Source: a virus | Reading direction: 5' to 3' (one strand) | IMG/VR virus record: IMGVR_UViG_3300037189_020067 | Span: 1-40,806 of that record | DNA: 40,806 bases | Shown here: piece by piece, positions 1-40,806 of the stretch | Numbering within the stretch: position 1 is the stretch's first letter | Layout: the number at the start of each line of letters is the position of its first letter | Notes under the pieces: generated by a model | The model's database searches: none | Seen by the model: the letters and a program-made list of their open reading frames with translations, nothing else | Told to the model about the DNA's origin: nothing | Translations under genes and position numbers: made by a program

Positions 1-957
1 AGTGTTGGTAATTTCTGTAACATCATCAACGCGCTGCCCTTTTGTTTTGTGTTTAATCAATTGAAGATAATCAATTATCACTACTTTTCCCTTCGTTTTA
101 TTCACAAATCTTTTAATTTGGTAACGCAGTTTTGGCAAAGTTAATCCGCCATTGTCTTCGATTGTGATCGGTAGAGAATCGGCAAGAGTTATGGTATTTT
201 GGAAAGTTTCAAATTCGTGTTGCGTTGTCATGTTGTTATTTTTCAGCTTCGTTAGATGAATCGAAGAAAGGCAAGCAATCATCCGCTTCGAAATCTGATC
301 TGCTTTCATTTCAAGAGAAATAAATAAAATTGGGTTTCCCTCCTTAGCCAATCTTAAAGCCACGTTTGCTACTAAGGCACTTTTGCCCATAGCAGGACGA
401 CCAGCAATTATCACCAAATCACCAAGATCAAATCCATTTATGATTTCATCGATTGCTTTATAACCCGAAGAAATTGAAACAACTTTGTCTTTTGAGAATG
501 CTTCCCGCGCGGCTTTACCAAAAGAAACTGGTTGATTTTGGCTTTTTGTCGAAACAGCTTCCAATCTTTCAATTATTAATTCTTTGATTTCTTGGCTGTT
601 TTTAGAGGGATCAGAAAGCATTTCTTTAGATAAAAGTGCAATCTCCTCTAATTCTCTTTTATGCCTCAATTCTCGCAAAGTTTTGAGGGTTTCTGAAGGA
701 AAACTCCCTAAATAAAAATTTTCCAAAAGTGATTTATGATAATCTTTTAAATCAAGACTTTCAAAAAGTGATTTTAAAGCCAAATGATTTGCAGATAGCC
801 CTTGTTTCATGCAAGATTCAACGTGATTAAATATCTTTTTGTGCCTTAAATCAAGGAAATCATCTTCTTCTATTCCCAAGTGAGTTATAAAATCATTGTC
901 TCGGAGAATATCATTAAGCAATATTTGTTCTGCTTCTAGGTTAAAATGTATTTGCAT
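1..957 (-). CDS. dnaB: Replicative DNA helicase, DnaB family (3' end cut by window edge)
   Basis: Translating the minus strand from the ATG at 957 gives 319 uninterrupted residues running off the left edge. Residues 1-135 look like the DnaB N-terminal helical domain and linker. A RecA-like core follows: Walker A GRPAMGKS at 186-193, ISLEM at 214-218 (typical of DnaB), and Walker B KVVIIDYLQLI near 291-301. The last third with the DnaB H4 motif (QLSR) is outside the window. In this family the protein is the hexameric 5'-3' helicase that unwinds the phage fork. The start lies 3 bp past the stop of the upstream initiator-like gene, so the two are probably translationally coupled. Family call is very secure; whether the gene is intact cannot be seen. 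Confidence 0.95.
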   Translation of the reverse strand, partial: MQIHFNLEAEQILLNDILRDNDFITHLGIEEDDFLDLRHKKIFNHVESCMKQGLSANHLALKSLFESLDLKDYHKSLLENFYLGSFPSETLKTLRELRHKRELEEIALLSKEMLSDPSKNSQEIKELIIERLEAVSTKSQNQPVSFGKAAREAFSKDKVVSISSGYKAIDEIINGFDLGDLVIIAGRPAMGKSALVANVALRLAKEGNPILFISLEMKADQISKRMIACLSSIHLTKLKNNNMTTQHEFETFQNTITLADSLPITIEDNGGLTLPKLRYQIKRFVNKTKGKVVIIDYLQLIKHKTKGQRVDDVTEITNT

Positions 958-960
958 ATT

Positions 961-1473
961 TTAATATTTTGAAGAGTTAAAGATGTTTGACACAGATTTG
1001 TTTTCAAAACTATTCTCTTCCCACTTTCTAACTGCTGCCTTCCAATCCTTCATTGAGTTTTTTCCTACTTTCCATCCGTTGCTTTGGTAATGATCCATAA
1101 ACTTTTGAGGATTGACAAAGTTTTTTCTTTCTTGGCAATAATCAGAAACTTCTTGGAGAGTAGGTAAAACTGACTTGGTTATTTTAGGCTTTGAATTTTT
1201 AGGGGGTCTTCCTCCCTTACTTCCATTGTTTTTATTCGCAGTGATTTGCTTTGTTCTCTTTTCCGCATCTCTTTTAATATTTCCAATAATTGTTGTTGTT
1301 ACCATTTCAATTGCCAAATCTCCACTTTCCAAAATCTCAAAAGTTTCGTTAAAATGAAAAATTATTCTCAAGCATTCTTTCACCTGCTCACCAGTCATTT
1401 TGTAAAAATAGCTTTTCCAGTAATCCGTGTAAAACGGAAAACCTGCTTTGCTGGTTATTATTTCTTTTAACAT
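961..1473 (-). CDS. Replication initiator / helicase-loader-like protein
   Basis: This 170-residue protein has an N-terminal region MLKEIITSKAGFPFY..YWKSYF with acidic helices, a central basic low-complexity stretch (KNNGSKGGRPPKN, ~82-95), and a C-terminal block (about 106-153) containing SDYCQER, FVNPQKFMDHYQSNGWKVGKN and MKDWKAAVRKWEEN. That C-terminal block is a signature I know from small phage replication proteins encoded directly before DnaB helicases in low-GC phages and prophages. By position and signature it likely binds the origin or loads the helicase. It sits downstream of the TGGGTT repeat cluster and 3 bp before dnaB. The biochemical role is inference; the family resemblance is moderately secure. 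Confidence 0.6.
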   Translation of the reverse strand: MLKEIITSKAGFPFYTDYWKSYFYKMTGEQVKECLRIIFHFNETFEILESGDLAIEMVTTTIIGNIKRDAEKRTKQITANKNNGSKGGRPPKNSKPKITKSVLPTLQEVSDYCQERKNFVNPQKFMDHYQSNGWKVGKNSMKDWKAAVRKWEENSFENKSVSNIFNSSKY

Positions 1474-1550
1474 AGTTTCTAATTCCTATTTTCTTTTAAC
1501 TTATCTCTTATCTCTTCTTTCTTATATCTTATATCTATTAAGGCTTTTAA

Positions 1551-1607
1551 TGGGTTTTGATGGGTTATTTTAAAAAACCCAAATAAACCCAAATAACCCA
1601 ATGGGTT
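1551..1607. repeat. Iteron-like cluster of six TGGGTT hexamers
   Basis: TGGGTT occurs at 1551, 1561 and 1602; its complement AACCCA occurs at 1576, 1586 and 1595. Spacing is 9-10 bp between neighbours in each group, about one helical turn. The cluster lies between the HTH gene and the initiator-like gene. To its left is a purine-rich (minus strand) AT-rich tract with AGATAAG and AGATATA each repeated in tandem (about 1500-1545). A further copy sits inside the HTH gene at 1771. This resembles an origin (iterons plus AT-rich unwinding tract) or a multi-site operator; which one cannot be told from sequence. Confidence 0.55.
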
Positions 1608-1796
1608 TTATTCAATAATATTGACTTTAGCCTTTGCCTGTCTATTGCCAGAGCCTTTTAACTGAATTTTGTATTTTTTCAAATAACTCATCAAAGTTGG
1701 CATGGTAATTTTAAGAATTTGACACAATTCTCTATTCTTTTTTGTTAAATAAAGTTGCTTTAATTCCGATTGGGTTATTGTTAATTTTGTTTTCAT
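1608..1796 (-). CDS. Small helix-turn-helix DNA-binding protein
   Basis: A 62-residue basic protein. Residues about 21-45 (NRELCQILKITMPTLMSYLKKYKI) have the spacing of a helix-turn-helix: helix, a turn around K29-I30-T31, then a recognition helix PTLMSYLKKY. The C-terminus is basic (KGSGNRQAKAKV). No sensor or dimerisation domain is present, so it is not a CI-type repressor. It lies just upstream of the TGGGTT cluster, and its stop codon touches the last repeat, so it may bind those repeats or regulate the dnaB operon. No clear Shine-Dalgarno sequence precedes the ATG. DNA binding is likely; role unknown. Confidence 0.6.
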   Translation of the reverse strand: MKTKLTITQSELKQLYLTKKNRELCQILKITMPTLMSYLKKYKIQLKGSGNRQAKAKVNIIE

Positions 1797-1835
1797 AAAA
1801 GTAAAAGTAAAGATTAAATTTAATCAGTCAAGAGA

Positions 1836-2189
1836 TTATTTTGTAAAAGCTGAAAAGTTTTTGATTAAATGAATTAAATCTAAAAAACGTTGAAAAGCTA
1901 TTTTGAAAATAATTTTACCAAAATATTTTCTAAGAATTATTCTAACTTTTAACTGGTCAATTTGGTTTTCTTCAAAATTTATTTCTGATAATTTTTTGCC
2001 AGTAATGTATTCGGCTAATCTGATAATTTTTTTTCTATTTCGTGAGTATTCTCGAACCAGTACAGTCTTGTCTTTTGCATAAATTAATTGAACGCTACAA
2101 ACAGCGCGCAACGCTTGATTCATCAATTTTATTTCTTCATCTAGTATTCTGTGCGATAATCTTAAAAGATTTCCTTGATCGTCTTGCAT
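1836..2189 (-). CDS. Hypothetical protein, basic, early region
   Basis: I chose the internal ATG at 2189 (117 residues, beginning MQDDQGNLLRL) because AAGGGGAC stands 4 bases before it. The reading frame is open to an ATG at 2240, but that upstream start has no ribosome-binding site and the extra 17 codons overlap an inverted repeat. The product is strongly basic in its middle and C-terminal part (VREYSRNRKKIIRLAEY, RIILRKYFGKIIFKIAFQRF), with a hydrophobic-basic alternation suggesting helices. I do not recognise the family. It is the first gene downstream (in transcription direction) of the structured 2245-3040 region. Its start looks subject to RNA-level control (see 2193-2271). Confidence 0.5.
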   Translation of the reverse strand: MQDDQGNLLRLSHRILDEEIKLMNQALRAVCSVQLIYAKDKTVLVREYSRNRKKIIRLAEYITGKKLSEINFEENQIDQLKVRIILRKYFGKIIFKIAFQRFLDLIHLIKNFSAFTK

Positions 2190-2192
2190 ACT

Positions 2193-2271
2193 GTCCCCTT
2201 GTAGTTTGGCGATCTGCGACAGGGGACTACCGCAGACCATAATAAAATTCTAAATTAAAAAGTCGTCCCCT
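2193..2271 (-). promoter_or_regulatory. Competing inverted repeats masking a ribosome-binding site
   Basis: On the minus strand, AGGGGAC occurs at 2271-2265 and again at 2199-2193, with its complement GTCCCCT between them at 2227-2221. The central copy can pair 7 bp with either flank. The downstream copy is the Shine-Dalgarno sequence of the gene starting at 2189. Pairing with the upstream copy would free it; pairing downstream would hide it. A second small hairpin TCTGCG/CGCAGA overlaps the central copy. This is the geometry of a translational switch, but it may instead be a repeated operator. Confidence 0.4.
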
Positions 2272-3040
2272 ACTTCTTAATTTCTTTCACCGCTCTCAAC
2301 CCCTATTTCTAAGAATCAAGATAAAACCAACGCCCCTAGCCCGAGTTTCCAATTTCTTGGCTGGCTCTCCTAAAAGTCCCACGGTTTGCCTTGCGACTTA
2401 ACGCTAACGATTGCGCTGGTTGTTTTATTCTTAATTCATATTTCTAAGAATCAAGATAAAAGCGAGACCTGCCAAGGCATAAACTTTGACAATTCGCCAA
2501 GTGTATCTAGCCAATGCTAAATCACAATTTTATTTACCCCCCGCCTTTGCGTGCGGGGCTTGTCCTTTCGGAATTTAAGAAAGCCTAATTTTTCAGCTTT
2601 CCTGCTATTTCTAGCTAGTTTGGCAAGATTTTATTGGCTTTCGCCTCACGGCAGGAGACTTGCCAGCCCCTTAGTCCGAAGCTTGAACTGTTATTTCACT
2701 TGTCCACCTTGCGGCAGGAAAATATTTGTCAGGAAGCTTACGCATTTCTGCGCTTTTCTATACACATTTTTTAGATATGTATAGAAAACCAAAAAAATCT
2801 ATATGTATTTCCCGAAAGCTTTTTTACGACTTTCGGGTTAGCCTTAGAAATAACTAAGGCACACTTCCCTTTTAGAAGCGTGTTTTATCCCCCGCTACGC
2901 AGTGAATAAATTATCGAAGTTGGCGAGAAAATAGTGATTACCCGCCAACCAACAAACCTAGTTGCAACTAAGCTTGCTCTAGCTCATCAACTATGTTTCA
3001 AGTGAGAGGATCTAGTCGTATAGTTTAAAACTACCGCCTA
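2245..3040 (-). ncRNA. Candidate large structured non-coding RNA (~800 nt)
   Basis: No convincing gene lies here, yet the stretch is dense in perfect hairpins. Read on the minus strand, five stems are capped by GAAA tetraloops: CGCA/TGCG (2741-2752), GGC/GCC (2636-2645), GCTA/TAGC (2604-2615), TCC/GGA (2563-2572) and CCAA/TTGG (2349-2360). Others are an 11-bp stem (2754-2764 with 2778-2788), CCCGAAAG/CTTTCGGG (2811-2837), GCCTTAG/CTAAGGC (2841-2860), GTTGGCG/CGCCAAC (2919-2949) and CCCCGC/GCGGGG (2539-2558). On the plus strand the same loops read TTTC, so the minus strand, that of the neighbouring genes, is favoured. Length, ornateness and phage setting resemble GOLLD and ROOL RNAs; I cannot assign a family. 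A weak promoter (TTGTAA, 17 bp, TAAACT) overlaps the 5' end near 3020-3050. Ends are approximate. Confidence 0.6.
2304..2461. repeat. Exact 23-nt direct repeat, two copies
   Basis: The 23 bases at 2304-2326 recur identically at 2439-2461, 135 bp apart; the core is CTAAGAATCAAGATAAAA. Both copies lie in the 3' part of the putative RNA. On the minus strand each copy contains TTCTTA and is followed by a complementary TAAGAA (7-bp pairing near 2426-2451 for one; 6-bp, longer loop, near 2274-2312 for the other), so both could form equivalent hairpins. Confidence 0.8.
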
Positions 3041-3044
3041 AAAA

Positions 3045-3197
3045 TTACAAATCAAGTTCTTGTTTTACTGAATTTTCAAGCGGTTTAGAAGGCAAATCAT
3101 TATCAAAACTTTCAAGATAACAATGTGCAAAATAAGTTAAACCAACAAAAAAAATGGTTGCTATCGCTAAAAAAATTTTTTCTTTTAAAGTGAACAT
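3045..3197 (-). CDS. Small single-pass membrane protein
   Basis: A 50-residue open reading frame starting MFTLKEKIFLAIATIFFVGL. Residues about 8-25 form one hydrophobic segment preceded by two lysines, then an acidic tail (ESFDNDLPSKPLENSVKQEL). Topology would be N-in with the tail outside the inner membrane. It lies 3 bp after the stop of the next small membrane gene and is followed by the structured region 2245-3040. No family recognised. It is short, but the gene order, strand and membrane character support it. Confidence 0.55.
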   Translation of the reverse strand: MFTLKEKIFLAIATIFFVGLTYFAHCYLESFDNDLPSKPLENSVKQELDL

Positions 3198-3200
3198 TTT

Positions 3201-3326
3201 TTAAAAAAATTTGATTAAGTAAAATGTTAGGCTAAGAATTAAAGAAATTGTAAGCGGTAAAATGATGATTTTTTTGATAAGATCAAGTCGTTCTTGAAGC
3301 TCTTCGGCTTCGGATTTGTAGTCCAT
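3201..3326 (-). CDS. Very small membrane protein with amphipathic N-terminus
   Basis: A 41-residue product: a charged helix MDYKSEAEELQERLDLIKK followed by one hydrophobic segment (about 20-38, IIILPLTISLILSLTFYLI). A strong ribosome-binding site AAGGAG lies 6-7 bases before the ATG, made from the last codons of the upstream gene (its TGA at 3330-3332), which implies translational coupling. Function unknown; a phage-encoded membrane effector or superinfection-exclusion type peptide is possible but not shown. Confidence 0.6.
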   Translation of the reverse strand: MDYKSEAEELQERLDLIKKIIILPLTISLILSLTFYLIKFF

Positions 3327-3329
3327 TTT

Positions 3330-3548
3330 TCACTCCTTAATTTTAAAAGTTTTAAAAGCTGGTTTTCTGCCCCTTTTTGCACCAGTTGGCATTGGTTTAT
3401 TAAATGCTTTGCAGTAAGATTTGATATGAAACCGCAAGCCTTGATGACTTGTGAGCGGTTCAATCATTGCCGCCATTTCGGGAAAGCCTAGATTTTCGGC
3501 GATCATTTTTTCGTAAATTTCGGCAGTTGTAAATTCTTTTTTGTTCAT
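3330..3548 (-). CDS. Hypothetical early protein, basic C-terminus
   Basis: A 72-residue protein starting MNKKEFTTAEIYEKMIAENLGF, with AAAGGAAAT just before the ATG. It is helical in the N-terminal half and basic towards the end (KPMPTGAKRGRKPAFKTFKIKE); GAKRGRKP resembles an AT-hook-like GRKP motif, suggesting nucleic-acid contact. The overlapping frame (74 codons, 3239-3463) was rejected because it lacks a ribosome-binding site and its length conflicts with the coupled small gene downstream. Family not recognised. Confidence 0.65.
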   Translation of the reverse strand: MNKKEFTTAEIYEKMIAENLGFPEMAAMIEPLTSHQGLRFHIKSYCKAFNKPMPTGAKRGRKPAFKTFKIKE

Positions 3549-3564
3549 AATTTCCTTTTTTAAA

Positions 3565-3879
3565 TTAAAGTTTGGTTCGATTTGAAGCCAATGGTCTTTT
3601 TTTTGTTGGAGTTGGTTTATAATCGTTAGATGTTTCTGATAATTTTTTTATATCTTCTTCTAGTAGTGTTTTAAATTTTAATTTAAAACTTTTAAGAAAT
3701 TGTTCAATTTCATCGAAATTTTTAAAAGACTTTAAAACGTTATATCCGCCACTAATATTTTTTTTTGTTATAATGTGCAAAATGCCAGTTTTTTGCTTTG
3801 ATTCTAAAAGTTCTAAATCTAAATCCAAAGCCTCACTAATTTTTTGAAACTTTTGGATTGCGTAAAATTCTTTTATCAT
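3565..3879 (-). CDS. Hypothetical early protein
   Basis: A 104-residue protein with alternating lysine-rich and acidic helices (FQKISEALDLDLELLESKQK; EQFLKSFKLKFKTLLEEDIKKLSE) and a proline/lysine-rich tail (KPTPTKKRPLASNRTKL). GGGGGAA precedes the ATG at a normal distance. It lies 3 bp after the gene ending at 3883. Nothing in it indicates a known fold or enzyme. Part of the leftward early operon. Confidence 0.65.
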   Translation of the reverse strand: MIKEFYAIQKFQKISEALDLDLELLESKQKTGILHIITKKNISGGYNVLKSFKNFDEIEQFLKSFKLKFKTLLEEDIKKLSETSNDYKPTPTKKRPLASNRTKL

Positions 3880-3882
3880 AAT

Positions 3883-4101
3883 TTATTCCCCCAATTTTAA
3901 AAAATCTAAGCGTTCATTAATTCTTGCAAGCATTATTTTGTCGCAAGTTACTGGTACGCCGTTTGCCATTAAATAAACGCCGTCCTGATCCGTTTTAATT
4001 AGCCTGCCGATGTTTAAAGAGCCAAAGATTAATTCGCCTTGCAAGGTTTTCACATGGATTAGCGGTTGGATTTCTTTTTTGATTATAATTTCGTTTTTCA
4101 T
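3883..4101 (-). CDS. Hypothetical early protein, beta-rich
   Basis: A 72-residue protein. The pattern IIIKKEIQPLIHVKTLQGELIFGSLNIGRLIKTDQDGVYLMANGVPVTCDKI suggests a small beta-barrel (several short strands separated by G-S, D-G and N-G turns), followed by one helix (ARINERLDFLKLG). It sits 6 bp downstream of the methyltransferase gene and is probably co-transcribed with it. A role as methyltransferase accessory is only suggested by position. No family recognised. Confidence 0.65.
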   Translation of the reverse strand: MKNEIIIKKEIQPLIHVKTLQGELIFGSLNIGRLIKTDQDGVYLMANGVPVTCDKIMLARINERLDFLKLGE

Positions 4102-4107
4102 AGTTTT

Positions 4108-5685
4108 TTAATTTAATAAAAGTTGAAGGTTGCTTGGTAAGTGTAAAAAGTTTTTCTTAAAGAATTTTTCCGCTTCATTTTGAGAAACTTTCGAGCTTCC
4201 TTCAAATTCTTGCGCCGCTTCTTCTGGCGATTTAATCCATTTGTTTAATCTTGCCGCTTCGATATTTAAAGCTTTGATAAAATCTTGGTTAAATTTGATG
4301 TGGACGTTATTATTCTTGAAGATCTTAATTTCGGCAAGAATTGCGCCGTTACTCTCAAGATTAAATGGAACTCCAGCGGTTTGATATTTATTGCCATCCC
4401 ATTTAGTTGGAAAGCCTAAGTTATTAGCAACGGCAACAATATCCGCAATTAATTCACAAGCTACATTTGCTAAATATTTTTGAGAATAACCATCCCAACA
4501 ACTCCAATAGTCCAAAATAATGCGGTAATCAAGCGTGTAGTGCGTTAAGTCTTTCTTTGCATATCTCCAGCCGTCTTTTTCCCAAGTTTTTTTATTTGAT
4601 TTGTAATTTATTACGTTTTTTTCTTCTGTCATTGCGTGATGCAGTTCGATCAATTGCTGGTCGTAGTATTGATTGGCGTTTTTCATTGCCCAAATTACAA
4701 TCGCAAAAATATTTGACTCGTTAAAATCAACTGAAACTTGATCCAGCATTTTATCGAGCAACACTTTTTTTTGCCTAGTTGCCAACCTGCTTGTGATTTT
4801 GTCTAATTTATCGAATAACTCTTTCCAGTAGAGATTTTTAAGCCCTTTAATTTTGCTTTTTAAGCCAGTTTTAGCAATATCAAGGGTGATTCCTAATTCT
4901 TTCAGTAAAGCCTCGTCCAATTCGCTTAGTTTGCGGTAATTTGAAAGCAAATTTTCAAGCTCTTTTGAATAAAGAGTTGTTAAAGTTTCAATCAAATTTG
5001 TTGCAACCTCAATTTCATTTTTTAAATCTTTTCTTTTTTTATCTTCAAAATCATATTTAGATTCGTTAGTTATTTTGATTTTAAATTCTGAATTGAACCA
5101 GCTATCAAAAGGATCGATTGGTTTGCTGCCAAAGCTGCCTTCTTTTGTCAAAATTATTTCTAGCAAATCAACTTTTGCTCTTGCCGCCCTGTCTTCGGAA
5201 TTTAAAAAATCAAAAGAACCAACAATTGAAGCAGTGCCATTTCTTGATTTTATTGCTTCTTTTATTTCGATTGACTCGCTCCAGCGTGAAGGAATTACGA
5301 GATAAATTTTCTTTGCGAAAGCTTCTTTAATTAACTTCTCCGACCATTCCACAAATTGAGAATAAGGCGGGTTTGAAAAAATCACATCAACTTGTTTATC
5401 AATCAGTGATTGATTCCAAAAATCAGTTCCCAAAATCACAACATCAGCGGGCAGTTGTGCAATTAAAATTTCTGATTCCTCGATTGCGAATTTTTCAAGC
5501 TGTAAATTTGGATTAAATTCTTCAAGCTTTCTAAAAACCTTTCCATTTCCCGCACCAACTTCTAAAATTGAGATTTTGGAATGAGTTCCTAATTTTGTGG
5601 CCAAAGCAAAAATTATTTCGTTAGTTGTGGGATAAAATTCTTGATCTTGCCCCGCTTGTTTTAGAGTTTGAATTAAATTTTTCAT
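4108..5685 (-). CDS. DNA adenine-type methyltransferase with C-terminal DUF4942-like domain
   Basis: A 525-residue protein. Residues 38-48 (ISILEVGAGNG) are SAM-binding motif I, and SNPPY at 104-108 is the catalytic motif IV of N6-adenine or N4-cytosine methyltransferases. A coiled charged region follows (about 200-300). The C-terminal half, with NYKSNKKTWEKDGWRYAKKDLTHYTLDYR and DYWSCWDG, matches my recollection of DUF4942, a domain fused to phage and plasmid methyltransferases. By family it methylates DNA in the cytoplasm; with the ArdC-like gene in the same operon, shielding phage DNA from host restriction is the likely benefit. No partner endonuclease is visible, so it appears to be an orphan. 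Target sequence cannot be predicted. Confidence 0.85.
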   Translation of the reverse strand: MKNLIQTLKQAGQDQEFYPTTNEIIFALATKLGTHSKISILEVGAGNGKVFRKLEEFNPNLQLEKFAIEESEILIAQLPADVVILGTDFWNQSLIDKQVDVIFSNPPYSQFVEWSEKLIKEAFAKKIYLVIPSRWSESIEIKEAIKSRNGTASIVGSFDFLNSEDRAARAKVDLLEIILTKEGSFGSKPIDPFDSWFNSEFKIKITNESKYDFEDKKRKDLKNEIEVATNLIETLTTLYSKELENLLSNYRKLSELDEALLKELGITLDIAKTGLKSKIKGLKNLYWKELFDKLDKITSRLATRQKKVLLDKMLDQVSVDFNESNIFAIVIWAMKNANQYYDQQLIELHHAMTEEKNVINYKSNKKTWEKDGWRYAKKDLTHYTLDYRIILDYWSCWDGYSQKYLANVACELIADIVAVANNLGFPTKWDGNKYQTAGVPFNLESNGAILAEIKIFKNNNVHIKFNQDFIKALNIEAARLNKWIKSPEEAAQEFEGSSKVSQNEAEKFFKKNFLHLPSNLQLLLN

Positions 5686-5689
5686 AAAA

Positions 5690-5950
5690 TTACTGGTTAT
5701 ATGTTGATCTGATTATTTTATAAAATTCTTGCTGCTTTAATTTATTATCAAACTTGCTCGCTTGCGCGTCTAAGCCAATAACAACTAGCCAAAAGCAACT
5801 GGCGGCAATTATCCCGACCAGAATTGAAGCTCTCAAAATTCCTGAATTATTTTCTAAATCAAAATTTTGATCCAGAACGCCAGCAAATCTTTTATTTTGC
5901 GCGCGGTTAAATTTTGCGGTGGCAATTATTTTTTTGATTTTATTTAGCAT
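5690..5950 (-). CDS. Small membrane protein
   Basis: An 86-residue protein: a basic N-terminus (LNKIKKIIATAKFNRAQNKR), one strong transmembrane segment at about 39-61 (ILRASILVGIIAASCFWLVVIGL), and a polar tail. The start is preceded by AACAGGGGGAAAAA, one of four near-identical leader blocks in this operon. It sits 4 bp before the methyltransferase start. Positive-inside rule predicts a cytoplasmic N-terminus. Function unknown. Confidence 0.65.
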   Translation of the reverse strand: MLNKIKKIIATAKFNRAQNKRFAGVLDQNFDLENNSGILRASILVGIIAASCFWLVVIGLDAQASKFDNKLKQQEFYKIIRSTYNQ

Positions 5951-5965
5951 TTTTTCCCCCTGTTT

Positions 5966-6280
5966 TTAGTTGATTGTTAATATTTGCGCTTTTCCTTTTT
6001 TGCCATTCCAAGAGTAGGCTTTGACGTTAGTGGTAAATTGATTCAAAAAAGCGTGAATATCAAAGCCTTCAGCTTTTGATTGATCTAAAATTTTAGTCAT
6101 CAAATCTTTGCCTTTATTTGATAAAATAATGTTGCTCGATTGAGCTTCGCAATTAGCCGCAATTCTTGGCGCTCTTAATTGAATGAAGCCTAAACATTCG
6201 CCAGTTGCTAAATCTTTCGCGAAATAGCGATAGGTATTCTCAAAATTTGGTGAAATTTGTTGGTTGAATTGAATTTTCAT
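5966..6280 (-). CDS. Hypothetical early protein
   Basis: A 104-residue soluble protein beginning MKIQFNQQISPNFENTYRYF and ending WNGKKGKAQILTIN. It contains FAKDLATGECLGFIQLRAPRIAANCEAQSSNI, with no recognised motif. The leader AATCAGGGGCACAAA matches the conserved leader block of this operon. It lies between the ArdC-like gene and the small membrane gene. Small proteins in such positions of phage operons are often anti-restriction or host-takeover factors, but nothing in the sequence shows that here. Confidence 0.65.
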   Translation of the reverse strand: MKIQFNQQISPNFENTYRYFAKDLATGECLGFIQLRAPRIAANCEAQSSNIILSNKGKDLMTKILDQSKAEGFDIHAFLNQFTTNVKAYSWNGKKGKAQILTIN

Positions 6281-6375
6281 TTTGTGCCCCTGATTTTATT
6301 ATTATTAATTTCCTTATTCTTTTTAATTCCTTTTAATTCTTAGTCAACAATTATTTTCAATTATTTTTAATTATT

Positions 6376-6406
6376 TTAAGAGCCGTGGTGAGGCTCCCTT
6401 TTTTAT
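6376..6406. terminator. Hairpin with T-run between early genes
   Basis: GAGCC (6380-6384) and GGCTC (6392-6396) form a stem with a 7-base loop. On the plus strand CCTTTTTTATT follows, the shape of a rho-independent terminator. On the minus strand (the gene direction) the trailing tract is TTAAAATAATT, weaker. It lies just after the stop of the ArdC-like gene and could trim the leftward transcript or block antisense transcription. Confidence 0.5.
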
Positions 6407-7146
6407 TCTTGAGTTCCCGCCTTTAAAATCTTACTTGCCGCGCCTAAAATTCTTTTAAAATTGCTTTCTTTTATTTCATCCCCTGCCAGCCAGTTTTTGA
6501 TATAATTTCTTGAAAATTCTAACCCCTCAAAAATTCCCAAGCTTGTTTTTACAATGTAGGCGGTGCCTTCCGCTTCTAACTCTTTTATTGATCTTGGCAA
6601 AAGATTTTCGCCATGATTTAAAGTTTCACCATCTTCGTTTTTATGAAGTAAGCAGTGCGCCATTTCATGAATTGAGGTTTTAAAAAAATCACTTGCTAGG
6701 GGGTTTATTGCTATCAAGTTTTGATTTGGTTTCGCGTACCCTTGGCAATTGCCATTGACCATAGCGAATTTTTCCACCTTAATTTCCAAAGCTGCTAAAG
6801 CCTTTTCTAAGTCAAAATTTGCTGGTAATTCTTGCTGATAATCCGCGCCGCTTGTGTCTGACAATTTGAACCAATTTTTTTTCTTGATGTAAAAAGTTTT
6901 GATCTTTGTTTCATCCTCTTTATCTTTTAAAGATACTGGCAGCATCAATTCAATTGCTTTAGCTCCTTTTTTTACTTGCCGCCCTAAGCCTTGCCAGCCT
7001 TTGTAAGTGTTGATTGGCTCTAATTCTTGCATTTGAACGCTTGCCAGCCATTGGTTGCCTAGTGAGTAATTATGAAATAATTTATAGCATTGCGCCGCTT
7101 TGGCTGGCTTGTCTAAAATTTCGTTTAAAAATTGGTTGTAATTCAT
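6403..7146 (-). CDS. ArdC-type anti-restriction protein with HExxH metallopeptidase domain
   Basis: A 247-residue protein with two parts. Residues 1-95 resemble the ArdC single-strand-DNA-binding domain: W33 (NQWLAS), YKGWQGLGRQVKKGAKAIELMLP at about 48-70, and a Y/F-IKKKNWF block at 85-93. Residues 110-245 are a zincin-like domain with HEMAH at 160-164 (HExxH) and KELEAEGTAYIV at 188-199 carrying a likely third ligand. Known ArdC proteins of plasmids and phages enter with DNA or are made early and protect it from host restriction. The leader is AAACAGGGGCGAAAA. Together with the methyltransferase it forms an anti-restriction set. Confidence 0.85.
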   Translation of the reverse strand: MNYNQFLNEILDKPAKAAQCYKLFHNYSLGNQWLASVQMQELEPINTYKGWQGLGRQVKKGAKAIELMLPVSLKDKEDETKIKTFYIKKKNWFKLSDTSGADYQQELPANFDLEKALAALEIKVEKFAMVNGNCQGYAKPNQNLIAINPLASDFFKTSIHEMAHCLLHKNEDGETLNHGENLLPRSIKELEAEGTAYIVKTSLGIFEGLEFSRNYIKNWLAGDEIKESNFKRILGAASKILKAGTQE

Positions 7147-7162
7147 TTTTCGCCCCTGTTTT

Positions 7163-7303
7163 TTAGTTTTTAATTGATTTTTTGCAACGGCTACAAATTG
7201 CTTTTCCGACTTCTTTAAGTTTTGAAGTTTGTAAAATGCTTTTACTTACAAAAATTTTTTCTTTTGTGAGATATTTTCCACAACATTTTGAATAAATAAT
7301 CAT
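7163..7303 (-). CDS. Small zinc-ribbon-like protein, first gene of the leftward operon
   Basis: A 46-residue protein with two cysteine pairs, C7-C8 (SKCCGKYL) and C37-x-x-C40 (ICSRCKKS), separated by a lysine-rich stretch; it resembles a tiny zinc ribbon. The leader AAACAGGGGCAAAAAAT matches the operon's conserved block. It is the promoter-proximal gene, 46 bp downstream of the -10 element at 7349-7354. Small zinc fingers in this position are often transcription-related or host-takeover proteins; that is inference. Confidence 0.6.
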   Translation of the reverse strand: MIIYSKCCGKYLTKEKIFVSKSILQTSKLKEVGKAICSRCKKSIKN

Positions 7304-7348
7304 ATTTTTTGCCCCTGTTTTGTTATTTGTTTTTTGTGGTGTGCCATC

Positions 7349-7377
7349 ATCTTAAGCTGCAAGAAAATAATAGTCAA
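7349..7377 (-). promoter_or_regulatory. Sigma70-like promoter for the leftward early operon
   Basis: On the minus strand TTGACT (7377-7372) is followed by a 17-bp spacer and TAAGAT (7354-7349). Five of six -35 bases and four of six -10 bases match the sigma70 consensus at ideal spacing. The first gene starts at 7303. This is the best promoter seen in the window. Confidence 0.7.
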
Positions 7378-7636
7378 GTAATTAATTAAAGAAATTGTAA
7401 AATAATTTAAAAAGAATTAGATCAAGGGGCAGTAGGGCGCACGCAATAAAAGAAAGATAAAGCGTAAAAAAAACAAAAAATAATTTAAAAAAGATTTTGT
7501 AAGGAAAGGAAAATAGGCAACTGATATTTGTTCTCAAAATCGTGACTTGCTTTCCTAAAATTTTATATGTACCAATTGGAGAAAAACTAGAGATCGCCCT
7601 TTCTTTATAAAAAAAAGAATGTATAAAAAAACCACT

Positions 7637-7685
7637 AGCGGTTATTTCGCAAGAAATAATCGTTCCCCCTTGGGGGCGGAGGGGG
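7637..7685 (+). promoter_or_regulatory. GNRA-capped hairpin plus C/G-run hairpin upstream of terminase
   Basis: AGCGGTTATTTC (7637-7648) pairs with GAAATAATCGTT (7653-7664) through 12 bp with two G-T wobbles, closed by a GCAA tetraloop. Directly after, CCCCC (7665-7669) can pair with GGGGG at 7672-7676 or 7681-7685. No T-run follows, so this is not a plain terminator. It may be an RNA leader element or a protein-binding site near the packaging start. Confidence 0.5.
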
Positions 7686-7719
7686 TAAAAGAACTTGAAA
7701 CAAGGTTAAAAACTTTATT

Positions 7720-8250
7720 ATGGAAAAACAAAAGCTGACGCGAAAAGAAAAAAAAGAAATAAATAAAAAACTTTGGCAGAATGCTACTTCTGAAGCTCGC
7801 TCTTTAGTTAAGAGTGAAAGAAAAGAAATTATTACAAGTTTAAGAGCTGATGATGAATTGACGTGGCAAGAGAAATTCTTAGAGGCAATAAAATTAGGCT
7901 TGAATATGGCTGAATGTGCCAATGCTTGTGCTAAGGGATTGGGTGATATTTATGATGAGTTTGATGAGAATGAGGATTTCAATAAAAGATACGCACGCGC
8001 GCGAGAAATAGCTAACGATCTTAAAGCTGAATTTTTAGAAACAATAAATGAGGAGCCTCCTCGTGAAGGCTTTGATGCGCAAGGTAATAAATTTTATGAT
8101 AAAACAGAATTGCAATGGCGCAAAGCAAAAGAAGATACGACAAAATGGATACTGGCGATTAGAGACCCAAAAAAATTCGGGAATAATAGCAAGGTTGATA
8201 CAACTGTTAGCGGCGTTATGACAACCAAGATAATCCGCGATGATATTTAA
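7720..8250 (+). CDS. terS: Terminase small subunit
   Basis: A 176-residue protein. After a charged N-terminus, residues about 49-90 (QEKFLEAIKLGLNMAECANACAKGLGDIYDEFDENEDFNKRYARARE) follow the small-terminase pattern of an HTH-like unit that reads 'FLE..A.G.n...A...'. The C-terminal part with LQWRKAKEDTTKWILAIRDPKKFGNNSKVD is typical of this family. By family it binds the packaging site and regulates the large subunit. It is the first rightward gene and lies upstream of terL, with a nuclease and tRNA between. No strong Shine-Dalgarno sequence precedes the start. Confidence 0.8.
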   Translation: MEKQKLTRKEKKEINKKLWQNATSEARSLVKSERKEIITSLRADDELTWQEKFLEAIKLGLNMAECANACAKGLGDIYDEFDENEDFNKRYARAREIANDLKAEFLETINEEPPREGFDAQGNKFYDKTELQWRKAKEDTTKWILAIRDPKKFGNNSKVDTTVSGVMTTKIIRDDI

Positions 8251-8253
8251 TTT

Positions 8254-8691
8254 ATGAAATTTGGCATTATTTTTATTGGAATATTTTGCTTTTGGATTAT
8301 TCTAGCTTATGCTTCTAATCCAGCCCCCAAAACTTCTAATTGGAAAATAATCGAAGCAATTGACGGCGACACTTTAAGGGTCGAAATACCCGCAATGCTG
8401 CCTTTGAAATATTCGATTAGGATCGGTGGAATTGATACGCCCGAAAAAGCTGGTCGCGCTAAATGTGAACAAGAAGCTTTGCTTGCTGAAAAAGCCTCTG
8501 AATTTACTAAAAATTTGGTAAAGAATTTAAAGACTTTTGAGATAAACAATTTAAAACATGATAAATACGGCGGTCGATTGCTGGCAAGCGTTAAGATTAA
8601 TAATATTGATGTTGGGCGCGCTTTGCAAAAAGAAGGCTTGGCTAGGATTTATCACGGCGAGAAAAAAGAAAGTTGGTGTGATAAAAGGTAA
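8254..8691 (+). CDS. Secreted thermonuclease (SNase family)
   Basis: A 145-residue protein. Residues 1-20 are a signal peptide ending AYA-SN (an AxA site), so it should be exported. The SNase fold follows: IDGDTLRV (36-43), IRIGGIDTPE (55-64) and KYGGRLLA (104-111) supply the Arg, Glu and Arg that match the catalytic trio of staphylococcal nuclease, and LQKEGLARIY (124-133) is also typical. The family cleaves DNA and RNA with Ca2+. It starts 3 bp after terS, in the packaging module. Export to the periplasm would keep it away from phage DNA; it could degrade competing incoming DNA or free DNA at lysis. Role inferred. Confidence 0.88.
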   Translation: MKFGIIFIGIFCFWIILAYASNPAPKTSNWKIIEAIDGDTLRVEIPAMLPLKYSIRIGGIDTPEKAGRAKCEQEALLAEKASEFTKNLVKNLKTFEINNLKHDKYGGRLLASVKINNIDVGRALQKEGLARIYHGEKKESWCDKR

Positions 8692-8705
8692 CAATTAAGA
8701 ATAAC

Positions 8706-8780
8706 GCCGTGGTAGCACAACAGCAGTGCATCATTCTTGTAAAATGGAGGTTCTGGGTGCAAATCCTAGTCACGGCACCA
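8706..8780 (+). tRNA. tRNA-Thr (anticodon TGT), CCA encoded, unusual D and T loops
   Basis: A full cloverleaf folds: acceptor GCCGTGG/TCACGGC (one G-T), D stem GCAC/GTGC, anticodon stem TCATT/AATGG with loop CTTGTAA (anticodon TGT, reading ACA), a 5-base variable loop, T stem CTGGG/CCTAG, discriminator A and encoded CCA. G1-C72, C2-G71, G35 and U36 fit threonine identity. The D loop AACAGCA is only 7 bases with a single G, so the usual G18-G19 pair is missing, and the T loop TGCAAAT has G in place of T55. It lies between the nuclease gene and terL. Confidence 0.8.
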
Positions 8781-8786
8781 AAAACG

Positions 8787-8908
8787 CACTGCTTCGATCA
8801 TAAGAAGACTCGACAACAGGCAGCGGGTCGAAAGAGGGGGGAGATGTTTAGGGTTTTCGGAGAATAACAGTGCTTGTTTATTTCAAACTCTAATCTCCTC
8901 AATGCCTG
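8787..8908 (+). promoter_or_regulatory. Structured leader between tRNA and terL
   Basis: Nested pairings enclose this segment: CAGGCA (8817-8822) with TGCCTG (8903-8908), GGAGA (8840-8844) with TCTCC (8894-8898), and TTAGGGTTT (8848-8856) with AAACTCTAA (8885-8893, one wobble). Alternative pairings GCACTG (8786-8791) with CAGTGC (8868-8873) and CGAC/GTCG (8811-8830) would exclude part of that fold. The late motif GGTTTTCGGA lies inside the main stem. It could be a terL leader, a packaging-site element or processing signal for the tRNA. Confidence 0.45.
8852..8861 (+). promoter_or_regulatory. Late-region motif GGTTTTCGGA, copy 1
   Basis: The 10-base core shared with three later copies, 73 bp before the terL start. 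Here the flanks differ (GGG before, GAATAA after), so this is the weakest member of the set. Confidence 0.4.
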
Positions 8909-8924
8909 ATTTACTAATAATAAA

Positions 8925-10223
8925 ATGATAAAACTAAGCGATAAAATCGCACCAATATTTCATCCAGTCCACCGCGCAATTCGCGATAAAACAGCAGATG
9001 AATTTTGGATAAAAGGTGGGCGTAATTCCACCAAATCAAGTTTTGTCGCTTTGCAAATAGTTTTGGGCATCATGCAAGACCCTGACGCTAACGCCGTTTG
9101 TTTTAGAAAAGTCGGGGCTTTTATTAAAGACTCAATTCAAGCAACTATTCTTTGGGCTATTGATGAGCTTGGCGAGACAGAAAACTTTGCATCGATTAAT
9201 TCACCGCACGAAATCACTTATTTGCCGACTGGTCAAAAAATATTACTTCGCGGGTTAGATAAGCCAACAAAAATCAAATCAATTAAACTGCGGCGCGGTT
9301 ATTTTAAATATTTGTGGTTTGAAGAGGCTGACGAATATTCTGGCGATGATGAGATTAGAAGCGTTGAACAATCAGTTTTGCGCGGCGATAAAACTAAAAA
9401 GTTTGTGGAGTTTTTAACTTATAACCCGCCGAAAAATTCTAAGCATTGGATCAATAAATTAGCTGAAGAAAATGTTGATGAAAAATTTATTCATCATTCG
9501 ACCTATTTGGACATTCCGCAAGATTGGTTAAGCGAAAAAACATTGCAAAAGATTAATCGGTTGAAAGAAAATAATTATGAAGCCTACGTTCATGAGTATT
9601 TGGGGAAATGTGTTGGCAACCCCAAAGAGATTATTTTTAGCGGTAAATTTGAAGAAGCTGAATTTGAAACACCGCCTCTTAACGAACTTTACCAAAGCCG
9701 TTTCTTTTTTGGTGCTGATTGGGGGTTTGCCGCAGATCCCTCTGTGCTGATTAGGATGTTCATAAAAGACGATTGCCTTTGGATTGATTACGAAGCTTAT
9801 GCCGCACAAGTTGAAATAGATCACATTGGGCAAGTTATTTTTGACAAAATACCCGAATCAAGAAAGTGGCAAATAAAAGCCGATAATTCCCGACCAGAAA
9901 CAATTAGCAATTTGCGGCGGCAAGGCTTTAATATAAGCGGCGCAAAAAAATGGGGTGGCAGTGTTGAAGAAGGTGTTGAATATATAAAATCTTTTAGAAA
10001 GATTATAATCCACAAACGCTGCCCGAGAATTTTGCGCGAGTTTGAGACTTATAATTACAAGATCGATAAAAACACGCGGGAAGTATTGCCAGTGATTGAC
10101 GATACAAAATCTCGTATTTATGAAAAAGGAGATAAGATTGGCGTTAAAGACGATGGAATTGACGCTTGCAGATATGGATTAGCTGATTACATTCGCGGCG
10201 CAACTGATATAATTGCCTTTTAA
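8925..10223 (+). CDS. terL: Terminase large subunit (PBSX / Terminase_3 type)
   Basis: A 432-residue protein. Walker A is the variant GGRNSTKSS at 31-39, Walker B plus catalytic Glu is YLWFEEADEY at 129-138, and LTYNPP at 164-169 fits the coupling motif III. The C-terminal nuclease domain starts at FFGADWGFAADPS (261-273, Asp265 as metal ligand) and ends with the DDGIDACRYGLADYI motif near 409-423. By family it is the ATP-driven DNA-packaging motor and endonuclease that docks on the portal. The ATG lies about 145 bp after the tRNA and follows the structured leader. Length is normal for the family. Confidence 0.95.
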   Translation: MIKLSDKIAPIFHPVHRAIRDKTADEFWIKGGRNSTKSSFVALQIVLGIMQDPDANAVCFRKVGAFIKDSIQATILWAIDELGETENFASINSPHEITYLPTGQKILLRGLDKPTKIKSIKLRRGYFKYLWFEEADEYSGDDEIRSVEQSVLRGDKTKKFVEFLTYNPPKNSKHWINKLAEENVDEKFIHHSTYLDIPQDWLSEKTLQKINRLKENNYEAYVHEYLGKCVGNPKEIIFSGKFEEAEFETPPLNELYQSRFFFGADWGFAADPSVLIRMFIKDDCLWIDYEAYAAQVEIDHIGQVIFDKIPESRKWQIKADNSRPETISNLRRQGFNISGAKKWGGSVEEGVEYIKSFRKIIIHKRCPRILREFETYNYKIDKNTREVLPVIDDTKSRIYEKGDKIGVKDDGIDACRYGLADYIRGATDIIAF

Positions 10224-10272
10224 CTTTTATGAATTATAAAAATCAATACAATAACTTTTAACTTTTATTTTT

Positions 10273-10377
10273 ATGCTTGAATTTATTCTAATTTTAATTT
10301 TTGTAATTCTGCCAATTTTAGTAACTATTGGATCTTTGCGCGCTGGCTGGATAATTGGTAAAAAGTTGGGGAAATAA
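10273..10377 (+). CDS. Putative 34-residue membrane peptide
   Basis: A 34-codon frame encoding MLEFILILIFVILPILVTIGSLRAGWIIGKKLGK: one long hydrophobic segment (about 3-20) and a basic tail. No ribosome-binding site is visible. Support comes from its context, a run of several small membrane proteins between terL and the portal gene. It may be spurious. Confidence 0.4.
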   Translation: MLEFILILIFVILPILVTIGSLRAGWIIGKKLGK

Positions 10378-10419
10378 TTTTGATTTAAAAAATATGATTA
10401 AAAAACTTAATTTAAAAAA

Positions 10420-10515
10420 ATGTTTATACTAATTCCCTTTTTAATTTCCTTTTTAATTTCCTTTTTAATTTCTTTGCTTTATTGTGTTATAGTTTTAAAA
10501 TATTTCGACGAATGA
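10420..10515 (+). CDS. Putative 31-residue membrane peptide with FLIS repeat
   Basis: Encodes MFILIPFLISFLISFLISLLY and a short polar tail ending KYFDE. The hydrophobic segment is built from three in-frame copies of a 12-bp repeat, each coding FLIS. Its stop codon overlaps the next ATG (ATGA at 10512-10515), which favours a real, coupled gene. Function unknown. Confidence 0.45.
   Translation: MFILIPFLISFLISFLISLLYCVIVLKYFDE
10436..10471 (+). repeat. 12-bp tandem repeat, three copies
   Basis: CCTTTTTAATTT occurs three times without interruption and a partial fourth copy follows. The unit length keeps the reading frame of the small peptide it lies in, each copy adding Phe-Leu-Ile-Ser. Replication slippage would change the membrane segment by four residues at a time. 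Confidence 0.85.
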
Positions 10516-10739
10516 AAAACAAAAAAATATTGGAAGGTGATTATGTAAAAATAATTACCAAAGAAAAACCCTATTATGGTTTTGCCGTAATGTTAAAAAA
10601 TAATTTGTATGTTAAAGGACAGCTTTTATCTGATCTTGAAAAAAAATACAAAATTGTCAAAACAAAATGCAGATTTCAAAAACACAAATTTTTTCTTTTT
10701 AAAAAACTAACCGAAATTTTATCAAATGAACTATTTTAA
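10512..10739 (+). CDS. Hypothetical small basic protein
   Basis: 75 residues from the ATG at 10512 (MKNKKILEGDYVKII), which overlaps the preceding stop as ATGA; an earlier in-frame start at 10482 would add ten residues but lies inside the upstream peptide gene. The first half looks like a small beta-barrel (GDYVKIITKEKPYYGFAVMLKNNLYVKGQLL), the second is lysine-rich. It overlaps the next gene by 14 bp. Family unknown. Confidence 0.6.
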   Translation: MKNKKILEGDYVKIITKEKPYYGFAVMLKNNLYVKGQLLSDLEKKYKIVKTKCRFQKHKFFLFKKLTEILSNELF

Positions 10740-10995
10740 AAATTTCAAACAGAACAGAGAATATTTTGCTTTGGTAAATTATGCTGAATTTTTAGAAGTA
10801 AAAACTGAAATTAATAACGGCGTAATTTTTAGAAGTTATCTTTTCCAAACTAATATTGGGAAATTTGAAAAAAGTTTTCGAATTACTAATGGTCATTTTA
10901 ATTCAATGAATGATAAAGACCTTGCGGAATTTGATAAAAAAAAGATAGAGCTTATAAAAGAAAAATTTCAATTTAAAGAAGTAATTAGAAAGTAA
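10726..10995 (+). CDS. Hypothetical accessory protein
   Basis: 89 residues (MNYFKNFKQNREYFALVNYAEF...), mixed alpha/beta by eye, no motif. It overlaps the gene before by 14 bp and is followed after 2 bp by the next, so the set is one transcription unit inserted between terL and the portal gene. Function not recognisable; typical of accessory cargo. Confidence 0.6.
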   Translation: MNYFKNFKQNREYFALVNYAEFLEVKTEINNGVIFRSYLFQTNIGKFEKSFRITNGHFNSMNDKDLAEFDKKKIELIKEKFQFKEVIRK

Positions 10996-10997
10996 AA

Positions 10998-11285
10998 ATG
11001 ATTAACATACTCGATCTTTTTAGAGAAAAATTTAAATTAAACAGCGAATCGTTTGGTGATATTTTATATGTTAATAAAGCACCTTCTTTTTTTAAAGAAA
11101 ATTATCAAGAAGAAAAATTTTTACTTTTTACAAAAAAAGGAAGTTATGATTTTCAAAAACATTGTCCTTGTGGTGATGATGATTGCTTAGATAATAATCA
11201 AATTATTTTTATAGCAACAGAGCCTCCAACTAATTGGGAAGAAATGGGATTGCCTAATTTTAAAAAAGAATGGCATGAATGTTAA
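10998..11285 (+). CDS. Hypothetical protein with CPCGDDDC metal-binding-like motif
   Basis: 95 residues. The sequence HCPCGDDDCLDNN at about 54-66 puts one His and three Cys within ten positions, a plausible zinc or iron site. The N-terminus is lysine-rich, and the C-terminus has EPPTNWEEMGLPNFKKEWHEC. No family recognised. It belongs to the run of small accessory genes before the portal. Confidence 0.6.
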   Translation: MINILDLFREKFKLNSESFGDILYVNKAPSFFKENYQEEKFLLFTKKGSYDFQKHCPCGDDDCLDNNQIIFIATEPPTNWEEMGLPNFKKEWHEC

Positions 11286-11325
11286 ATCTAAAATTCCAAG
11301 AAAAATTTAATTTAAAAAAATAAAA

Positions 11326-11448
11326 ATGATTAGTATAAATGTAAATTGGTTTATTGATGGTTTTTTATTAGCAGCAATTTATTTTTTTGGTTCGATGTTT
11401 TTTTTGGCGTTTTTTTTCTATATTATGGATTGTTTATTTAAAGAATAG
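11326..11448 (+). CDS. Small membrane protein (40 residues)
   Basis: Encodes MISINVNWFIDGFLLAAIYFFGSMFFLAFFFYIMDCLFKE, nearly all hydrophobic from residue 8 to 35 and phenylalanine-rich. The codons are strongly T-rich, as expected for such composition. Its TAG at 11446 is 3 bp before the next start. No Shine-Dalgarno sequence, but gene packing supports it. Function unknown. Confidence 0.5.
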   Translation: MISINVNWFIDGFLLAAIYFFGSMFFLAFFFYIMDCLFKE

Positions 11449-11451
11449 AAA

Positions 11452-11727
11452 ATGTTTAAAATTTTTAGAAAATCAAAACCAATACATGAGCAAGTTCTTT
11501 TGTTTGCAAGCACTTTACTTCCCGATGAAAAAATAATTGTTTCAATAAGAGATTTTTACGAAATACTTAGGTGTAGAGATAAATATGGCTATCCAATAGT
11601 GAGTTATTGCCAAAAAGAATTTTACATATTAAATATTCAACTTGAACGCGAAACAATAAATAACTTCCCCCGAGCTGAATTTGGCGATAAAAGAACCAAC
11701 CGCAATTTTGAATTAAAAGATGTTTAA
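11452..11727 (+). CDS. Hypothetical accessory protein
   Basis: 91 residues (MFKIFRKSKPIHEQVLLFASTLLPDEKIIVSIRDFYEILRCRDKYGYPIV...). It contains two cysteines and a basic N-terminus, with no recognised motif. It overlaps the following membrane-protein gene by 8 bp. Part of the terL-portal accessory run. Confidence 0.6.
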   Translation: MFKIFRKSKPIHEQVLLFASTLLPDEKIIVSIRDFYEILRCRDKYGYPIVSYCQKEFYILNIQLERETINNFPRAEFGDKRTNRNFELKDV

Positions 11728-11887
11728 AAACCTTTCACCATTAAAAATCTTACAAATAGCTCTTTTAATTCAAATCTTGATTTTAGTTTTTGCTTTGCCC
11801 TTTTTGCCAAGCTACTTTGTTTTTTTTAAAGTAATCGCCACAATAGCGATTTCGATGATATTAAGCTATTTTATCAATAATGTTTAG
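11720..11887 (+). CDS. Small two-pass membrane protein
   Basis: 55 residues with two hydrophobic segments (about 10-27, ILQIALLIQILILVFALPF, and 30-50, SYFVFFKVIATIAISMILSYF) separated by a Pro-Ser turn. The gene overlaps its upstream neighbour by 8 bp and the portal gene by 8 bp, tying it to the late operon. It resembles holin-like or exclusion peptides in layout only. Function unknown. Confidence 0.6.
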   Translation: MFKNLSPLKILQIALLIQILILVFALPFLPSYFVFFKVIATIAISMILSYFINNV

Positions 11888-13262
11888 CAAAATCTTTAAG
11901 CCAGAAGAACTTAAAAGCTACGGCGAGACTAGGTTAAGCTTATTGCAGCTATTAAGCGGTAATTATGAGTACAAAAATAGCCCTACGGAGTTTTTAAACT
12001 ACTACACTGAAGCTTGTCCAGTCTTTACCGCGACAAAGATGATCGCTGATGCTGGTTCGTCAATTAAGCTAGTAATAAAAGATCGCAAAAAAGACGAATT
12101 TATTTACAGTCACCCTTTTCTTGAGCGGTTAAAAAATCCAAATCCATTTGTTGACGGCGAATTATTGTTAAAAGAAGTGATTAGCTATTACTTGCTCACT
12201 GGCAACAACTATTTAAATGTGGTTCAAAGTCTAAATAAAAAAGATGTTATAGAACTAAATGTTTTTGCGCCAAACAAAATTACAATTCAGAAAAATCAAA
12301 ATGACGGCTATGCTGGCGAATATAGTTACACAAACGGCAATCAAAATTTAGTCTACACAAGAAATGAGCAAAAGAAATTTATTGATAAAATTGGAAATGA
12401 ATTAATTCATCTTCGGGATTTTAACCCCAATTTTTCTTCCGACAATTTAGTTGGCTCTTCTGCCTTTTTAGGCTGCCAATTAGAGATAAGCCAGTACGTT
12501 GCCGCAAGTGTTCACAATAATTCCTTACTTAAAAATCAAGCGCGCCCAAGCGGGCTTTTGACTTACAAAGGGAATGATCCGCTGATGGATAATCAAGTTG
12601 CTAAAATTCGTGAAATGATCGATAATAAAATGTCTGGCACAAGCAACACTGGCAAACCTGCTTTCTTAAACGGAAATTTTGAATGGAAACAGCTTTCCGA
12701 GTCAATCAAAGATATGGACTTTCCAACACTTAAAAAAATGGTTGCTGAATCCATTTACAATGCTGTCAAAATACCCTTGCCGATGGTAAGTCCCGATAAC
12801 ATGAGCTTTGCTAATATGGATGCGGCAAAATATGCTTTTTATGACAATGCGGTGCTGCCAGTGGTTAGTAGAATTTTAAAATTCTTCACTAAAAATATTT
12901 TAAGCAAATACGCTGGCTCTGAAAATTTAGAGCTTACATTTGATCCATGTTCAATTGATGCTCTTGAGTCACGCAAAGTTGACAATGCGCTGACAATCTC
13001 AAAAAGTGGTGTTTTAGCCATAAATGAAATTAGGGCGAGGCTTGGCTACGAATCAATCGATAATGGCGACTCTGTTTATCAACCAGCTAATCTTTTGCCA
13101 GTTGGTGTTGATAAATACACAATTGATAACCGCGAATCGCCAGCTTCTAAATCAGATAAAGCCGAATATATCCGCCTAATGAGTTCTATGAAAACAATTG
13201 ATGGCAAAAGGCTTTATACTGACGATGTAATTAAAAAGCAGCTTGAAGCTTTTTATGAGTAG
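11880..13262 (+). CDS. Phage portal protein (HK97 family)
   Basis: A 460-residue protein with the HK97-type portal order: NSPTEFLNYYTEACPVFTATKMIADAGSSIKLVI near the N-terminus, HPFLERLKNPNPFVDGELLLKEVISYYLLTGNNYLNVV (about 81-118), the clip/stem region with LNVFAPNKITIQ, and the C-terminal LGYESIDNGDSVYQPANLLPVG typical of the family. By family it forms the dodecameric ring through which DNA enters and leaves and on which the terminase docks. It follows the accessory run and precedes the MuF-like gene, the usual order. Full length. Confidence 0.92.
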   Translation: MFSKIFKPEELKSYGETRLSLLQLLSGNYEYKNSPTEFLNYYTEACPVFTATKMIADAGSSIKLVIKDRKKDEFIYSHPFLERLKNPNPFVDGELLLKEVISYYLLTGNNYLNVVQSLNKKDVIELNVFAPNKITIQKNQNDGYAGEYSYTNGNQNLVYTRNEQKKFIDKIGNELIHLRDFNPNFSSDNLVGSSAFLGCQLEISQYVAASVHNNSLLKNQARPSGLLTYKGNDPLMDNQVAKIREMIDNKMSGTSNTGKPAFLNGNFEWKQLSESIKDMDFPTLKKMVAESIYNAVKIPLPMVSPDNMSFANMDAAKYAFYDNAVLPVVSRILKFFTKNILSKYAGSENLELTFDPCSIDALESRKVDNALTISKSGVLAINEIRARLGYESIDNGDSVYQPANLLPVGVDKYTIDNRESPASKSDKAEYIRLMSSMKTIDGKRLYTDDVIKKQLEAFYE

Positions 13263-14115
13263 AAAAGACGCGCAAAAAATTGATCTCGAGAAATTAAGAA
13301 TTGAAGCCACAATTACGCCAAAATTTAAAACAATTTTCAATAACATTGCGCGCGATGCCGAAAGGCTTTATAAAACAACTGGGAAACTTCCATCGCAAGA
13401 ATTAGCGCAGAATTATTATCCTGAATTTGTCAAAGAAATTCGCGATGCAATGCGTAAAACAATTAAATTCTTTGGGTTCGATTTAAGAAAGGCTCTTGAA
13501 TTAAAAGGTTTTAATTTTGACGCAGAATTTAAAAGTGGATTTATTGATTTAGAAAAAAAACTAAAAATCATTGATGAAAATTTAGATCCAAAACTTGAAG
13601 ATATTAATAATGAATTTTTAAGAAATGCGACTTTATTCATTGCTAATCAAAGCGAAGTACAGGCTGATTATATCACGCAAACAAACGCAAAAGAATTGGC
13701 ACTAGCGGCTTTACAAGAAGAAACAGCTTATTTATCAAATCAAAAAGCAAATGAGATTTGGGCTATTATTGCTAAGAATCTGTTTATAAATCTTTTAGAC
13801 AGAAGGGACGGCAGGGTTGATTTAATTTCAAGCCAAGTGGTAGGGCTTGCTGAAGCTTGGAGTCGTCAAGAAGAGGCGCGCTTGATTAATCAAGCTGAAT
13901 TACAATCGCAAAACAAACCCGTAAGAGTTTTAAAAACTTGGTGGGCAATTTTAGACTCAAAGACTCGCGCCAGTCATGTCGAAGCAGACCAACAGCAAGT
14001 TGGCGTGGATGAGTTATTCTATGTCGGTGGTGCTTCTGCTATGTACCCAAGAGATCCTAATTTGCCAGCCAGTGAGTCGATTAATTGTAGGTGTGTAAGT
14101 GTTAATTCTGTTTAA
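13255..14115 (+). CDS. Minor head protein, MuF-like
   Basis: 286 residues from the ATG at 13255 (MSRKDAQKIDLEKL); an upstream in-frame start at 13243 would add four residues within the portal gene. The N-terminal two thirds are helical. The C-terminal MuF domain is clear: KTWWAILDSKTRASHVEADQ, F-YVGGASAMYPRDPNLPASESINCRC with the closing NCRC at about 277-280. By family it is a head-morphogenesis protein packaged near the portal. It overlaps the portal gene by 8 bp and converges with the minus-strand block (14-bp overlap). Confidence 0.88.
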   Translation: MSRKDAQKIDLEKLRIEATITPKFKTIFNNIARDAERLYKTTGKLPSQELAQNYYPEFVKEIRDAMRKTIKFFGFDLRKALELKGFNFDAEFKSGFIDLEKKLKIIDENLDPKLEDINNEFLRNATLFIANQSEVQADYITQTNAKELALAALQEETAYLSNQKANEIWAIIAKNLFINLLDRRDGRVDLISSQVVGLAEAWSRQEEARLINQAELQSQNKPVRVLKTWWAILDSKTRASHVEADQQQVGVDELFYVGGASAMYPRDPNLPASESINCRCVSVNSV

Positions 14116-14671
14116 AATTATTTAATTTTTTTAAATATTTTTCTTTTTCTTGTTTAAAAAAATAATCAGCAAAACATTTAGCATCATCTGGATTGCTAAA
14201 ATTACATTCCCAAATATTTGCTATCTTTCCAAAATCATAAATTCTTTTAGCCAAATTGAAACTAAGATTATGTGATTTAATAACGTAGTTCAAAAAAGTT
14301 TTATCTATCGTAATTTTGTAATTGTCGCTGCAAACAGGCGCGCAACATATTTCCACCATTTTAATTAGTTGCTCTTCTGAAAGAAAAGGATTTTTTAAAA
14401 CTTCTCTAGCAACAACGGCGTGATATTTTAAGCCTTTTGGATCAATAAAATCAAAAACAATATCACTAATCAATTCTAAATTATTGGTGGTTTTTAAACT
14501 TTTAAACCATGATTTACATTGTTCAAGTCGTTTTTTTTCTTGCAATCTTTCTTGCATTTGTATTTCGGCAGCAATTTTTGAAAGTCTAGAAATTTCCAAA
14601 TTAATTTCTGGTAATTCATTAAGTGCAATAGAATTTTTCCAGTTTATTAAATAAGGATTAGATTGAATCAT
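14102..14671 (-). CDS. Hypothetical protein of the inserted minus-strand block
   Basis: A 189-residue, mostly helical protein with six cysteines (among them CCAPVC at about 109-114) and a C-terminal lysine-rich tail. Its N-terminal half contains a coiled-coil-like stretch (EIQMQERLQEKKRLEQCKSWFKSL). It overlaps the next minus gene by 4 bp (ATGA), and its 3' end overlaps the MuF gene by 14 bp. No family recognised. It is the last of four genes transcribed against the head operon. Confidence 0.65.
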   Translation of the reverse strand: MIQSNPYLINWKNSIALNELPEINLEISRLSKIAAEIQMQERLQEKKRLEQCKSWFKSLKTTNNLELISDIVFDFIDPKGLKYHAVVAREVLKNPFLSEEQLIKMVEICCAPVCSDNYKITIDKTFLNYVIKSHNLSFNLAKRIYDFGKIANIWECNFSNPDDAKCFADYFFKQEKEKYLKKLNNFKQN

Positions 14672-14961
14672 ATGATTTTAGCAAAAAATTTTTTAAATAA
14701 ATCATCAACAATTAGTTTTTTTTCTAATTTTTCTTTTTCAACAACAGCTTCATAAGCTTGAAAAAATGATTTAAAAGCGCAAAGATCATTCTTTTCCTTT
14801 TCTTTTCGCAATCTAATTTTTTGCAACTCTTCTTCTTGTTCAGCTTCTAAAGCGTTGGCAAGACTTTGCGCTGCATTTTGTAATTCAGAAAAATTACAAT
14901 CTTCTTTTAGAGTTTTTTTTAACTCTGCCAAAGCACGTTCAACTTTAAAATTTATTGTCAT
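14668..14961 (-). CDS. Coiled-coil protein of the minus-strand block
   Basis: 97 residues, almost entirely charged heptads (ALEAEQEEELQKIRLRKEKEKNDL in the middle). No catalytic motif. It is coupled to the downstream 189-residue gene through an ATGA overlap, so the two may act together. Function unknown. Confidence 0.65.
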   Translation of the reverse strand: MTINFKVERALAELKKTLKEDCNFSELQNAAQSLANALEAEQEEELQKIRLRKEKEKNDLCAFKSFFQAYEAVVEKEKLEKKLIVDDLFKKFFAKII

Positions 14962-14997
14962 TTTTTTTTATTTTTTAATTCTAGTAATCAAAAAGTT

Positions 14998-15564
14998 TTA
15001 TACTGTAATAGTTTCATAATCATCAGGAACTGCTGGAGGAGCTTTTTGTTGTTTTAAAATCTCTACAATTTGAGCTTCACCAGATGTCCACACATTCATT
15101 TGAACAGTCAAATCAATAGCTTCTTTAACTGATTTCCCAAGGTGCATAGCCATATAAGACTCTTTAAATCCAGCTCCATCAGTTGCAAAATCATTTTCTA
15201 AAATTTCTTGAACCGCTCCACTTCGATAATGAAATAATTTTTTTTCAAAAACTAAAAAATAATGGTTATCAACTTTGCCATTTGGTTCAATGTTTTGTTC
15301 TTTTAGCCATTTTCCAAAGTCAATGAAAAATCTTTGGATTCCTAGTTGATCGCTTCTCTCGGGCTTTCTAGTTTGACAAAATAACGCAAAATTGACTTGT
15401 TCAGAATATGAACCTGTTGAGGAAAAAACAACGTCATTAACCTGCGCAATTTTTTGCTGCATTTGATGATTGCTGCAATGAAATTTATGATTGTCCATAA
15501 ATAACCCCGTGTCAGCTCCAAGAATTATTTTATCTTTTGTGTTTTGTGCTATTAATACCGTCAT
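14998..15564 (-). CDS. HslV/proteasome-like Ntn hydrolase
   Basis: 188 residues starting MTVLIAQ. With Met removed, Thr1 is the N-terminus, Asp17 falls in IILGADTGL exactly as in proteasome beta subunits, and the following KIAQV supplies a lysine at 37 where HslV has Lys33. VVFSSTGSYSEQ matches the oxyanion-Gly region, and DFATDGAGFKESYMAMHLGKSVKEAIDLTVQMNVWTSGEAQIVEI matches the HslV 'GSGG..A' helix and AV..A helix plus the last strand. GAGG lies 7 bases before the ATG. It should be an N-terminal-threonine peptidase or relative. No ATPase partner is in the window. It overlaps its upstream neighbour by 4 bp. Substrate unknown. Confidence 0.78.
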   Translation of the reverse strand: MTVLIAQNTKDKIILGADTGLFMDNHKFHCSNHQMQQKIAQVNDVVFSSTGSYSEQVNFALFCQTRKPERSDQLGIQRFFIDFGKWLKEQNIEPNGKVDNHYFLVFEKKLFHYRSGAVQEILENDFATDGAGFKESYMAMHLGKSVKEAIDLTVQMNVWTSGEAQIVEILKQQKAPPAVPDDYETITV

Positions 15565-15851
15565 TTTATAACCTCATTTTTAAATTCTTGTCTCAATTGC
15601 TCTAAAGTTCTCACATCCTCGTCTTTTATCTTTCCCATAAGTCGCGCAATTACCAAATCTTTATGTAATGAGTTCCAAACGCGTGTAGGAACGCCGTAAT
15701 GGTTCCAATCATGACACATGCTTTTACAATATGGCAAAGATGCGCTAAATCTCAAAACCTCCCCGTTATAAGGCAATGCGTTTTTATGTTTTTTGATGAT
15801 CCATTTAAGAAGATCGTAATCGCCGCTAAATTTAATGTTAAATAAGTCCAT
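15561..15851 (-). CDS. Hypothetical protein encoded ahead of the Ntn hydrolase
   Basis: 96 residues (MDLFNIKFSGDYDLLKWIIKKHKNALPYNGEV...), including YCKSMCHDWNHYG (C-x3-C plus His) in the middle and a helical charged C-terminus. It overlaps the Ntn hydrolase start by an ATGA, so the two are co-translated and may be partners. It is the promoter-proximal gene of the minus-strand block; its start is 10 bp from the late motif at 15861. Family unknown. Confidence 0.65.
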   Translation of the reverse strand: MDLFNIKFSGDYDLLKWIIKKHKNALPYNGEVLRFSASLPYCKSMCHDWNHYGVPTRVWNSLHKDLVIARLMGKIKDEDVRTLEQLRQEFKNEVIK

Positions 15852-15860
15852 TTTTTAAAA

Positions 15861-15876
15861 TCTTGGTTTTCGGATT
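15861..15876 (+). promoter_or_regulatory. Late-region motif TCTTGGTTTTCGGATT, copy 2
   Basis: This 16-base sequence recurs identically at 21110 and 28511. It lies between the diverging minus-strand block and the prohead protease gene. The core is 70 bp before the internal protease ATG at 15935 and 40 bp before the ATG at 15905. Likely a promoter or activator site restarting rightward transcription. Confidence 0.6.
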
Positions 15877-15904
15877 GGCGATTTTTAGCCACAAATTTAT
15901 TTAG

Positions 15905-16612
15905 ATGCAAACATTTTTAATAAAATTTTTGCAAATGCAACAAAAAATAAAAGAAACCAAGAGGTTTTCGTTTGAAATTAAAGCGATGTCCGAAGAAGAC
16001 AATAATTTTATCTTTGAAGGCTACGCGTCAACTTTTGGCAATGTCGATTTAGGCGAAGATGTTATTGCTGCTGGCGCGTTTACCAAAACTTTAATTGAAA
16101 CGCCAAATGTTCCAATTTTATGGCAACATGAAATGGATGAACCAATTGGAATTTCTATCACCTTAAGGGAAGATGCTAAGGGCTTATTTGTTCAAGCTAA
16201 ATTGCCAAAAGATGATACTCAAGTGAGTGGAAAAGTAATTCCACAAATGCGGATTGGATCAGTTAGAGAGATGTCAATAGGCTATTTTGCCATTAATTGC
16301 GAATACCAAGATGAAATCAGAATTATCAAAGAAATTGAACTCTTTGAGATCTCTCTAGTTACCAAAGCCATGAATCCGAAGGCTTTAATCACTGGCTTCA
16401 AATCTCTTGAGTCGCTAAGCGATGTCGAAAAATCACTCAAAGAAAGAGGGTTCTCAAATACCGAGGCTAAAACCCTAATTTCTAAAATCAAAGAATTTTC
16501 CAATCAGCGTGACGCTGAAGAAATAAAGTCTCTGCGCGATGCCGAGCAAAAAGCCAAGTTGCTGGCTGGAATAAGCGACTTAACAAACTTTATTAAATCA
16601 AAAAAACAATAA
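15905..16612 (+). CDS. HK97-type prohead protease (peptidase S78)
   Basis: 235 residues from 15905. The S78 fold is clear: NFIFEGYASTFGNVDLGEDVIAAGAF, catalytic His75 in ILWQHEMDEPIG, Ser124 in REMSIGY, and the acidic member in IELFEISLVTKAMNP (Glu145/148). It matures the capsid by removing the scaffold domain. Neither candidate start has a Shine-Dalgarno sequence. The ATG at 15935 (MQQKIKETKRFSFEIKA) gives the more usual N-terminus and fits the 63-73 bp spacing from the late motif, so the protein may be 225 residues. The C-terminal tail (after ~165) is charged and helical. Confidence 0.92.
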   Translation: MQTFLIKFLQMQQKIKETKRFSFEIKAMSEEDNNFIFEGYASTFGNVDLGEDVIAAGAFTKTLIETPNVPILWQHEMDEPIGISITLREDAKGLFVQAKLPKDDTQVSGKVIPQMRIGSVREMSIGYFAINCEYQDEIRIIKEIELFEISLVTKAMNPKALITGFKSLESLSDVEKSLKERGFSNTEAKTLISKIKEFSNQRDAEEIKSLRDAEQKAKLLAGISDLTNFIKSKKQ

Positions 16613-16613
16613 T

Positions 16614-17804
16614 ATGTCAGATATTAATCAACAAACAATGGAAGCTTTAAACAGCTTGCGCGAAGAAGTTAAATCAATTTCACCTCGTCAAGAAGTAATT
16701 GATAAATGCAATAAATTTTTGGATGTTCAAGAAGATTTGAACCAAAAAGAAATGCAAGAAAAAAATGCTTTAAAAGCTGAAGTAAAAGAATTGAAAGAAT
16801 CTTTTGCTAGTCTTGAAGCAAATTTAAAAAGACCAAATCTCGGCTCTGAAGAAAAGCAAAAAGCAAATGAAGAATTAAAAGCTTTTGAAAAATTCTTGAA
16901 AATGGGCAAAGAGTTTCATTATCAACCAGAAAAGAAATATCTAAGAACTGATGTTTCAACTGGCGGCGGTTTTTTAGTTCATGAAGCTTATGCTAATTCA
17001 ATTCTTGAAGCAATTGTTGAAGTTTCTCCTGTTCGTCAAGTTGCAAGAGTTGAAACAACTACTAATGCTAAATCTTTAATTTTCACAAAAGAAACTGGAC
17101 TTCCAGTAGTTTATTGGATTGGCGAAGGTCAATCAAACACTGCAAGTGACCCAGCTTTTGGAACTGAAGAAATCTTCCTTAAGAAGTTAGCGTTTAGAGT
17201 AGAGCTTACTCGCGAACTGTTTGATGACGCGAGTTTTGATATGAAATCAGTCATTACTAGACAGATTGTGAAACAAGTTGCGAAAGCCGAAGGAACCGCA
17301 TTTATTAACGGTGTTGGAACTTTAGATCCTGAAGGCTTGATGACAAATGCAAGCGTTGGCTTTACTGCTTCTGGTTACGCATCAACTTTAGGAGCTGGTG
17401 AAGCTTTGCTTAAAGTTCAAGGCGATATTGTAAACCCAAGTGCTTATAATCTTTCTTTTATGTTTAACCGCAAAACTTTGCATCAAGGAATTAGAATTTT
17501 GCGCGGAACCACTAACGACAATTACTTATTCCAGCCTGCTTTGAATGGCGGAACTCCTAACTTAGTTGCTGGCTTGCCTTATAATCTTGCAAATGATATG
17601 CCAGATATTGGGGCTAATACTTTCCCAATTATTTGCGGAGATTTTAGAGAAGGCTATGTAATTGCTGACAATAATAATCTTCGAATCATTGAAGATCAAG
17701 TGACTGGAGTTGGTAGCGATAAATTAATTTATCACGTGTTTAAAAGAACTGGCGGTAAAGTAGTGCGTCCTGAAGTTTTGAGAAAAATCAAAATTTCAAC
17801 TTAA
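16614..17804 (+). CDS. Major capsid protein (HK97 fold)
   Basis: 396 residues. Positions 1-95 form a charged coiled coil (the delta/scaffold domain expected to be cut by the S78 protease); the mature part begins around KYLRTDVSTGGGFLVHEAYANSIL (108-131). Family hallmarks include the N-arm/E-loop region LEAIVEVSPVRQVARVETTTNAK, WIGEGQSNTASDPAFG, and the P-domain AKAEGTAFINGVGTLDPEGLM. It forms the icosahedral shell. It starts 1 bp after the protease stop. Whether it crosslinks like HK97 cannot be told. Confidence 0.95.
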   Translation: MSDINQQTMEALNSLREEVKSISPRQEVIDKCNKFLDVQEDLNQKEMQEKNALKAEVKELKESFASLEANLKRPNLGSEEKQKANEELKAFEKFLKMGKEFHYQPEKKYLRTDVSTGGGFLVHEAYANSILEAIVEVSPVRQVARVETTTNAKSLIFTKETGLPVVYWIGEGQSNTASDPAFGTEEIFLKKLAFRVELTRELFDDASFDMKSVITRQIVKQVAKAEGTAFINGVGTLDPEGLMTNASVGFTASGYASTLGAGEALLKVQGDIVNPSAYNLSFMFNRKTLHQGIRILRGTTNDNYLFQPALNGGTPNLVAGLPYNLANDMPDIGANTFPIICGDFREGYVIADNNNLRIIEDQVTGVGSDKLIYHVFKRTGGKVVRPEVLRKIKIST

Positions 17805-17831
17805 TCAATATTAATTTAATTTTTTTAAAAA

Positions 17832-18224
17832 ATGGCTTCTGTAGATTTTAAAAATAGCTGCGTAGTTACTAACGCGCTAAACATTCAAACGATTGCAACC
17901 AACACAACAACTGCTGGTTCTTCAGTTGATACAAACGGTTATGAATCAGTAACTTTAAATTTCAAACTGGGCGTTAGAACTGATGGTTCTTATCTTCCAG
18001 TTGTTACCGAAAGTGATGATGGCACAACTTTCACTGCTGTTTCTTCTGATTTCTTAGTTGGAACTCCAGCAGCTTTGGCAACTTCTCACGGAAGCCAAAG
18101 AATTGGTTACGTAGGAAAGAAAAGATATGTTAAGGCATCTTTTACTTCAACCTCTGTAACTACTGGCTCTCTTGCAACCGCTGATGCTATTCTAAGTTCA
18201 CCTAGAACTACACCAACTGCTTAA
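17832..18224 (+). CDS. Head decoration / stabilisation-like protein
   Basis: 130 residues, beta-rich and Ser/Thr-rich. The pattern VDFKNSCVVTNAL..., TTAGSSVDTNGYESVTLNFKLGVRTDGSYLPVVTESDDGTTFTAVSSDFL and RIGYVGKKRYVKASFTST matches a family I recognise from genes directly after HK97-fold capsid genes, where such proteins are structural and probably decorate the shell. It is followed at once by a terminator, so capsid plus decoration end one transcript. Structural role inferred from position. Confidence 0.7.
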   Translation: MASVDFKNSCVVTNALNIQTIATNTTTAGSSVDTNGYESVTLNFKLGVRTDGSYLPVVTESDDGTTFTAVSSDFLVGTPAALATSHGSQRIGYVGKKRYVKASFTSTSVTTGSLATADAILSSPRTTPTA

Positions 18225-18228
18225 TAAT

Positions 18229-18258
18229 TAAAAGGGGGCGTAAAAACCCCCTTTTTTT
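18229..18258 (+). terminator. Rho-independent terminator after the capsid genes
   Basis: AAAAGGGGG (from about 18230) and CCCCCTTTT (18247-18255) form an 8-9 bp stem with loop CGTAAAAA, followed by a T-run. It ends just 15 bp before the next start codon, so it probably lowers rather than abolishes expression of the connector genes, helping the capsid gene outproduce them. Confidence 0.88.
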
Positions 18259-18273
18259 CAATCAAATCAAATT

Positions 18274-18558
18274 ATGCAAATTAAAGTTTTAAAAACCACT
18301 ATTGCCGCCGCAAATAAAATAGGTAATTTTTCCAAAGAATATAAAGAAGGTGAAACCTACGAAATATTTGATGAATTGGCGCAAATCTTTATTAATGAAA
18401 AGTGGGGTGTTTTGGAAAATTCAGAAGAAAAAGCTTTTGATGAAACCTTAGAAAATAAGGCAATTCAAGTAGCACCAGAAAATAAAGCTTTTAGAAAAAA
18501 AGTAAAAAAAGAAACCGAAGAAATTTCTGAAAATAAAGAAATTGAAGAAGAAAAATAA
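18274..18558 (+). CDS. Hypothetical head-region protein with acidic tail
   Basis: 94 residues. Residues 1-48 read like a small beta domain (MQIKVLKTTIAAANKIGNFSKEYKEGETYEIFDELAQIFINEKWGVL), a pattern common in short proteins encoded between capsid and connector genes. The rest is Glu/Lys repeats, low complexity. It lies just after the terminator. A head-associated or folding role is possible; not recognised. Confidence 0.6.
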   Translation: MQIKVLKTTIAAANKIGNFSKEYKEGETYEIFDELAQIFINEKWGVLENSEEKAFDETLENKAIQVAPENKAFRKKVKKETEEISENKEIEEEK

Positions 18559-18559
18559 A

Positions 18560-19147
18560 ATGATTTTTAACCAACCAATCAATTATACTTTAATCACTGA
18601 TGCCACCAGTGAACCTATAACCTTAAATGAAGTTAGAAATCATTTAAGGATCGATGGAATTGATTATGACGCTATTTTAACGCCCTTGATTAAAACAGTC
18701 CGCCAGATTGCAGAAAAAACAACTGGACGCGACATGATAAATAAAACTTGGCGGACTTACTTAGATTGCTTCCCAAGTTATGATGGAATTGAAATAAAAA
18801 AAAGCAAACTACAATCAATTACGTCAATTAAATATTATATAAACGACGTTTTAACCACGCAAGATTCTAACAGTTATTATTTTACCGATGAAGAATATAG
18901 CTCAATTGAAATAAAAAATAGTTATTCTTGGGCTTCAAGTGACGAAAGAAAACAAGCCGTTCAAATCACCTTTGTTGCAGGCTATGGTGCTGATGCAACC
19001 TTTGTGCCACAAGCTTTAAAACAAGCAATGTTGTCGCACGTTGCGTTCCTTTATGAAAACGCTGGCGATTGCGTAGATAGTGGCGAGGCTCAATTTAAGA
19101 AGCTATATTTCCCTTATATTTTGCCGCAATTATTGGTTAGTTTATGA
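18560..19147 (+). CDS. Head-tail connector protein (HK97 gp6-like)
   Basis: 195 residues from the ATG at 18560 (MIFNQPINYTLITDATSEPITLNEVRNHLRID); the frame also opens at a TTG six codons earlier, but that overlaps the previous gene. EPITLNEVRNHLRIDGIDYDAILTPLIKTVRQIAEKTTGRDMINKTW is the standard N-terminus of the gp6/gp15-like connector, and FVAGYGADATFVPQALKQAMLSHVAFLYEN its C-terminal signature. It forms the ring below the portal. GAAGAAG lies about 10 bases before the start. Confidence 0.88.
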   Translation: MIFNQPINYTLITDATSEPITLNEVRNHLRIDGIDYDAILTPLIKTVRQIAEKTTGRDMINKTWRTYLDCFPSYDGIEIKKSKLQSITSIKYYINDVLTTQDSNSYYFTDEEYSSIEIKNSYSWASSDERKQAVQITFVAGYGADATFVPQALKQAMLSHVAFLYENAGDCVDSGEAQFKKLYFPYILPQLLVSL

Positions 19148-19536
19148 AATGCCGATCAATCCAAAAAAACATTAACAAGGTTTGCGTTGGCGATTTTAAC
19201 AAAAGAATAAAAATTCAAACCAGCAGCATTAAAGCAAATAATTCACCAAGTGCAGTTTCTGAAGTTGCTTTTCAAACTCTCGCAAACGCTTGGGCTTTAA
19301 TTAAGACAGCTTCAAATCGTGAATTTATTGATGGTGTCAATATTGAAAATGGATTAAATACTGATTTTTATGTTAGATACAGCCCAAGCATTAATTATGA
19401 AGAGCAGCTTTGGATTGAGTATGACAATAACCGCTTCAAAGTCAAAAATATCGAAAACATTGACGCAGAAAATAAAATAATTCGCATTCGTTGCATTGAA
19501 AAGGGCGATAAATCAATTTTGGCAAATGCTAGATAA
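19144..19536 (+). CDS. Head-closure (head-tail joining) protein
   Basis: 130 residues. The core FNKRIKIQTSSIKANNSPSAVSEVAFQTLANAWALIKTASNREFIDGV...YVRYSPSINYEEQLWIEYDNNRFKVKNIENIDAENKIIRIRCIEKG matches the phage head-tail joining family (SPP1 gp16 / HK97 gp7-like beta barrel). It acts as the stopper ring closing the filled head. It overlaps the connector gene by 4 bp (ATGA) and the next by 1 bp, so the three neck genes are coupled. Confidence 0.85.
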   Translation: MKCRSIQKNINKVCVGDFNKRIKIQTSSIKANNSPSAVSEVAFQTLANAWALIKTASNREFIDGVNIENGLNTDFYVRYSPSINYEEQLWIEYDNNRFKVKNIENIDAENKIIRIRCIEKGDKSILANAR

Positions 19537-20030
19537 TGTTTAGAATAATTAAAGACCCGCAATTAGAAAAACTAATGATTGCCAACGCAGCATTGCCTAA
19601 TCACATAACAAAGGGAATAAGAATGGGCGCTTATATTTCGGGCAAGCAGTTAGTCGAGAATTTGCGTAAAGATATGAAAATTAAAAAAAGCGGGCGTACT
19701 TATAAAGTTTATGTTGGTGTTAGTGGAGCTTTAAAAAAAGCAAGGCTACACACCGCTTCTTCACCAAATGAAACTCCCGCCATCATTAGTGGCAAATTTA
19801 GAAAGTCGGTTGATTTTTTAGTGCGCGGAAATCGAACTTTAGAGTTTGGCTCGGGCAATGAAGGCATAGCTAAACAATATGCCAAAGTTTTAGAACTTGG
19901 AAGCTCAAAAATGGCAGCAAGAAAACCGCTTGGACGCACTGTCAAGAAGCTAGAAAAACAAGTGAAATTAAATATTGAAACTGAAATCAACAAACAAATT
20001 AAAGCCGCTGGCTTCAAAAACTCAAATTAA
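19536..20030 (+). CDS. Neck protein, HK97 gp10 family
   Basis: 164 residues, basic. The family pattern is visible: ALPNHITKGIRMGAYISGKQLVENLRKDMKIKKSGRTYKVY, AISGKFRKSVDF, LEFGSGNEGIAKQYAKVLELGSSKMAARKPLGRTVKKLEKQV. The G...YA..LE.G....ARP.L motif (here 'KVLELGSSKMAARKPLG') is diagnostic. It belongs to the neck or tail-completion step. It starts at the stop codon of the head-closure gene. Confidence 0.87.
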   Translation: MFRIIKDPQLEKLMIANAALPNHITKGIRMGAYISGKQLVENLRKDMKIKKSGRTYKVYVGVSGALKKARLHTASSPNETPAIISGKFRKSVDFLVRGNRTLEFGSGNEGIAKQYAKVLELGSSKMAARKPLGRTVKKLEKQVKLNIETEINKQIKAAGFKNSN

Positions 20031-20032
20031 TT

Positions 20033-21109
20033 ATGAAAGCTATTGATGTTGTAAATAGACTAAAAGAAATTTTACCAAGTTTTACAGATGATTTTAGTGA
20101 TATTAAAAGCATTTCTTCTTTGACACGATCAGGCGGCACGATTACAGCAACGACATCAAGCGCGCATAATTTAGCAACTGGAAATTACGTTACAATCAGA
20201 GGGGCGAAAAAACCAATCACTTTAGTTTCTTTGACTCGCGTAGGGAATATTGTAACTGCCACATCTTCAACCGATCACGAATTATCCGACCCCTCTTTAT
20301 TTTCTTTAGAAAATTTGCCGCTTTATGTTGAAATTGCTGGCGCAAGCACTGGCTACAATGGCGATTTTGAATTGTTAAGCGTTCCAACAAGCTATACTTT
20401 TACTTTTAAAATTACAACAACACCAACAACACCAGCAGCAGTGGCAGGCTATCTTTTACTTGAAGATCAAGCTGGTTACAATGGATACAAGCAAATCACA
20501 GTAACTTCGGCAACTCAATTTACTTATGCAACTTCAAGTTCAACCCTTAACTCACCAGCGCAAGGCACAATTGAATTAAGTAGTGGCACACGCATTGATT
20601 ATGCGGCAACTGCTGAAAGGATTTCAGATTTTTATTCCGCAAATTTTAATAAAATTTTGAAGCCTTGGATGTTTGTTGTATTGAACGCAAAATCAACTTA
20701 CAAAAACGAAACAATTGCAAGCAATATTTCATCTGCTCAAAATAAAAACGAGTCTTTTCATTATGAGGCGCAGCAAGATTTTTCAATTTATATTTTTTTA
20801 TCAAGCAAAAATAGCGTGTTAGGTGGCGAGCAATCAGATACAGCGCGCTCTTATGAAAAACCAATTTTAAAAAGTATTGCCAACCACATTTTTGATTCAA
20901 ATTTAGTTGAACGAACTTATCAACCATGCGCCTACGCGGGCAGTGAACCCGATGATTATGTTGCTGCTTATTATGTCCACCGATTTGATTTTCTAGTTAA
21001 AGGATTTGTGCAATCAGGCGATACTATTGATTTTGACAATGGAACTCCTCTTAAAATAATCAATGGAACTTTTGATAAGGGCTTAATTTTCAAACCTAAT
21101 TTACGTTAG
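20033..21109 (+). CDS. Tail terminator-like protein (Mu gp37 position) with nested beta-module insertion
   Basis: 358 residues. By position and by the segments 1-25 (MKAIDVVNRLKEILPSFTDDF) and ~190-358 (ERISDFYSANFNKILKPWMFVVLNAK... FLVKGFV) it corresponds to Mu gp37, the tail-terminator/completion protein, whose family is usually under 200 residues. Residues 29-181 are inserted. They form a beta-module (SLTRSGGTITATTSSAHNLA ... VTIRGA and later AGYNGYKQITVTSATQFTYA) that is itself interrupted at 59-145 by a second copy (SLTRVGNIVTATSSTDHEL ... STGYNGDFELL). The same module occurs in the gp47-like protein. The tail-terminator assignment is partly positional. Confidence 0.65.
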   Translation: MKAIDVVNRLKEILPSFTDDFSDIKSISSLTRSGGTITATTSSAHNLATGNYVTIRGAKKPITLVSLTRVGNIVTATSSTDHELSDPSLFSLENLPLYVEIAGASTGYNGDFELLSVPTSYTFTFKITTTPTTPAAVAGYLLLEDQAGYNGYKQITVTSATQFTYATSSSTLNSPAQGTIELSSGTRIDYAATAERISDFYSANFNKILKPWMFVVLNAKSTYKNETIASNISSAQNKNESFHYEAQQDFSIYIFLSSKNSVLGGEQSDTARSYEKPILKSIANHIFDSNLVERTYQPCAYAGSEPDDYVAAYYVHRFDFLVKGFVQSGDTIDFDNGTPLKIINGTFDKGLIFKPNLR

Positions 21110-21125
21110 TCTTGGTTTTCGGATT
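21110..21125 (+). promoter_or_regulatory. Late-region motif TCTTGGTTTTCGGATT, copy 3
   Basis: Identical to the copies at 15861 and 28511. It begins 1 bp after the stop of the tail-terminator gene; the core is 67 bp before the gp38-like start. Because both flanking genes run rightward here, this copy argues that the motif serves rightward expression. TTTAAAAAAT follows about 26 bp on and also occurs after copy 4. Confidence 0.6.
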
Positions 21126-21180
21126 TTTGTTTTTGTTTTTAAAAAATATTTTGATTTCAACATTTAATTAAATTCTGTTT

Positions 21181-21366
21181 ATGAAATTAAAACTAAATCA
21201 AAATCTTTCCACGCCACAAGGCAAGCTGCTTAAAGATGCAATTATTGAAATTGCCGCAGATAAAAATTCAATCCCTTTAGATTTGTTTTGGCGCAGTCGT
21301 TTGCTTGATTCAGTTATTGACAATTGCGTTGAAATAGTTTCTGAAACCTTAAAATCAAAAAAATAA
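21181..21366 (+). CDS. Mu gp38-like small tail protein (DUF2635)
   Basis: 61 residues. The LDLFWRSRLLDSVIDNCVEIV block matches the FWRRRL signature of DUF2635, the small protein encoded directly before the sheath in Mu-like phages. Role in Mu tails is undefined. It begins 71 bp after the third late motif and ends 1 bp before the sheath start. Confidence 0.75.
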   Translation: MKLKLNQNLSTPQGKLLKDAIIEIAADKNSIPLDLFWRSRLLDSVIDNCVEIVSETLKSKK

Positions 21367-21367
21367 C

Positions 21368-22921
21368 ATGGCTGCTGCATTTCCAAACGTGACTACTAAC
21401 ATTCTTTCAGCTAAAACCCCGCAAAGCGTTGATGCTCGATCAATTCTAATCGTCGGTGGAATGGTTTCAGGCACTGCTTCAAGTGGTGCTTTAGTTGATA
21501 ATTTACTTTCTACGGCAGAATTTAACGCTGCATTCGGAAGAACTTCGCATATTGCAAGAGCTGGTCGCGCTTTAATCGAGCAACTTTCGATTTCAAGAAT
21601 TAGACCAAAAGTTTCTGCAATTGGATTGACTGACAACGGAAGTGGAGTTGCCGCAACTGGAATTGTTGCTTTTACTGGAACCGCAACTGAAGCTGGCACA
21701 ATTACAGTTTATGTCGACTCAATTCGCAATGGTGCTTACAAAATTAATGTTGCCAGTGGCGCAACCGCTGCTTCTCTTGGAACTTTACTTGAAACCGCAA
21801 TCAATGCAAATTTAGATAGACCAGTAAACGCAGTAAATACTAGCGGTAGTGTTGGTTTAACTGCAATAAACAAAGGCGCAATTGGAAATTCAATAGGCTT
21901 AAAATATTCAGGTTCTGTCGCTGGAATTACAACCACTATTACAGCTTTTGCAAATGGTGCAACTAATCCAACTTTGACAGCGGTATTTGACGCAATTGCA
22001 AGCACTCGTTATTCAACAATAATCTTTCCAGCAGAATGGGGCGTTTCTACTTTAACAACTGAAACCGAAGCTAAATTCAATGTTGACAATAAAATTGTTC
22101 ACGAATTTGGCATTGTTTGTAAAAATGATACTTACGCCAATATCAATACCGCTTTAGATGCTCTAAATCAAAAAACACTCGGCTATATTCCAAATAAGCT
22201 GATTTCAGGAACTGCTCACAAAGGCGGTGCTATATTTGAGAACCCGATTGTTATTGCCGCCTATGCTGCTGCGTTACGTGAATTAAGACTTACAGTAAAT
22301 TCAAACGTATCTTCAATCACAACTAACGGGCAATCATTAGGCGGTTCTTTCTTCGCTGCAATTCCTTATCACAATACGCCATTTAGCCTATTGCCAATTA
22401 TTGAAACTGGGAATGATTTTTCTGATGCTGAAGCTTTAGAGTTGCAAAATTCTGGTGGCTGGGTGCTTAGAAATAATCCTGCAAATACTGTGATTATTTC
22501 AAATGAAGCGGTAACAACTTATAAAACTAACACGCTTGGAAACGCAGACACAACTTTCAAATACATCAATTATTTTGACACTTTAACCTTAACCGCTGAA
22601 TTTTTCTTTAATAATACAAAAGCTGATTTTTCTCAACATATTTTGACAACTGGACAATTAATTGCTGGTCGCCCGATGGTTAATAAAGAAGGATTTATCG
22701 CTGCTTTGATGGGTTATTATGCCATACTTTCGGGCATCAATGGCAATAACAATTATTGTTTATTAAGAGCTGGCACGGATCAGCAAGCAGCTTTCAAAAA
22801 AGCTTTGACTGATTCGGTAGTTATTAATCTTTCAACTGGAACTTTAACAGCCGAAGCAATTGCGAATATTACAACTCAAGTAAGAAATATTTTAGTTAAT
22901 TTTACCCCAACTTTTGAATAA
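21368..22921 (+). CDS. Contractile tail sheath protein (Mu gpL-like)
   Basis: 517 residues. The N-terminus MAAAFPNVTTNILSAKTPQSVDARSILIVGGMVSGTASSGAL, the GRTSHIARAGRALIEQ block, a Gly/Ala-rich beta insertion (about 95-200), and the C-terminal domain with FFNNTKADFSQHILTTGQLIAGRPMVNKEGFIAALM and VRNILVNFTPTFE follow Mu-type sheath proteins. It forms the contracting outer tube. This gene makes the phage a myovirus-type particle. Length is normal for Mu-like sheaths. Confidence 0.93.
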   Translation: MAAAFPNVTTNILSAKTPQSVDARSILIVGGMVSGTASSGALVDNLLSTAEFNAAFGRTSHIARAGRALIEQLSISRIRPKVSAIGLTDNGSGVAATGIVAFTGTATEAGTITVYVDSIRNGAYKINVASGATAASLGTLLETAINANLDRPVNAVNTSGSVGLTAINKGAIGNSIGLKYSGSVAGITTTITAFANGATNPTLTAVFDAIASTRYSTIIFPAEWGVSTLTTETEAKFNVDNKIVHEFGIVCKNDTYANINTALDALNQKTLGYIPNKLISGTAHKGGAIFENPIVIAAYAAALRELRLTVNSNVSSITTNGQSLGGSFFAAIPYHNTPFSLLPIIETGNDFSDAEALELQNSGGWVLRNNPANTVIISNEAVTTYKTNTLGNADTTFKYINYFDTLTLTAEFFFNNTKADFSQHILTTGQLIAGRPMVNKEGFIAALMGYYAILSGINGNNNYCLLRAGTDQQAAFKKALTDSVVINLSTGTLTAEAIANITTQVRNILVNFTPTFE

Positions 22922-22926
22922 AACAT

Positions 22927-23271
22927 ATGGCTATTTTAGATTACGGCGATCTGCAAATTAACGGCAAAGTTGAAGCTTATGAAGGCGCGATTAAAATCGA
23001 GGCTGGCTCAAAAACACGCAAAGCAAATCCGCAAATTAATGGTTCAAAAATTATCACAACTGATATTTCGACCAATTTAAGCAAAATCACAATTAAGATC
23101 CGCGTCACACCCGCTTCAAATGATAGATATGACGCGCTATACAACAATGGCGATAATAACACAATCACTTATCGCGATAAAAACTTTTCAGGATGTTTTC
23201 TCGAAATGATTCCTGAACGTGAAGACTTAGGAACTGTTGATTACGTGTTTTATGGCGATCCTGCCGTTTAA
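22927..23271 (+). CDS. Tail tube protein (Mu gpM-like)
   Basis: 114 residues, matching the Mu tube family in length and in pattern: INGKVEAYEGAIKIEAGSKTRKANPQINGSKIITTDISTNLSKITIKIRVTP near the start and ITYRDKNFSGCFLEMIPEREDLGTVDYVFYGDPA at the end. It forms the inner rigid tube. It starts 5 bp after the sheath stop. Confidence 0.9.
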   Translation: MAILDYGDLQINGKVEAYEGAIKIEAGSKTRKANPQINGSKIITTDISTNLSKITIKIRVTPASNDRYDALYNNGDNNTITYRDKNFSGCFLEMIPEREDLGTVDYVFYGDPAV

Positions 23272-23283
23272 TTTTTTTAAAAT

Positions 23284-23748
23284 ATGGACTCTTTAACTTT
23301 TGATTTATCAAAGCCAATTAAAGTTCAACTGAATGTTGATGGCAAGAATGATTTTGTTGATATTGATAAAATCTATTTTTCTGCACCAAGCTACAAACAT
23401 CGTGATTTGACAATTGGTTTAAAAAAGAAATTTATTGAAGCCGTATTTGCAATGACCGCTTCCCTTCCAAAAGATGAAGCACAAAAGCAAGTGAATGATG
23501 ACAATGGCAAATTAGACGCAAAATCAATTAAAGCCATTCTATACGCAGCTAAAGACTTTGATATTGTTTCTTTTTTTAAAAAGTTTGAAGCGTTTTTAAT
23601 TTCTGAAATTGCTTTTAAAGATGAAGAAAAAAAGCAAAAACTTGTCGCATTAGATATACAAAAGCTTGATGAATCTGATTTTGAGGAGCTATTGGCTAAA
23701 TATTTAGAGGTTTTTTTTATTGTTTCTTGGATGAAAACTCTAAGTTAG
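23284..23748 (+). CDS. Tail assembly chaperone, zero-frame product
   Basis: 154 residues, in the position of Mu gp41 between the tube and tape-measure genes. It opens with a beta segment (IKVQLNVDGKNDFVDIDKIYFSAPSYKHRD) and continues with helices, as in phage tail assembly chaperones. Near its end a run of eight T (23711-23718) in the frame GTT TTT TTT ATT provides a slippery site. Ribosomes that do not shift stop at 23746. By family it coats the tape measure during assembly. Confidence 0.82.
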   Translation: MDSLTFDLSKPIKVQLNVDGKNDFVDIDKIYFSAPSYKHRDLTIGLKKKFIEAVFAMTASLPKDEAQKQVNDDNGKLDAKSIKAILYAAKDFDIVSFFKKFEAFLISEIAFKDEEKKQKLVALDIQKLDESDFEELLAKYLEVFFIVSWMKTLS

Positions 23749-23891
23749 AATCTTTGGTTTGTAATTTAGCTCTTTTCTACAAAGGCGCGGCAAGTTTTGA
23801 ATGGTTAGAAAGCTTGCCAATTCCAAAGCTTTTAAGACTTAATGAAGAAGCAAGTAAAATCAACGAAGCAATGAAATCAAAAGAGAAATAA
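23712..23891 (+). CDS. Minus-one frameshift extension of the tail chaperone
   Basis: After T TTT TTT (23712-23718) a -1 slip continues as YCFLDENSKLESLVCNLALF... to the TAA at 23889-23891, giving a fused product of about 202 residues. The extension has no credible start of its own, fills the whole gap up to the tape-measure gene (2 bp left), and is helical and charged (LRLNEEASKINEAMKSKEK). Frameshifted chaperone pairs are a conserved feature of long-tailed phages. The shift itself is inferred from frame and slippery run. Confidence 0.82.
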   Translation, partial: FFYCFLDENSKLESLVCNLALFYKGAASFEWLESLPIPKLLRLNEEASKINEAMKSKEK

Positions 23892-23893
23892 AG

Positions 23894-25357
23894 ATGTTTC
23901 AAATAAAATATGTCTATGATTTAGTTGATAAAATCAGCCCTAAACTCAAAACAATCCAAACTAATTTAAAAGCTACAGCTGACAAGGTTACTGATAATGG
24001 AGCTGTAATGGCGAAAGGCTTTGACAAAATGGTCAGTAGTTTAAATAAAACGGGAAATTCTTTAAAAAGCGCAAGTTTTAATTTAGCCCCGATTTCTGTT
24101 GCAATGGGTGGTTTAGGCATAAAAGCTTTATCTTCTTCTGCTAATATGGAAACCTTAGCAATTCAATTAGAAATACTTACTGGCTCGGCAGAAAAAGGAA
24201 AAAAATTATTTTCTGATCTTAACCAATACGCAGCTGCAACTCCCTTTCAATTACCTGAAATAGTCAAATCAACAAGAACATTGCTAGGCTCAAATATAGC
24301 TTTAGAAAAGGCTACATCTACAATTGAAATGCTTGGTGATGTTTCTGCTGGTTCTGGAGGTGATTTGCAAAGTTTAGCTGTAGTTTTCGGGCAAGTTGCT
24401 GGAATGACTAGATTACAAGGTCAGGATGCAATGCAATTCATTTCAAATGGGATACCTATTTGGGCTTTGCTTGAAAAATCAACTGGAAAGACTGTTAAAA
24501 CTTTAAGAGATATGGGCAGTAAGGGGCAAATATCTTTTAAAATGGTTGAGGATGCTTTAACAAAAGCGACATTAGCTGGCGGGATGTATTATCAGGCTAC
24601 GGAAAAATTATCTACATCGCTTTCAGGACTCTACTCTACTTTAAAAGATCAGGTAAATCTTGCTTTCGCAGAACTTGGCAATGAAATGGTTAAGGCTGTT
24701 GATATTAAAAAACTAATCAAAGACTTAGGTGAATTTGCTGGGAAGTTAACCTCTTATTTTAAATCTTTATCTCCTGAAACTAAAAAATTTATCACTTATG
24801 CAGTAATTTTGGGCGGAGTCCTAGCTCCTGTTTTAGCGACAATTGGTTTTATGTCAATTGGAATAGCTGCGCTTGCAACTTCTTTTAGTTTTTTAAATAG
24901 AATTATTCTGGCAAATCCAATTATTGCTTTTATTGCTGCAATGGTTTTACTTTATAATACTTGGGATGATTTTAGAATTGTAGTAGATTGGGTTGCTGAA
25001 TCTATAGTTGGAATTTTTACTACTGAATGGACTGCTCCATTTATTAACGCTTTAAAAGATGCTTGGGAATGGCTTGATAAAATTTTAGAAAAAACAAAAC
25101 CTCTTAGCAATTTTTTTTCTAATGCAAAATTAATTATTAGCACAGGAGCAGATGCTATTAATACGAAATTAGATGAAAAAGCTGGAATAGTTAGAGATAG
25201 CTTTTCAGCAAATATCAACCAACAACAACAATTAATTGCTGGTGGTCAAATGGACATCAACATTAAAGGGTTGCCAAAAGGTTCAAATTCAAACTTCACT
25301 CCTGCGCCTAAAAGCTTTATGAATATTGGAGTCAATTCAGTTTATGCAGGTGGCTAA
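23894..25357 (+). CDS. Tail tape measure protein
   Basis: 487 residues. Residues about 80-250 contain the tape-measure domain: ANMETLAIQLEILTGSAEKGKKLFSDLNQYAAATPFQLPEIVKSTRTLLG, MLGDVSAGSGGDLQSLAVVFGQVAGMTRLQGQDAMQFISNGIPIW, and KMVEDALTKAT. Two hydrophobic segments follow (about 299-330 and 338-356), as is common for proteins ejected into the membrane. At about 0.15 nm per residue the tail would be near 70 nm, rather short (inference). The start is 2 bp after the chaperone extension; its TAA overlaps the next ATG. Confidence 0.93.
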   Translation: MFQIKYVYDLVDKISPKLKTIQTNLKATADKVTDNGAVMAKGFDKMVSSLNKTGNSLKSASFNLAPISVAMGGLGIKALSSSANMETLAIQLEILTGSAEKGKKLFSDLNQYAAATPFQLPEIVKSTRTLLGSNIALEKATSTIEMLGDVSAGSGGDLQSLAVVFGQVAGMTRLQGQDAMQFISNGIPIWALLEKSTGKTVKTLRDMGSKGQISFKMVEDALTKATLAGGMYYQATEKLSTSLSGLYSTLKDQVNLAFAELGNEMVKAVDIKKLIKDLGEFAGKLTSYFKSLSPETKKFITYAVILGGVLAPVLATIGFMSIGIAALATSFSFLNRIILANPIIAFIAAMVLLYNTWDDFRIVVDWVAESIVGIFTTEWTAPFINALKDAWEWLDKILEKTKPLSNFFSNAKLIISTGADAINTKLDEKAGIVRDSFSANINQQQQLIAGGQMDINIKGLPKGSNSNFTPAPKSFMNIGVNSVYAGG

Positions 25358-26550
25358 TGACAATTTTTAACATTGCTAGATTACCAACCGCAAGTTTTAA
25401 AGGCGTTGAATTTGCCTATCAAGACACAAGCGTTGATGGTGGCCGCAAAACAATTTCTCATGAATATCCAAACCGCAAAGAGCGTTACGTTGAAGACTTA
25501 GGGGGAATTGAAAAGAAATTCTCAATAACTGCATTGACTGACAACAACGTTTCTTTTGACGACAGAGATGCTTTAATTGAAGTCTTGGAGAGTTCGGGTA
25601 TTGGCACTTTAATTCATCCTACTTTTGGCTCGCAAAGCGTTGTTTGTGTTGGCTATAATGTAAGCGATAATGTCAACGAGCTTGGCATTTCTAAATTTAC
25701 TTTAAATTTTGAGGTTGCTTCTTTAAATATTTTGCCTTTCAAGCTAGACGGTAACAAAGGCTTTTTAGCTAATTTAAAAAGCAAAATTCTTGGTAAAAAT
25801 GAAGCTGTTTTTGATAAAGAATGGAAAAATGTTGTTAAAGCCAAAGCAAAATTTGATTCTGCAGTCAAAACAACAAAGCAGGTTGCAAATCAAATAAATC
25901 GAGCTTCAAGATTAGTGCAAGGTGCTGCTGATTCAATTGGCGACGCAACGACTGCATTAAATCAAATTGTAAATTCTGCTAATTCTTTAGTTCAAAGTCC
26001 GTCAAAATTGGCAGCTAATTTAAGAGCCTCTTTTAATAATCTTTCTGTAGGCTACAATTCGGCAAAAGATGTTTTTGTTGTTATGTCAAATCTTTTTGGC
26101 TTCGACCAAAGAGACCGCGTTTCAAATGGCAATTCTCAATTGCAGCAAGATATAAAATCAAACCAAGACCAGCTAAACAATTTTGTAAATGCTGCGGCGA
26201 TGGCGATTGCTTACAATGCTGCGGCAAATATTGATTATGCAACTTTGCAAGATTTAAATTCTGTAAATTTAAAACTAGAAGCTGGCTTTGCTACGCTTCC
26301 CTCAAATTTAGATAAAGATATTTACCAACTTCTTTTAGATATGCGGGTTGAAGCGACCAATATTTTTTCGCAATTGTCAATTAGCTTGCCAAACATAATC
26401 GACTACGAACAAATCAACCCAATTTCTTTAAATAATTTAGTTTATTCTTTTTACGGATCACTTGATTTAAAAGAAAATATCCGCCAGCTAAATCAATTTG
26501 GCGACACGAGCCGCATTCAAGGCAATATCAAACTTTTAAGCAATGTCTGA
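25357..26550 (+). CDS. Tail/DNA-circularisation protein (Mu gpN-like)
   Basis: 397 residues. The N-terminal 130 residues (LPTASFKGVEFAYQDTSVDGGRKTISHEYPNRKERYVEDLGG... FSITALTDNNVSFDDRDALIEVLESSGIGTLIHPTFGSQSVVCVGYNVSDN) are the DNA-circularisation N-terminal domain of Mu gpN and relatives, now viewed as a baseplate/tail-tip hub component despite the name. The remainder is helical and Asn/Ser-rich. It overlaps the tape measure by one base and the gpP-like gene by 8 bp. Confidence 0.9.
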   Translation: MTIFNIARLPTASFKGVEFAYQDTSVDGGRKTISHEYPNRKERYVEDLGGIEKKFSITALTDNNVSFDDRDALIEVLESSGIGTLIHPTFGSQSVVCVGYNVSDNVNELGISKFTLNFEVASLNILPFKLDGNKGFLANLKSKILGKNEAVFDKEWKNVVKAKAKFDSAVKTTKQVANQINRASRLVQGAADSIGDATTALNQIVNSANSLVQSPSKLAANLRASFNNLSVGYNSAKDVFVVMSNLFGFDQRDRVSNGNSQLQQDIKSNQDQLNNFVNAAAMAIAYNAAANIDYATLQDLNSVNLKLEAGFATLPSNLDKDIYQLLLDMRVEATNIFSQLSISLPNIIDYEQINPISLNNLVYSFYGSLDLKENIRQLNQFGDTSRIQGNIKLLSNV

Positions 26551-27649
26551 TTTAACTTTAGAAGTAAACGGCATAAAATACCAAGGATTTACTGATGCTT
26601 TGGTGAATAGATCTGTTGAAAATCTTGCAAGTCAATTTTCATTTTCAACAACAATCAAAGATTCTTTTGATTTTATGTCGGGAGTTTTTGGCAAAATTCA
26701 AAATGATTTAAAAGCTCAAGATTTTGTTAAAATTCTTATTGATGATAATTCTGTTATGTCTGGTTTCATTGAAGATTTAGACATAAGCTATTCTTCAAGT
26801 AGTCACTCAATTTCAGTTTCGGGTCGAGATAAAACTGGTGATTTAATTGATAGTTCGATAATTCCAAAGCAATATTTCCAACGTAATTTTGTTCGGCTTT
26901 TAGAGACTGTTTTAAGTGATAATGGGCATTCAATCGCCGTTATTAATGACGTTGCTGATTTAAGCACTTTAGGCGCAAAAGAAGTAATTACCGCAGAAAA
27001 GGGCGACACAATCGCCGCTTTTATGGATAGATACGCCAAAAAATTACAAGTTCTTCTGGTTACAAATGCAGATGGTGATTTAGTAATTACCCGCGAAGGC
27101 AGTGATTTAGCTGTTGGTCGATTAGTTCAAGAAATTAATGGTAATAATAACAATATTCTTTCGGCTTCAATTAATATAAGCACCACAGAGCGTTACAGAT
27201 TTTTTGAGATTTACTCTTCAAAGGGTAATGATGATTTTATTGCTCAAACTGTTGGGCAAAGCGGAATAGCAATTGATAGTTCAATTAGAGCGACCAGAAG
27301 AAAGCGGGTAAATATGTCGGCTGATACGGAATCAGTATCTTTAAAAAATCTAGCTAAGTGGTATGTCAATATAAGGCGCGCGAAAGGCTCCCGCTATAAT
27401 TGCCGCGTTCAAGGTTTTTATACGAATAGAAATAGTGGCTTGCTTTGGCAGCCAAACACTTTGGTTCAAGTTAAAGATGAATTATGTCAAGTAAGTGGAC
27501 AATTCTTAATTCAGGGAGTTTCTTTTGTTAAAAATTTGCAAGGCTGCTTTACTGATTTGTCAATTGTAGAACAGGGCGCATTTTCAATTGAAGGCGCAAA
27601 TATTGCTGATGGAAGCAGCTTTGCAACTGATTTAATTGCTAAGCCTTAA
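26543..27649 (+). CDS. Baseplate hub protein (Mu gpP-like)
   Basis: 368 residues. Features of the gpD/gpP hub family are visible: the N-terminal LTLEVNGIKYQGFTDALVNRSVENLASQFSFSTTIKD, then FVKILIDDNSVMSGFIEDLDISYSSSSHSISVSGRDKTGDLIDSS, the LysM-like AEKGDTIAAFMDRYAKKLQVLLVTNADGDLVI, and the C-terminal W-x-PNTLVQVKDELCQVSGQFLIQGV. It forms the trimeric hub to which the spike attaches. It is convergent with the minus-strand pair that follows (4-bp overlap). Confidence 0.92.
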   Translation: MSDLTLEVNGIKYQGFTDALVNRSVENLASQFSFSTTIKDSFDFMSGVFGKIQNDLKAQDFVKILIDDNSVMSGFIEDLDISYSSSSHSISVSGRDKTGDLIDSSIIPKQYFQRNFVRLLETVLSDNGHSIAVINDVADLSTLGAKEVITAEKGDTIAAFMDRYAKKLQVLLVTNADGDLVITREGSDLAVGRLVQEINGNNNNILSASINISTTERYRFFEIYSSKGNDDFIAQTVGQSGIAIDSSIRATRRKRVNMSADTESVSLKNLAKWYVNIRRAKGSRYNCRVQGFYTNRNSGLLWQPNTLVQVKDELCQVSGQFLIQGVSFVKNLQGCFTDLSIVEQGAFSIEGANIADGSSFATDLIAKP

Positions 27650-27975
27650 TTAGCTGCCATATTTATATTTAATTCCATTAATTTTGCTTTCTTAATATGT
27701 CTGATATTCTTTTCATTTTCTTCTTCATCAACAAGAAACGCAAATCCTAATTTTAAATCATTTTTAAAGTCTATTTTGATTTTATCTTCTTGATATTCTA
27801 TTTCCTCAAAATATGCACCAATTTTATCGCTATATACTTTACACTTACCAATAACCTCGCCCCAATTTAATCTTACTGGCAAGAATTTATCTTCTATTTC
27901 AAAGCAATCTTTTTCAAAAACATCGCTGTCTTGCTCATTGTAAGGTTGGTTATATTTTATAAAATAAATTTTCAT
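27646..27975 (-). CDS. Hypothetical protein next to the inverted spike gene
   Basis: 109 residues, acidic (EQDSDVFEKDCFEIEDKF, EEIEYQEDKIKID, DEEENEKNIRH), beta-alpha by eye. It lies 23 bp downstream of the spike gene on the same strand, so it may be co-transcribed with it. No resemblance to Mu baseplate proteins is evident. It may be an accessory gene that came with the inversion. Confidence 0.65.
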   Translation of the reverse strand: MKIYFIKYNQPYNEQDSDVFEKDCFEIEDKFLPVRLNWGEVIGKCKVYSDKIGAYFEEIEYQEDKIKIDFKNDLKLGFAFLVDEEENEKNIRHIKKAKLMELNINMAAN

Positions 27976-27998
27976 TTTATTTTTTGTTATTTTGTGTT

Positions 27999-28505
27999 TT
28001 AAGGTGCAATAAATCCATGCGCTCTCATAGCTATTAAAATTAAATCAACAACTGCATGAAGTTGATTTAATCCAGCTAATGGATTAGCAATTGCTGGTTG
28101 CTGTTCTTTTAAAACTTGCACTCCATTAACTTTATAAACTCCACTTGTATTGATATTGCCAACTGCATTAATCAGGCCAGAAAAAAGAGCCGAACTGCAA
28201 CTTATTTCAATATCACCATTTTTCTTAAAAGTAATTTTATTTCCAGCAGCAAAATTACCAACTGCTTTTTCGCCAGCTTCTAAAATTGGCTGAAGCAAAG
28301 GATTATATGGCACGGCAAAGGCACTTGTTTTGCTACCTTGTGGATAAAAAAGTGCAACTAGACTTCCTTTGTCAATTATTGGATTGCTGGCATCACCATA
28401 TGGATGCAAGATTAAAATATTATCTAAAATCTCACCTTCAAAAGTCTTTACCTTACATCTAAGCCCGCCGTTGCTTATGCTTAGAAGTTGCGCTTTGCTA
28501 ATCAT
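27999..28505 (-). CDS. Baseplate spike / gpV-type protein (Mu gp45-like), inverted
   Basis: 168 residues. An N-terminal OB-fold-like part (ISNGGLRCKVKTFEGEILDNILILHPYGDASNPIIDKGSLVALFYPQGSKTSAFAVPY), then AAGNKITFKKNGDIEISCSSAL, a triple-helix-type segment (INAVGNINTSGVYKVNGVQVL), matches Mu gp45, the membrane-piercing spike. In Mu-like phages this gene is co-directional between gpP and gp46; here it keeps that place but lies on the minus strand. Its ATG is 5 bp from the late motif copy 4. The C-terminus (LHAVVDLILIAMRAHGFIAP) is helical, not the usual His-rich metal tip. Confidence 0.85.
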   Translation of the reverse strand: MISKAQLLSISNGGLRCKVKTFEGEILDNILILHPYGDASNPIIDKGSLVALFYPQGSKTSAFAVPYNPLLQPILEAGEKAVGNFAAGNKITFKKNGDIEISCSSALFSGLINAVGNINTSGVYKVNGVQVLKEQQPAIANPLAGLNQLHAVVDLILIAMRAHGFIAP

Positions 28506-28510
28506 AAAAA

Positions 28511-28526
28511 TCTTGGTTTTCGGATT
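28511..28526 (+). promoter_or_regulatory. Late-region motif TCTTGGTTTTCGGATT, copy 4
   Basis: Identical to the copies at 15861 and 21110, and with copy 2 it shares four more bases on the left (AAAATCTTGG). It lies between the inverted spike gene and the gp46-like gene, with the core 63 bp before the latter's start. As at 15861, it stands exactly where rightward transcription must resume after a minus-strand block. Confidence 0.62.
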
Positions 28527-28577
28527 TTGTTTTTTGCGATTTAAAAAATACTTTTAATCAAACAATTTTTCTAAATT

Positions 28578-29018
28578 ATGGCAATCGATTTAAAACTCAA
28601 GCAAGATTCAAACGGAGATTGGGATATTGATTTTGCCAACGGCAATTTTGAATTGACTTATGGTTTAGATTCGGCTGTTTATATGTCGGTTTTTTGCGAA
28701 AAAAGAGCATCTAGTTCTCAAGTTTCAGAGCCTAATTTAAGGCGCGGACATTTTACAAACGAATTTTCTAAAATAGAAGGCTATCAAGTTGGCTCACTGT
28801 TTTGGCTATATACCCAGCAAGCTAAAAATACGGATAGTAATTTAAGACTACTCGAAGGCGCAGCTAGTGACGGCTTGGCTTGGATGATTGAAGATAATAT
28901 TTTTTCAAAAGTAAAAGTAAAAGCAACAAGATCAATTTCTACAATCCAACTTGAAATCGAACCTATAAATAAACTTCAAAAGAATAGTCGATATTATAAT
29001 TTATTTGCTGCGATATGA
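28578..29018 (+). CDS. Baseplate wedge protein (Mu gp46-like)
   Basis: 146 residues. LKLKQDSNGDWDIDFANGNFELTYGLDSAVYMSVFCEKRASSSQVSEPNLRRGHFTNEF, GYQVGSLFWLYTQQAKNTDSNLRLLEGAASDGLAWMIEDNI and the closing VKATRSISTIQLEIEP match the gp46 family of Mu-like phages, a counterpart of T4 gp25 in the wedge. It starts 67 bp after late motif copy 4 and overlaps the gp47-like gene by 4 bp. Confidence 0.88.
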   Translation: MAIDLKLKQDSNGDWDIDFANGNFELTYGLDSAVYMSVFCEKRASSSQVSEPNLRRGHFTNEFSKIEGYQVGSLFWLYTQQAKNTDSNLRLLEGAASDGLAWMIEDNIFSKVKVKATRSISTIQLEIEPINKLQKNSRYYNLFAAI

Positions 29019-30358
29019 CAATAACCTTTCCATCAATTACACAAATTCAAGAAAGAATTGTTAGTAACTTAATCTTATCGGTGAACGCTGGTCAATTAAA
29101 TAGCTCAAAACATATTGATCCAAACATTCGCAATAGTCTAATTGGCGGCTTAACAAGCTCAATGTCTGCGGGCTTTGATGAAAATAATGATTTAATCAAA
29201 GATCTTTTAAAACAACTTTTTCCCCAAACTGCAACAGATGAATATTTAGAAAATTGGGCTTCTTTTTTTGGCATCATTCGTAAAATTGCCGTCCAAGCTT
29301 CTGGTTATGTTATTTTTGAAGGCACTGCGGCAACTTCAATTCCTGCCACAACTGCAATTCAATCAGCAGATGGCACAGAATACCAAACTCAAGCAGCAGC
29401 CACAATTTCAACATCAACAATTGGCTTAGTTTCACTAACAAGAAGCGGCACAACCGCGACCGCAAATACTACTTCAGCTCACAATTTAGCAACTGGCACA
29501 ACCGTAACTATTTCAGGCGCAGCTCAATTGGATTACAATATCACAACTACAATTATAGTAATTTCAGAAACTTCTTTTACATTTCAAGTTGCCAACTCAC
29601 CAACAACGCCAGCAACTGGCACAATTTTAGCAACCTTTACAACTGCTAAGGTTCAAGTTTTAGCGGTTGAATATGGCACAAATGGCAATTCAAGTGGCGG
29701 TTCAGAACTAACTTTAATAAGTCCAATTGTAGGAGTTGAAACTAGTTGTTACATCGATTATAATGGGTTTTCTCAAGGCCTTGATTTAGAAAATGATGAC
29801 TCTTTGCGGACAAGGCTTTTGGAAAGAACTTCTAATTTTAGCGCGCCTTTTACCGCTGGCGGATTGCCCGTTTTTATCAAAGAAAAAATAAGCGGAATCA
29901 CTCGCGTTTGGGTTCAAACAGCAACGCCAGTAGCTGGCAAGGTAACTATTTATTTTGCAAGAGACGGAGATGCAAATAACATTCCAACATCAGCGCAAGC
30001 CTTAGCTGTTAAGAATGCTATTATTGATCCTGACACTGGCATTAAGCCAGCAAACACTCCTGACAGTTATGTAATTGTAAGCGCTCCTACAGCCGTGCCA
30101 ATTAATTTTAGCTTTTCTTCTTTATCCCCAAACACTGCCGCAATGCGGTCGGCAATTTCAACAACTCTTTACGATTATTTTAGAAGTGATTCGGTCGCGG
30201 TTGGCGGTGATTTAGTTGCGAATGAATATAATGCTTTGATTTATAGCGTAATTGATGCTGATGGCAATTCACCAACTTTTGCTTTAACATCGCCAAGCGG
30301 GACAATTTCGATTTCTGATTCAGAGTTGGCAACTTTAGGTAATATTACATTCCCATGA
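29015..30358 (+). CDS. Baseplate J-like protein (Mu gp47-like) with inserted beta-module
   Basis: 447 residues. Baseplate-J features: the N-terminal helices ITQIQERIVSNLILSVN, LLKQLFPQTATDEYLENWASFFGIIRKIAVQASGYVIFEGTAATSIPATTAIQSADGTEYQT, and the later VEYGTNGNSSGGSELTLISPIVGVET and LRTRLLERTSNFSAPFTAGGLPVFIKEKISGITRVWVQ. Residues about 138-206 (SLTRSGTTATANTTSAHNLATGTTVTISGA ... TSFTFQVANSPTTPATGTI) are an insertion of the same beta-module seen in the tail-terminator gene. By family it builds the baseplate wedge. Confidence 0.92.
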   Translation: MTITFPSITQIQERIVSNLILSVNAGQLNSSKHIDPNIRNSLIGGLTSSMSAGFDENNDLIKDLLKQLFPQTATDEYLENWASFFGIIRKIAVQASGYVIFEGTAATSIPATTAIQSADGTEYQTQAAATISTSTIGLVSLTRSGTTATANTTSAHNLATGTTVTISGAAQLDYNITTTIIVISETSFTFQVANSPTTPATGTILATFTTAKVQVLAVEYGTNGNSSGGSELTLISPIVGVETSCYIDYNGFSQGLDLENDDSLRTRLLERTSNFSAPFTAGGLPVFIKEKISGITRVWVQTATPVAGKVTIYFARDGDANNIPTSAQALAVKNAIIDPDTGIKPANTPDSYVIVSAPTAVPINFSFSSLSPNTAAMRSAISTTLYDYFRSDSVAVGGDLVANEYNALIYSVIDADGNSPTFALTSPSGTISISDSELATLGNITFP

Positions 30359-30957
30359 GTTTTTTAGAAAATAGAGATTTAGCAACCCAAACAAATATTT
30401 TAGCTGGTTATTTGCGAAACGATCCTTTGCATCAAGCTAAAAATCGCGAAGGCTCAAATTTAAGAAAAGTTCTGATTGGTTTGGCTTCCGAATGGTTAGA
30501 ATTTAGAAATAAGATTAATGAAGTTTTTGATGAATACAACCCAAACAATACTACGGCACTTTTAGAAGAGTGGGAAACTTTCGTAGGCATTCCCGATTCT
30601 TGCATTTCAAACACTGGCTCAATCGAGCAAAGAAGATTAAATATTTTGCTTAAATTGTCGGGCATAAATGCATCAACCGCAAAACAATTTGAAAACATTG
30701 CGGCAATTTTAGGCTATAGTGTAGTCGTTGAAACTGGAGTCGATACATCAACATTTCCGCTCACATTCCCTTTTATTTTAATGAGTGCGGAAGAGGCTCC
30801 TTTTATTATTGTGGTAACATTACCAATCTCTTTAAAACCAAGCGGCTTTCCTTTAACTTTACCTTTTACCTTAGGTTCAGGAATACCCCAAATCTTAAAT
30901 TGTCTTTTTAACAAAATTAAACCAGCTCACACAAAGCTTTATTTTCGCTATTCTTGA
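30355..30957 (+). CDS. Baseplate wedge/tail-fibre-attachment protein (Mu gp48-like, DUF2313)
   Basis: 200 residues. LASEWLEFRNKINEVFDEYNPNNTTALLEEWETFVGIPDSC.....SIEQRRLNILLKLSGINASTAKQFENIAAILGYSVVVETG is the DUF2313/YmfQ pattern of Mu gp48 and relatives, which close the baseplate and link to fibres. The C-terminal part, TFPLTFPFILMSAEEAPF ... GFPLTLPFTLGSG, has two FPLT-PF repeats. It overlaps the gp47-like gene by 4 bp and is the last of the co-translated baseplate genes. Confidence 0.87.
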   Translation: MSFLENRDLATQTNILAGYLRNDPLHQAKNREGSNLRKVLIGLASEWLEFRNKINEVFDEYNPNNTTALLEEWETFVGIPDSCISNTGSIEQRRLNILLKLSGINASTAKQFENIAAILGYSVVVETGVDTSTFPLTFPFILMSAEEAPFIIVVTLPISLKPSGFPLTLPFTLGSGIPQILNCLFNKIKPAHTKLYFRYS

Positions 30958-30974
30958 AAATTGGCTTTGTTTCT

Positions 30975-31004
30975 TTGACAAAAAAAATCACAATTTTTTA
31001 ACAT
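30975..31004 (+). promoter_or_regulatory. Sigma70-like promoter before the fibre genes
   Basis: TTGACA (30975-30980), an 18-bp spacer and TAACAT (30999-31004) lie 22 bp before the ATG of the glycine-rich fibre gene. The -35 matches the consensus fully, the -10 at four of six positions. The transcript would have almost no leader, and no Shine-Dalgarno sequence is visible. Confidence 0.5.
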
Positions 31005-31025
31005 TCAAAATTTATAATAAAAATT

Positions 31026-32042
31026 ATGTCAAGTTTTATCACTTCCAAAGTAAATGGCAATCAAGTCGATGCTGACGAATGGAACCAATTAGCTGATTAT
31101 AATACTCTACAATCTTCAAGTGGACAAACCCCTAGCTCTTCAAATATAAATCAAGGCTCAATTGCTGCCGCAAGATATGCAAGTGCTGGTGAATATTTTT
31201 TAGACAGCGGAACGGCTAATGCTTACGTCCTAAGTCCAGTCGCACCTTTTAAGGCTCCTGTTGATGCAACTCTTACTTATTTCGTTGGAATGACAATCCG
31301 CTTTAGAGCTGGAAATGCAAACACTGGAGCTTCAACTGTCAATGTCTATTCTGCTGGAGTTAAGAACCTTAAAAAAGCTGATGGCACAACTGATTTAGAT
31401 CCAAATGATATTTCGGCGTTAGAGGATTCAATATTTAGATACAACGGAACTGTTTTTGTTCAACAAAATAAATTTTCATACCAATTAAAAACTATTCAAA
31501 CTTTTACTGCATCTGGAACTTGGACAAAACCTGCGGGATGCCGAGCAGTCCATATAGAATTAGTCGGCGGCGGCGGTTCTGGTGGAAATAGCACTTCTGG
31601 CGGCACTGGCGGCGGAGGTGGTGGATACAGCGAAAAATTTATTACTTCAGGATTAGGCGCAACTGAAACGATTACAGTTGGTCTAGGCGGGACAGCAGCT
31701 ACAAACGGCAATAATGGCAACACTGGCGGCACAACATCTTTTGGCGCGCATTGTTCGGCTACTGGCGGTACTGGTGGAAAAACGGCAAACGGAATAGGGG
31801 TTGGTACAGGCGGAGTTGGTGCAAGTGGCAACATTAATATTCAAGGCGGCGGTGGCGGAATGTCAATTAGTGCGACATTAGGAGGTTTTGGTGGCGCATC
31901 AGTACTATCTAATTCAATTGCAGGAGCTATCGGCTCAAGTGCTACCACAGGTTATGAATATGGAGGCGGCTCTGGCGGGTCAAATGGTGGTACTGGCGCA
32001 GCTGGTGCGGCTGGTATTGTTATAGTTTACGAATATTATTAG
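31026..32042 (+). CDS. Glycine-rich tail fibre / receptor-binding tip protein
   Basis: 338 residues. Residues 1-160 hold a fibre-type region (PVDATLTYFVGMTIRFRAGNANTGASTVNVYSAGVKNLKKADGT). From about 165, FTASGTWTKPAGCRAVHIELVGGGGSGG starts a known glycine-rich fibre-tip domain, with repeated GGTGGGGGGY, GNNGNTGGT, GGTGGKT, GGGGG and GGGSGGSNGGTGAAGAAG runs ending in IVIVYEYY. Such runs form polyglycine-II sandwiches in fibre adhesins. The likely role is host recognition. A sigma70-like promoter lies directly upstream. Confidence 0.82.
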   Translation: MSSFITSKVNGNQVDADEWNQLADYNTLQSSSGQTPSSSNINQGSIAAARYASAGEYFLDSGTANAYVLSPVAPFKAPVDATLTYFVGMTIRFRAGNANTGASTVNVYSAGVKNLKKADGTTDLDPNDISALEDSIFRYNGTVFVQQNKFSYQLKTIQTFTASGTWTKPAGCRAVHIELVGGGGSGGNSTSGGTGGGGGGYSEKFITSGLGATETITVGLGGTAATNGNNGNTGGTTSFGAHCSATGGTGGKTANGIGVGTGGVGASGNINIQGGGGGMSISATLGGFGGASVLSNSIAGAIGSSATTGYEYGGGSGGSNGGTGAAGAAGIVIVYEYY

Positions 32043-32050
32043 GAGATAAA

Positions 32051-32629
32051 ATGTTTGCTTTAGTTCAAAATTCAAAAGTTGTTCAAATTGAAAATTCTAT
32101 TTTTCCAGTTTCTGAAGATTTAATCTGGGTTGCTTGCGATTCATCAATTACAACAGATTATTTTTACATAAATGGAGAATTTAAAATTACCGACAAATCT
32201 GATGAAGATTTTTTGGCGGAAAAAAAGAATGAAAAAATAGCCCAATTAAAAGCCAATCGAAACGTAGCTTTAGGGAAACCTTACGCCGCGTGTAAAGCTT
32301 ACGAATGGGATAAACCCGAAATCGAAGAAAACGAAGTTTATTTTGAATTTAGTGTCGAAGCTACTGGCATTCAATTAACCGAGCCAAATACGATTATTTT
32401 TGGCGCATCATTGGGCAGCATTATAAAATATAGCTGCACAATTATTGAAGGTCAAAATAGGCGCGAGGGTTACATTATCTTAGATCAAGCGGTTGCACAA
32501 AATATTTCTTCTCATCTTGCAGATCGCGGCACGAGCTATGTCGCTTACGCGAACGATAAAGAAGTGGAGATAAACGCTTGCACCACTATTGAAGAACTTG
32601 AAGCAATCGATATTACTTTTCCACAATGA
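32051..32629 (+). CDS. Tail-fibre assembly-like protein (DUF4376-like)
   Basis: 192 residues. The N-terminal half (MFALVQNSKVVQIENSIFPVSEDLIWVACDSSITTDYFYINGEFKI) is a common front part of fibre-assembly and fibre-associated proteins, followed by an AEKKNEKIAQLKANRN helix typical of the region before DUF4376-like domains. The C-terminal half is beta-rich and not recognised. TTAGGAGATAAA gives one of the best ribosome-binding sites in the late region. Its last bases overlap the next start (ATGA). Confidence 0.55.
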   Translation: MFALVQNSKVVQIENSIFPVSEDLIWVACDSSITTDYFYINGEFKITDKSDEDFLAEKKNEKIAQLKANRNVALGKPYAACKAYEWDKPEIEENEVYFEFSVEATGIQLTEPNTIIFGASLGSIIKYSCTIIEGQNRREGYIILDQAVAQNISSHLADRGTSYVAYANDKEVEINACTTIEELEAIDITFPQ

Positions 32630-32994
32630 CAGCAGGCGTTTCAAATATTAATTGCGAAATTGGGGCAACTTTTGACCAGCTTTTAACATGCAAAGATAGC
32701 AGCGGAAATTTAATTAATTTTACTGGCTACACTGCCAAGTTGGAAGTCCGCACTAACAAATCAGACGCACCAGCTATTTTGACGCTTACAAGCAATGCTG
32801 GCGGCGGCATAACTCTTGGTGGAGCTTTAGGCACAATTGCAATTCATATTAAAAACACTCAAACATCTGTCTTGCCCGCTGGCGTTTATTATTATGATTT
32901 GCTCACAAGCGTTTTTAATTCTGGCTTAAACGAAACCATTGTAACTAGATTAGTGGAAGGAACATTTACAGCAATTGAAGGAGTTACTAAATGA
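32626..32994 (+). CDS. Fibre-base beta-sandwich protein (BppU-like N-domain)
   Basis: 122 residues. ATFDQLLTCKDSSGNLINFTGYTAKLEVRTNKSDAPAILTLTSNAGGGITLGGALGTIAIHIKNTQTSVLPAGVYYYDLLTS...IVTRLVEGTFTAIEGVTK matches the small Ig-like domain that phages use at the base of fibres (the 'LTGYTA...G.Y.YDL......V.RL.EG...V...VT' pattern). It probably anchors the downstream fibre. Overlaps both neighbours by 4 bp. Confidence 0.7.
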   Translation: MTAGVSNINCEIGATFDQLLTCKDSSGNLINFTGYTAKLEVRTNKSDAPAILTLTSNAGGGITLGGALGTIAIHIKNTQTSVLPAGVYYYDLLTSVFNSGLNETIVTRLVEGTFTAIEGVTK

Positions 32995-33392
32995 CTGAAA
33001 TTGTTTCTGATTCTGAAAACACAATTATTCAAGTTGAAATTGACAAAATTAATGTTGAGATTTTAGAAAATAACATCGATTTAAACATACAGATCAATAA
33101 AAACATTGTTGAAATTGTTAAGCCAACCAATGAAGTAATCGTAAATCTCGAAGGCATTCAAGGCGCAACTGGTGCTTCAAATATTCTAGGTGATTCACCA
33201 ATTTTTACTTACAATTCCGACAAAACACTTTCGCAAGTTCTTTACACTTCAAATAACGCAATAAAATCTTTCACTTACGAAGGAGAATTTCCAAAATATG
33301 TTGATTCTACAATTAGCGGCATAACTACGCGCAAAGAGTTTTTTTTTAATTTAGATGGCACGTTAAATCGAATTGAAAAGGTGCAAATTTAA
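32991..33392 (+). CDS. Fibre connector with short collagen-like segment
   Basis: 133 residues. The first 55 are Ile/Asn/Val-rich strands (NTIIQVEIDKINVEILENNIDLNIQINKNIVEIV), then NLEGIQGATGASNILGDSP, a minimal Gly-X-Y collagen-like stretch, then a beta region (FTYNSDKTLSQVLYTSNNAIKSFTYEGEFPKYVD...). It ends one base into the start of the giant fibre gene. The layout suggests a connector between the baseplate and the long fibre. No exact family. Confidence 0.55.
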   Translation: MTEIVSDSENTIIQVEIDKINVEILENNIDLNIQINKNIVEIVKPTNEVIVNLEGIQGATGASNILGDSPIFTYNSDKTLSQVLYTSNNAIKSFTYEGEFPKYVDSTISGITTRKEFFFNLDGTLNRIEKVQI

Positions 33393-36300
33393 TGGCAACA
33401 ATTAACGTCGCAACCAGCCAAAATTTAAGTGCAGTTACTTACACTCAAGGCGACACGATCAACGTCTTAGATGGTGTAACGCTTACTATCAATAGCCAAT
33501 GGTCGATCAAGCCTTACCTAATTCAAGCACTTGGCACAGGGCGCATCGAGGTTAGCAACAGCAGCACCTCGGTTCTGCATTTGCAAGAGTTTTATGTTCA
33601 AAACGGTTTAAGTGCGGGGGGGTTTAGCACGACTCAGAACGGCGTGTTACAGGTGCGTGGTGACTGGATTACGGTTGGTACAAGCACAGGCGCAAATAAT
33701 CAAATTTTATTCAGCGCAAACAACATTGGTGGCGTGGCGATTGACTATCCAACAATGATTCAAGTTGAAACAGGCAGCGGCACAAACGTATGGGAAGTAT
33801 GGCAAGCGATCCCACTCGATGTGAGTGGCGGAACTGTCAATACGCTTGGGTTCAATGCGCTTGACACAACAGCTGGAACGGTAGCAGTTAGTGCGGCTGG
33901 TGTTGTGACAGGGACGGGTACGGCTTTTACAAGCCTCATGGCTGGACTTCCGTTTAAGCTTCCAAGCATTGCTCGTGATTTTGTTATCAGCGCCTTTACA
34001 TCCGCAACTCAAATTACCATTCAAGAACTGGATGGTTCAACATATACAGGGGGCGTGATCGCTGCGGGTACTTCTTATATCCTTCGCAGCGGTTCTCTTA
34101 TCAGCTCCACGCAAGTCGGTAGCGGTGATCTCGGCAAAGTTTTGTTTTTTAATCCTGTCACCACAGCAGTCAGTATGGGTGATGGCACAAACGGAACAAA
34201 AATTCCAACGGGCGCAAGGGTTCGTATCCCGAACATTCATTTTAACGGAGCGTTACAGCAGACTACATTGACTGCGGCGATTACAAGCACAGCGGCACAA
34301 GCACTCACACTTGCGGCGGCAATTGGGCCAACAACAAACGGCACATATACACCAACCTATGTCGGTTCATTATTGCTAGTCAACGGGTCAACGGTCGAGC
34401 GTATTTATTACTCAACTCGCTCAGGTACGACAGTCAGCGCAACAGGTATGGTCAGGGGTGTGTATGGAACTACAGCGCAAACTAGTTTTCCAATTGGCAC
34501 GCTAGTGTATTGGCTCGCAGCAAGCAATTTAGCTGTCAATAATAATATTCCGTTGTTTAACACTAACGCAAGCGGAACAGTTGATATACAAGTCTGTAGC
34601 GTAGGCACACGTATGCAATCCACGTTTACAAACTTTGCATCGGCAACAATTAAAAATTTTGGAAGCGTTTATTTTTCTTTGAATAGTTCGGCTGGAACAT
34701 ACGACGTCGATGGGTTGAGTGTATTAGGAGGCGGGTATCAATCAAACGGTTTTGTGTTGTTCGGAGTTTCTTTTTCATCACTAATTGGAGGCGGAACAAT
34801 AAAAAATGTTCATCAAAACACTAATTATTATGGAGGTTCAAATGCATCAGGTGTTGCGTTAATTAACGTACAAAATGCACAATCCATATCTAACATAAGA
34901 AGCAGGCTTTTTAACAGAACCTCTGGAGTAAGTGTAAACGTCAGGGCAATCAACTTTACAACTGTTAAGTGCGCTACGCCTGTTGACGGTTTATATTTTA
35001 ATGGTCAATTAGTAACCCAATCCGTTACAAATATTGATATAAAAAACATTTATTTTTCTGCTCTTCCAAACGCAAACAGTACAGGCTCTAGCGATGGTGC
35101 ATATCCTCTTTATTTAACAAGTACCGTCAATAGTACATTTCGAGGAATTCAAATTTGGAACGGTGGACTTGCTACTCGCCAAGCATTAGTGATTACTGAC
35201 TCAGGTTGTGACAGTGTTGTGATTCATAATAAAGGATATTCGGCTATCAATGCGGTATCGCAACTAAGTTCTATTATTAATGATGGTGGATTAAATACAA
35301 TTGCCGCTTGGATTTCAATTACAAACCCAAGAACATCAGCAGTATCAAGCTATTTGCGAAGCGATATAACAACCAATAGTAACGGGTTGTTTCGTATGTT
35401 ATTAATTGACTCAATCGTGACGACAACAACAGGTACAGGCGGTAACGCAAAGGGCGGTGTTGAACTGGATATGATTGCAGGATCACATCGTTTGTTTAGC
35501 AGCACTACAACCGCTTCTATAGTTCCAAACTTAGTGGATGTTCAGCCTATAGTAGTTTTATCAAATACTGCAAAGACAACGGGTTCAGTTTATGTAGGTG
35601 CATTTTCTGCTCAAAACCAATTTGATATGTACACATTTACAGGTGGTACATATTTAGATAACTTGGGTCGTATTTACTATCCTGCAATAGGTAATTCAGT
35701 AGTTATTAAGTCTGTTTACGCTCTTAAAGGTATTACCAACTTTACAGGCACAGCCTTTGATTTTAACTACAACTTAGGTGCTGGCACAAACCCTATTCCT
35801 GCTGGCACGACTGTCGAATTTAGGATGACAAATTGGGGGACGCCAAACACAGGCGCATGGACAACATTTACAAACAACGCTAATTTAGAAACGGCAAGAG
35901 CTGCACTAACTGGCTACAGCTCAAGCGTGGGCTTAGACTTGCAATTTAGAATTACTGGCACAACTGCGGTGGCTGGTCGTTATTTAATGAGCATGAAACT
36001 GCCAGTTACAATTGATGCAAGTTATAATCCGCCAGTCTATTCGACAAACATTGGCGTTACTGGCGCGCAAATTGACACATTAATTGCGGGCTATCTAAAT
36101 GCCGCACCAGCTACGCCTTTATTGCAAAGTAATTTGGTTTTGACAGGATCAAGCGGCTCTATCCCAATGCCTTATGATTACGATGCGGTGCCAGTTGATT
36201 ATCGCTTGATCGCAAGAAAAGCGGGGTGGACATTCAGCAACTTAGTTGGCAACTATCTTAAACAAGATATTTCAATTCCAATCACTCAATTGCAGGTGAT

Positions 36301-38401
36301 GGATGTAAATGGCAATCCTTTGTACGCGTCAGGAGTCACAGGCGTTGCGGTTAATTATGGCACATCTAAAATTACTTTATCAGCAAACCGTTCGGCAAAG
36401 CAAATTTGGTCAGCAATTCAAGACAGCCTTTCGTTACTAGCCAACCTAACTCAAGCAGATCCATTTTCAACCTCAAATGGCGCAGCATTCTACAGCACTT
36501 ACACTTTAGAAGTGGCGGGAACTTTGACGGATGGAAATATTGTCGGCAATTTAGAATTGACAGGCGCGCTTGCTGCTGGCGTTACAATCACTGGAAATGT
36601 AAGCCAAACAACGCCGACAAATTTAAATGGAATTACAATTAATGGCAATCTGACATTTAACACCAACACGCCAATCACAATTACTTTAACAAATTGTTCA
36701 ATTAGTGGCACGGTTAGCAATAATGGTTCAGGTTTGGTAACGATTAATTTAACCAATTCAACAATTGGTTCGGTTGGCGCAAATGTTGCTTCCCGCTTAA
36801 CAACCTCTTTAACAATCAATGGTTTAATTGCTGGCTCTCAAATTTATATTGCAAACGCAGCTGGCACACAAGTTGATTATGTCTCTTCAAGCGGAACTAG
36901 CTACACTTTAGACACAACTGGCGGAACTGGTACATGGACATATAAAGTCGCGCGTTATGGATACACTTCACAAAGCGGCAATCACTCACCAGCGACAGCA
37001 AGCACTACTGTTTCAATTAATTTAATTACTGACGCGTTTATTACAGAAGCGACAAAAGCAACTGTTGCGGCATATACTACGCTTGAAAATCCTGATAAGA
37101 TTTATGATTACGCTTCTTATTTTGAAACAACTAATGCTGGAATTTTAATTGATAGAATAATTAGCAAATCGGCAACTTATGCTAGTGCTGGTTCATATCC
37201 ATTAATTTTAACTAACACGGGTGCAATTTGGAATTTAGCAGGCGGAATTTTAACCTTAAGAATTACTACTGCATTTGTTGGAGGCTCTACTATTACGGGT
37301 GGTTTAATTACTAGCAATTCAATTACTCATAACGCGCAACCAATAACAGTTGGAAATTGGGGAGTTATAGCTGGCAATAATATTACATTACTATCAACTA
37401 ACTTTCAGCCTTTAATTGCAACAACAAGTATTTTTGACTTACAAACAATTGGTTCAATTTCAGAAGGTGGTTCAATTGATTTTGGCAGCAATTCCAACAT
37501 CATTCTAAATGGAAATTTACAAGCAGCCAACACAACTTTTAGCGGAATTTTAAATCTTAATTCATCATTTGACACAACTTTTGATTTAACCGATTGTGTG
37601 GCTTCTTCATTTACAATAAATGGAACTGGAATTGGCATAATTACAGTTCGTTGTTATGGCTCTACAGATGCAACCACAATTACAGCTGGGGCTAATGTTA
37701 TTATTCTTAGAATTGCCCCAATTACCGCGCCAAATCTATTAGCTGGTTCAAGAGTTCGACTTTACAACGTTACTGACAGCGTAGAGATTTACAACAATGT
37801 GCTTTCATCATCTGGCTTTAGCTATAATTATTTTTGGACAGCAAATAAAACAATAAAACTAACCGCAACTTATCAAAACGGCACAACGGCAAAATTGACA
37901 GTTGAAGCGGTTGGCGTGGTTACTACAAGTGGCTTGCAATTTTTAAATTCGCAAGAAGACGACACAATTTACAACGCCTATGCGCTGAATGGCTCTTCAA
38001 TTACTAAATTTCAAGCTGATTACGTAAATGATGAAATTGATTTAAAAATTGCAACTGATTTTTTAGCTACCGAACTTTACGCGTGGTGGGTGTATAATCT
38101 TACAACCATTAATGGCATTCGTGATTTTGTAGGCGGCATAACAGCTCAAGACGCAGCTAATCTTAGAATCAACACTAACATTATCTCAATAAAATTAGAC
38201 AATATCACGGCTTCAGATTTGCTTCAAACTGACAACATTAGGATTTATCGTTCTGATTTAGTTTATCCTGTCGCTCGCCCAACTTCGGGTGGTGGCGGAA
38301 TTAATGTCAATTGGCAAAATCAAGTTTATGTTGCTGATCTTGATAGCAGCACAATTAAAAAAATTTTTATTAATACTAACGCATTAATGTCAACTATATA
38401 A
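33392..38401 (+). CDS. Giant tail fibre / adhesin, 1669 residues, composite
   Basis: The largest gene of the window. The whole chain is Thr/Ser/Asn/Gly-rich with short beta repeats, as in beta-helical fibres. The first part (1-360, GDTINVLDGVTLTINSQWSI..., RVRIPNIHFNG..., RIYYSTRSGTTVSATGMVRGVYGT) is coded by DNA of about 45-50% G+C (roughly 33480-34480), against about one third elsewhere. The middle (400-760) is of intermediate style. The C-terminal half (about 780-1669; TLTDGNIVGNLELTGALAAGVTITGNVS, SITLNGNLQ-type rungs, VRIYRSDLVYPVARPTSGGGG) looks native to this phage. It starts at its neighbour's stop (TAATG). Role: host adhesion; no enzymatic motif seen. Confidence 0.82.
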   Translation: MATINVATSQNLSAVTYTQGDTINVLDGVTLTINSQWSIKPYLIQALGTGRIEVSNSSTSVLHLQEFYVQNGLSAGGFSTTQNGVLQVRGDWITVGTSTGANNQILFSANNIGGVAIDYPTMIQVETGSGTNVWEVWQAIPLDVSGGTVNTLGFNALDTTAGTVAVSAAGVVTGTGTAFTSLMAGLPFKLPSIARDFVISAFTSATQITIQELDGSTYTGGVIAAGTSYILRSGSLISSTQVGSGDLGKVLFFNPVTTAVSMGDGTNGTKIPTGARVRIPNIHFNGALQQTTLTAAITSTAAQALTLAAAIGPTTNGTYTPTYVGSLLLVNGSTVERIYYSTRSGTTVSATGMVRGVYGTTAQTSFPIGTLVYWLAASNLAVNNNIPLFNTNASGTVDIQVCSVGTRMQSTFTNFASATIKNFGSVYFSLNSSAGTYDVDGLSVLGGGYQSNGFVLFGVSFSSLIGGGTIKNVHQNTNYYGGSNASGVALINVQNAQSISNIRSRLFNRTSGVSVNVRAINFTTVKCATPVDGLYFNGQLVTQSVTNIDIKNIYFSALPNANSTGSSDGAYPLYLTSTVNSTFRGIQIWNGGLATRQALVITDSGCDSVVIHNKGYSAINAVSQLSSIINDGGLNTIAAWISITNPRTSAVSSYLRSDITTNSNGLFRMLLIDSIVTTTTGTGGNAKGGVELDMIAGSHRLFSSTTTASIVPNLVDVQPIVVLSNTAKTTGSVYVGAFSAQNQFDMYTFTGGTYLDNLGRIYYPAIGNSVVIKSVYALKGITNFTGTAFDFNYNLGAGTNPIPAGTTVEFRMTNWGTPNTGAWTTFTNNANLETARAALTGYSSSVGLDLQFRITGTTAVAGRYLMSMKLPVTIDASYNPPVYSTNIGVTGAQIDTLIAGYLNAAPATPLLQSNLVLTGSSGSIPMPYDYDAVPVDYRLIARKAGWTFSNLVGNYLKQDISIPITQLQVMDVNGNPLYASGVTGVAVNYGTSKITLSANRSAKQIWSAIQDSLSLLANLTQADPFSTSNGAAFYSTYTLEVAGTLTDGNIVGNLELTGALAAGVTITGNVSQTTPTNLNGITINGNLTFNTNTPITITLTNCSISGTVSNNGSGLVTINLTNSTIGSVGANVASRLTTSLTINGLIAGSQIYIANAAGTQVDYVSSSGTSYTLDTTGGTGTWTYKVARYGYTSQSGNHSPATASTTVSINLITDAFITEATKATVAAYTTLENPDKIYDYASYFETTNAGILIDRIISKSATYASAGSYPLILTNTGAIWNLAGGILTLRITTAFVGGSTITGGLITSNSITHNAQPITVGNWGVIAGNNITLLSTNFQPLIATTSIFDLQTIGSISEGGSIDFGSNSNIILNGNLQAANTTFSGILNLNSSFDTTFDLTDCVASSFTINGTGIGIITVRCYGSTDATTITAGANVIILRIAPITAPNLLAGSRVRLYNVTDSVEIYNNVLSSSGFSYNYFWTANKTIKLTATYQNGTTAKLTVEAVGVVTTSGLQFLNSQEDDTIYNAYALNGSSITKFQADYVNDEIDLKIATDFLATELYAWWVYNLTTINGIRDFVGGITAQDAANLRINTNIISIKLDNITASDLLQTDNIRIYRSDLVYPVARPTSGGGGINVNWQNQVYVADLDSSTIKKIFINTNALMSTI

Positions 38402-38403
38402 TT

Positions 38404-38748
38404 ATGGACTGGAACTTAATTTTAACAATTTTAAGCGTTATTACAATCTTAATTTCTGGCTCGGTTTATGTTGTTGTATTGATAACTAAAGTGACCACAA
38501 GAGTTCGTGATACTGAAAGAGATATTTTAGATCAAAAAGAAAGAATAAAAAATCTGGAAGATAAAACTTCTTTTGAAAATTTAGAAAAAGTAACGCAAAA
38601 AGTATTGACGCAAGCTATTCATTCAAAAGAATTTAAAGAATCAATGCGCGATGTTATTTTGCATGTGTCTAAAAATCACTACGCAGCAGAAAATGGCGTG
38701 ATGATACGAGTTTTAGAAGTTCTTGAAGGATTAGAAGCAAAAAAATAA
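38404..38748 (+). CDS. Membrane-anchored coiled-coil protein of the lysis region
   Basis: 114 residues: one N-terminal transmembrane segment (about 4-28, NLILTILSVITILISGSVYVVVLI), then a charged coiled coil (RVRDTERDILDQKERIKNLEDKTSFENLEKVTQKV), then a helical C-terminus. It starts 2 bp after the giant fibre stop. The shape fits either a fibre-associated membrane protein or a phage protein of the holin/spanin neighbourhood. No family recognised. Confidence 0.6.
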   Translation: MDWNLILTILSVITILISGSVYVVVLITKVTTRVRDTERDILDQKERIKNLEDKTSFENLEKVTQKVLTQAIHSKEFKESMRDVILHVSKNHYAAENGVMIRVLEVLEGLEAKK

Positions 38749-38777
38749 TTGTTTAAATTCAAAATATTAATAAATTT

Positions 38778-39089
38778 ATGACATTAAAATTATTTCAATT
38801 TTTACAAAGTTCATCTGGTGAAAATAGCTCGAAACGCCTTGCTTTTTTACTTGGACATTTAAGCATTAGTTTTGGGTTTTTTTGGGCATCCAATAAATTT
38901 ATCCAAAACGATCATCCTGATTTGGTCGTGGAGATTTATAACAGTTATTTGATTTATTGTTCAATTCTTGGCGGGTTTGTTACTGCCGATATTTTGGTAA
39001 ATTTACTTGAAATTTATAAAGGAAAAAATAAAACAGAAGAACCTAAACCAATTGAGGAGGCAAAAGTAGTAGATGATAAACAGAATTAA
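38778..39089 (+). CDS. Putative holin-like two-pass membrane protein
   Basis: 103 residues. Two hydrophobic segments (about 21-42, RLAFLLGHLSISFGFFWASN, and 57-78, YLIYCSILGGFVTADILVNLL) with a charged C-terminal tail (KGKNKTEEPKPIEEAKVVDDKQN). The arrangement and the position directly before spanin-like and peptidase genes suggest a holin or a phage membrane protein of the 'holin/antiholin' class. It overlaps the i-spanin-like gene by 17 bp. Confidence 0.6.
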   Translation: MTLKLFQFLQSSSGENSSKRLAFLLGHLSISFGFFWASNKFIQNDHPDLVVEIYNSYLIYCSILGGFVTADILVNLLEIYKGKNKTEEPKPIEEAKVVDDKQN

Positions 39090-39282
39090 ACTAATTCTTG
39101 GCGCAATCATTGTTGCTTTGGCTTATGGTTTCGTAAAAGGTAAAAAATCAATTGAAATATTGGAAAATGAACAAGCAGCTAAACAAGTTCAAGAAAAAAA
39201 CAAATACGTTGATGATGCTCGCAAGCTTACTGATGATGAGCGTGATAAGCTCGTGCAAAAGTACACAAAGCGAGCCAAGTAA
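39073..39282 (+). CDS. Inner-membrane spanin-like protein (Rz-like)
   Basis: 69 residues. An N-terminal transmembrane segment (RIKLILGAIIVALAYGFVKG, about 3-22) is followed by a coiled coil (KKSIEILENEQAAKQVQEKNKYVDDARKLTDDERDKLVQKY). This is the i-spanin layout: membrane anchor plus periplasmic helix. A lipoprotein gene is embedded in another frame inside it, as in Rz/Rz1 pairs. GAGGAGGC lies about 12 bases before the ATG. It is short compared with lambda Rz. Confidence 0.72.
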   Translation: MINRIKLILGAIIVALAYGFVKGKKSIEILENEQAAKQVQEKNKYVDDARKLTDDERDKLVQKYTKRAK

Positions 39283-39436
39283 GGATTTGTGTTACGGCGC
39301 GCATTTAGAATATTTTTACCCTTGGATCGAATATTCTATCGCGGAAAAAGATGCAAAGATTGCCAACAATGAATTTGCTTGCGATCAATGTATTCATAGC
39401 CTTACTCACGATGAACAAACTTATTGCGTAGATTAA
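39167..39436 (+). CDS. Outer-membrane lipoprotein, o-spanin-like (Rz1-like), embedded start
   Basis: 89 residues from the ATG at 39167 (an in-frame TTG at 39152 is possible). A basic n-region (NKQLNKFKKKTNT), hydrophobic core (LMMLASLLMMSV) and lipobox ISSC with Cys30 define a signal-peptidase-II lipoprotein. The gene begins inside the i-spanin gene in the +1 frame and runs 154 bp past it, the overlapping Rz/Rz1 architecture. The mature part (CKSTQSEPSKDLCYGAHLEYFYPWIEY ... ACDQCIHSLTHDEQTYCVD) has four further cysteines and is not proline-rich, unlike lambda Rz1. Its TAA overlaps the peptidase ATG. Confidence 0.68.
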   Translation: MNKQLNKFKKKTNTLMMLASLLMMSVISSCKSTQSEPSKDLCYGAHLEYFYPWIEYSIAEKDAKIANNEFACDQCIHSLTHDEQTYCVD

Positions 39437-39888
39437 TGCTTACTATTCAAAATTTGCAACGCCTCAATTTCAAAGCAGAAGACTTTGTAAGATCAAACAC
39501 GGCTGAACAAAAAGGAATTAATAACACCCCAAATCAGAATCAACTAATTGCTGGCATGGTTCTTGCAAACAAAATGCAAGAGCTACGCGATAAAATCAAT
39601 CTCCCGATCATTATTTCAAGCGGGTTTCGCTCTGCTGAATTAAACAAAGCGATTGGTGGCGCGCCTAGCAGTTGGCACATGCAATTCTTGGCTTGTGATT
39701 TTAACATTAAGGGGCTTGATCCTTACGAAGCAGTTTTAAAAATTAAAGAGTCAAAAGTTAGCTTAGATAAATGCTTTGTAGAGCGGAATTGCGTGCATAT
39801 TCAAACTTGCATGGATGAATCTAAAAACCGCAATTTCTTTGGAACTGCGACAAAAGTAAATGGCAAGTGGGTTGTTACTAAATTTTAG
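39436..39888 (+). CDS. M15-family peptidase, endolysin
   Basis: 150 residues from the ATG at 39436; a TTG at 39424 in frame is less likely. The M15 zinc motif is complete: SSGFRSAELNKAIGGAPSSWHMQFLACDFN with His81 and Asp88 (SxHxxxxAxD), and VERNCVHIQ with His121 as third ligand. The family cleaves peptidoglycan cross-bridges or stem peptides (D,D- or L,D-peptidase), so this is the probable endolysin. No signal peptide is present, so it would rely on a holin for release. Start overlaps the o-spanin stop by one base. Confidence 0.9.
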   Translation: MLTIQNLQRLNFKAEDFVRSNTAEQKGINNTPNQNQLIAGMVLANKMQELRDKINLPIIISSGFRSAELNKAIGGAPSSWHMQFLACDFNIKGLDPYEAVLKIKESKVSLDKCFVERNCVHIQTCMDESKNRNFFGTATKVNGKWVVTKF

Positions 39889-39915
39889 ATAAAGTTATTC
39901 AAGTTATATACAATT

Positions 39916-39945
39916 CTTACTAGAACCCAATAAACTTACTAGAAC
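39916..39945 (+). repeat. Direct repeat CTTACTAGAAC, two copies
   Basis: The 11-mer occurs at 39916-39926 and 39935-39945, 19 bp apart, directly before the ATG at 39948. Such paired sites can be an operator or activator site for the last rightward gene. No terminator follows the peptidase gene. Confidence 0.7.
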
Positions 39946-39947
39946 TT

Positions 39948-40223
39948 ATGAAACCCCCGATCAAAGAAACACCCGATCAGATAGTAATTGACAAGGCAAA
40001 AGTAGAATCACTCACAAAAAGGTTTTTAGATGCAGTTAAGGCTTTCTTTGTCAATCTAATTACACAATCCGAATGGGACAGATTAGGGCTTGAAAAAACA
40101 TGGCGTTATTTTTTGCCCCTGATTGTTATTCTTGGGCTTTGGGTGCTTTATTATTTAAGCTTTTGGGCTGCTGGAATTACGCTGGCGATAACTGGTGTTT
40201 GGTTGTGGCGATCTAGGAAATAA
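39948..40223 (+). CDS. Membrane protein with C-terminal hairpin, late region
   Basis: 91 residues. The N-terminal half is polar and helical (KETPDQIVIDKAKVESLTKRFLDAVKAFFVNLITQSEWDRLGLEKTW); the C-terminal third is hydrophobic from about 54 to 87 (YFLPLIVILGLWVLYYLSFWAAGITLAITGVWLW), enough for two tightly packed membrane passes, ending WRSRK. It could be a second holin/antiholin or a pinholin-like protein. A repeated 11-mer precedes it. It is convergent with the minus-strand genes at 40227. Confidence 0.6.
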   Translation: MKPPIKETPDQIVIDKAKVESLTKRFLDAVKAFFVNLITQSEWDRLGLEKTWRYFLPLIVILGLWVLYYLSFWAAGITLAITGVWLWRSRK

Positions 40224-40226
40224 GCA

Positions 40227-40415
40227 TTAGCTTATCTTAAAGCGCCTCATTATATCTTCAGCCAATCCCAAGGCAGCTTCTTTAGTTAATAAAAATTCTC
40301 CAAGATTTTCTTCTACGCGATCAACTTTGTAAATTATTTTTATTTCAAGCAAGTCTTTGCCTTGAAACTCTGGGTAATAATTTATTTCTACTGCGTTACT
40401 TAAAATTACTGCCAT
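40227..40415 (-). CDS. Hypothetical small protein
   Basis: 62 residues (MAVILSNAVEINYYPEFQGKDLLEIKIIYKVDRVEENLGEFLLTKEAALGLAEDIMRRFKIS): three beta strands then a helix by eye. It overlaps the upstream coiled-coil gene by 20 bp, so the two form a leftward pair. Its stop is 3 bp from the end of the rightward membrane gene. Family unknown. Confidence 0.6.
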   Translation of the reverse strand: MAVILSNAVEINYYPEFQGKDLLEIKIIYKVDRVEENLGEFLLTKEAALGLAEDIMRRFKIS

Positions 40416-40803
40416 CTTTCAATTTATTTAATTTTTCCGTATAAAAAGCTATTTTTTCCATTAGCTCTATTTTTAATTCGCTAATTTCTTCAGAGCATTT
40501 TTTCCTTGCTACTTCTTCTAAATTTTTTTCTAAATATTGCTTATAATTCTCAAATCTCTCGTCATTCTTATATAATTGCCGCTGCATTGAACTTATTTCA
40601 TTGTAAAGACTACTTCTAGACTTTTCTAATTCTTCATATTCCAATTTCCATCTTTTTTCTTGCTCTTGCTTTGCAAATTCCCACTCTTGCCTTTGCAATT
40701 CCCAATGATGCTTTAAGCCTTCATATTGATTCAAAAGCTGGTTGTAATCCTGATTTTTGTAATTCTTGTAAAAAAACCAAAATGTTTTTATTTTTTTTAT
40801 CAT
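40396..40803 (-). CDS. Hypothetical coiled-coil protein
   Basis: 135 residues. A basic, aromatic N-terminus (MIKKIKTFWFFYKNYKNQDY) precedes a long coiled coil rich in Glu, Gln and Lys (WELQRQEWEFAKQEQEKRWKLEYEELEKSRSSLYNEIS ... EKNLEEVARKKCSEEISELKIELMEKIAFYTEKLNKL). No catalytic motif. The gene is complete, starting 3 bases from the right edge; its promoter lies outside. Function unknown. Confidence 0.6.
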   Translation of the reverse strand: MIKKIKTFWFFYKNYKNQDYNQLLNQYEGLKHHWELQRQEWEFAKQEQEKRWKLEYEELEKSRSSLYNEISSMQRQLYKNDERFENYKQYLEKNLEEVARKKCSEEISELKIELMEKIAFYTEKLNKLKDGSNFK

Positions 40804-40806
40804 AAT

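Follow-up and report, generated by a model that had tools for sequence, protein, structure and literature searches.

Structured minus-strand region of the window

The window, the whole stretch of 40,806 nt of viral DNA that was analysed, carried a succession of stem-closed RNA cassettes and hairpins on the minus strand, followed by an element that directly precedes a downstream gene. In the 5' to 3' order of the RNA, the features were:

2917..3017, minus strand: cassette N, three consecutive stems with conserved GUUGCAAC (8-sequence alignment)
2884..2910, minus strand: cassette D, a 5-bp stem around the invariant 17-nt UCACUGCGUAGCGGGGG (2889-2905)
2841..2883, minus strand: two hairpins, ACACGCUUC...GAAGUGUG and GCCUUAG...CUAAGGC (from the fold; common to L002, L009, L012 and L017)
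2811..2837, minus strand: hairpin CCCGAAAG...CUUUCGGG (from the fold; common to L009, L012 and L017)
2741..2803, minus strand: cassette C, a long U-rich hairpin and CGCAGAAAUGCG, with a GAAA loop
2679..2739, minus strand: cassette J, closing stem AAGCUU/AAGCUU
2617..2678, minus strand: cassette B, found in six contigs of the block comparison, plus L031
2539..2616, minus strand: cassette E, GAAA hairpins with CCGAAAGGAC and CCGCACGCAAAGGCGGGG, found in nine contigs
2427..2457, minus strand: hairpin F, first copy, direct repeat D1 (block comparison)
2325..2421, minus strand: cassette H, closing stem AACCARCGC/GGCGUUGGUU, weak likeness to DUF3800-VII
2293..2322, minus strand: second copy of hairpin F, which ends almost every array on the 3' side (15-sequence alignment)
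2191..2275, minus strand: 3' element, a hairpin with loop AGUCCCCU and co-change in most of six versions

The minus strand of 2241-3045 folded at -267.7 kcal/mol, against -209.6 ± 7.8 kcal/mol for 20 dinucleotide shuffles (z -7.47); the plus strand of the same region gave z -5.87. The GC content of the region was 0.41, compared to 0.35 across the window. The strong minus-strand fold that a first-pass annotation had proposed for 2245-3040 was thereby confirmed (z about -7.5 against shuffled sequence), and the five GAAA hairpins it had listed (2349-2360, 2563-2572, 2604-2615, 2636-2645, and 2741-2752) all read stem-GAAA-stem on the minus strand. Its description of the stretch as gene-free also held, with no ORF of at least 60 aa on the minus strand, and one of 77 aa and smaller ones on the plus strand; a PHROGs search with the ORFs of the region returned no match better than E 0.03.

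Covariation among related phage regions was strong in module N, where 18 of 33 pairs had changed on both sides across the eight aligned sequences and 97% of cells were paired, a level that neither the 500 shuffles nor any slid version approached. The reading of the region as coding, or as a decayed gene, was rejected on this covariation and on the want of convincing protein relatives for the ORFs. Cassette H, with sequences too few and too little varied, had no significant covariation beyond shuffles.

An Rfam scan of the region returned nothing at gathering thresholds, and at E ≤ 5 only a weak full-length DUF3800-VII alignment and trivial matches. Likenesses by eye to a Cas9 sgRNA scaffold, a hammerhead core and a type I-F CRISPR repeat were dropped as chance, the Rfam scan giving only an insignificant CRISPR-DR58 match where it touched on CRISPR-like resemblance. 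The GOLLD, ROOL, OLE and HEARO models found no match in the window region or L002 even with E relaxed to 5, and none that reached the gathering score in other relatives. The possible kinship with GOLLD and ROOL raised at first was not borne out.

Cassette exchange among related phages

Relatives were gathered by two flanking proteins and by DNA patterns of conserved blocks, which brought up the same locus in about 20 IMG/VR contigs. Collecting them by terminase failed, as only the early region was shared; no relationship was detectable between the terminase of the window and those of the relatives, which implies that this early region is common to phages that differ in their structural genes. 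The length of the locus ranged from 0.1 kb to more than 2 kb, and the relatives had the same blocks in differing subsets and order, with borders that coincided with the closing stem of each block. Cassette C was full-length in 11 contigs, the window among them, and short in 23174, while cassette J was also present in 27899 and 09160 and had another cassette in its place in 46009 and 10160. Compared to the window, 46009 had another stem-closed cassette in place of J, B and the first of the E hairpins. That entire stem-closed cassettes have come, gone and changed places between relatives points to a series of small RNAs, and the region breaks down into separable domains instead of folding as a single unit.

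Several arrays contained tRNA genes or other genes among the cassettes. A tRNA-Thr lies at 8706 of the window and a tRNA-Cys between cassettes in the array of L011, so that the association with tRNA noted in the first-pass annotation extended to the relatives, as it did with tRNA-like units between cassettes in L002 (3380-3462) and L003 (~1620-1770), neither of which was called a tRNA by ARAGORN. The L002 unit gave a weak tRNA-Sec alignment, and a T-arm is kept, by eye, in both; it is possible that these two units are decoys for tRNA-targeting nucleases. Small ORFs between cassettes matched Acb2_Tad1_hairpin in L006 (38.5 bits) and L031 (45.9 bits), above the curated cut-off of 27, and one in L004 scored 19.8 bits, below it. 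Acb2 and Tad1 are phage proteins that act as sponges for the signals of CBASS and Thoeris. An ORF that looks HNH endonuclease-like by eye lies between array cassettes in L012 (~6283-6708), and a two-gene insert bounded by 21-bp inverted repeats (GGTGATTATATACTTAACACA) lies within the array of L003 (~1785-3892); neither of its proteins had a Pfam match.

The locus is similar to GOLLD and ROOL (PMC12286853) as a large structured RNA region in a phage, with tRNA nearby or embedded and a variable upstream part; it differs in having no sequence or model match to them and in being made of exchangeable cassettes. A single large, ornate RNA of this type would be a scaffold or cage whose 3' end is conserved and whose 5' part varies, in some cases with a tRNA inside. 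It would fit the size of 0.8–2 kb, the phage setting, the strong fold, the tRNA or tRNA-like inserts, and the near-constant 3' end (hairpin F and a pseudoknot-like element) below a variable upstream part. However, it fits poorly with the lack of an Rfam match, with whole cassettes being deleted, reordered and replaced among relatives, with the interruption of the array by genes (Acb2/Tad1, the HNH-like ORF, and the insert flanked by terminal inverted repeats), and with cassette D and DUF3800-IX existing elsewhere as independent units. We consider it quite unlikely: thermodynamics and covariation uphold a structured minus-strand region, and not one single RNA of the GOLLD/ROOL type.

The near-constant 3' end leads directly into the downstream gene. 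In the 3' element (2191-2275, minus strand), the hairpin loop X' is able to pair with upstream and downstream copies of AGGGGAC, with the partners in stem and loop changing in concert in most of the six versions. Since 2191-2275 is conserved in relatives with unrelated downstream proteins, 2240 is probably not the correct ORF start and the true one is probably the ATG at 2189, just before which the element lies. Judged from sequence, the element resembles a switch for the downstream gene. A conserved, pseudoknot-like element that has two alternative partners and immediately precedes a start codon could suggest that the entire locus is a long regulatory leader of this replication-region gene. 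That reading accounts for 2191-2275 only, since the upstream cassettes vary freely and some are sRNA families found elsewhere, and we hold it to be very unlikely.

BLASTN of the window region and the array of L002 against named phages and plasmids found nothing beyond a 24-nt match in Pseudomonas phage Astolliot (L013 2998-3024). The match is an identical cassette A core (ACGAACCCGAAAGGATCGCACCAG) with a different closing stem, located between tRNA genes, and the spacers of the Astolliot tRNA cluster contain further hairpins. A genome scan with the cassette A motif gave no matches.

Cassette D and DUF3800 genes

The hairpin at 2884-2910 of the window contains the 17-mer TCACTGCGTAGCGGGGG. A scan with this exact 17-mer as the query, which by itself sets the identity of the core among the matches, found it in 33 viral and 66 bacterial stretches from many phyla. 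In almost all of them the loop was closed by differing flanks that pair. Over 73 distinct sequences and six inner pairs, 402 of 438 cells of the closing stem were standard pairs, whereas 1000 shuffles averaged 300 and never exceeded 322. Many of these were G-U pairs, which become mismatches on the other strand, indicating that the sense of the RNA is the minus strand of the window.

In bacteria, the neighbour of D was a gene of ~245 aa belonging to Pfam DUF3800. A profile built from the D-adjoining proteins and run on the 66 bacterial stretches found DUF3800 in 45, and in 39 of the 66 D lay no more than 60 nt from the 3' end of the DUF3800 gene, always in convergent orientation (39/39). RNA motifs of DUF3800 genes were reportedly described by Weinberg and colleagues in 2017 (DUF3800-I, -VII, and -IX in Rfam), and to our knowledge no function has been assigned to the proteins or their RNAs since. 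The DUF3800-VII RNA of genome G057 lies 42 nt past the stop codon and is convergent, as is D, and DUF3800-IX is convergent at the 3' end of the gene in three viral contigs with the whole unit. With its covarying stem and a convergent layout like that of DUF3800-VII and -IX, D behaves as a DUF3800-associated RNA; it is a conserved, covarying RNA beside DUF3800 genes, which is how DUF3800 RNAs are defined genomically. D matched none of the Rfam 15 models, and a published version outside that curation may exist. The phage RNA differs from the DUF3800 motifs in being solitary and in standing in an array among many other cassettes.

DUF3800 proteins have a predicted RNase-H-like fold and have been found with Cas12a2 (Altae-Tran et al., PMC10910872). 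Among 91 proteins adjoining D-DUF3800 units, 8 were HsdR-like and 5 HsdS-like (type I restriction-modification), and some D-linked DUF3800 genes were situated within type I restriction operons. A NotI-like restriction gene adjoins another copy of D.

Copies of D were also found in other contexts. In an uncultured Dehalococcoidia genome, three D hairpins with different stems occur in tandem (L084 4179-4266). In L033, L035, L045, L048, L050 and L051, the loop of a rho-independent terminator (AAAGCGG-D-CCGCTTTTTT) consists of D, and in several related viral contigs this terminator lies downstream of the same gene. Solitary D in the terminator loops of other phages could have a role in transcription or RNA stability, a point against the decoy reading given below.

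The cassettes might alternatively be parasitic or mobile RNA elements, as terminator-loop or hairpin inserts with DUF3800-type nucleases as movers, piling up in one spot without benefit to the phage. The clean, stem-closed borders of the cassettes, their jumps between contexts and the RNase-H-like fold of DUF3800 (PMC10910872) agree with such elements, as does D within the terminator loops of other phages. On the other hand, unrelated phages and bacteria have the 17-nt core unchanged (exact identity being a requirement of the scan) within stems that covary, which implies selection for a binding function, and the arrays adjoin anti-defence genes in a compact genome. An origin as mobile elements is in our view unlikely.

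D was the only cassette of the window with a demonstrated link to DUF3800. Cassette H aligned to the DUF3800-VII model (RF02967) at 21.3 bits (E 0.34) in the window and 17.4 bits in one relative, below the 36.2-bit cut-off, and is not a member of that family by this measure. Covariance models of N and H found no relatives in ~170 DUF3800 loci. Cassettes N, C, J, B, E, F and H of the window may serve other systems or none.

Solitary RNA copies and a putative anti-defence array

None of the 38 phage records with D or an array of the window type carried a DUF3800 gene. The set examined comprised 20 array contigs (including the window), 18 D-bearing viral contigs and Astolliot, i.e., these 38 records and one contig kept only for hairpin F. 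In the array of L025, D was followed directly by a true DUF3800-IX RNA (57.5 bits) and then by the 3' modules of the window, again with no DUF3800 gene. With DUF3800-IX as bait, the complete DUF3800 unit was present in three of nine viral contigs and absent from the other six.

An RNA of another family occurred in the same solitary state. In L032, a phage that also bears D, a terminator between phage genes (1294-1329) is an abiF RNA (RF03085), and this contig encodes no Abi_2 protein; the abiF model had no match in the window and was found only in L032. RNA mimics of type III antitoxins are known from phages, as with pseudo-ToxI of phage TE, and an abiF RNA without Abi_2 in a D-bearing phage is a parallel to them. 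In C. difficile, abiF-motif RNA neutralises the AbiF toxin in cis and in trans (PMC12373285). Both pseudo-ToxI and abiF RNA are small hairpin RNAs that neutralise a protein partner in trans; for DUF3800, toxicity and neutralisation are putative.

The RNA copy without its protein gene in phages, where DUF3800 was present in 0/38 records compared to 45/66 bacterial stretches, is the pattern of a decoy, provided that DUF3800 has a role in defence. Our preferred reading, which we favour with modest confidence, is that the locus is an anti-defence array of many cassettes, whose solitary copies of defence-associated RNAs act on the proteins that normally partner them, by titration or by neutralisation. 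The minus strand of ~3020-2290 is an array of ~10 small, structured cassettes that phages gain, lose and reorder; their RNAs are probably either cleaved out of a single leftward transcript or read as parts of it. At least one cassette, D, is a phage-borne, solitary copy of the RNA encoded convergently at the 3' end of bacterial DUF3800 genes, and each hairpin would retain the protein-recognised part of a defence-associated RNA, supplied without the protein. During infection, phage D RNA would bind the host DUF3800 protein, which would be neutralised if the RNA is an antitoxin, or titrated if it is a guide or activator; such binding would imply that the array blocks several RNA-dependent host defences at once. 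A broader version, which we put forward only tentatively, is that these arrays are exchangeable and multi-specific, with a separate cassette for each RNA-dependent defence protein, imitating the RNA partner of that protein; several DUF3800 types, AbiF-like systems and tRNA-targeting systems would be among those imitated.

By analogy, such a phage strategy would be closest to antitoxin-RNA mimicry and to Racr, the RNA-based anti-CRISPRs (PMC10651486), which are likewise phage-encoded, solitary copies of an RNA element of the defence system itself. Racr mimics CRISPR repeats, whereas the RNA copied here is associated with DUF3800 and stands side by side with many different cassettes, and its action as a decoy is putative. 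The exchangeable array and the different protein family as target would be new.

If this proposal is correct, the arrays would be an RNA counterpart of anti-defence gene islands, and the remaining cassettes of the window would point to new defences. The solitary phage RNAs beside genes of the anti-CBASS and anti-Thoeris type suggest the hypothesis that DUF3800 is an RNA-linked defence blocked by phage RNA, and part of the structured RNA of phages may be anti-defence arrays and not single giant RNAs. Finding bacterial proteins that pair with the other cassettes would offer a route to further RNA-dependent defences. Cassette P, present in four relatives, resembles an sRNA in the DUF3800 locus L267 (E 0.025-0.1), which is preceded by a promoter-like sequence, and it also resembles a unit adjoining DUF3800-IX in the phage contig L289.

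Follow-up and report, generated by a model that had tools for sequence, protein, structure and literature searches.

The late operons of an uncultivated phage start with a recurrent, asymmetric element that is probably the binding site of a phage-encoded activator of late transcription, the putative 96-residue regulator p96. The window analysed here is the whole 40,806-nucleotide stretch of IMG/VR record IMGVR_UViG_3300037189_020067. A sequence-only reading of this DNA had seen in the repeat a late promoter or a site for an activator or antiterminator. Comparison with related contigs supports a late promoter or activator site, through its position at operon starts, the concerted change of a 4-bp core and a -10 hexamer at a fixed distance, but neither the copy placed before terL nor the view of the element as one fixed sequence was sustained.

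The 16-mer TCTTGGTTTTCGGATT is found exactly as first reported, at 15861-15876, 21110-21125 and 28511-28526, all on the plus strand. It is the only 16-mer with at least three occurrences in the window, and a search of both strands with up to 2 mismatches gave no further copy there. A first-order Markov model predicts 5.6e-5 exact occurrences over both strands, against the 3 seen, and chance recurrence is indeed negligible. The minus-strand blocks described ahead of 15861 and 28511 are real, and TTTAAAAAAT does follow the copies at 21110 and 28511, where it runs into the inferred -10 hexamers TATTTT and TACTTT. The proposed spacing of 63-73 bp to a start codon holds for these three sites, given that the protease starts at an internal ATG (15935), a start which is supported by the inferred -10 at 15898, but 8852 does not belong to the set. 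A weaker copy, overlooked in that reading, lies 107 bp ahead of the portal start codon (AATCTTGATTTTAGTTTTTG at 11773). The close relative G001 (contig IMGVR_UViG_3300011116_001170) has a weak portal copy too, and TACTTT stands there at the offset seen in the gp46 copy. These features are listed in the table below.

Table. Elements, inferred promoter parts and associated genes in the window
Feature	Coordinates	Strand	Basis or remark
tRNA-Thr (TGT)	8706-8780		just before terL
Isolated 10-mer match before terL	8852..8861	+	judged outside the system
Weak, possible fourth copy before portal, AATCTTGATTTTAGTTTTTG	11773..11792	+	core unlike other copies
Inferred -10 TACTTT, possible portal promoter	11813..11818	+	G001 orthologue, gp46-copy offset
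Portal gene, heads a late operon	11880..13262	+	PHROGs portal
p96, 96-aa helix-turn-helix protein, proposed recogniser/activator	15561..15851	-	co-occurrence, model, helix-core correspondence
p96 codons 41-51, hypervariable, over predicted recognition helix (residues 45-52)	15699..15731	-	
Putative late element, protease/capsid operon, AATCTTGGTTTTCGGATTGG	15859..15878	+	contains 16-mer 15861-15876
Inferred -10 TATTTA, protease promoter	15898..15903	+	offset 39 from element start
Head maturation protease, heads capsid operon	15935..16612	+	internal ATG start; PHROGs
Putative late element, 61-aa gene and tail sheath operon, AGTCTTGGTTTTCGGATTTT	21108..21127	+	
Inferred -10 TATTTT, sheath-operon promoter	21147..21152	+	TANNNT offset analysis
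61-aa gene, heads sheath operon	21181..21366	+	conserved in relatives
Tail sheath, after 61-aa gene	21368-22921	+	PHROGs tail sheath (21368-22918)
Putative late element, gp46-like/gp47-like baseplate operon, AATCTTGGTTTTCGGATTTT	28509..28528	+	
Inferred -10 TACTTT, gp46 promoter	28549..28554	+	TANNNT offset analysis
gp46-like baseplate wedge gene, heads baseplate operon	28578..29018	+	PHROGs

The site proposed at 8852, ahead of terL, was rejected as a copy of the element. The 10-base core is present (such a match is expected 0.07 times by chance), but it shares nothing beyond the 10-mer with the 16-mer copies, and it lies inside about 135 bp (about 8785-8918) between tRNA-Thr and terL that are missing from G001, where a terL 97% identical to that of the window directly follows the tRNA. 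None of the relatives carries an element ahead of terL. The insertion itself is partly purine-rich, and an Rfam search of the window matched the tRNA alone.

Searches with the sheath and gp47 proteins gave about 80 viral-contig loci, and 20 full records were read. In an alignment of 54 to 58 copies the element takes the form AATC[AT]T[AG][GT]TTTT(T)-NNNN-TTG. In the relatives it precedes the same operons (portal, protease/capsid, 61-aa gene/sheath and gp46), with 2-4 clear sites per contig at operon starts, always oriented in the direction of the late genes and usually 46-77 bp from the start codon. Three 16-mers stand at orthologous places in G001, and strong portal copies occur in G002, G004, G005, G008, G013 and G017. 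Scanning viral contigs with the bare 16-mer returned mostly single copies on contigs without shown kinship, and only those in G001 and L027 could be tied to the window phage; a scan with the capsid protein recovered one close relative only, because the head genes have diverged.

The site is thus recurrent, as first proposed, but the sequence is not fixed: each phage has its own core within a constant frame. The core is GGAT (preceded by C) in the window and G001, AGAT in G002 and G008 (AGCT at the portal), AGGG in G006, CACA in G016 and G017 and TGTC in G003, while G005 has a shorter variant of the element with TTTACCTA. Copies within a genome agree, with a mean of 0.88 mismatches over the 4 core positions vs 2.78 after permutation (0 of 5000 permutations), and the agreeing copies lie kilobases apart. 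Gene conversion seems an unlikely source of these concerted cores because the flanks are not shared. In a looser clade (G004, G010, G011 and G013) cores differ between sites (TTTA, TATA, TGTA, TCTA, TGCC), and they also differ in L204 (TAAT vs ATAT).

The distance between the element and a -10-like hexamer is fixed. In a non-redundant set of 44 promoters, TANNNT stands at offset 39/40 from the element start in 22, vs about 6.5 expected; this is the only peak, and 0 of 1000 shuffles reach it (the protease hexamer TATTTA ends in A and falls outside the count). With the -10 taken as -12 to -7, the element covers about -51 to -32 and its TTG falls at the -35 position with a spacer of 16-17 bp. The -35 is degenerate, often with TTG alone left. 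At least one relative (L076), which lacks both the element and p96, carries TTGACA ahead of three of these genes, and in L062, L069 and L074 it is found at one of those places each. We infer that the element promoters are sigma-70 promoters turned activator-dependent. They look like host sigma-70 promoters in which a damaged -35 would be replaced by an activator, with no phage sigma factor required, and Pfam and PHROGs searches for sigma domains gave no match for p96 or the early window proteins scanned.

A recognising regulator had been postulated, and a candidate is encoded in the window itself, beside the 15861 site, on the strength of its co-occurrence with the element and of a helix-core correspondence. 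p96 is divergent from the protease gene and starts 10 bp from this site. Its family is always present where an element-bearing contig extends over the head region (12 of 12), and it occurs on 0 of 5 element-less contigs, an absence confirmed by profile search. When the genes of the window and five long relatives were compared, it was the only non-structural family with that pattern; other gene matches that show it look like shadow open reading frames lying opposite structural genes. We gathered p96 homologues at 37 loci on viral contigs and on one Rickettsiales metagenome-assembled contig. Convincing matches to p96 were found neither in Pfam, PHROGs or PDB nor among 50,697 phage records; the Mor/C Pfam family matched none of 8 members, the Ogr/delta zinc-binding Pfam family did not match p96, and a PDB sequence search returned two chance-level matches only. 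Structure models (pLDDT 80 for the window protein, 90 for a relative) predict five helices, in a pattern that fits a two-helix helix-turn-helix unit inside a helical bundle; the predicted recognition helix spans residues 45-52 in the window protein and 41-48 in the L190 protein as translated. A fold search of PDB and BFVD gave weak matches, none significant, including a restriction-modification controller (Z 3.6), a phage repressor and a phage Cro.

The Rickettsiales contig (L204, JALREU010000017.1, 17.8 kb, in a metagenome-assembled genome) is the only host-genome match of p96. It points only tentatively to a Rickettsiales host, as the contig may be a binning guest, and p96 is missing from the other 342 Rickettsiales genomes searched. 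A common host repeat was likewise rejected as the source of the element, this sole host-genome match being a contig that bears phage genes.

The predicted recognition helix changes with the core. Pairs of phages with the same core are on average 96% identical in p96 residues 41-51, whereas those with at least two core differences average 34% in this stretch while the rest of p96 is 70-96% identical. Within the clade L190/L192/L196/L198, 10 of 12 stretch positions vary vs 18 of 70 elsewhere (Fisher p 2e-4). The 12 codons of the stretch differ by 13.8 nonsynonymous changes between L190 (core CCCG) and L198 (core AGGG), and the remaining 70 codons by 3.0; between L190 and L188, which have the same core, the stretch has 0. 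The diverged homologues L203 and L209 each accompany their own diverged elements. An exception is the pair L192 and L198, one core base apart yet 36% identical in the stretch. When the rest of the protein was controlled for in partial Mantel tests, the helix correlated with the whole element (r 0.45, p 0.012) but only weakly and not significantly with the core (r 0.11, p 0.15); the contigs are related, so that counts are not independent and the correspondence values are not strict probabilities.

Put together, these observations suggest a late-control circuit. The promoters would be of the host sigma-70 type, with a -10 but without a proper -35. Bound to the element at about -51 to -32, p96 would touch RNA polymerase where the -35 lies, in a class-II-like geometry, and would turn on four operons (portal, protease/capsid, sheath and gp46) in concert. 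It is from promoter geometry alone that activation, rather than repression, is proposed. The left half of the element, AATC[AT]T[AG][GT]TTTT, would be read by slowly changing parts of p96 and the 4-bp core by the recognition helix, so that helix and site copies would change together between phages. Because an element sits at the start of p96 itself, the protein may also regulate its own expression.

Late activation by small phage proteins is already known; this case would stand apart by its unclassified family and the probable, unusual lock-and-key diversification. The late activator C of phage Mu contacts the beta-prime subunit, and P2 Ogr and P4 delta are small zinc-binding late activators that act at a dyad site near -55. 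Like Ogr and delta, p96 is a small phage protein associated with several late operons and repeated sites upstream of apparent sigma-70 promoters, but it is predicted to be a helix-turn-helix protein, and its asymmetric site borders on the -35. Mu C is a small activator that serves four late promoters (lys, I, P and mom), where its site overlaps the -35 or lies upstream of it (PMC4461284). The likeness to the window phage extends to a small phage-encoded candidate activator, about four late promoters and a site at the -35, and the tail of this phage is Mu-like (its gp47 matches Mu gp47 at about 30%); unlike Mu C, however, p96 has no Mor/C Pfam match, the site is asymmetric and the specificity differs between close relatives.

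For the co-diversification, the closest parallel comes from the stoperators of Cluster A mycobacteriophages, a system in which the repressor and the stoperator consensus diverge together between related phages (PMC6550527) and the repressor binds an asymmetric site as a monomer (PMC9283540). In both systems the sites are asymmetric, scattered through the genome and mostly in one orientation, and they diverge together with the protein. Stoperators, however, serve repressors and number about 20-30, mostly away from promoters, while the sites of the window phage are about four and all mark the start of a late operon; its geometry is activator-like and p96 has fewer than 100 residues in most members. 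A search of the open-access literature for co-evolving late activators gave no match.

This parallel bears on the main rival reading, in which p96 would recognise the element but keep the late operons off, either as a silencer or as an immunity-like repressor that has its own private operators. Repressors and operators that co-diversify at asymmetric, oriented sites have their precedent in Cluster A (PMC6550527, PMC9283540), and the element overlaps or abuts the start of p96 as the operator of an autoregulated repressor would. We nevertheless consider repression unlikely: the sites stand at late and not early operons, only about four occur per genome, inspection by eye of those early regions that were read showed no evident integrase, and a degenerate -35, where an element-less relative has TTGACA, suits an activator-dependent promoter.

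Recognition of the element by another phage factor (a sigma factor, an antiterminator or a DNA-binding protein), with p96 merely travelling with the head genes, appears quite improbable, since the predicted recognition helix of p96 tracks the core and the rest of the protein does not. Many contigs are fragments in which an early-region regulator could be missed, and small putative DNA-binding early proteins are indeed encoded in the window (1608-1796 and 3330-3548, both minus) and in G001 (11581-11838, minus), but these window genes are found in none of the other element-bearing contigs. Two of the three proteins have an RGR[KP]P-type stretch, and all three are possible other regulators.

Alternatively, the element could mark a recombination module boundary or act as a signal in RNA, with no part in a promoter. 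It does stand where the head, tail and baseplate modules begin, and at the sheath site it comes immediately after stop codons. This reading is very improbable, however, because the -10 at a fixed offset places the element upstream of the transcript, the element varies together with a predicted helix-turn-helix protein, and core differences between phages would hinder exchange at a boundary. A chance repeat, of which the isolated 10-mer at 8852 is a case, is hardly credible for the three 16-mers and is refuted for them by the expectation (about 6e-5), their conserved position and the concerted change in relatives.

The assignment of the element to p96 gives a plausible function to a protein family that is unclassified in the curated families searched, and a testable late-control circuit to uncultivated phages. 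The homologues and their sites make up a natural set of protein/DNA pairs, with a common scaffold but differing helices and 4-bp cores, from which a recognition code could be read out. The concerted change of activator and sites also raises the question of what drives so rapid a turnover of late-control specificity. One tentative answer is a private late-promoter code, in which helix and sites might switch together under selection for specificities that do not cross-react, making close relatives separate late-transcription groups; such selection could come, for example, from escape from hijacking by co-infecting phages or satellites.

Several contigs show further features around these loci. 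L209, which has a G003-type element (core TGTC), carries two tandem p96 homologues (L209:7658-8273, about 37% and 48% identical to that of the window), a duplicated regulator. Directly downstream of p96 in the window and on the same strand lies a gene for an HslV-family (proteasome-like) peptidase (14998-15564, minus), whose relatives adjoin p96 in several contigs. Finally, the gene in the place of Mu gp45 (window 27999-28505, minus), presumed structural, is oriented opposite to the late genes, and many relatives have its start codon within the element (the CAT of AATCAT).

Follow-up and report, generated by a model that had tools for sequence, protein, structure and literature searches.

Phage-encoded proteasome-like enzymes are already known as a kind, both as the protein family PHROG 1040 and from the survey of Fuchs et al. 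2021, who described PPH in Caudovirales, proteins of about 140 residues without helix H2, and AAH in many phages (PMC8665760). The same survey reported no genomic context hinting at function and no co-occurring AAA+ partner (PMC8665760). PHROG 1040 is a broad family with no tested function. In annotated phages, tblastn with one query found proteins of the PHROG 1040 type in 181 records and with another in 29; T5-like phages and phage EL are among them, and the label is frequently 'peptidase HslV family'. Databases thus contain many proteasome homologues from phages, yet none with a known substrate was found. Aeromonas phage 2L372D encodes two adjacent and mutually divergent genes of this label (L112, 2001-2552 and 2570-3454), hinting at hetero-oligomers or separate roles. 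In Microbacterium phage BarnCat, the GTG start of a gene annotated as 'protease' (L015, 3629-4123) gives no N-terminal threonine; the start may have been annotated wrongly, or the product may be inactive.

The nearest solved structure to the enzyme described here is BPH, the betaproteobacterial proteasome homologue (PDB 5ovs, 5ovt, 5ovu). Removal of the start methionine has been reported to expose Thr1 in BPH, the active site of Td-BPH consists of Thr-1, Asp-17, Lys-37, and Gly-50, and the protein was inert on standard substrates, yet Thr1 reacted with epoxomicin (PMC5777263). In the proteasome, Ser129 and Asp166 have been proposed to protonate the Thr1 amine, and the D166N mutation in yeast beta5 strongly cuts activity while Thr1 still binds inhibitors covalently (PMC4792962). 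New in the present case are an Ala/Asn signature at these two positions, the retention of helix H2, which is missing in PPH, and the occurrence of the gene as an optional cargo of an antisense slot, with the supposed partner gene as its anchor.

The window, the stretch of DNA analysed here, is the whole of a 40,806-base IMG/VR virus record. The phage is contractile-tailed and has genes for terminase, portal, prohead protease, an HK97-type capsid protein, tail sheath, tape measure, and baseplate. The open reading frame under study starts with ATG and encodes 188 residues beginning with Met-Thr, exactly as stated in a preliminary description of this DNA. The 4-bp overlap with the upstream gene on the same strand, the transcription against the head genes, and the nearby prohead protease were also described correctly. 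However, the minus-strand block has four genes and not two, with the Ntn gene in second place, and lies between the head-morphogenesis and prohead protease genes:

13243..14115 (+): head morphogenesis gene, convergent, closing one side of the slot (phrog_2468, E 1.3e-24)
14102..14671 (-): cargo ORF of 189 aa, no family match, absent from the relatives examined
14668..14961 (-): cargo gene of 97 aa, weakly constrained (dN/dS about 0.8), among the relatives only in L001
14998..15564 (-): gene of the proteasome-like Ntn hydrolase, 188 aa (PHROG 1040, AlphaFold2 model, match to BPH 5ovt)
14998..15048 (-): variable C-terminal tail of the enzyme, ending PPAVPDDYETITV, absent in L001, L007, and L009
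15561..15851 (-): conserved slot-anchor gene, 96 aa, the 'partner' of the preliminary description, with related genes in 19 viral loci, the majority of which lack the enzyme
15905..16612 (+): prohead protease gene, divergent, closing the other side of the slot (PF04586, E 3.6e-30)

Elsewhere in the window, the gene at 6403-7146 (-) combines an ArdC-like N-terminal domain with a zincin-like metallopeptidase domain, by which its product is a possible anti-restriction protein. A staphylococcal-nuclease-like gene (8254-8691, +) and a tRNA-Thr(TGT) (8706-8780, +) are located between the genes of the small and large terminase subunits.

Close relatives of the enzyme are present on nine IMG/VR contigs with 70-92% identity, and one further relative comes from a Rickettsiales MAG, where a single contig (L011) encodes it. 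A DNA pattern scan, part of whose 37 hits are unrelated proteins, added two mutually identical relatives (L049 and L056). The members of the subfamily are 171-209 residues long, and 11 of them form the alignment from which residues were counted. Pairwise dN/dS values of the enzyme gene, calculated as ratios of dN and dS, are 0.07, 0.14, 0.19, and 0.22, and the enzyme is therefore under purifying selection; the gene is real. Among 262 genomes of Rickettsiales the gene was found in that one MAG, next to a doubtful short match in G186 (51 residues, E 4.9e-4) that was set aside, and it is therefore rare in that order. The host of the uncultivated phage is probably a Rickettsiales-like bacterium, based on the one MAG contig, which is possibly a misbinned phage. 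The tRNA-Thr of the window has no close copy among five Rickettsiales genomes and gives no confirmation of the host. The subfamily had no significant match among 50,697 phage records (best E 0.2), and a plasmid search gave no match to the enzyme. PADLOC reported nothing for the enzyme or its neighbours in the window, and promoter and terminator scans performed no better than on shuffled sequences.

By fold and family the window protein is almost certainly a proteasome-family Ntn hydrolase. PHROG 1040 matches its residues 1-176 (E 7e-13) as well as all 21 members of a wider alignment, A2. Neither Pfam Proteasome (PF00227, up to E 5) nor NCBIfam matches the window protein; Pfam Proteasome does match four other members of A2 (best 9e-7). 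The prohead protease family S78 (PF04586) belongs to the neighbouring gene and does not match the enzyme. An AlphaFold2 model from 21 sequences (pLDDT 90.2, pTM 0.85) shows the alpha-beta-beta-alpha Ntn sandwich with S1-S11 and H1-H4 in the complete proteasome order (S1-S6, H1, H2, S7-S10, H3, H4, S11). An earlier model built with 10 close homologues reached a pLDDT of 57.5 and gave weak fold matches, of which BPH was already the top one. Foldseek against the PDB also places BPH first (E 5e-10, TM 0.78), and structure comparison yields a Z-score of 21.4 for 5ovt (2.4 Å over 170 residues, 17% identity) and a lower one of 17.8 for Escherichia coli HslV. Furthermore, 42 predicted viral structures match the model at E 1e-3 or better. 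At the sequence level, hhalign aligned the wider alignment to Rickettsiales HslV (96.8% probability, E 2e-10, 146 columns); the alignment of close homologues alone found nothing against HslV, and sequence searches of the PDB returned just chance matches, among them an adhesin repeat. Thus the HslV/proteasome-like Ntn fold of the preliminary description is borne out by structure prediction and comparison; the nearest solved structure, however, is BPH and neither HslV nor Anbu. Homologues in phage databases do exist, and in large number (PHROG 1040), and the phage family to which the gene belongs was already known (PPH and AAH).

In its build, the window enzyme stands between BPH and HslV on one side and the short phage PPH proteins on the other. 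It shares with BPH the spacing of Thr1, Asp17, Lys37, and Gly50, and neither protein has a propeptide or a dedicated unfoldase. The two differ in that the window enzyme is phage-borne, in that BPH Ser139, which hydrogen-bonds Thr1, is replaced by Ala130, and in the H2-S7 loop, which is a long and strongly acidic pore loop in BPH but in the window enzyme comprises about 12 residues (NIEPNGKVDNHY-like), of which one is basic and two are acidic. With HslV the enzyme has the fold and Thr1, Asp17, and the lysine in common, but it is only about 10% identical to Rickettsiales HslV and has neither the serine of the GSG motif nor a Pfam Proteasome match. Like PPH, it is a phage-borne, group I-like proteasome homologue, and its C-terminal A-M-x-L-G-K-S-x-x-E-A-I motif recurs in short relatives from phages, among them the one of DSL-LC04, although the PPH-type sequences were fetched by a pattern of this motif, so that its sharing is partly by construction and the DSL-LC04 match is the independent one. 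In contrast to PPH, the window enzyme has 188 residues and a helix H2 (predicted at residues 73-89), and the Ser/Thr129 and Asp166 of PPH are Ala and Asn in the window subfamily. The two-helix insertion that connectases have between S3 and S4 is absent from the model.

The positions that define the active site are encoded as follows, in mature numbering without the start methionine:

15559..15561 (-): codon of Thr1, the nucleophile after Met removal, invariant in 11/11 subfamily members
15511..15513 (-): codon of Asp17, invariant in 40/40 aligned sequences
15451..15453 (-): codon of the catalytic Lys37 (proteasome Lys33, BPH Lys37), invariant in 40/40 aligned sequences
15412..15414 (-): codon of the oxyanion-hole Gly50 (proteasome Gly47, BPH Gly50), invariant in the 21 A2 sequences
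15172..15174 (-): codon of Ala130 (position of proteasome Ser129 and BPH Ser139), Ala in 11/11 subfamily members
15094..15096 (-): codon of Asn156 (position of proteasome Asp166), Asn in 11/11 subfamily members and Asp in 10/10 PPH-type sequences

The threonine directly follows the start methionine and there is no propeptide, so Met removal would expose Thr1. Asp18 (mature Asp17) and Lys38 ahead of I-A-Q (mature Lys37) are present as described before, and Thr1, Asp17, and the lysine are kept in every close homologue. Including Gly50, all four residues are invariant in the 11 subfamily members, and the window enzyme has the equivalents of Thr/Ser1, Asp17, Lys33, and the oxyanion Gly47 that are characteristic of proteasome-like enzymes. 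The Ser129 position is different. It is Ala in all 11 members, giving G-A-G in place of the G-S-G serine motif of HslV, and Ser, Thr, or Cys in all 29 remaining sequences of the alignment (10 short phage proteins, seven HslV, 11 proteins from annotated phages, and one divergent slot protein). At the Asp166 position all 10 short phage proteins have Asp, but HslV has Cys, and still other residues occur in the T5-like forms and in some from Vibrio. This position is thus varied across the superfamily, and Ala130 is, as judged from the alignment, the cleaner signature, although Asn156 is subfamily-specific as well. Among the sequences examined, the combination of Ala and Asn is confined to this subfamily and is a new feature. 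By analogy with the yeast mutant we infer that Thr1 is still a functional nucleophile, though probably slower or more selective. The Ala/Asn changes could equally well belong to a nearly inactive enzyme.

Within the subfamily the sequences do not diverge evenly. Residues 63-171 are 70-91% identical to those of the window enzyme, whereas residues 19-62 are 45-59% identical in all members except L001. In L002 this segment is 48% identical against 91% for the remainder, the third codon positions echo the split (57% versus 78%), and the segment resembles that of L003, which together suggests that it has been exchanged through recombination. The equivalent stretch of the proteasome carries residues of the S1 pocket, and by proteasome numbering the segment may therefore represent the substrate pocket. 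The C-terminal tail is variable as well. The tail PPAVPDDYETITV that the window enzyme carries has a counterpart, PPAVPDDYDTKTI, at the C-terminus of a 23%-identical Ntn protein (L102, 4618-4680). The ORF that follows there (L102, 4691-4800) encodes a small membrane protein and has the motif close to its start as IPPAVPCDY, and in L002 (8519-8570) the tail of the window enzyme is located behind an early stop. This recurring tail could be a docking peptide, an exchanged DNA end, or the result of chance.

The slot itself is best understood from the gene at 15561-15851, which is divergent from the prohead protease in all 19 viral loci. In five of these contigs (L094, L095, L096, L105, L106) the slot is empty and the anchor gene is directly followed by the convergent head-morphogenesis gene. 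L090 and L092 each have two genes of putative lipoproteins or secreted proteins in the slot, L090 in addition an HNH-like gene, and L091 and L093 carry little or nothing as cargo. The slots of L102 and L103 (4045-4683) contain another Ntn protein, which matches PHROG 1040, is 23% identical to that of the window (E 1.9e-9), and keeps T1, D17, the lysine, and GSG. Nine related contigs with a slot readable throughout have the anchor gene but not the enzyme, and the anchor gene is therefore not an obligate partner. The enzyme is also found outside the slot: in L002 its gene lies close to lysis genes, and in L009 it is located upstream of the terminase gene. L003 and L005 encode enzymes that share 73-75% identity with that of the window, whereas identity of the prohead protease is 36% and the major capsid protein has no detectable similarity. 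Taken together, the enzyme gene is very probably an optional and swappable cargo of an antisense slot, of which the anchor gene is the conserved part. No consistent neighbour gene pointing to a substrate was found among the loci compared. In L003 (9035-11006, +) an RlaP-type nucleotidyltransferase and a C5 cytosine methylase share the slot with the Ntn gene; these could be counter-defence cargo, a single case.

What the enzyme does can be approached from these data. The reading we prefer, and which we consider somewhat better than an even bet, is that of a phage-borne proteasome-family Ntn hydrolase that is an optional cargo and acts as a narrow-specificity, HslU-independent Thr1 amidase or protease on a host or non-structural target; taken for itself, the narrow-specificity action on such a target has about even chances. 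In this scheme methionine aminopeptidase would expose Thr1, and the subunits would probably assemble as a ring like those of HslV and of BPH, which forms a tetradecameric double ring, the model being that of a monomer. Lys37 and Asp17 would activate Thr1 Ogamma, whose attack would be limited to a single peptide or amide bond, or to very few, in a target that belongs to the host or is a non-structural product of the phage, and no dedicated unfoldase would be needed. Loss of the Ser129/Asp166 pair would result in a slow and selective enzyme instead of a processive protease, and the fast-evolving segment 19-62 would set the specificity. The same loss might conceivably have gone further, to a sequence-specific transpeptidase/ligase or a highly selective amidase whose segment 19-62 is swapped between phages and tracks the host target, but we regard this as improbable. 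A ligase similar to connectase would form amide bonds rather than hydrolyse them: without Ser129 and Asp166 the Thr1 amine would be less protonated, so that the acyl-enzyme would be hydrolysed more slowly and another amine could resolve it. The joint Ala/Asn replacement in all 11 members, the expectation that D166N lowers the pKa of Thr1 N (PMC4792962), and a known proteasome homologue acting as ligase (PMC8665760) agree with this. However, the connectase-type insertion of two helices after S3 is missing, Lys37 is shifted by only four residues relative to its later-aligned counterpart in HslV, towards the C-terminus and just as it is in BPH, and neither a donor nor an acceptor motif was identified, so that we give a ligase little credit. 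Slightly less doubtful, though still unlikely, is the explanation as an Ntn scaffold with impaired catalysis or as an amidase that acts on small metabolites instead of proteins. The lost second triad, the varied amides on which Ntn hydrolases generally act (PMC8665760), and the inertness of BPH on peptides and casein (PMC5777263) fit this explanation, but invariant Thr1, Asp17, Lys37, and Gly50 under strong purifying selection speak against it.

The remaining explanations assign the enzyme to a known machinery. The phage subunit could replace or poison host HslV by docking on the host HslU ATPase and thereby redirecting or blocking it. The phage record was said to lack HslU, and a profile search (TIGR00390) agrees, with no match in G000 and four relatives, records that may be fragments; the only MAG with a member of the subfamily (L011) encodes both HslU (E 7.8e-180) and HslV, and the fold of the phage enzyme is HslV-like. 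But its identity to Rickettsiales HslV is just about 9-11%, the HslU interface is lost in BPH, the nearest solved structure (PMC5777263), and the link to the host is one contig, which leaves docking on HslU an outside chance. A second head-maturation protease for capsid or scaffold proteins would suit the position next to the prohead protease, which the enzyme adjoins in nine of 11 loci with readable surroundings (the window, L001, L003-L008, and L011). However, the gene is on the strand opposite to the head genes, related phages that share these head genes have an empty slot, and the window phage already encodes a serine prohead protease. The enzyme is kept away from the head module (L002, L009) and beside unrelated capsid proteins (L003/L005), and capsid processing, as suggested in the preliminary description, is therefore unlikely; a role in capsid maturation was rejected on this neighbourhood evidence, and a head-maturation function in general appears highly improbable.

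The subfamily offers a compact test case, with a shared core, one differing segment that is possibly the substrate pocket, and the empty slots as a natural control. In addition, it carries a natural counterpart of the D166N/Ser129 change that has been studied in yeast. It could thus reveal whether host or virion is the target of such enzymes, and for what the second triad is required.
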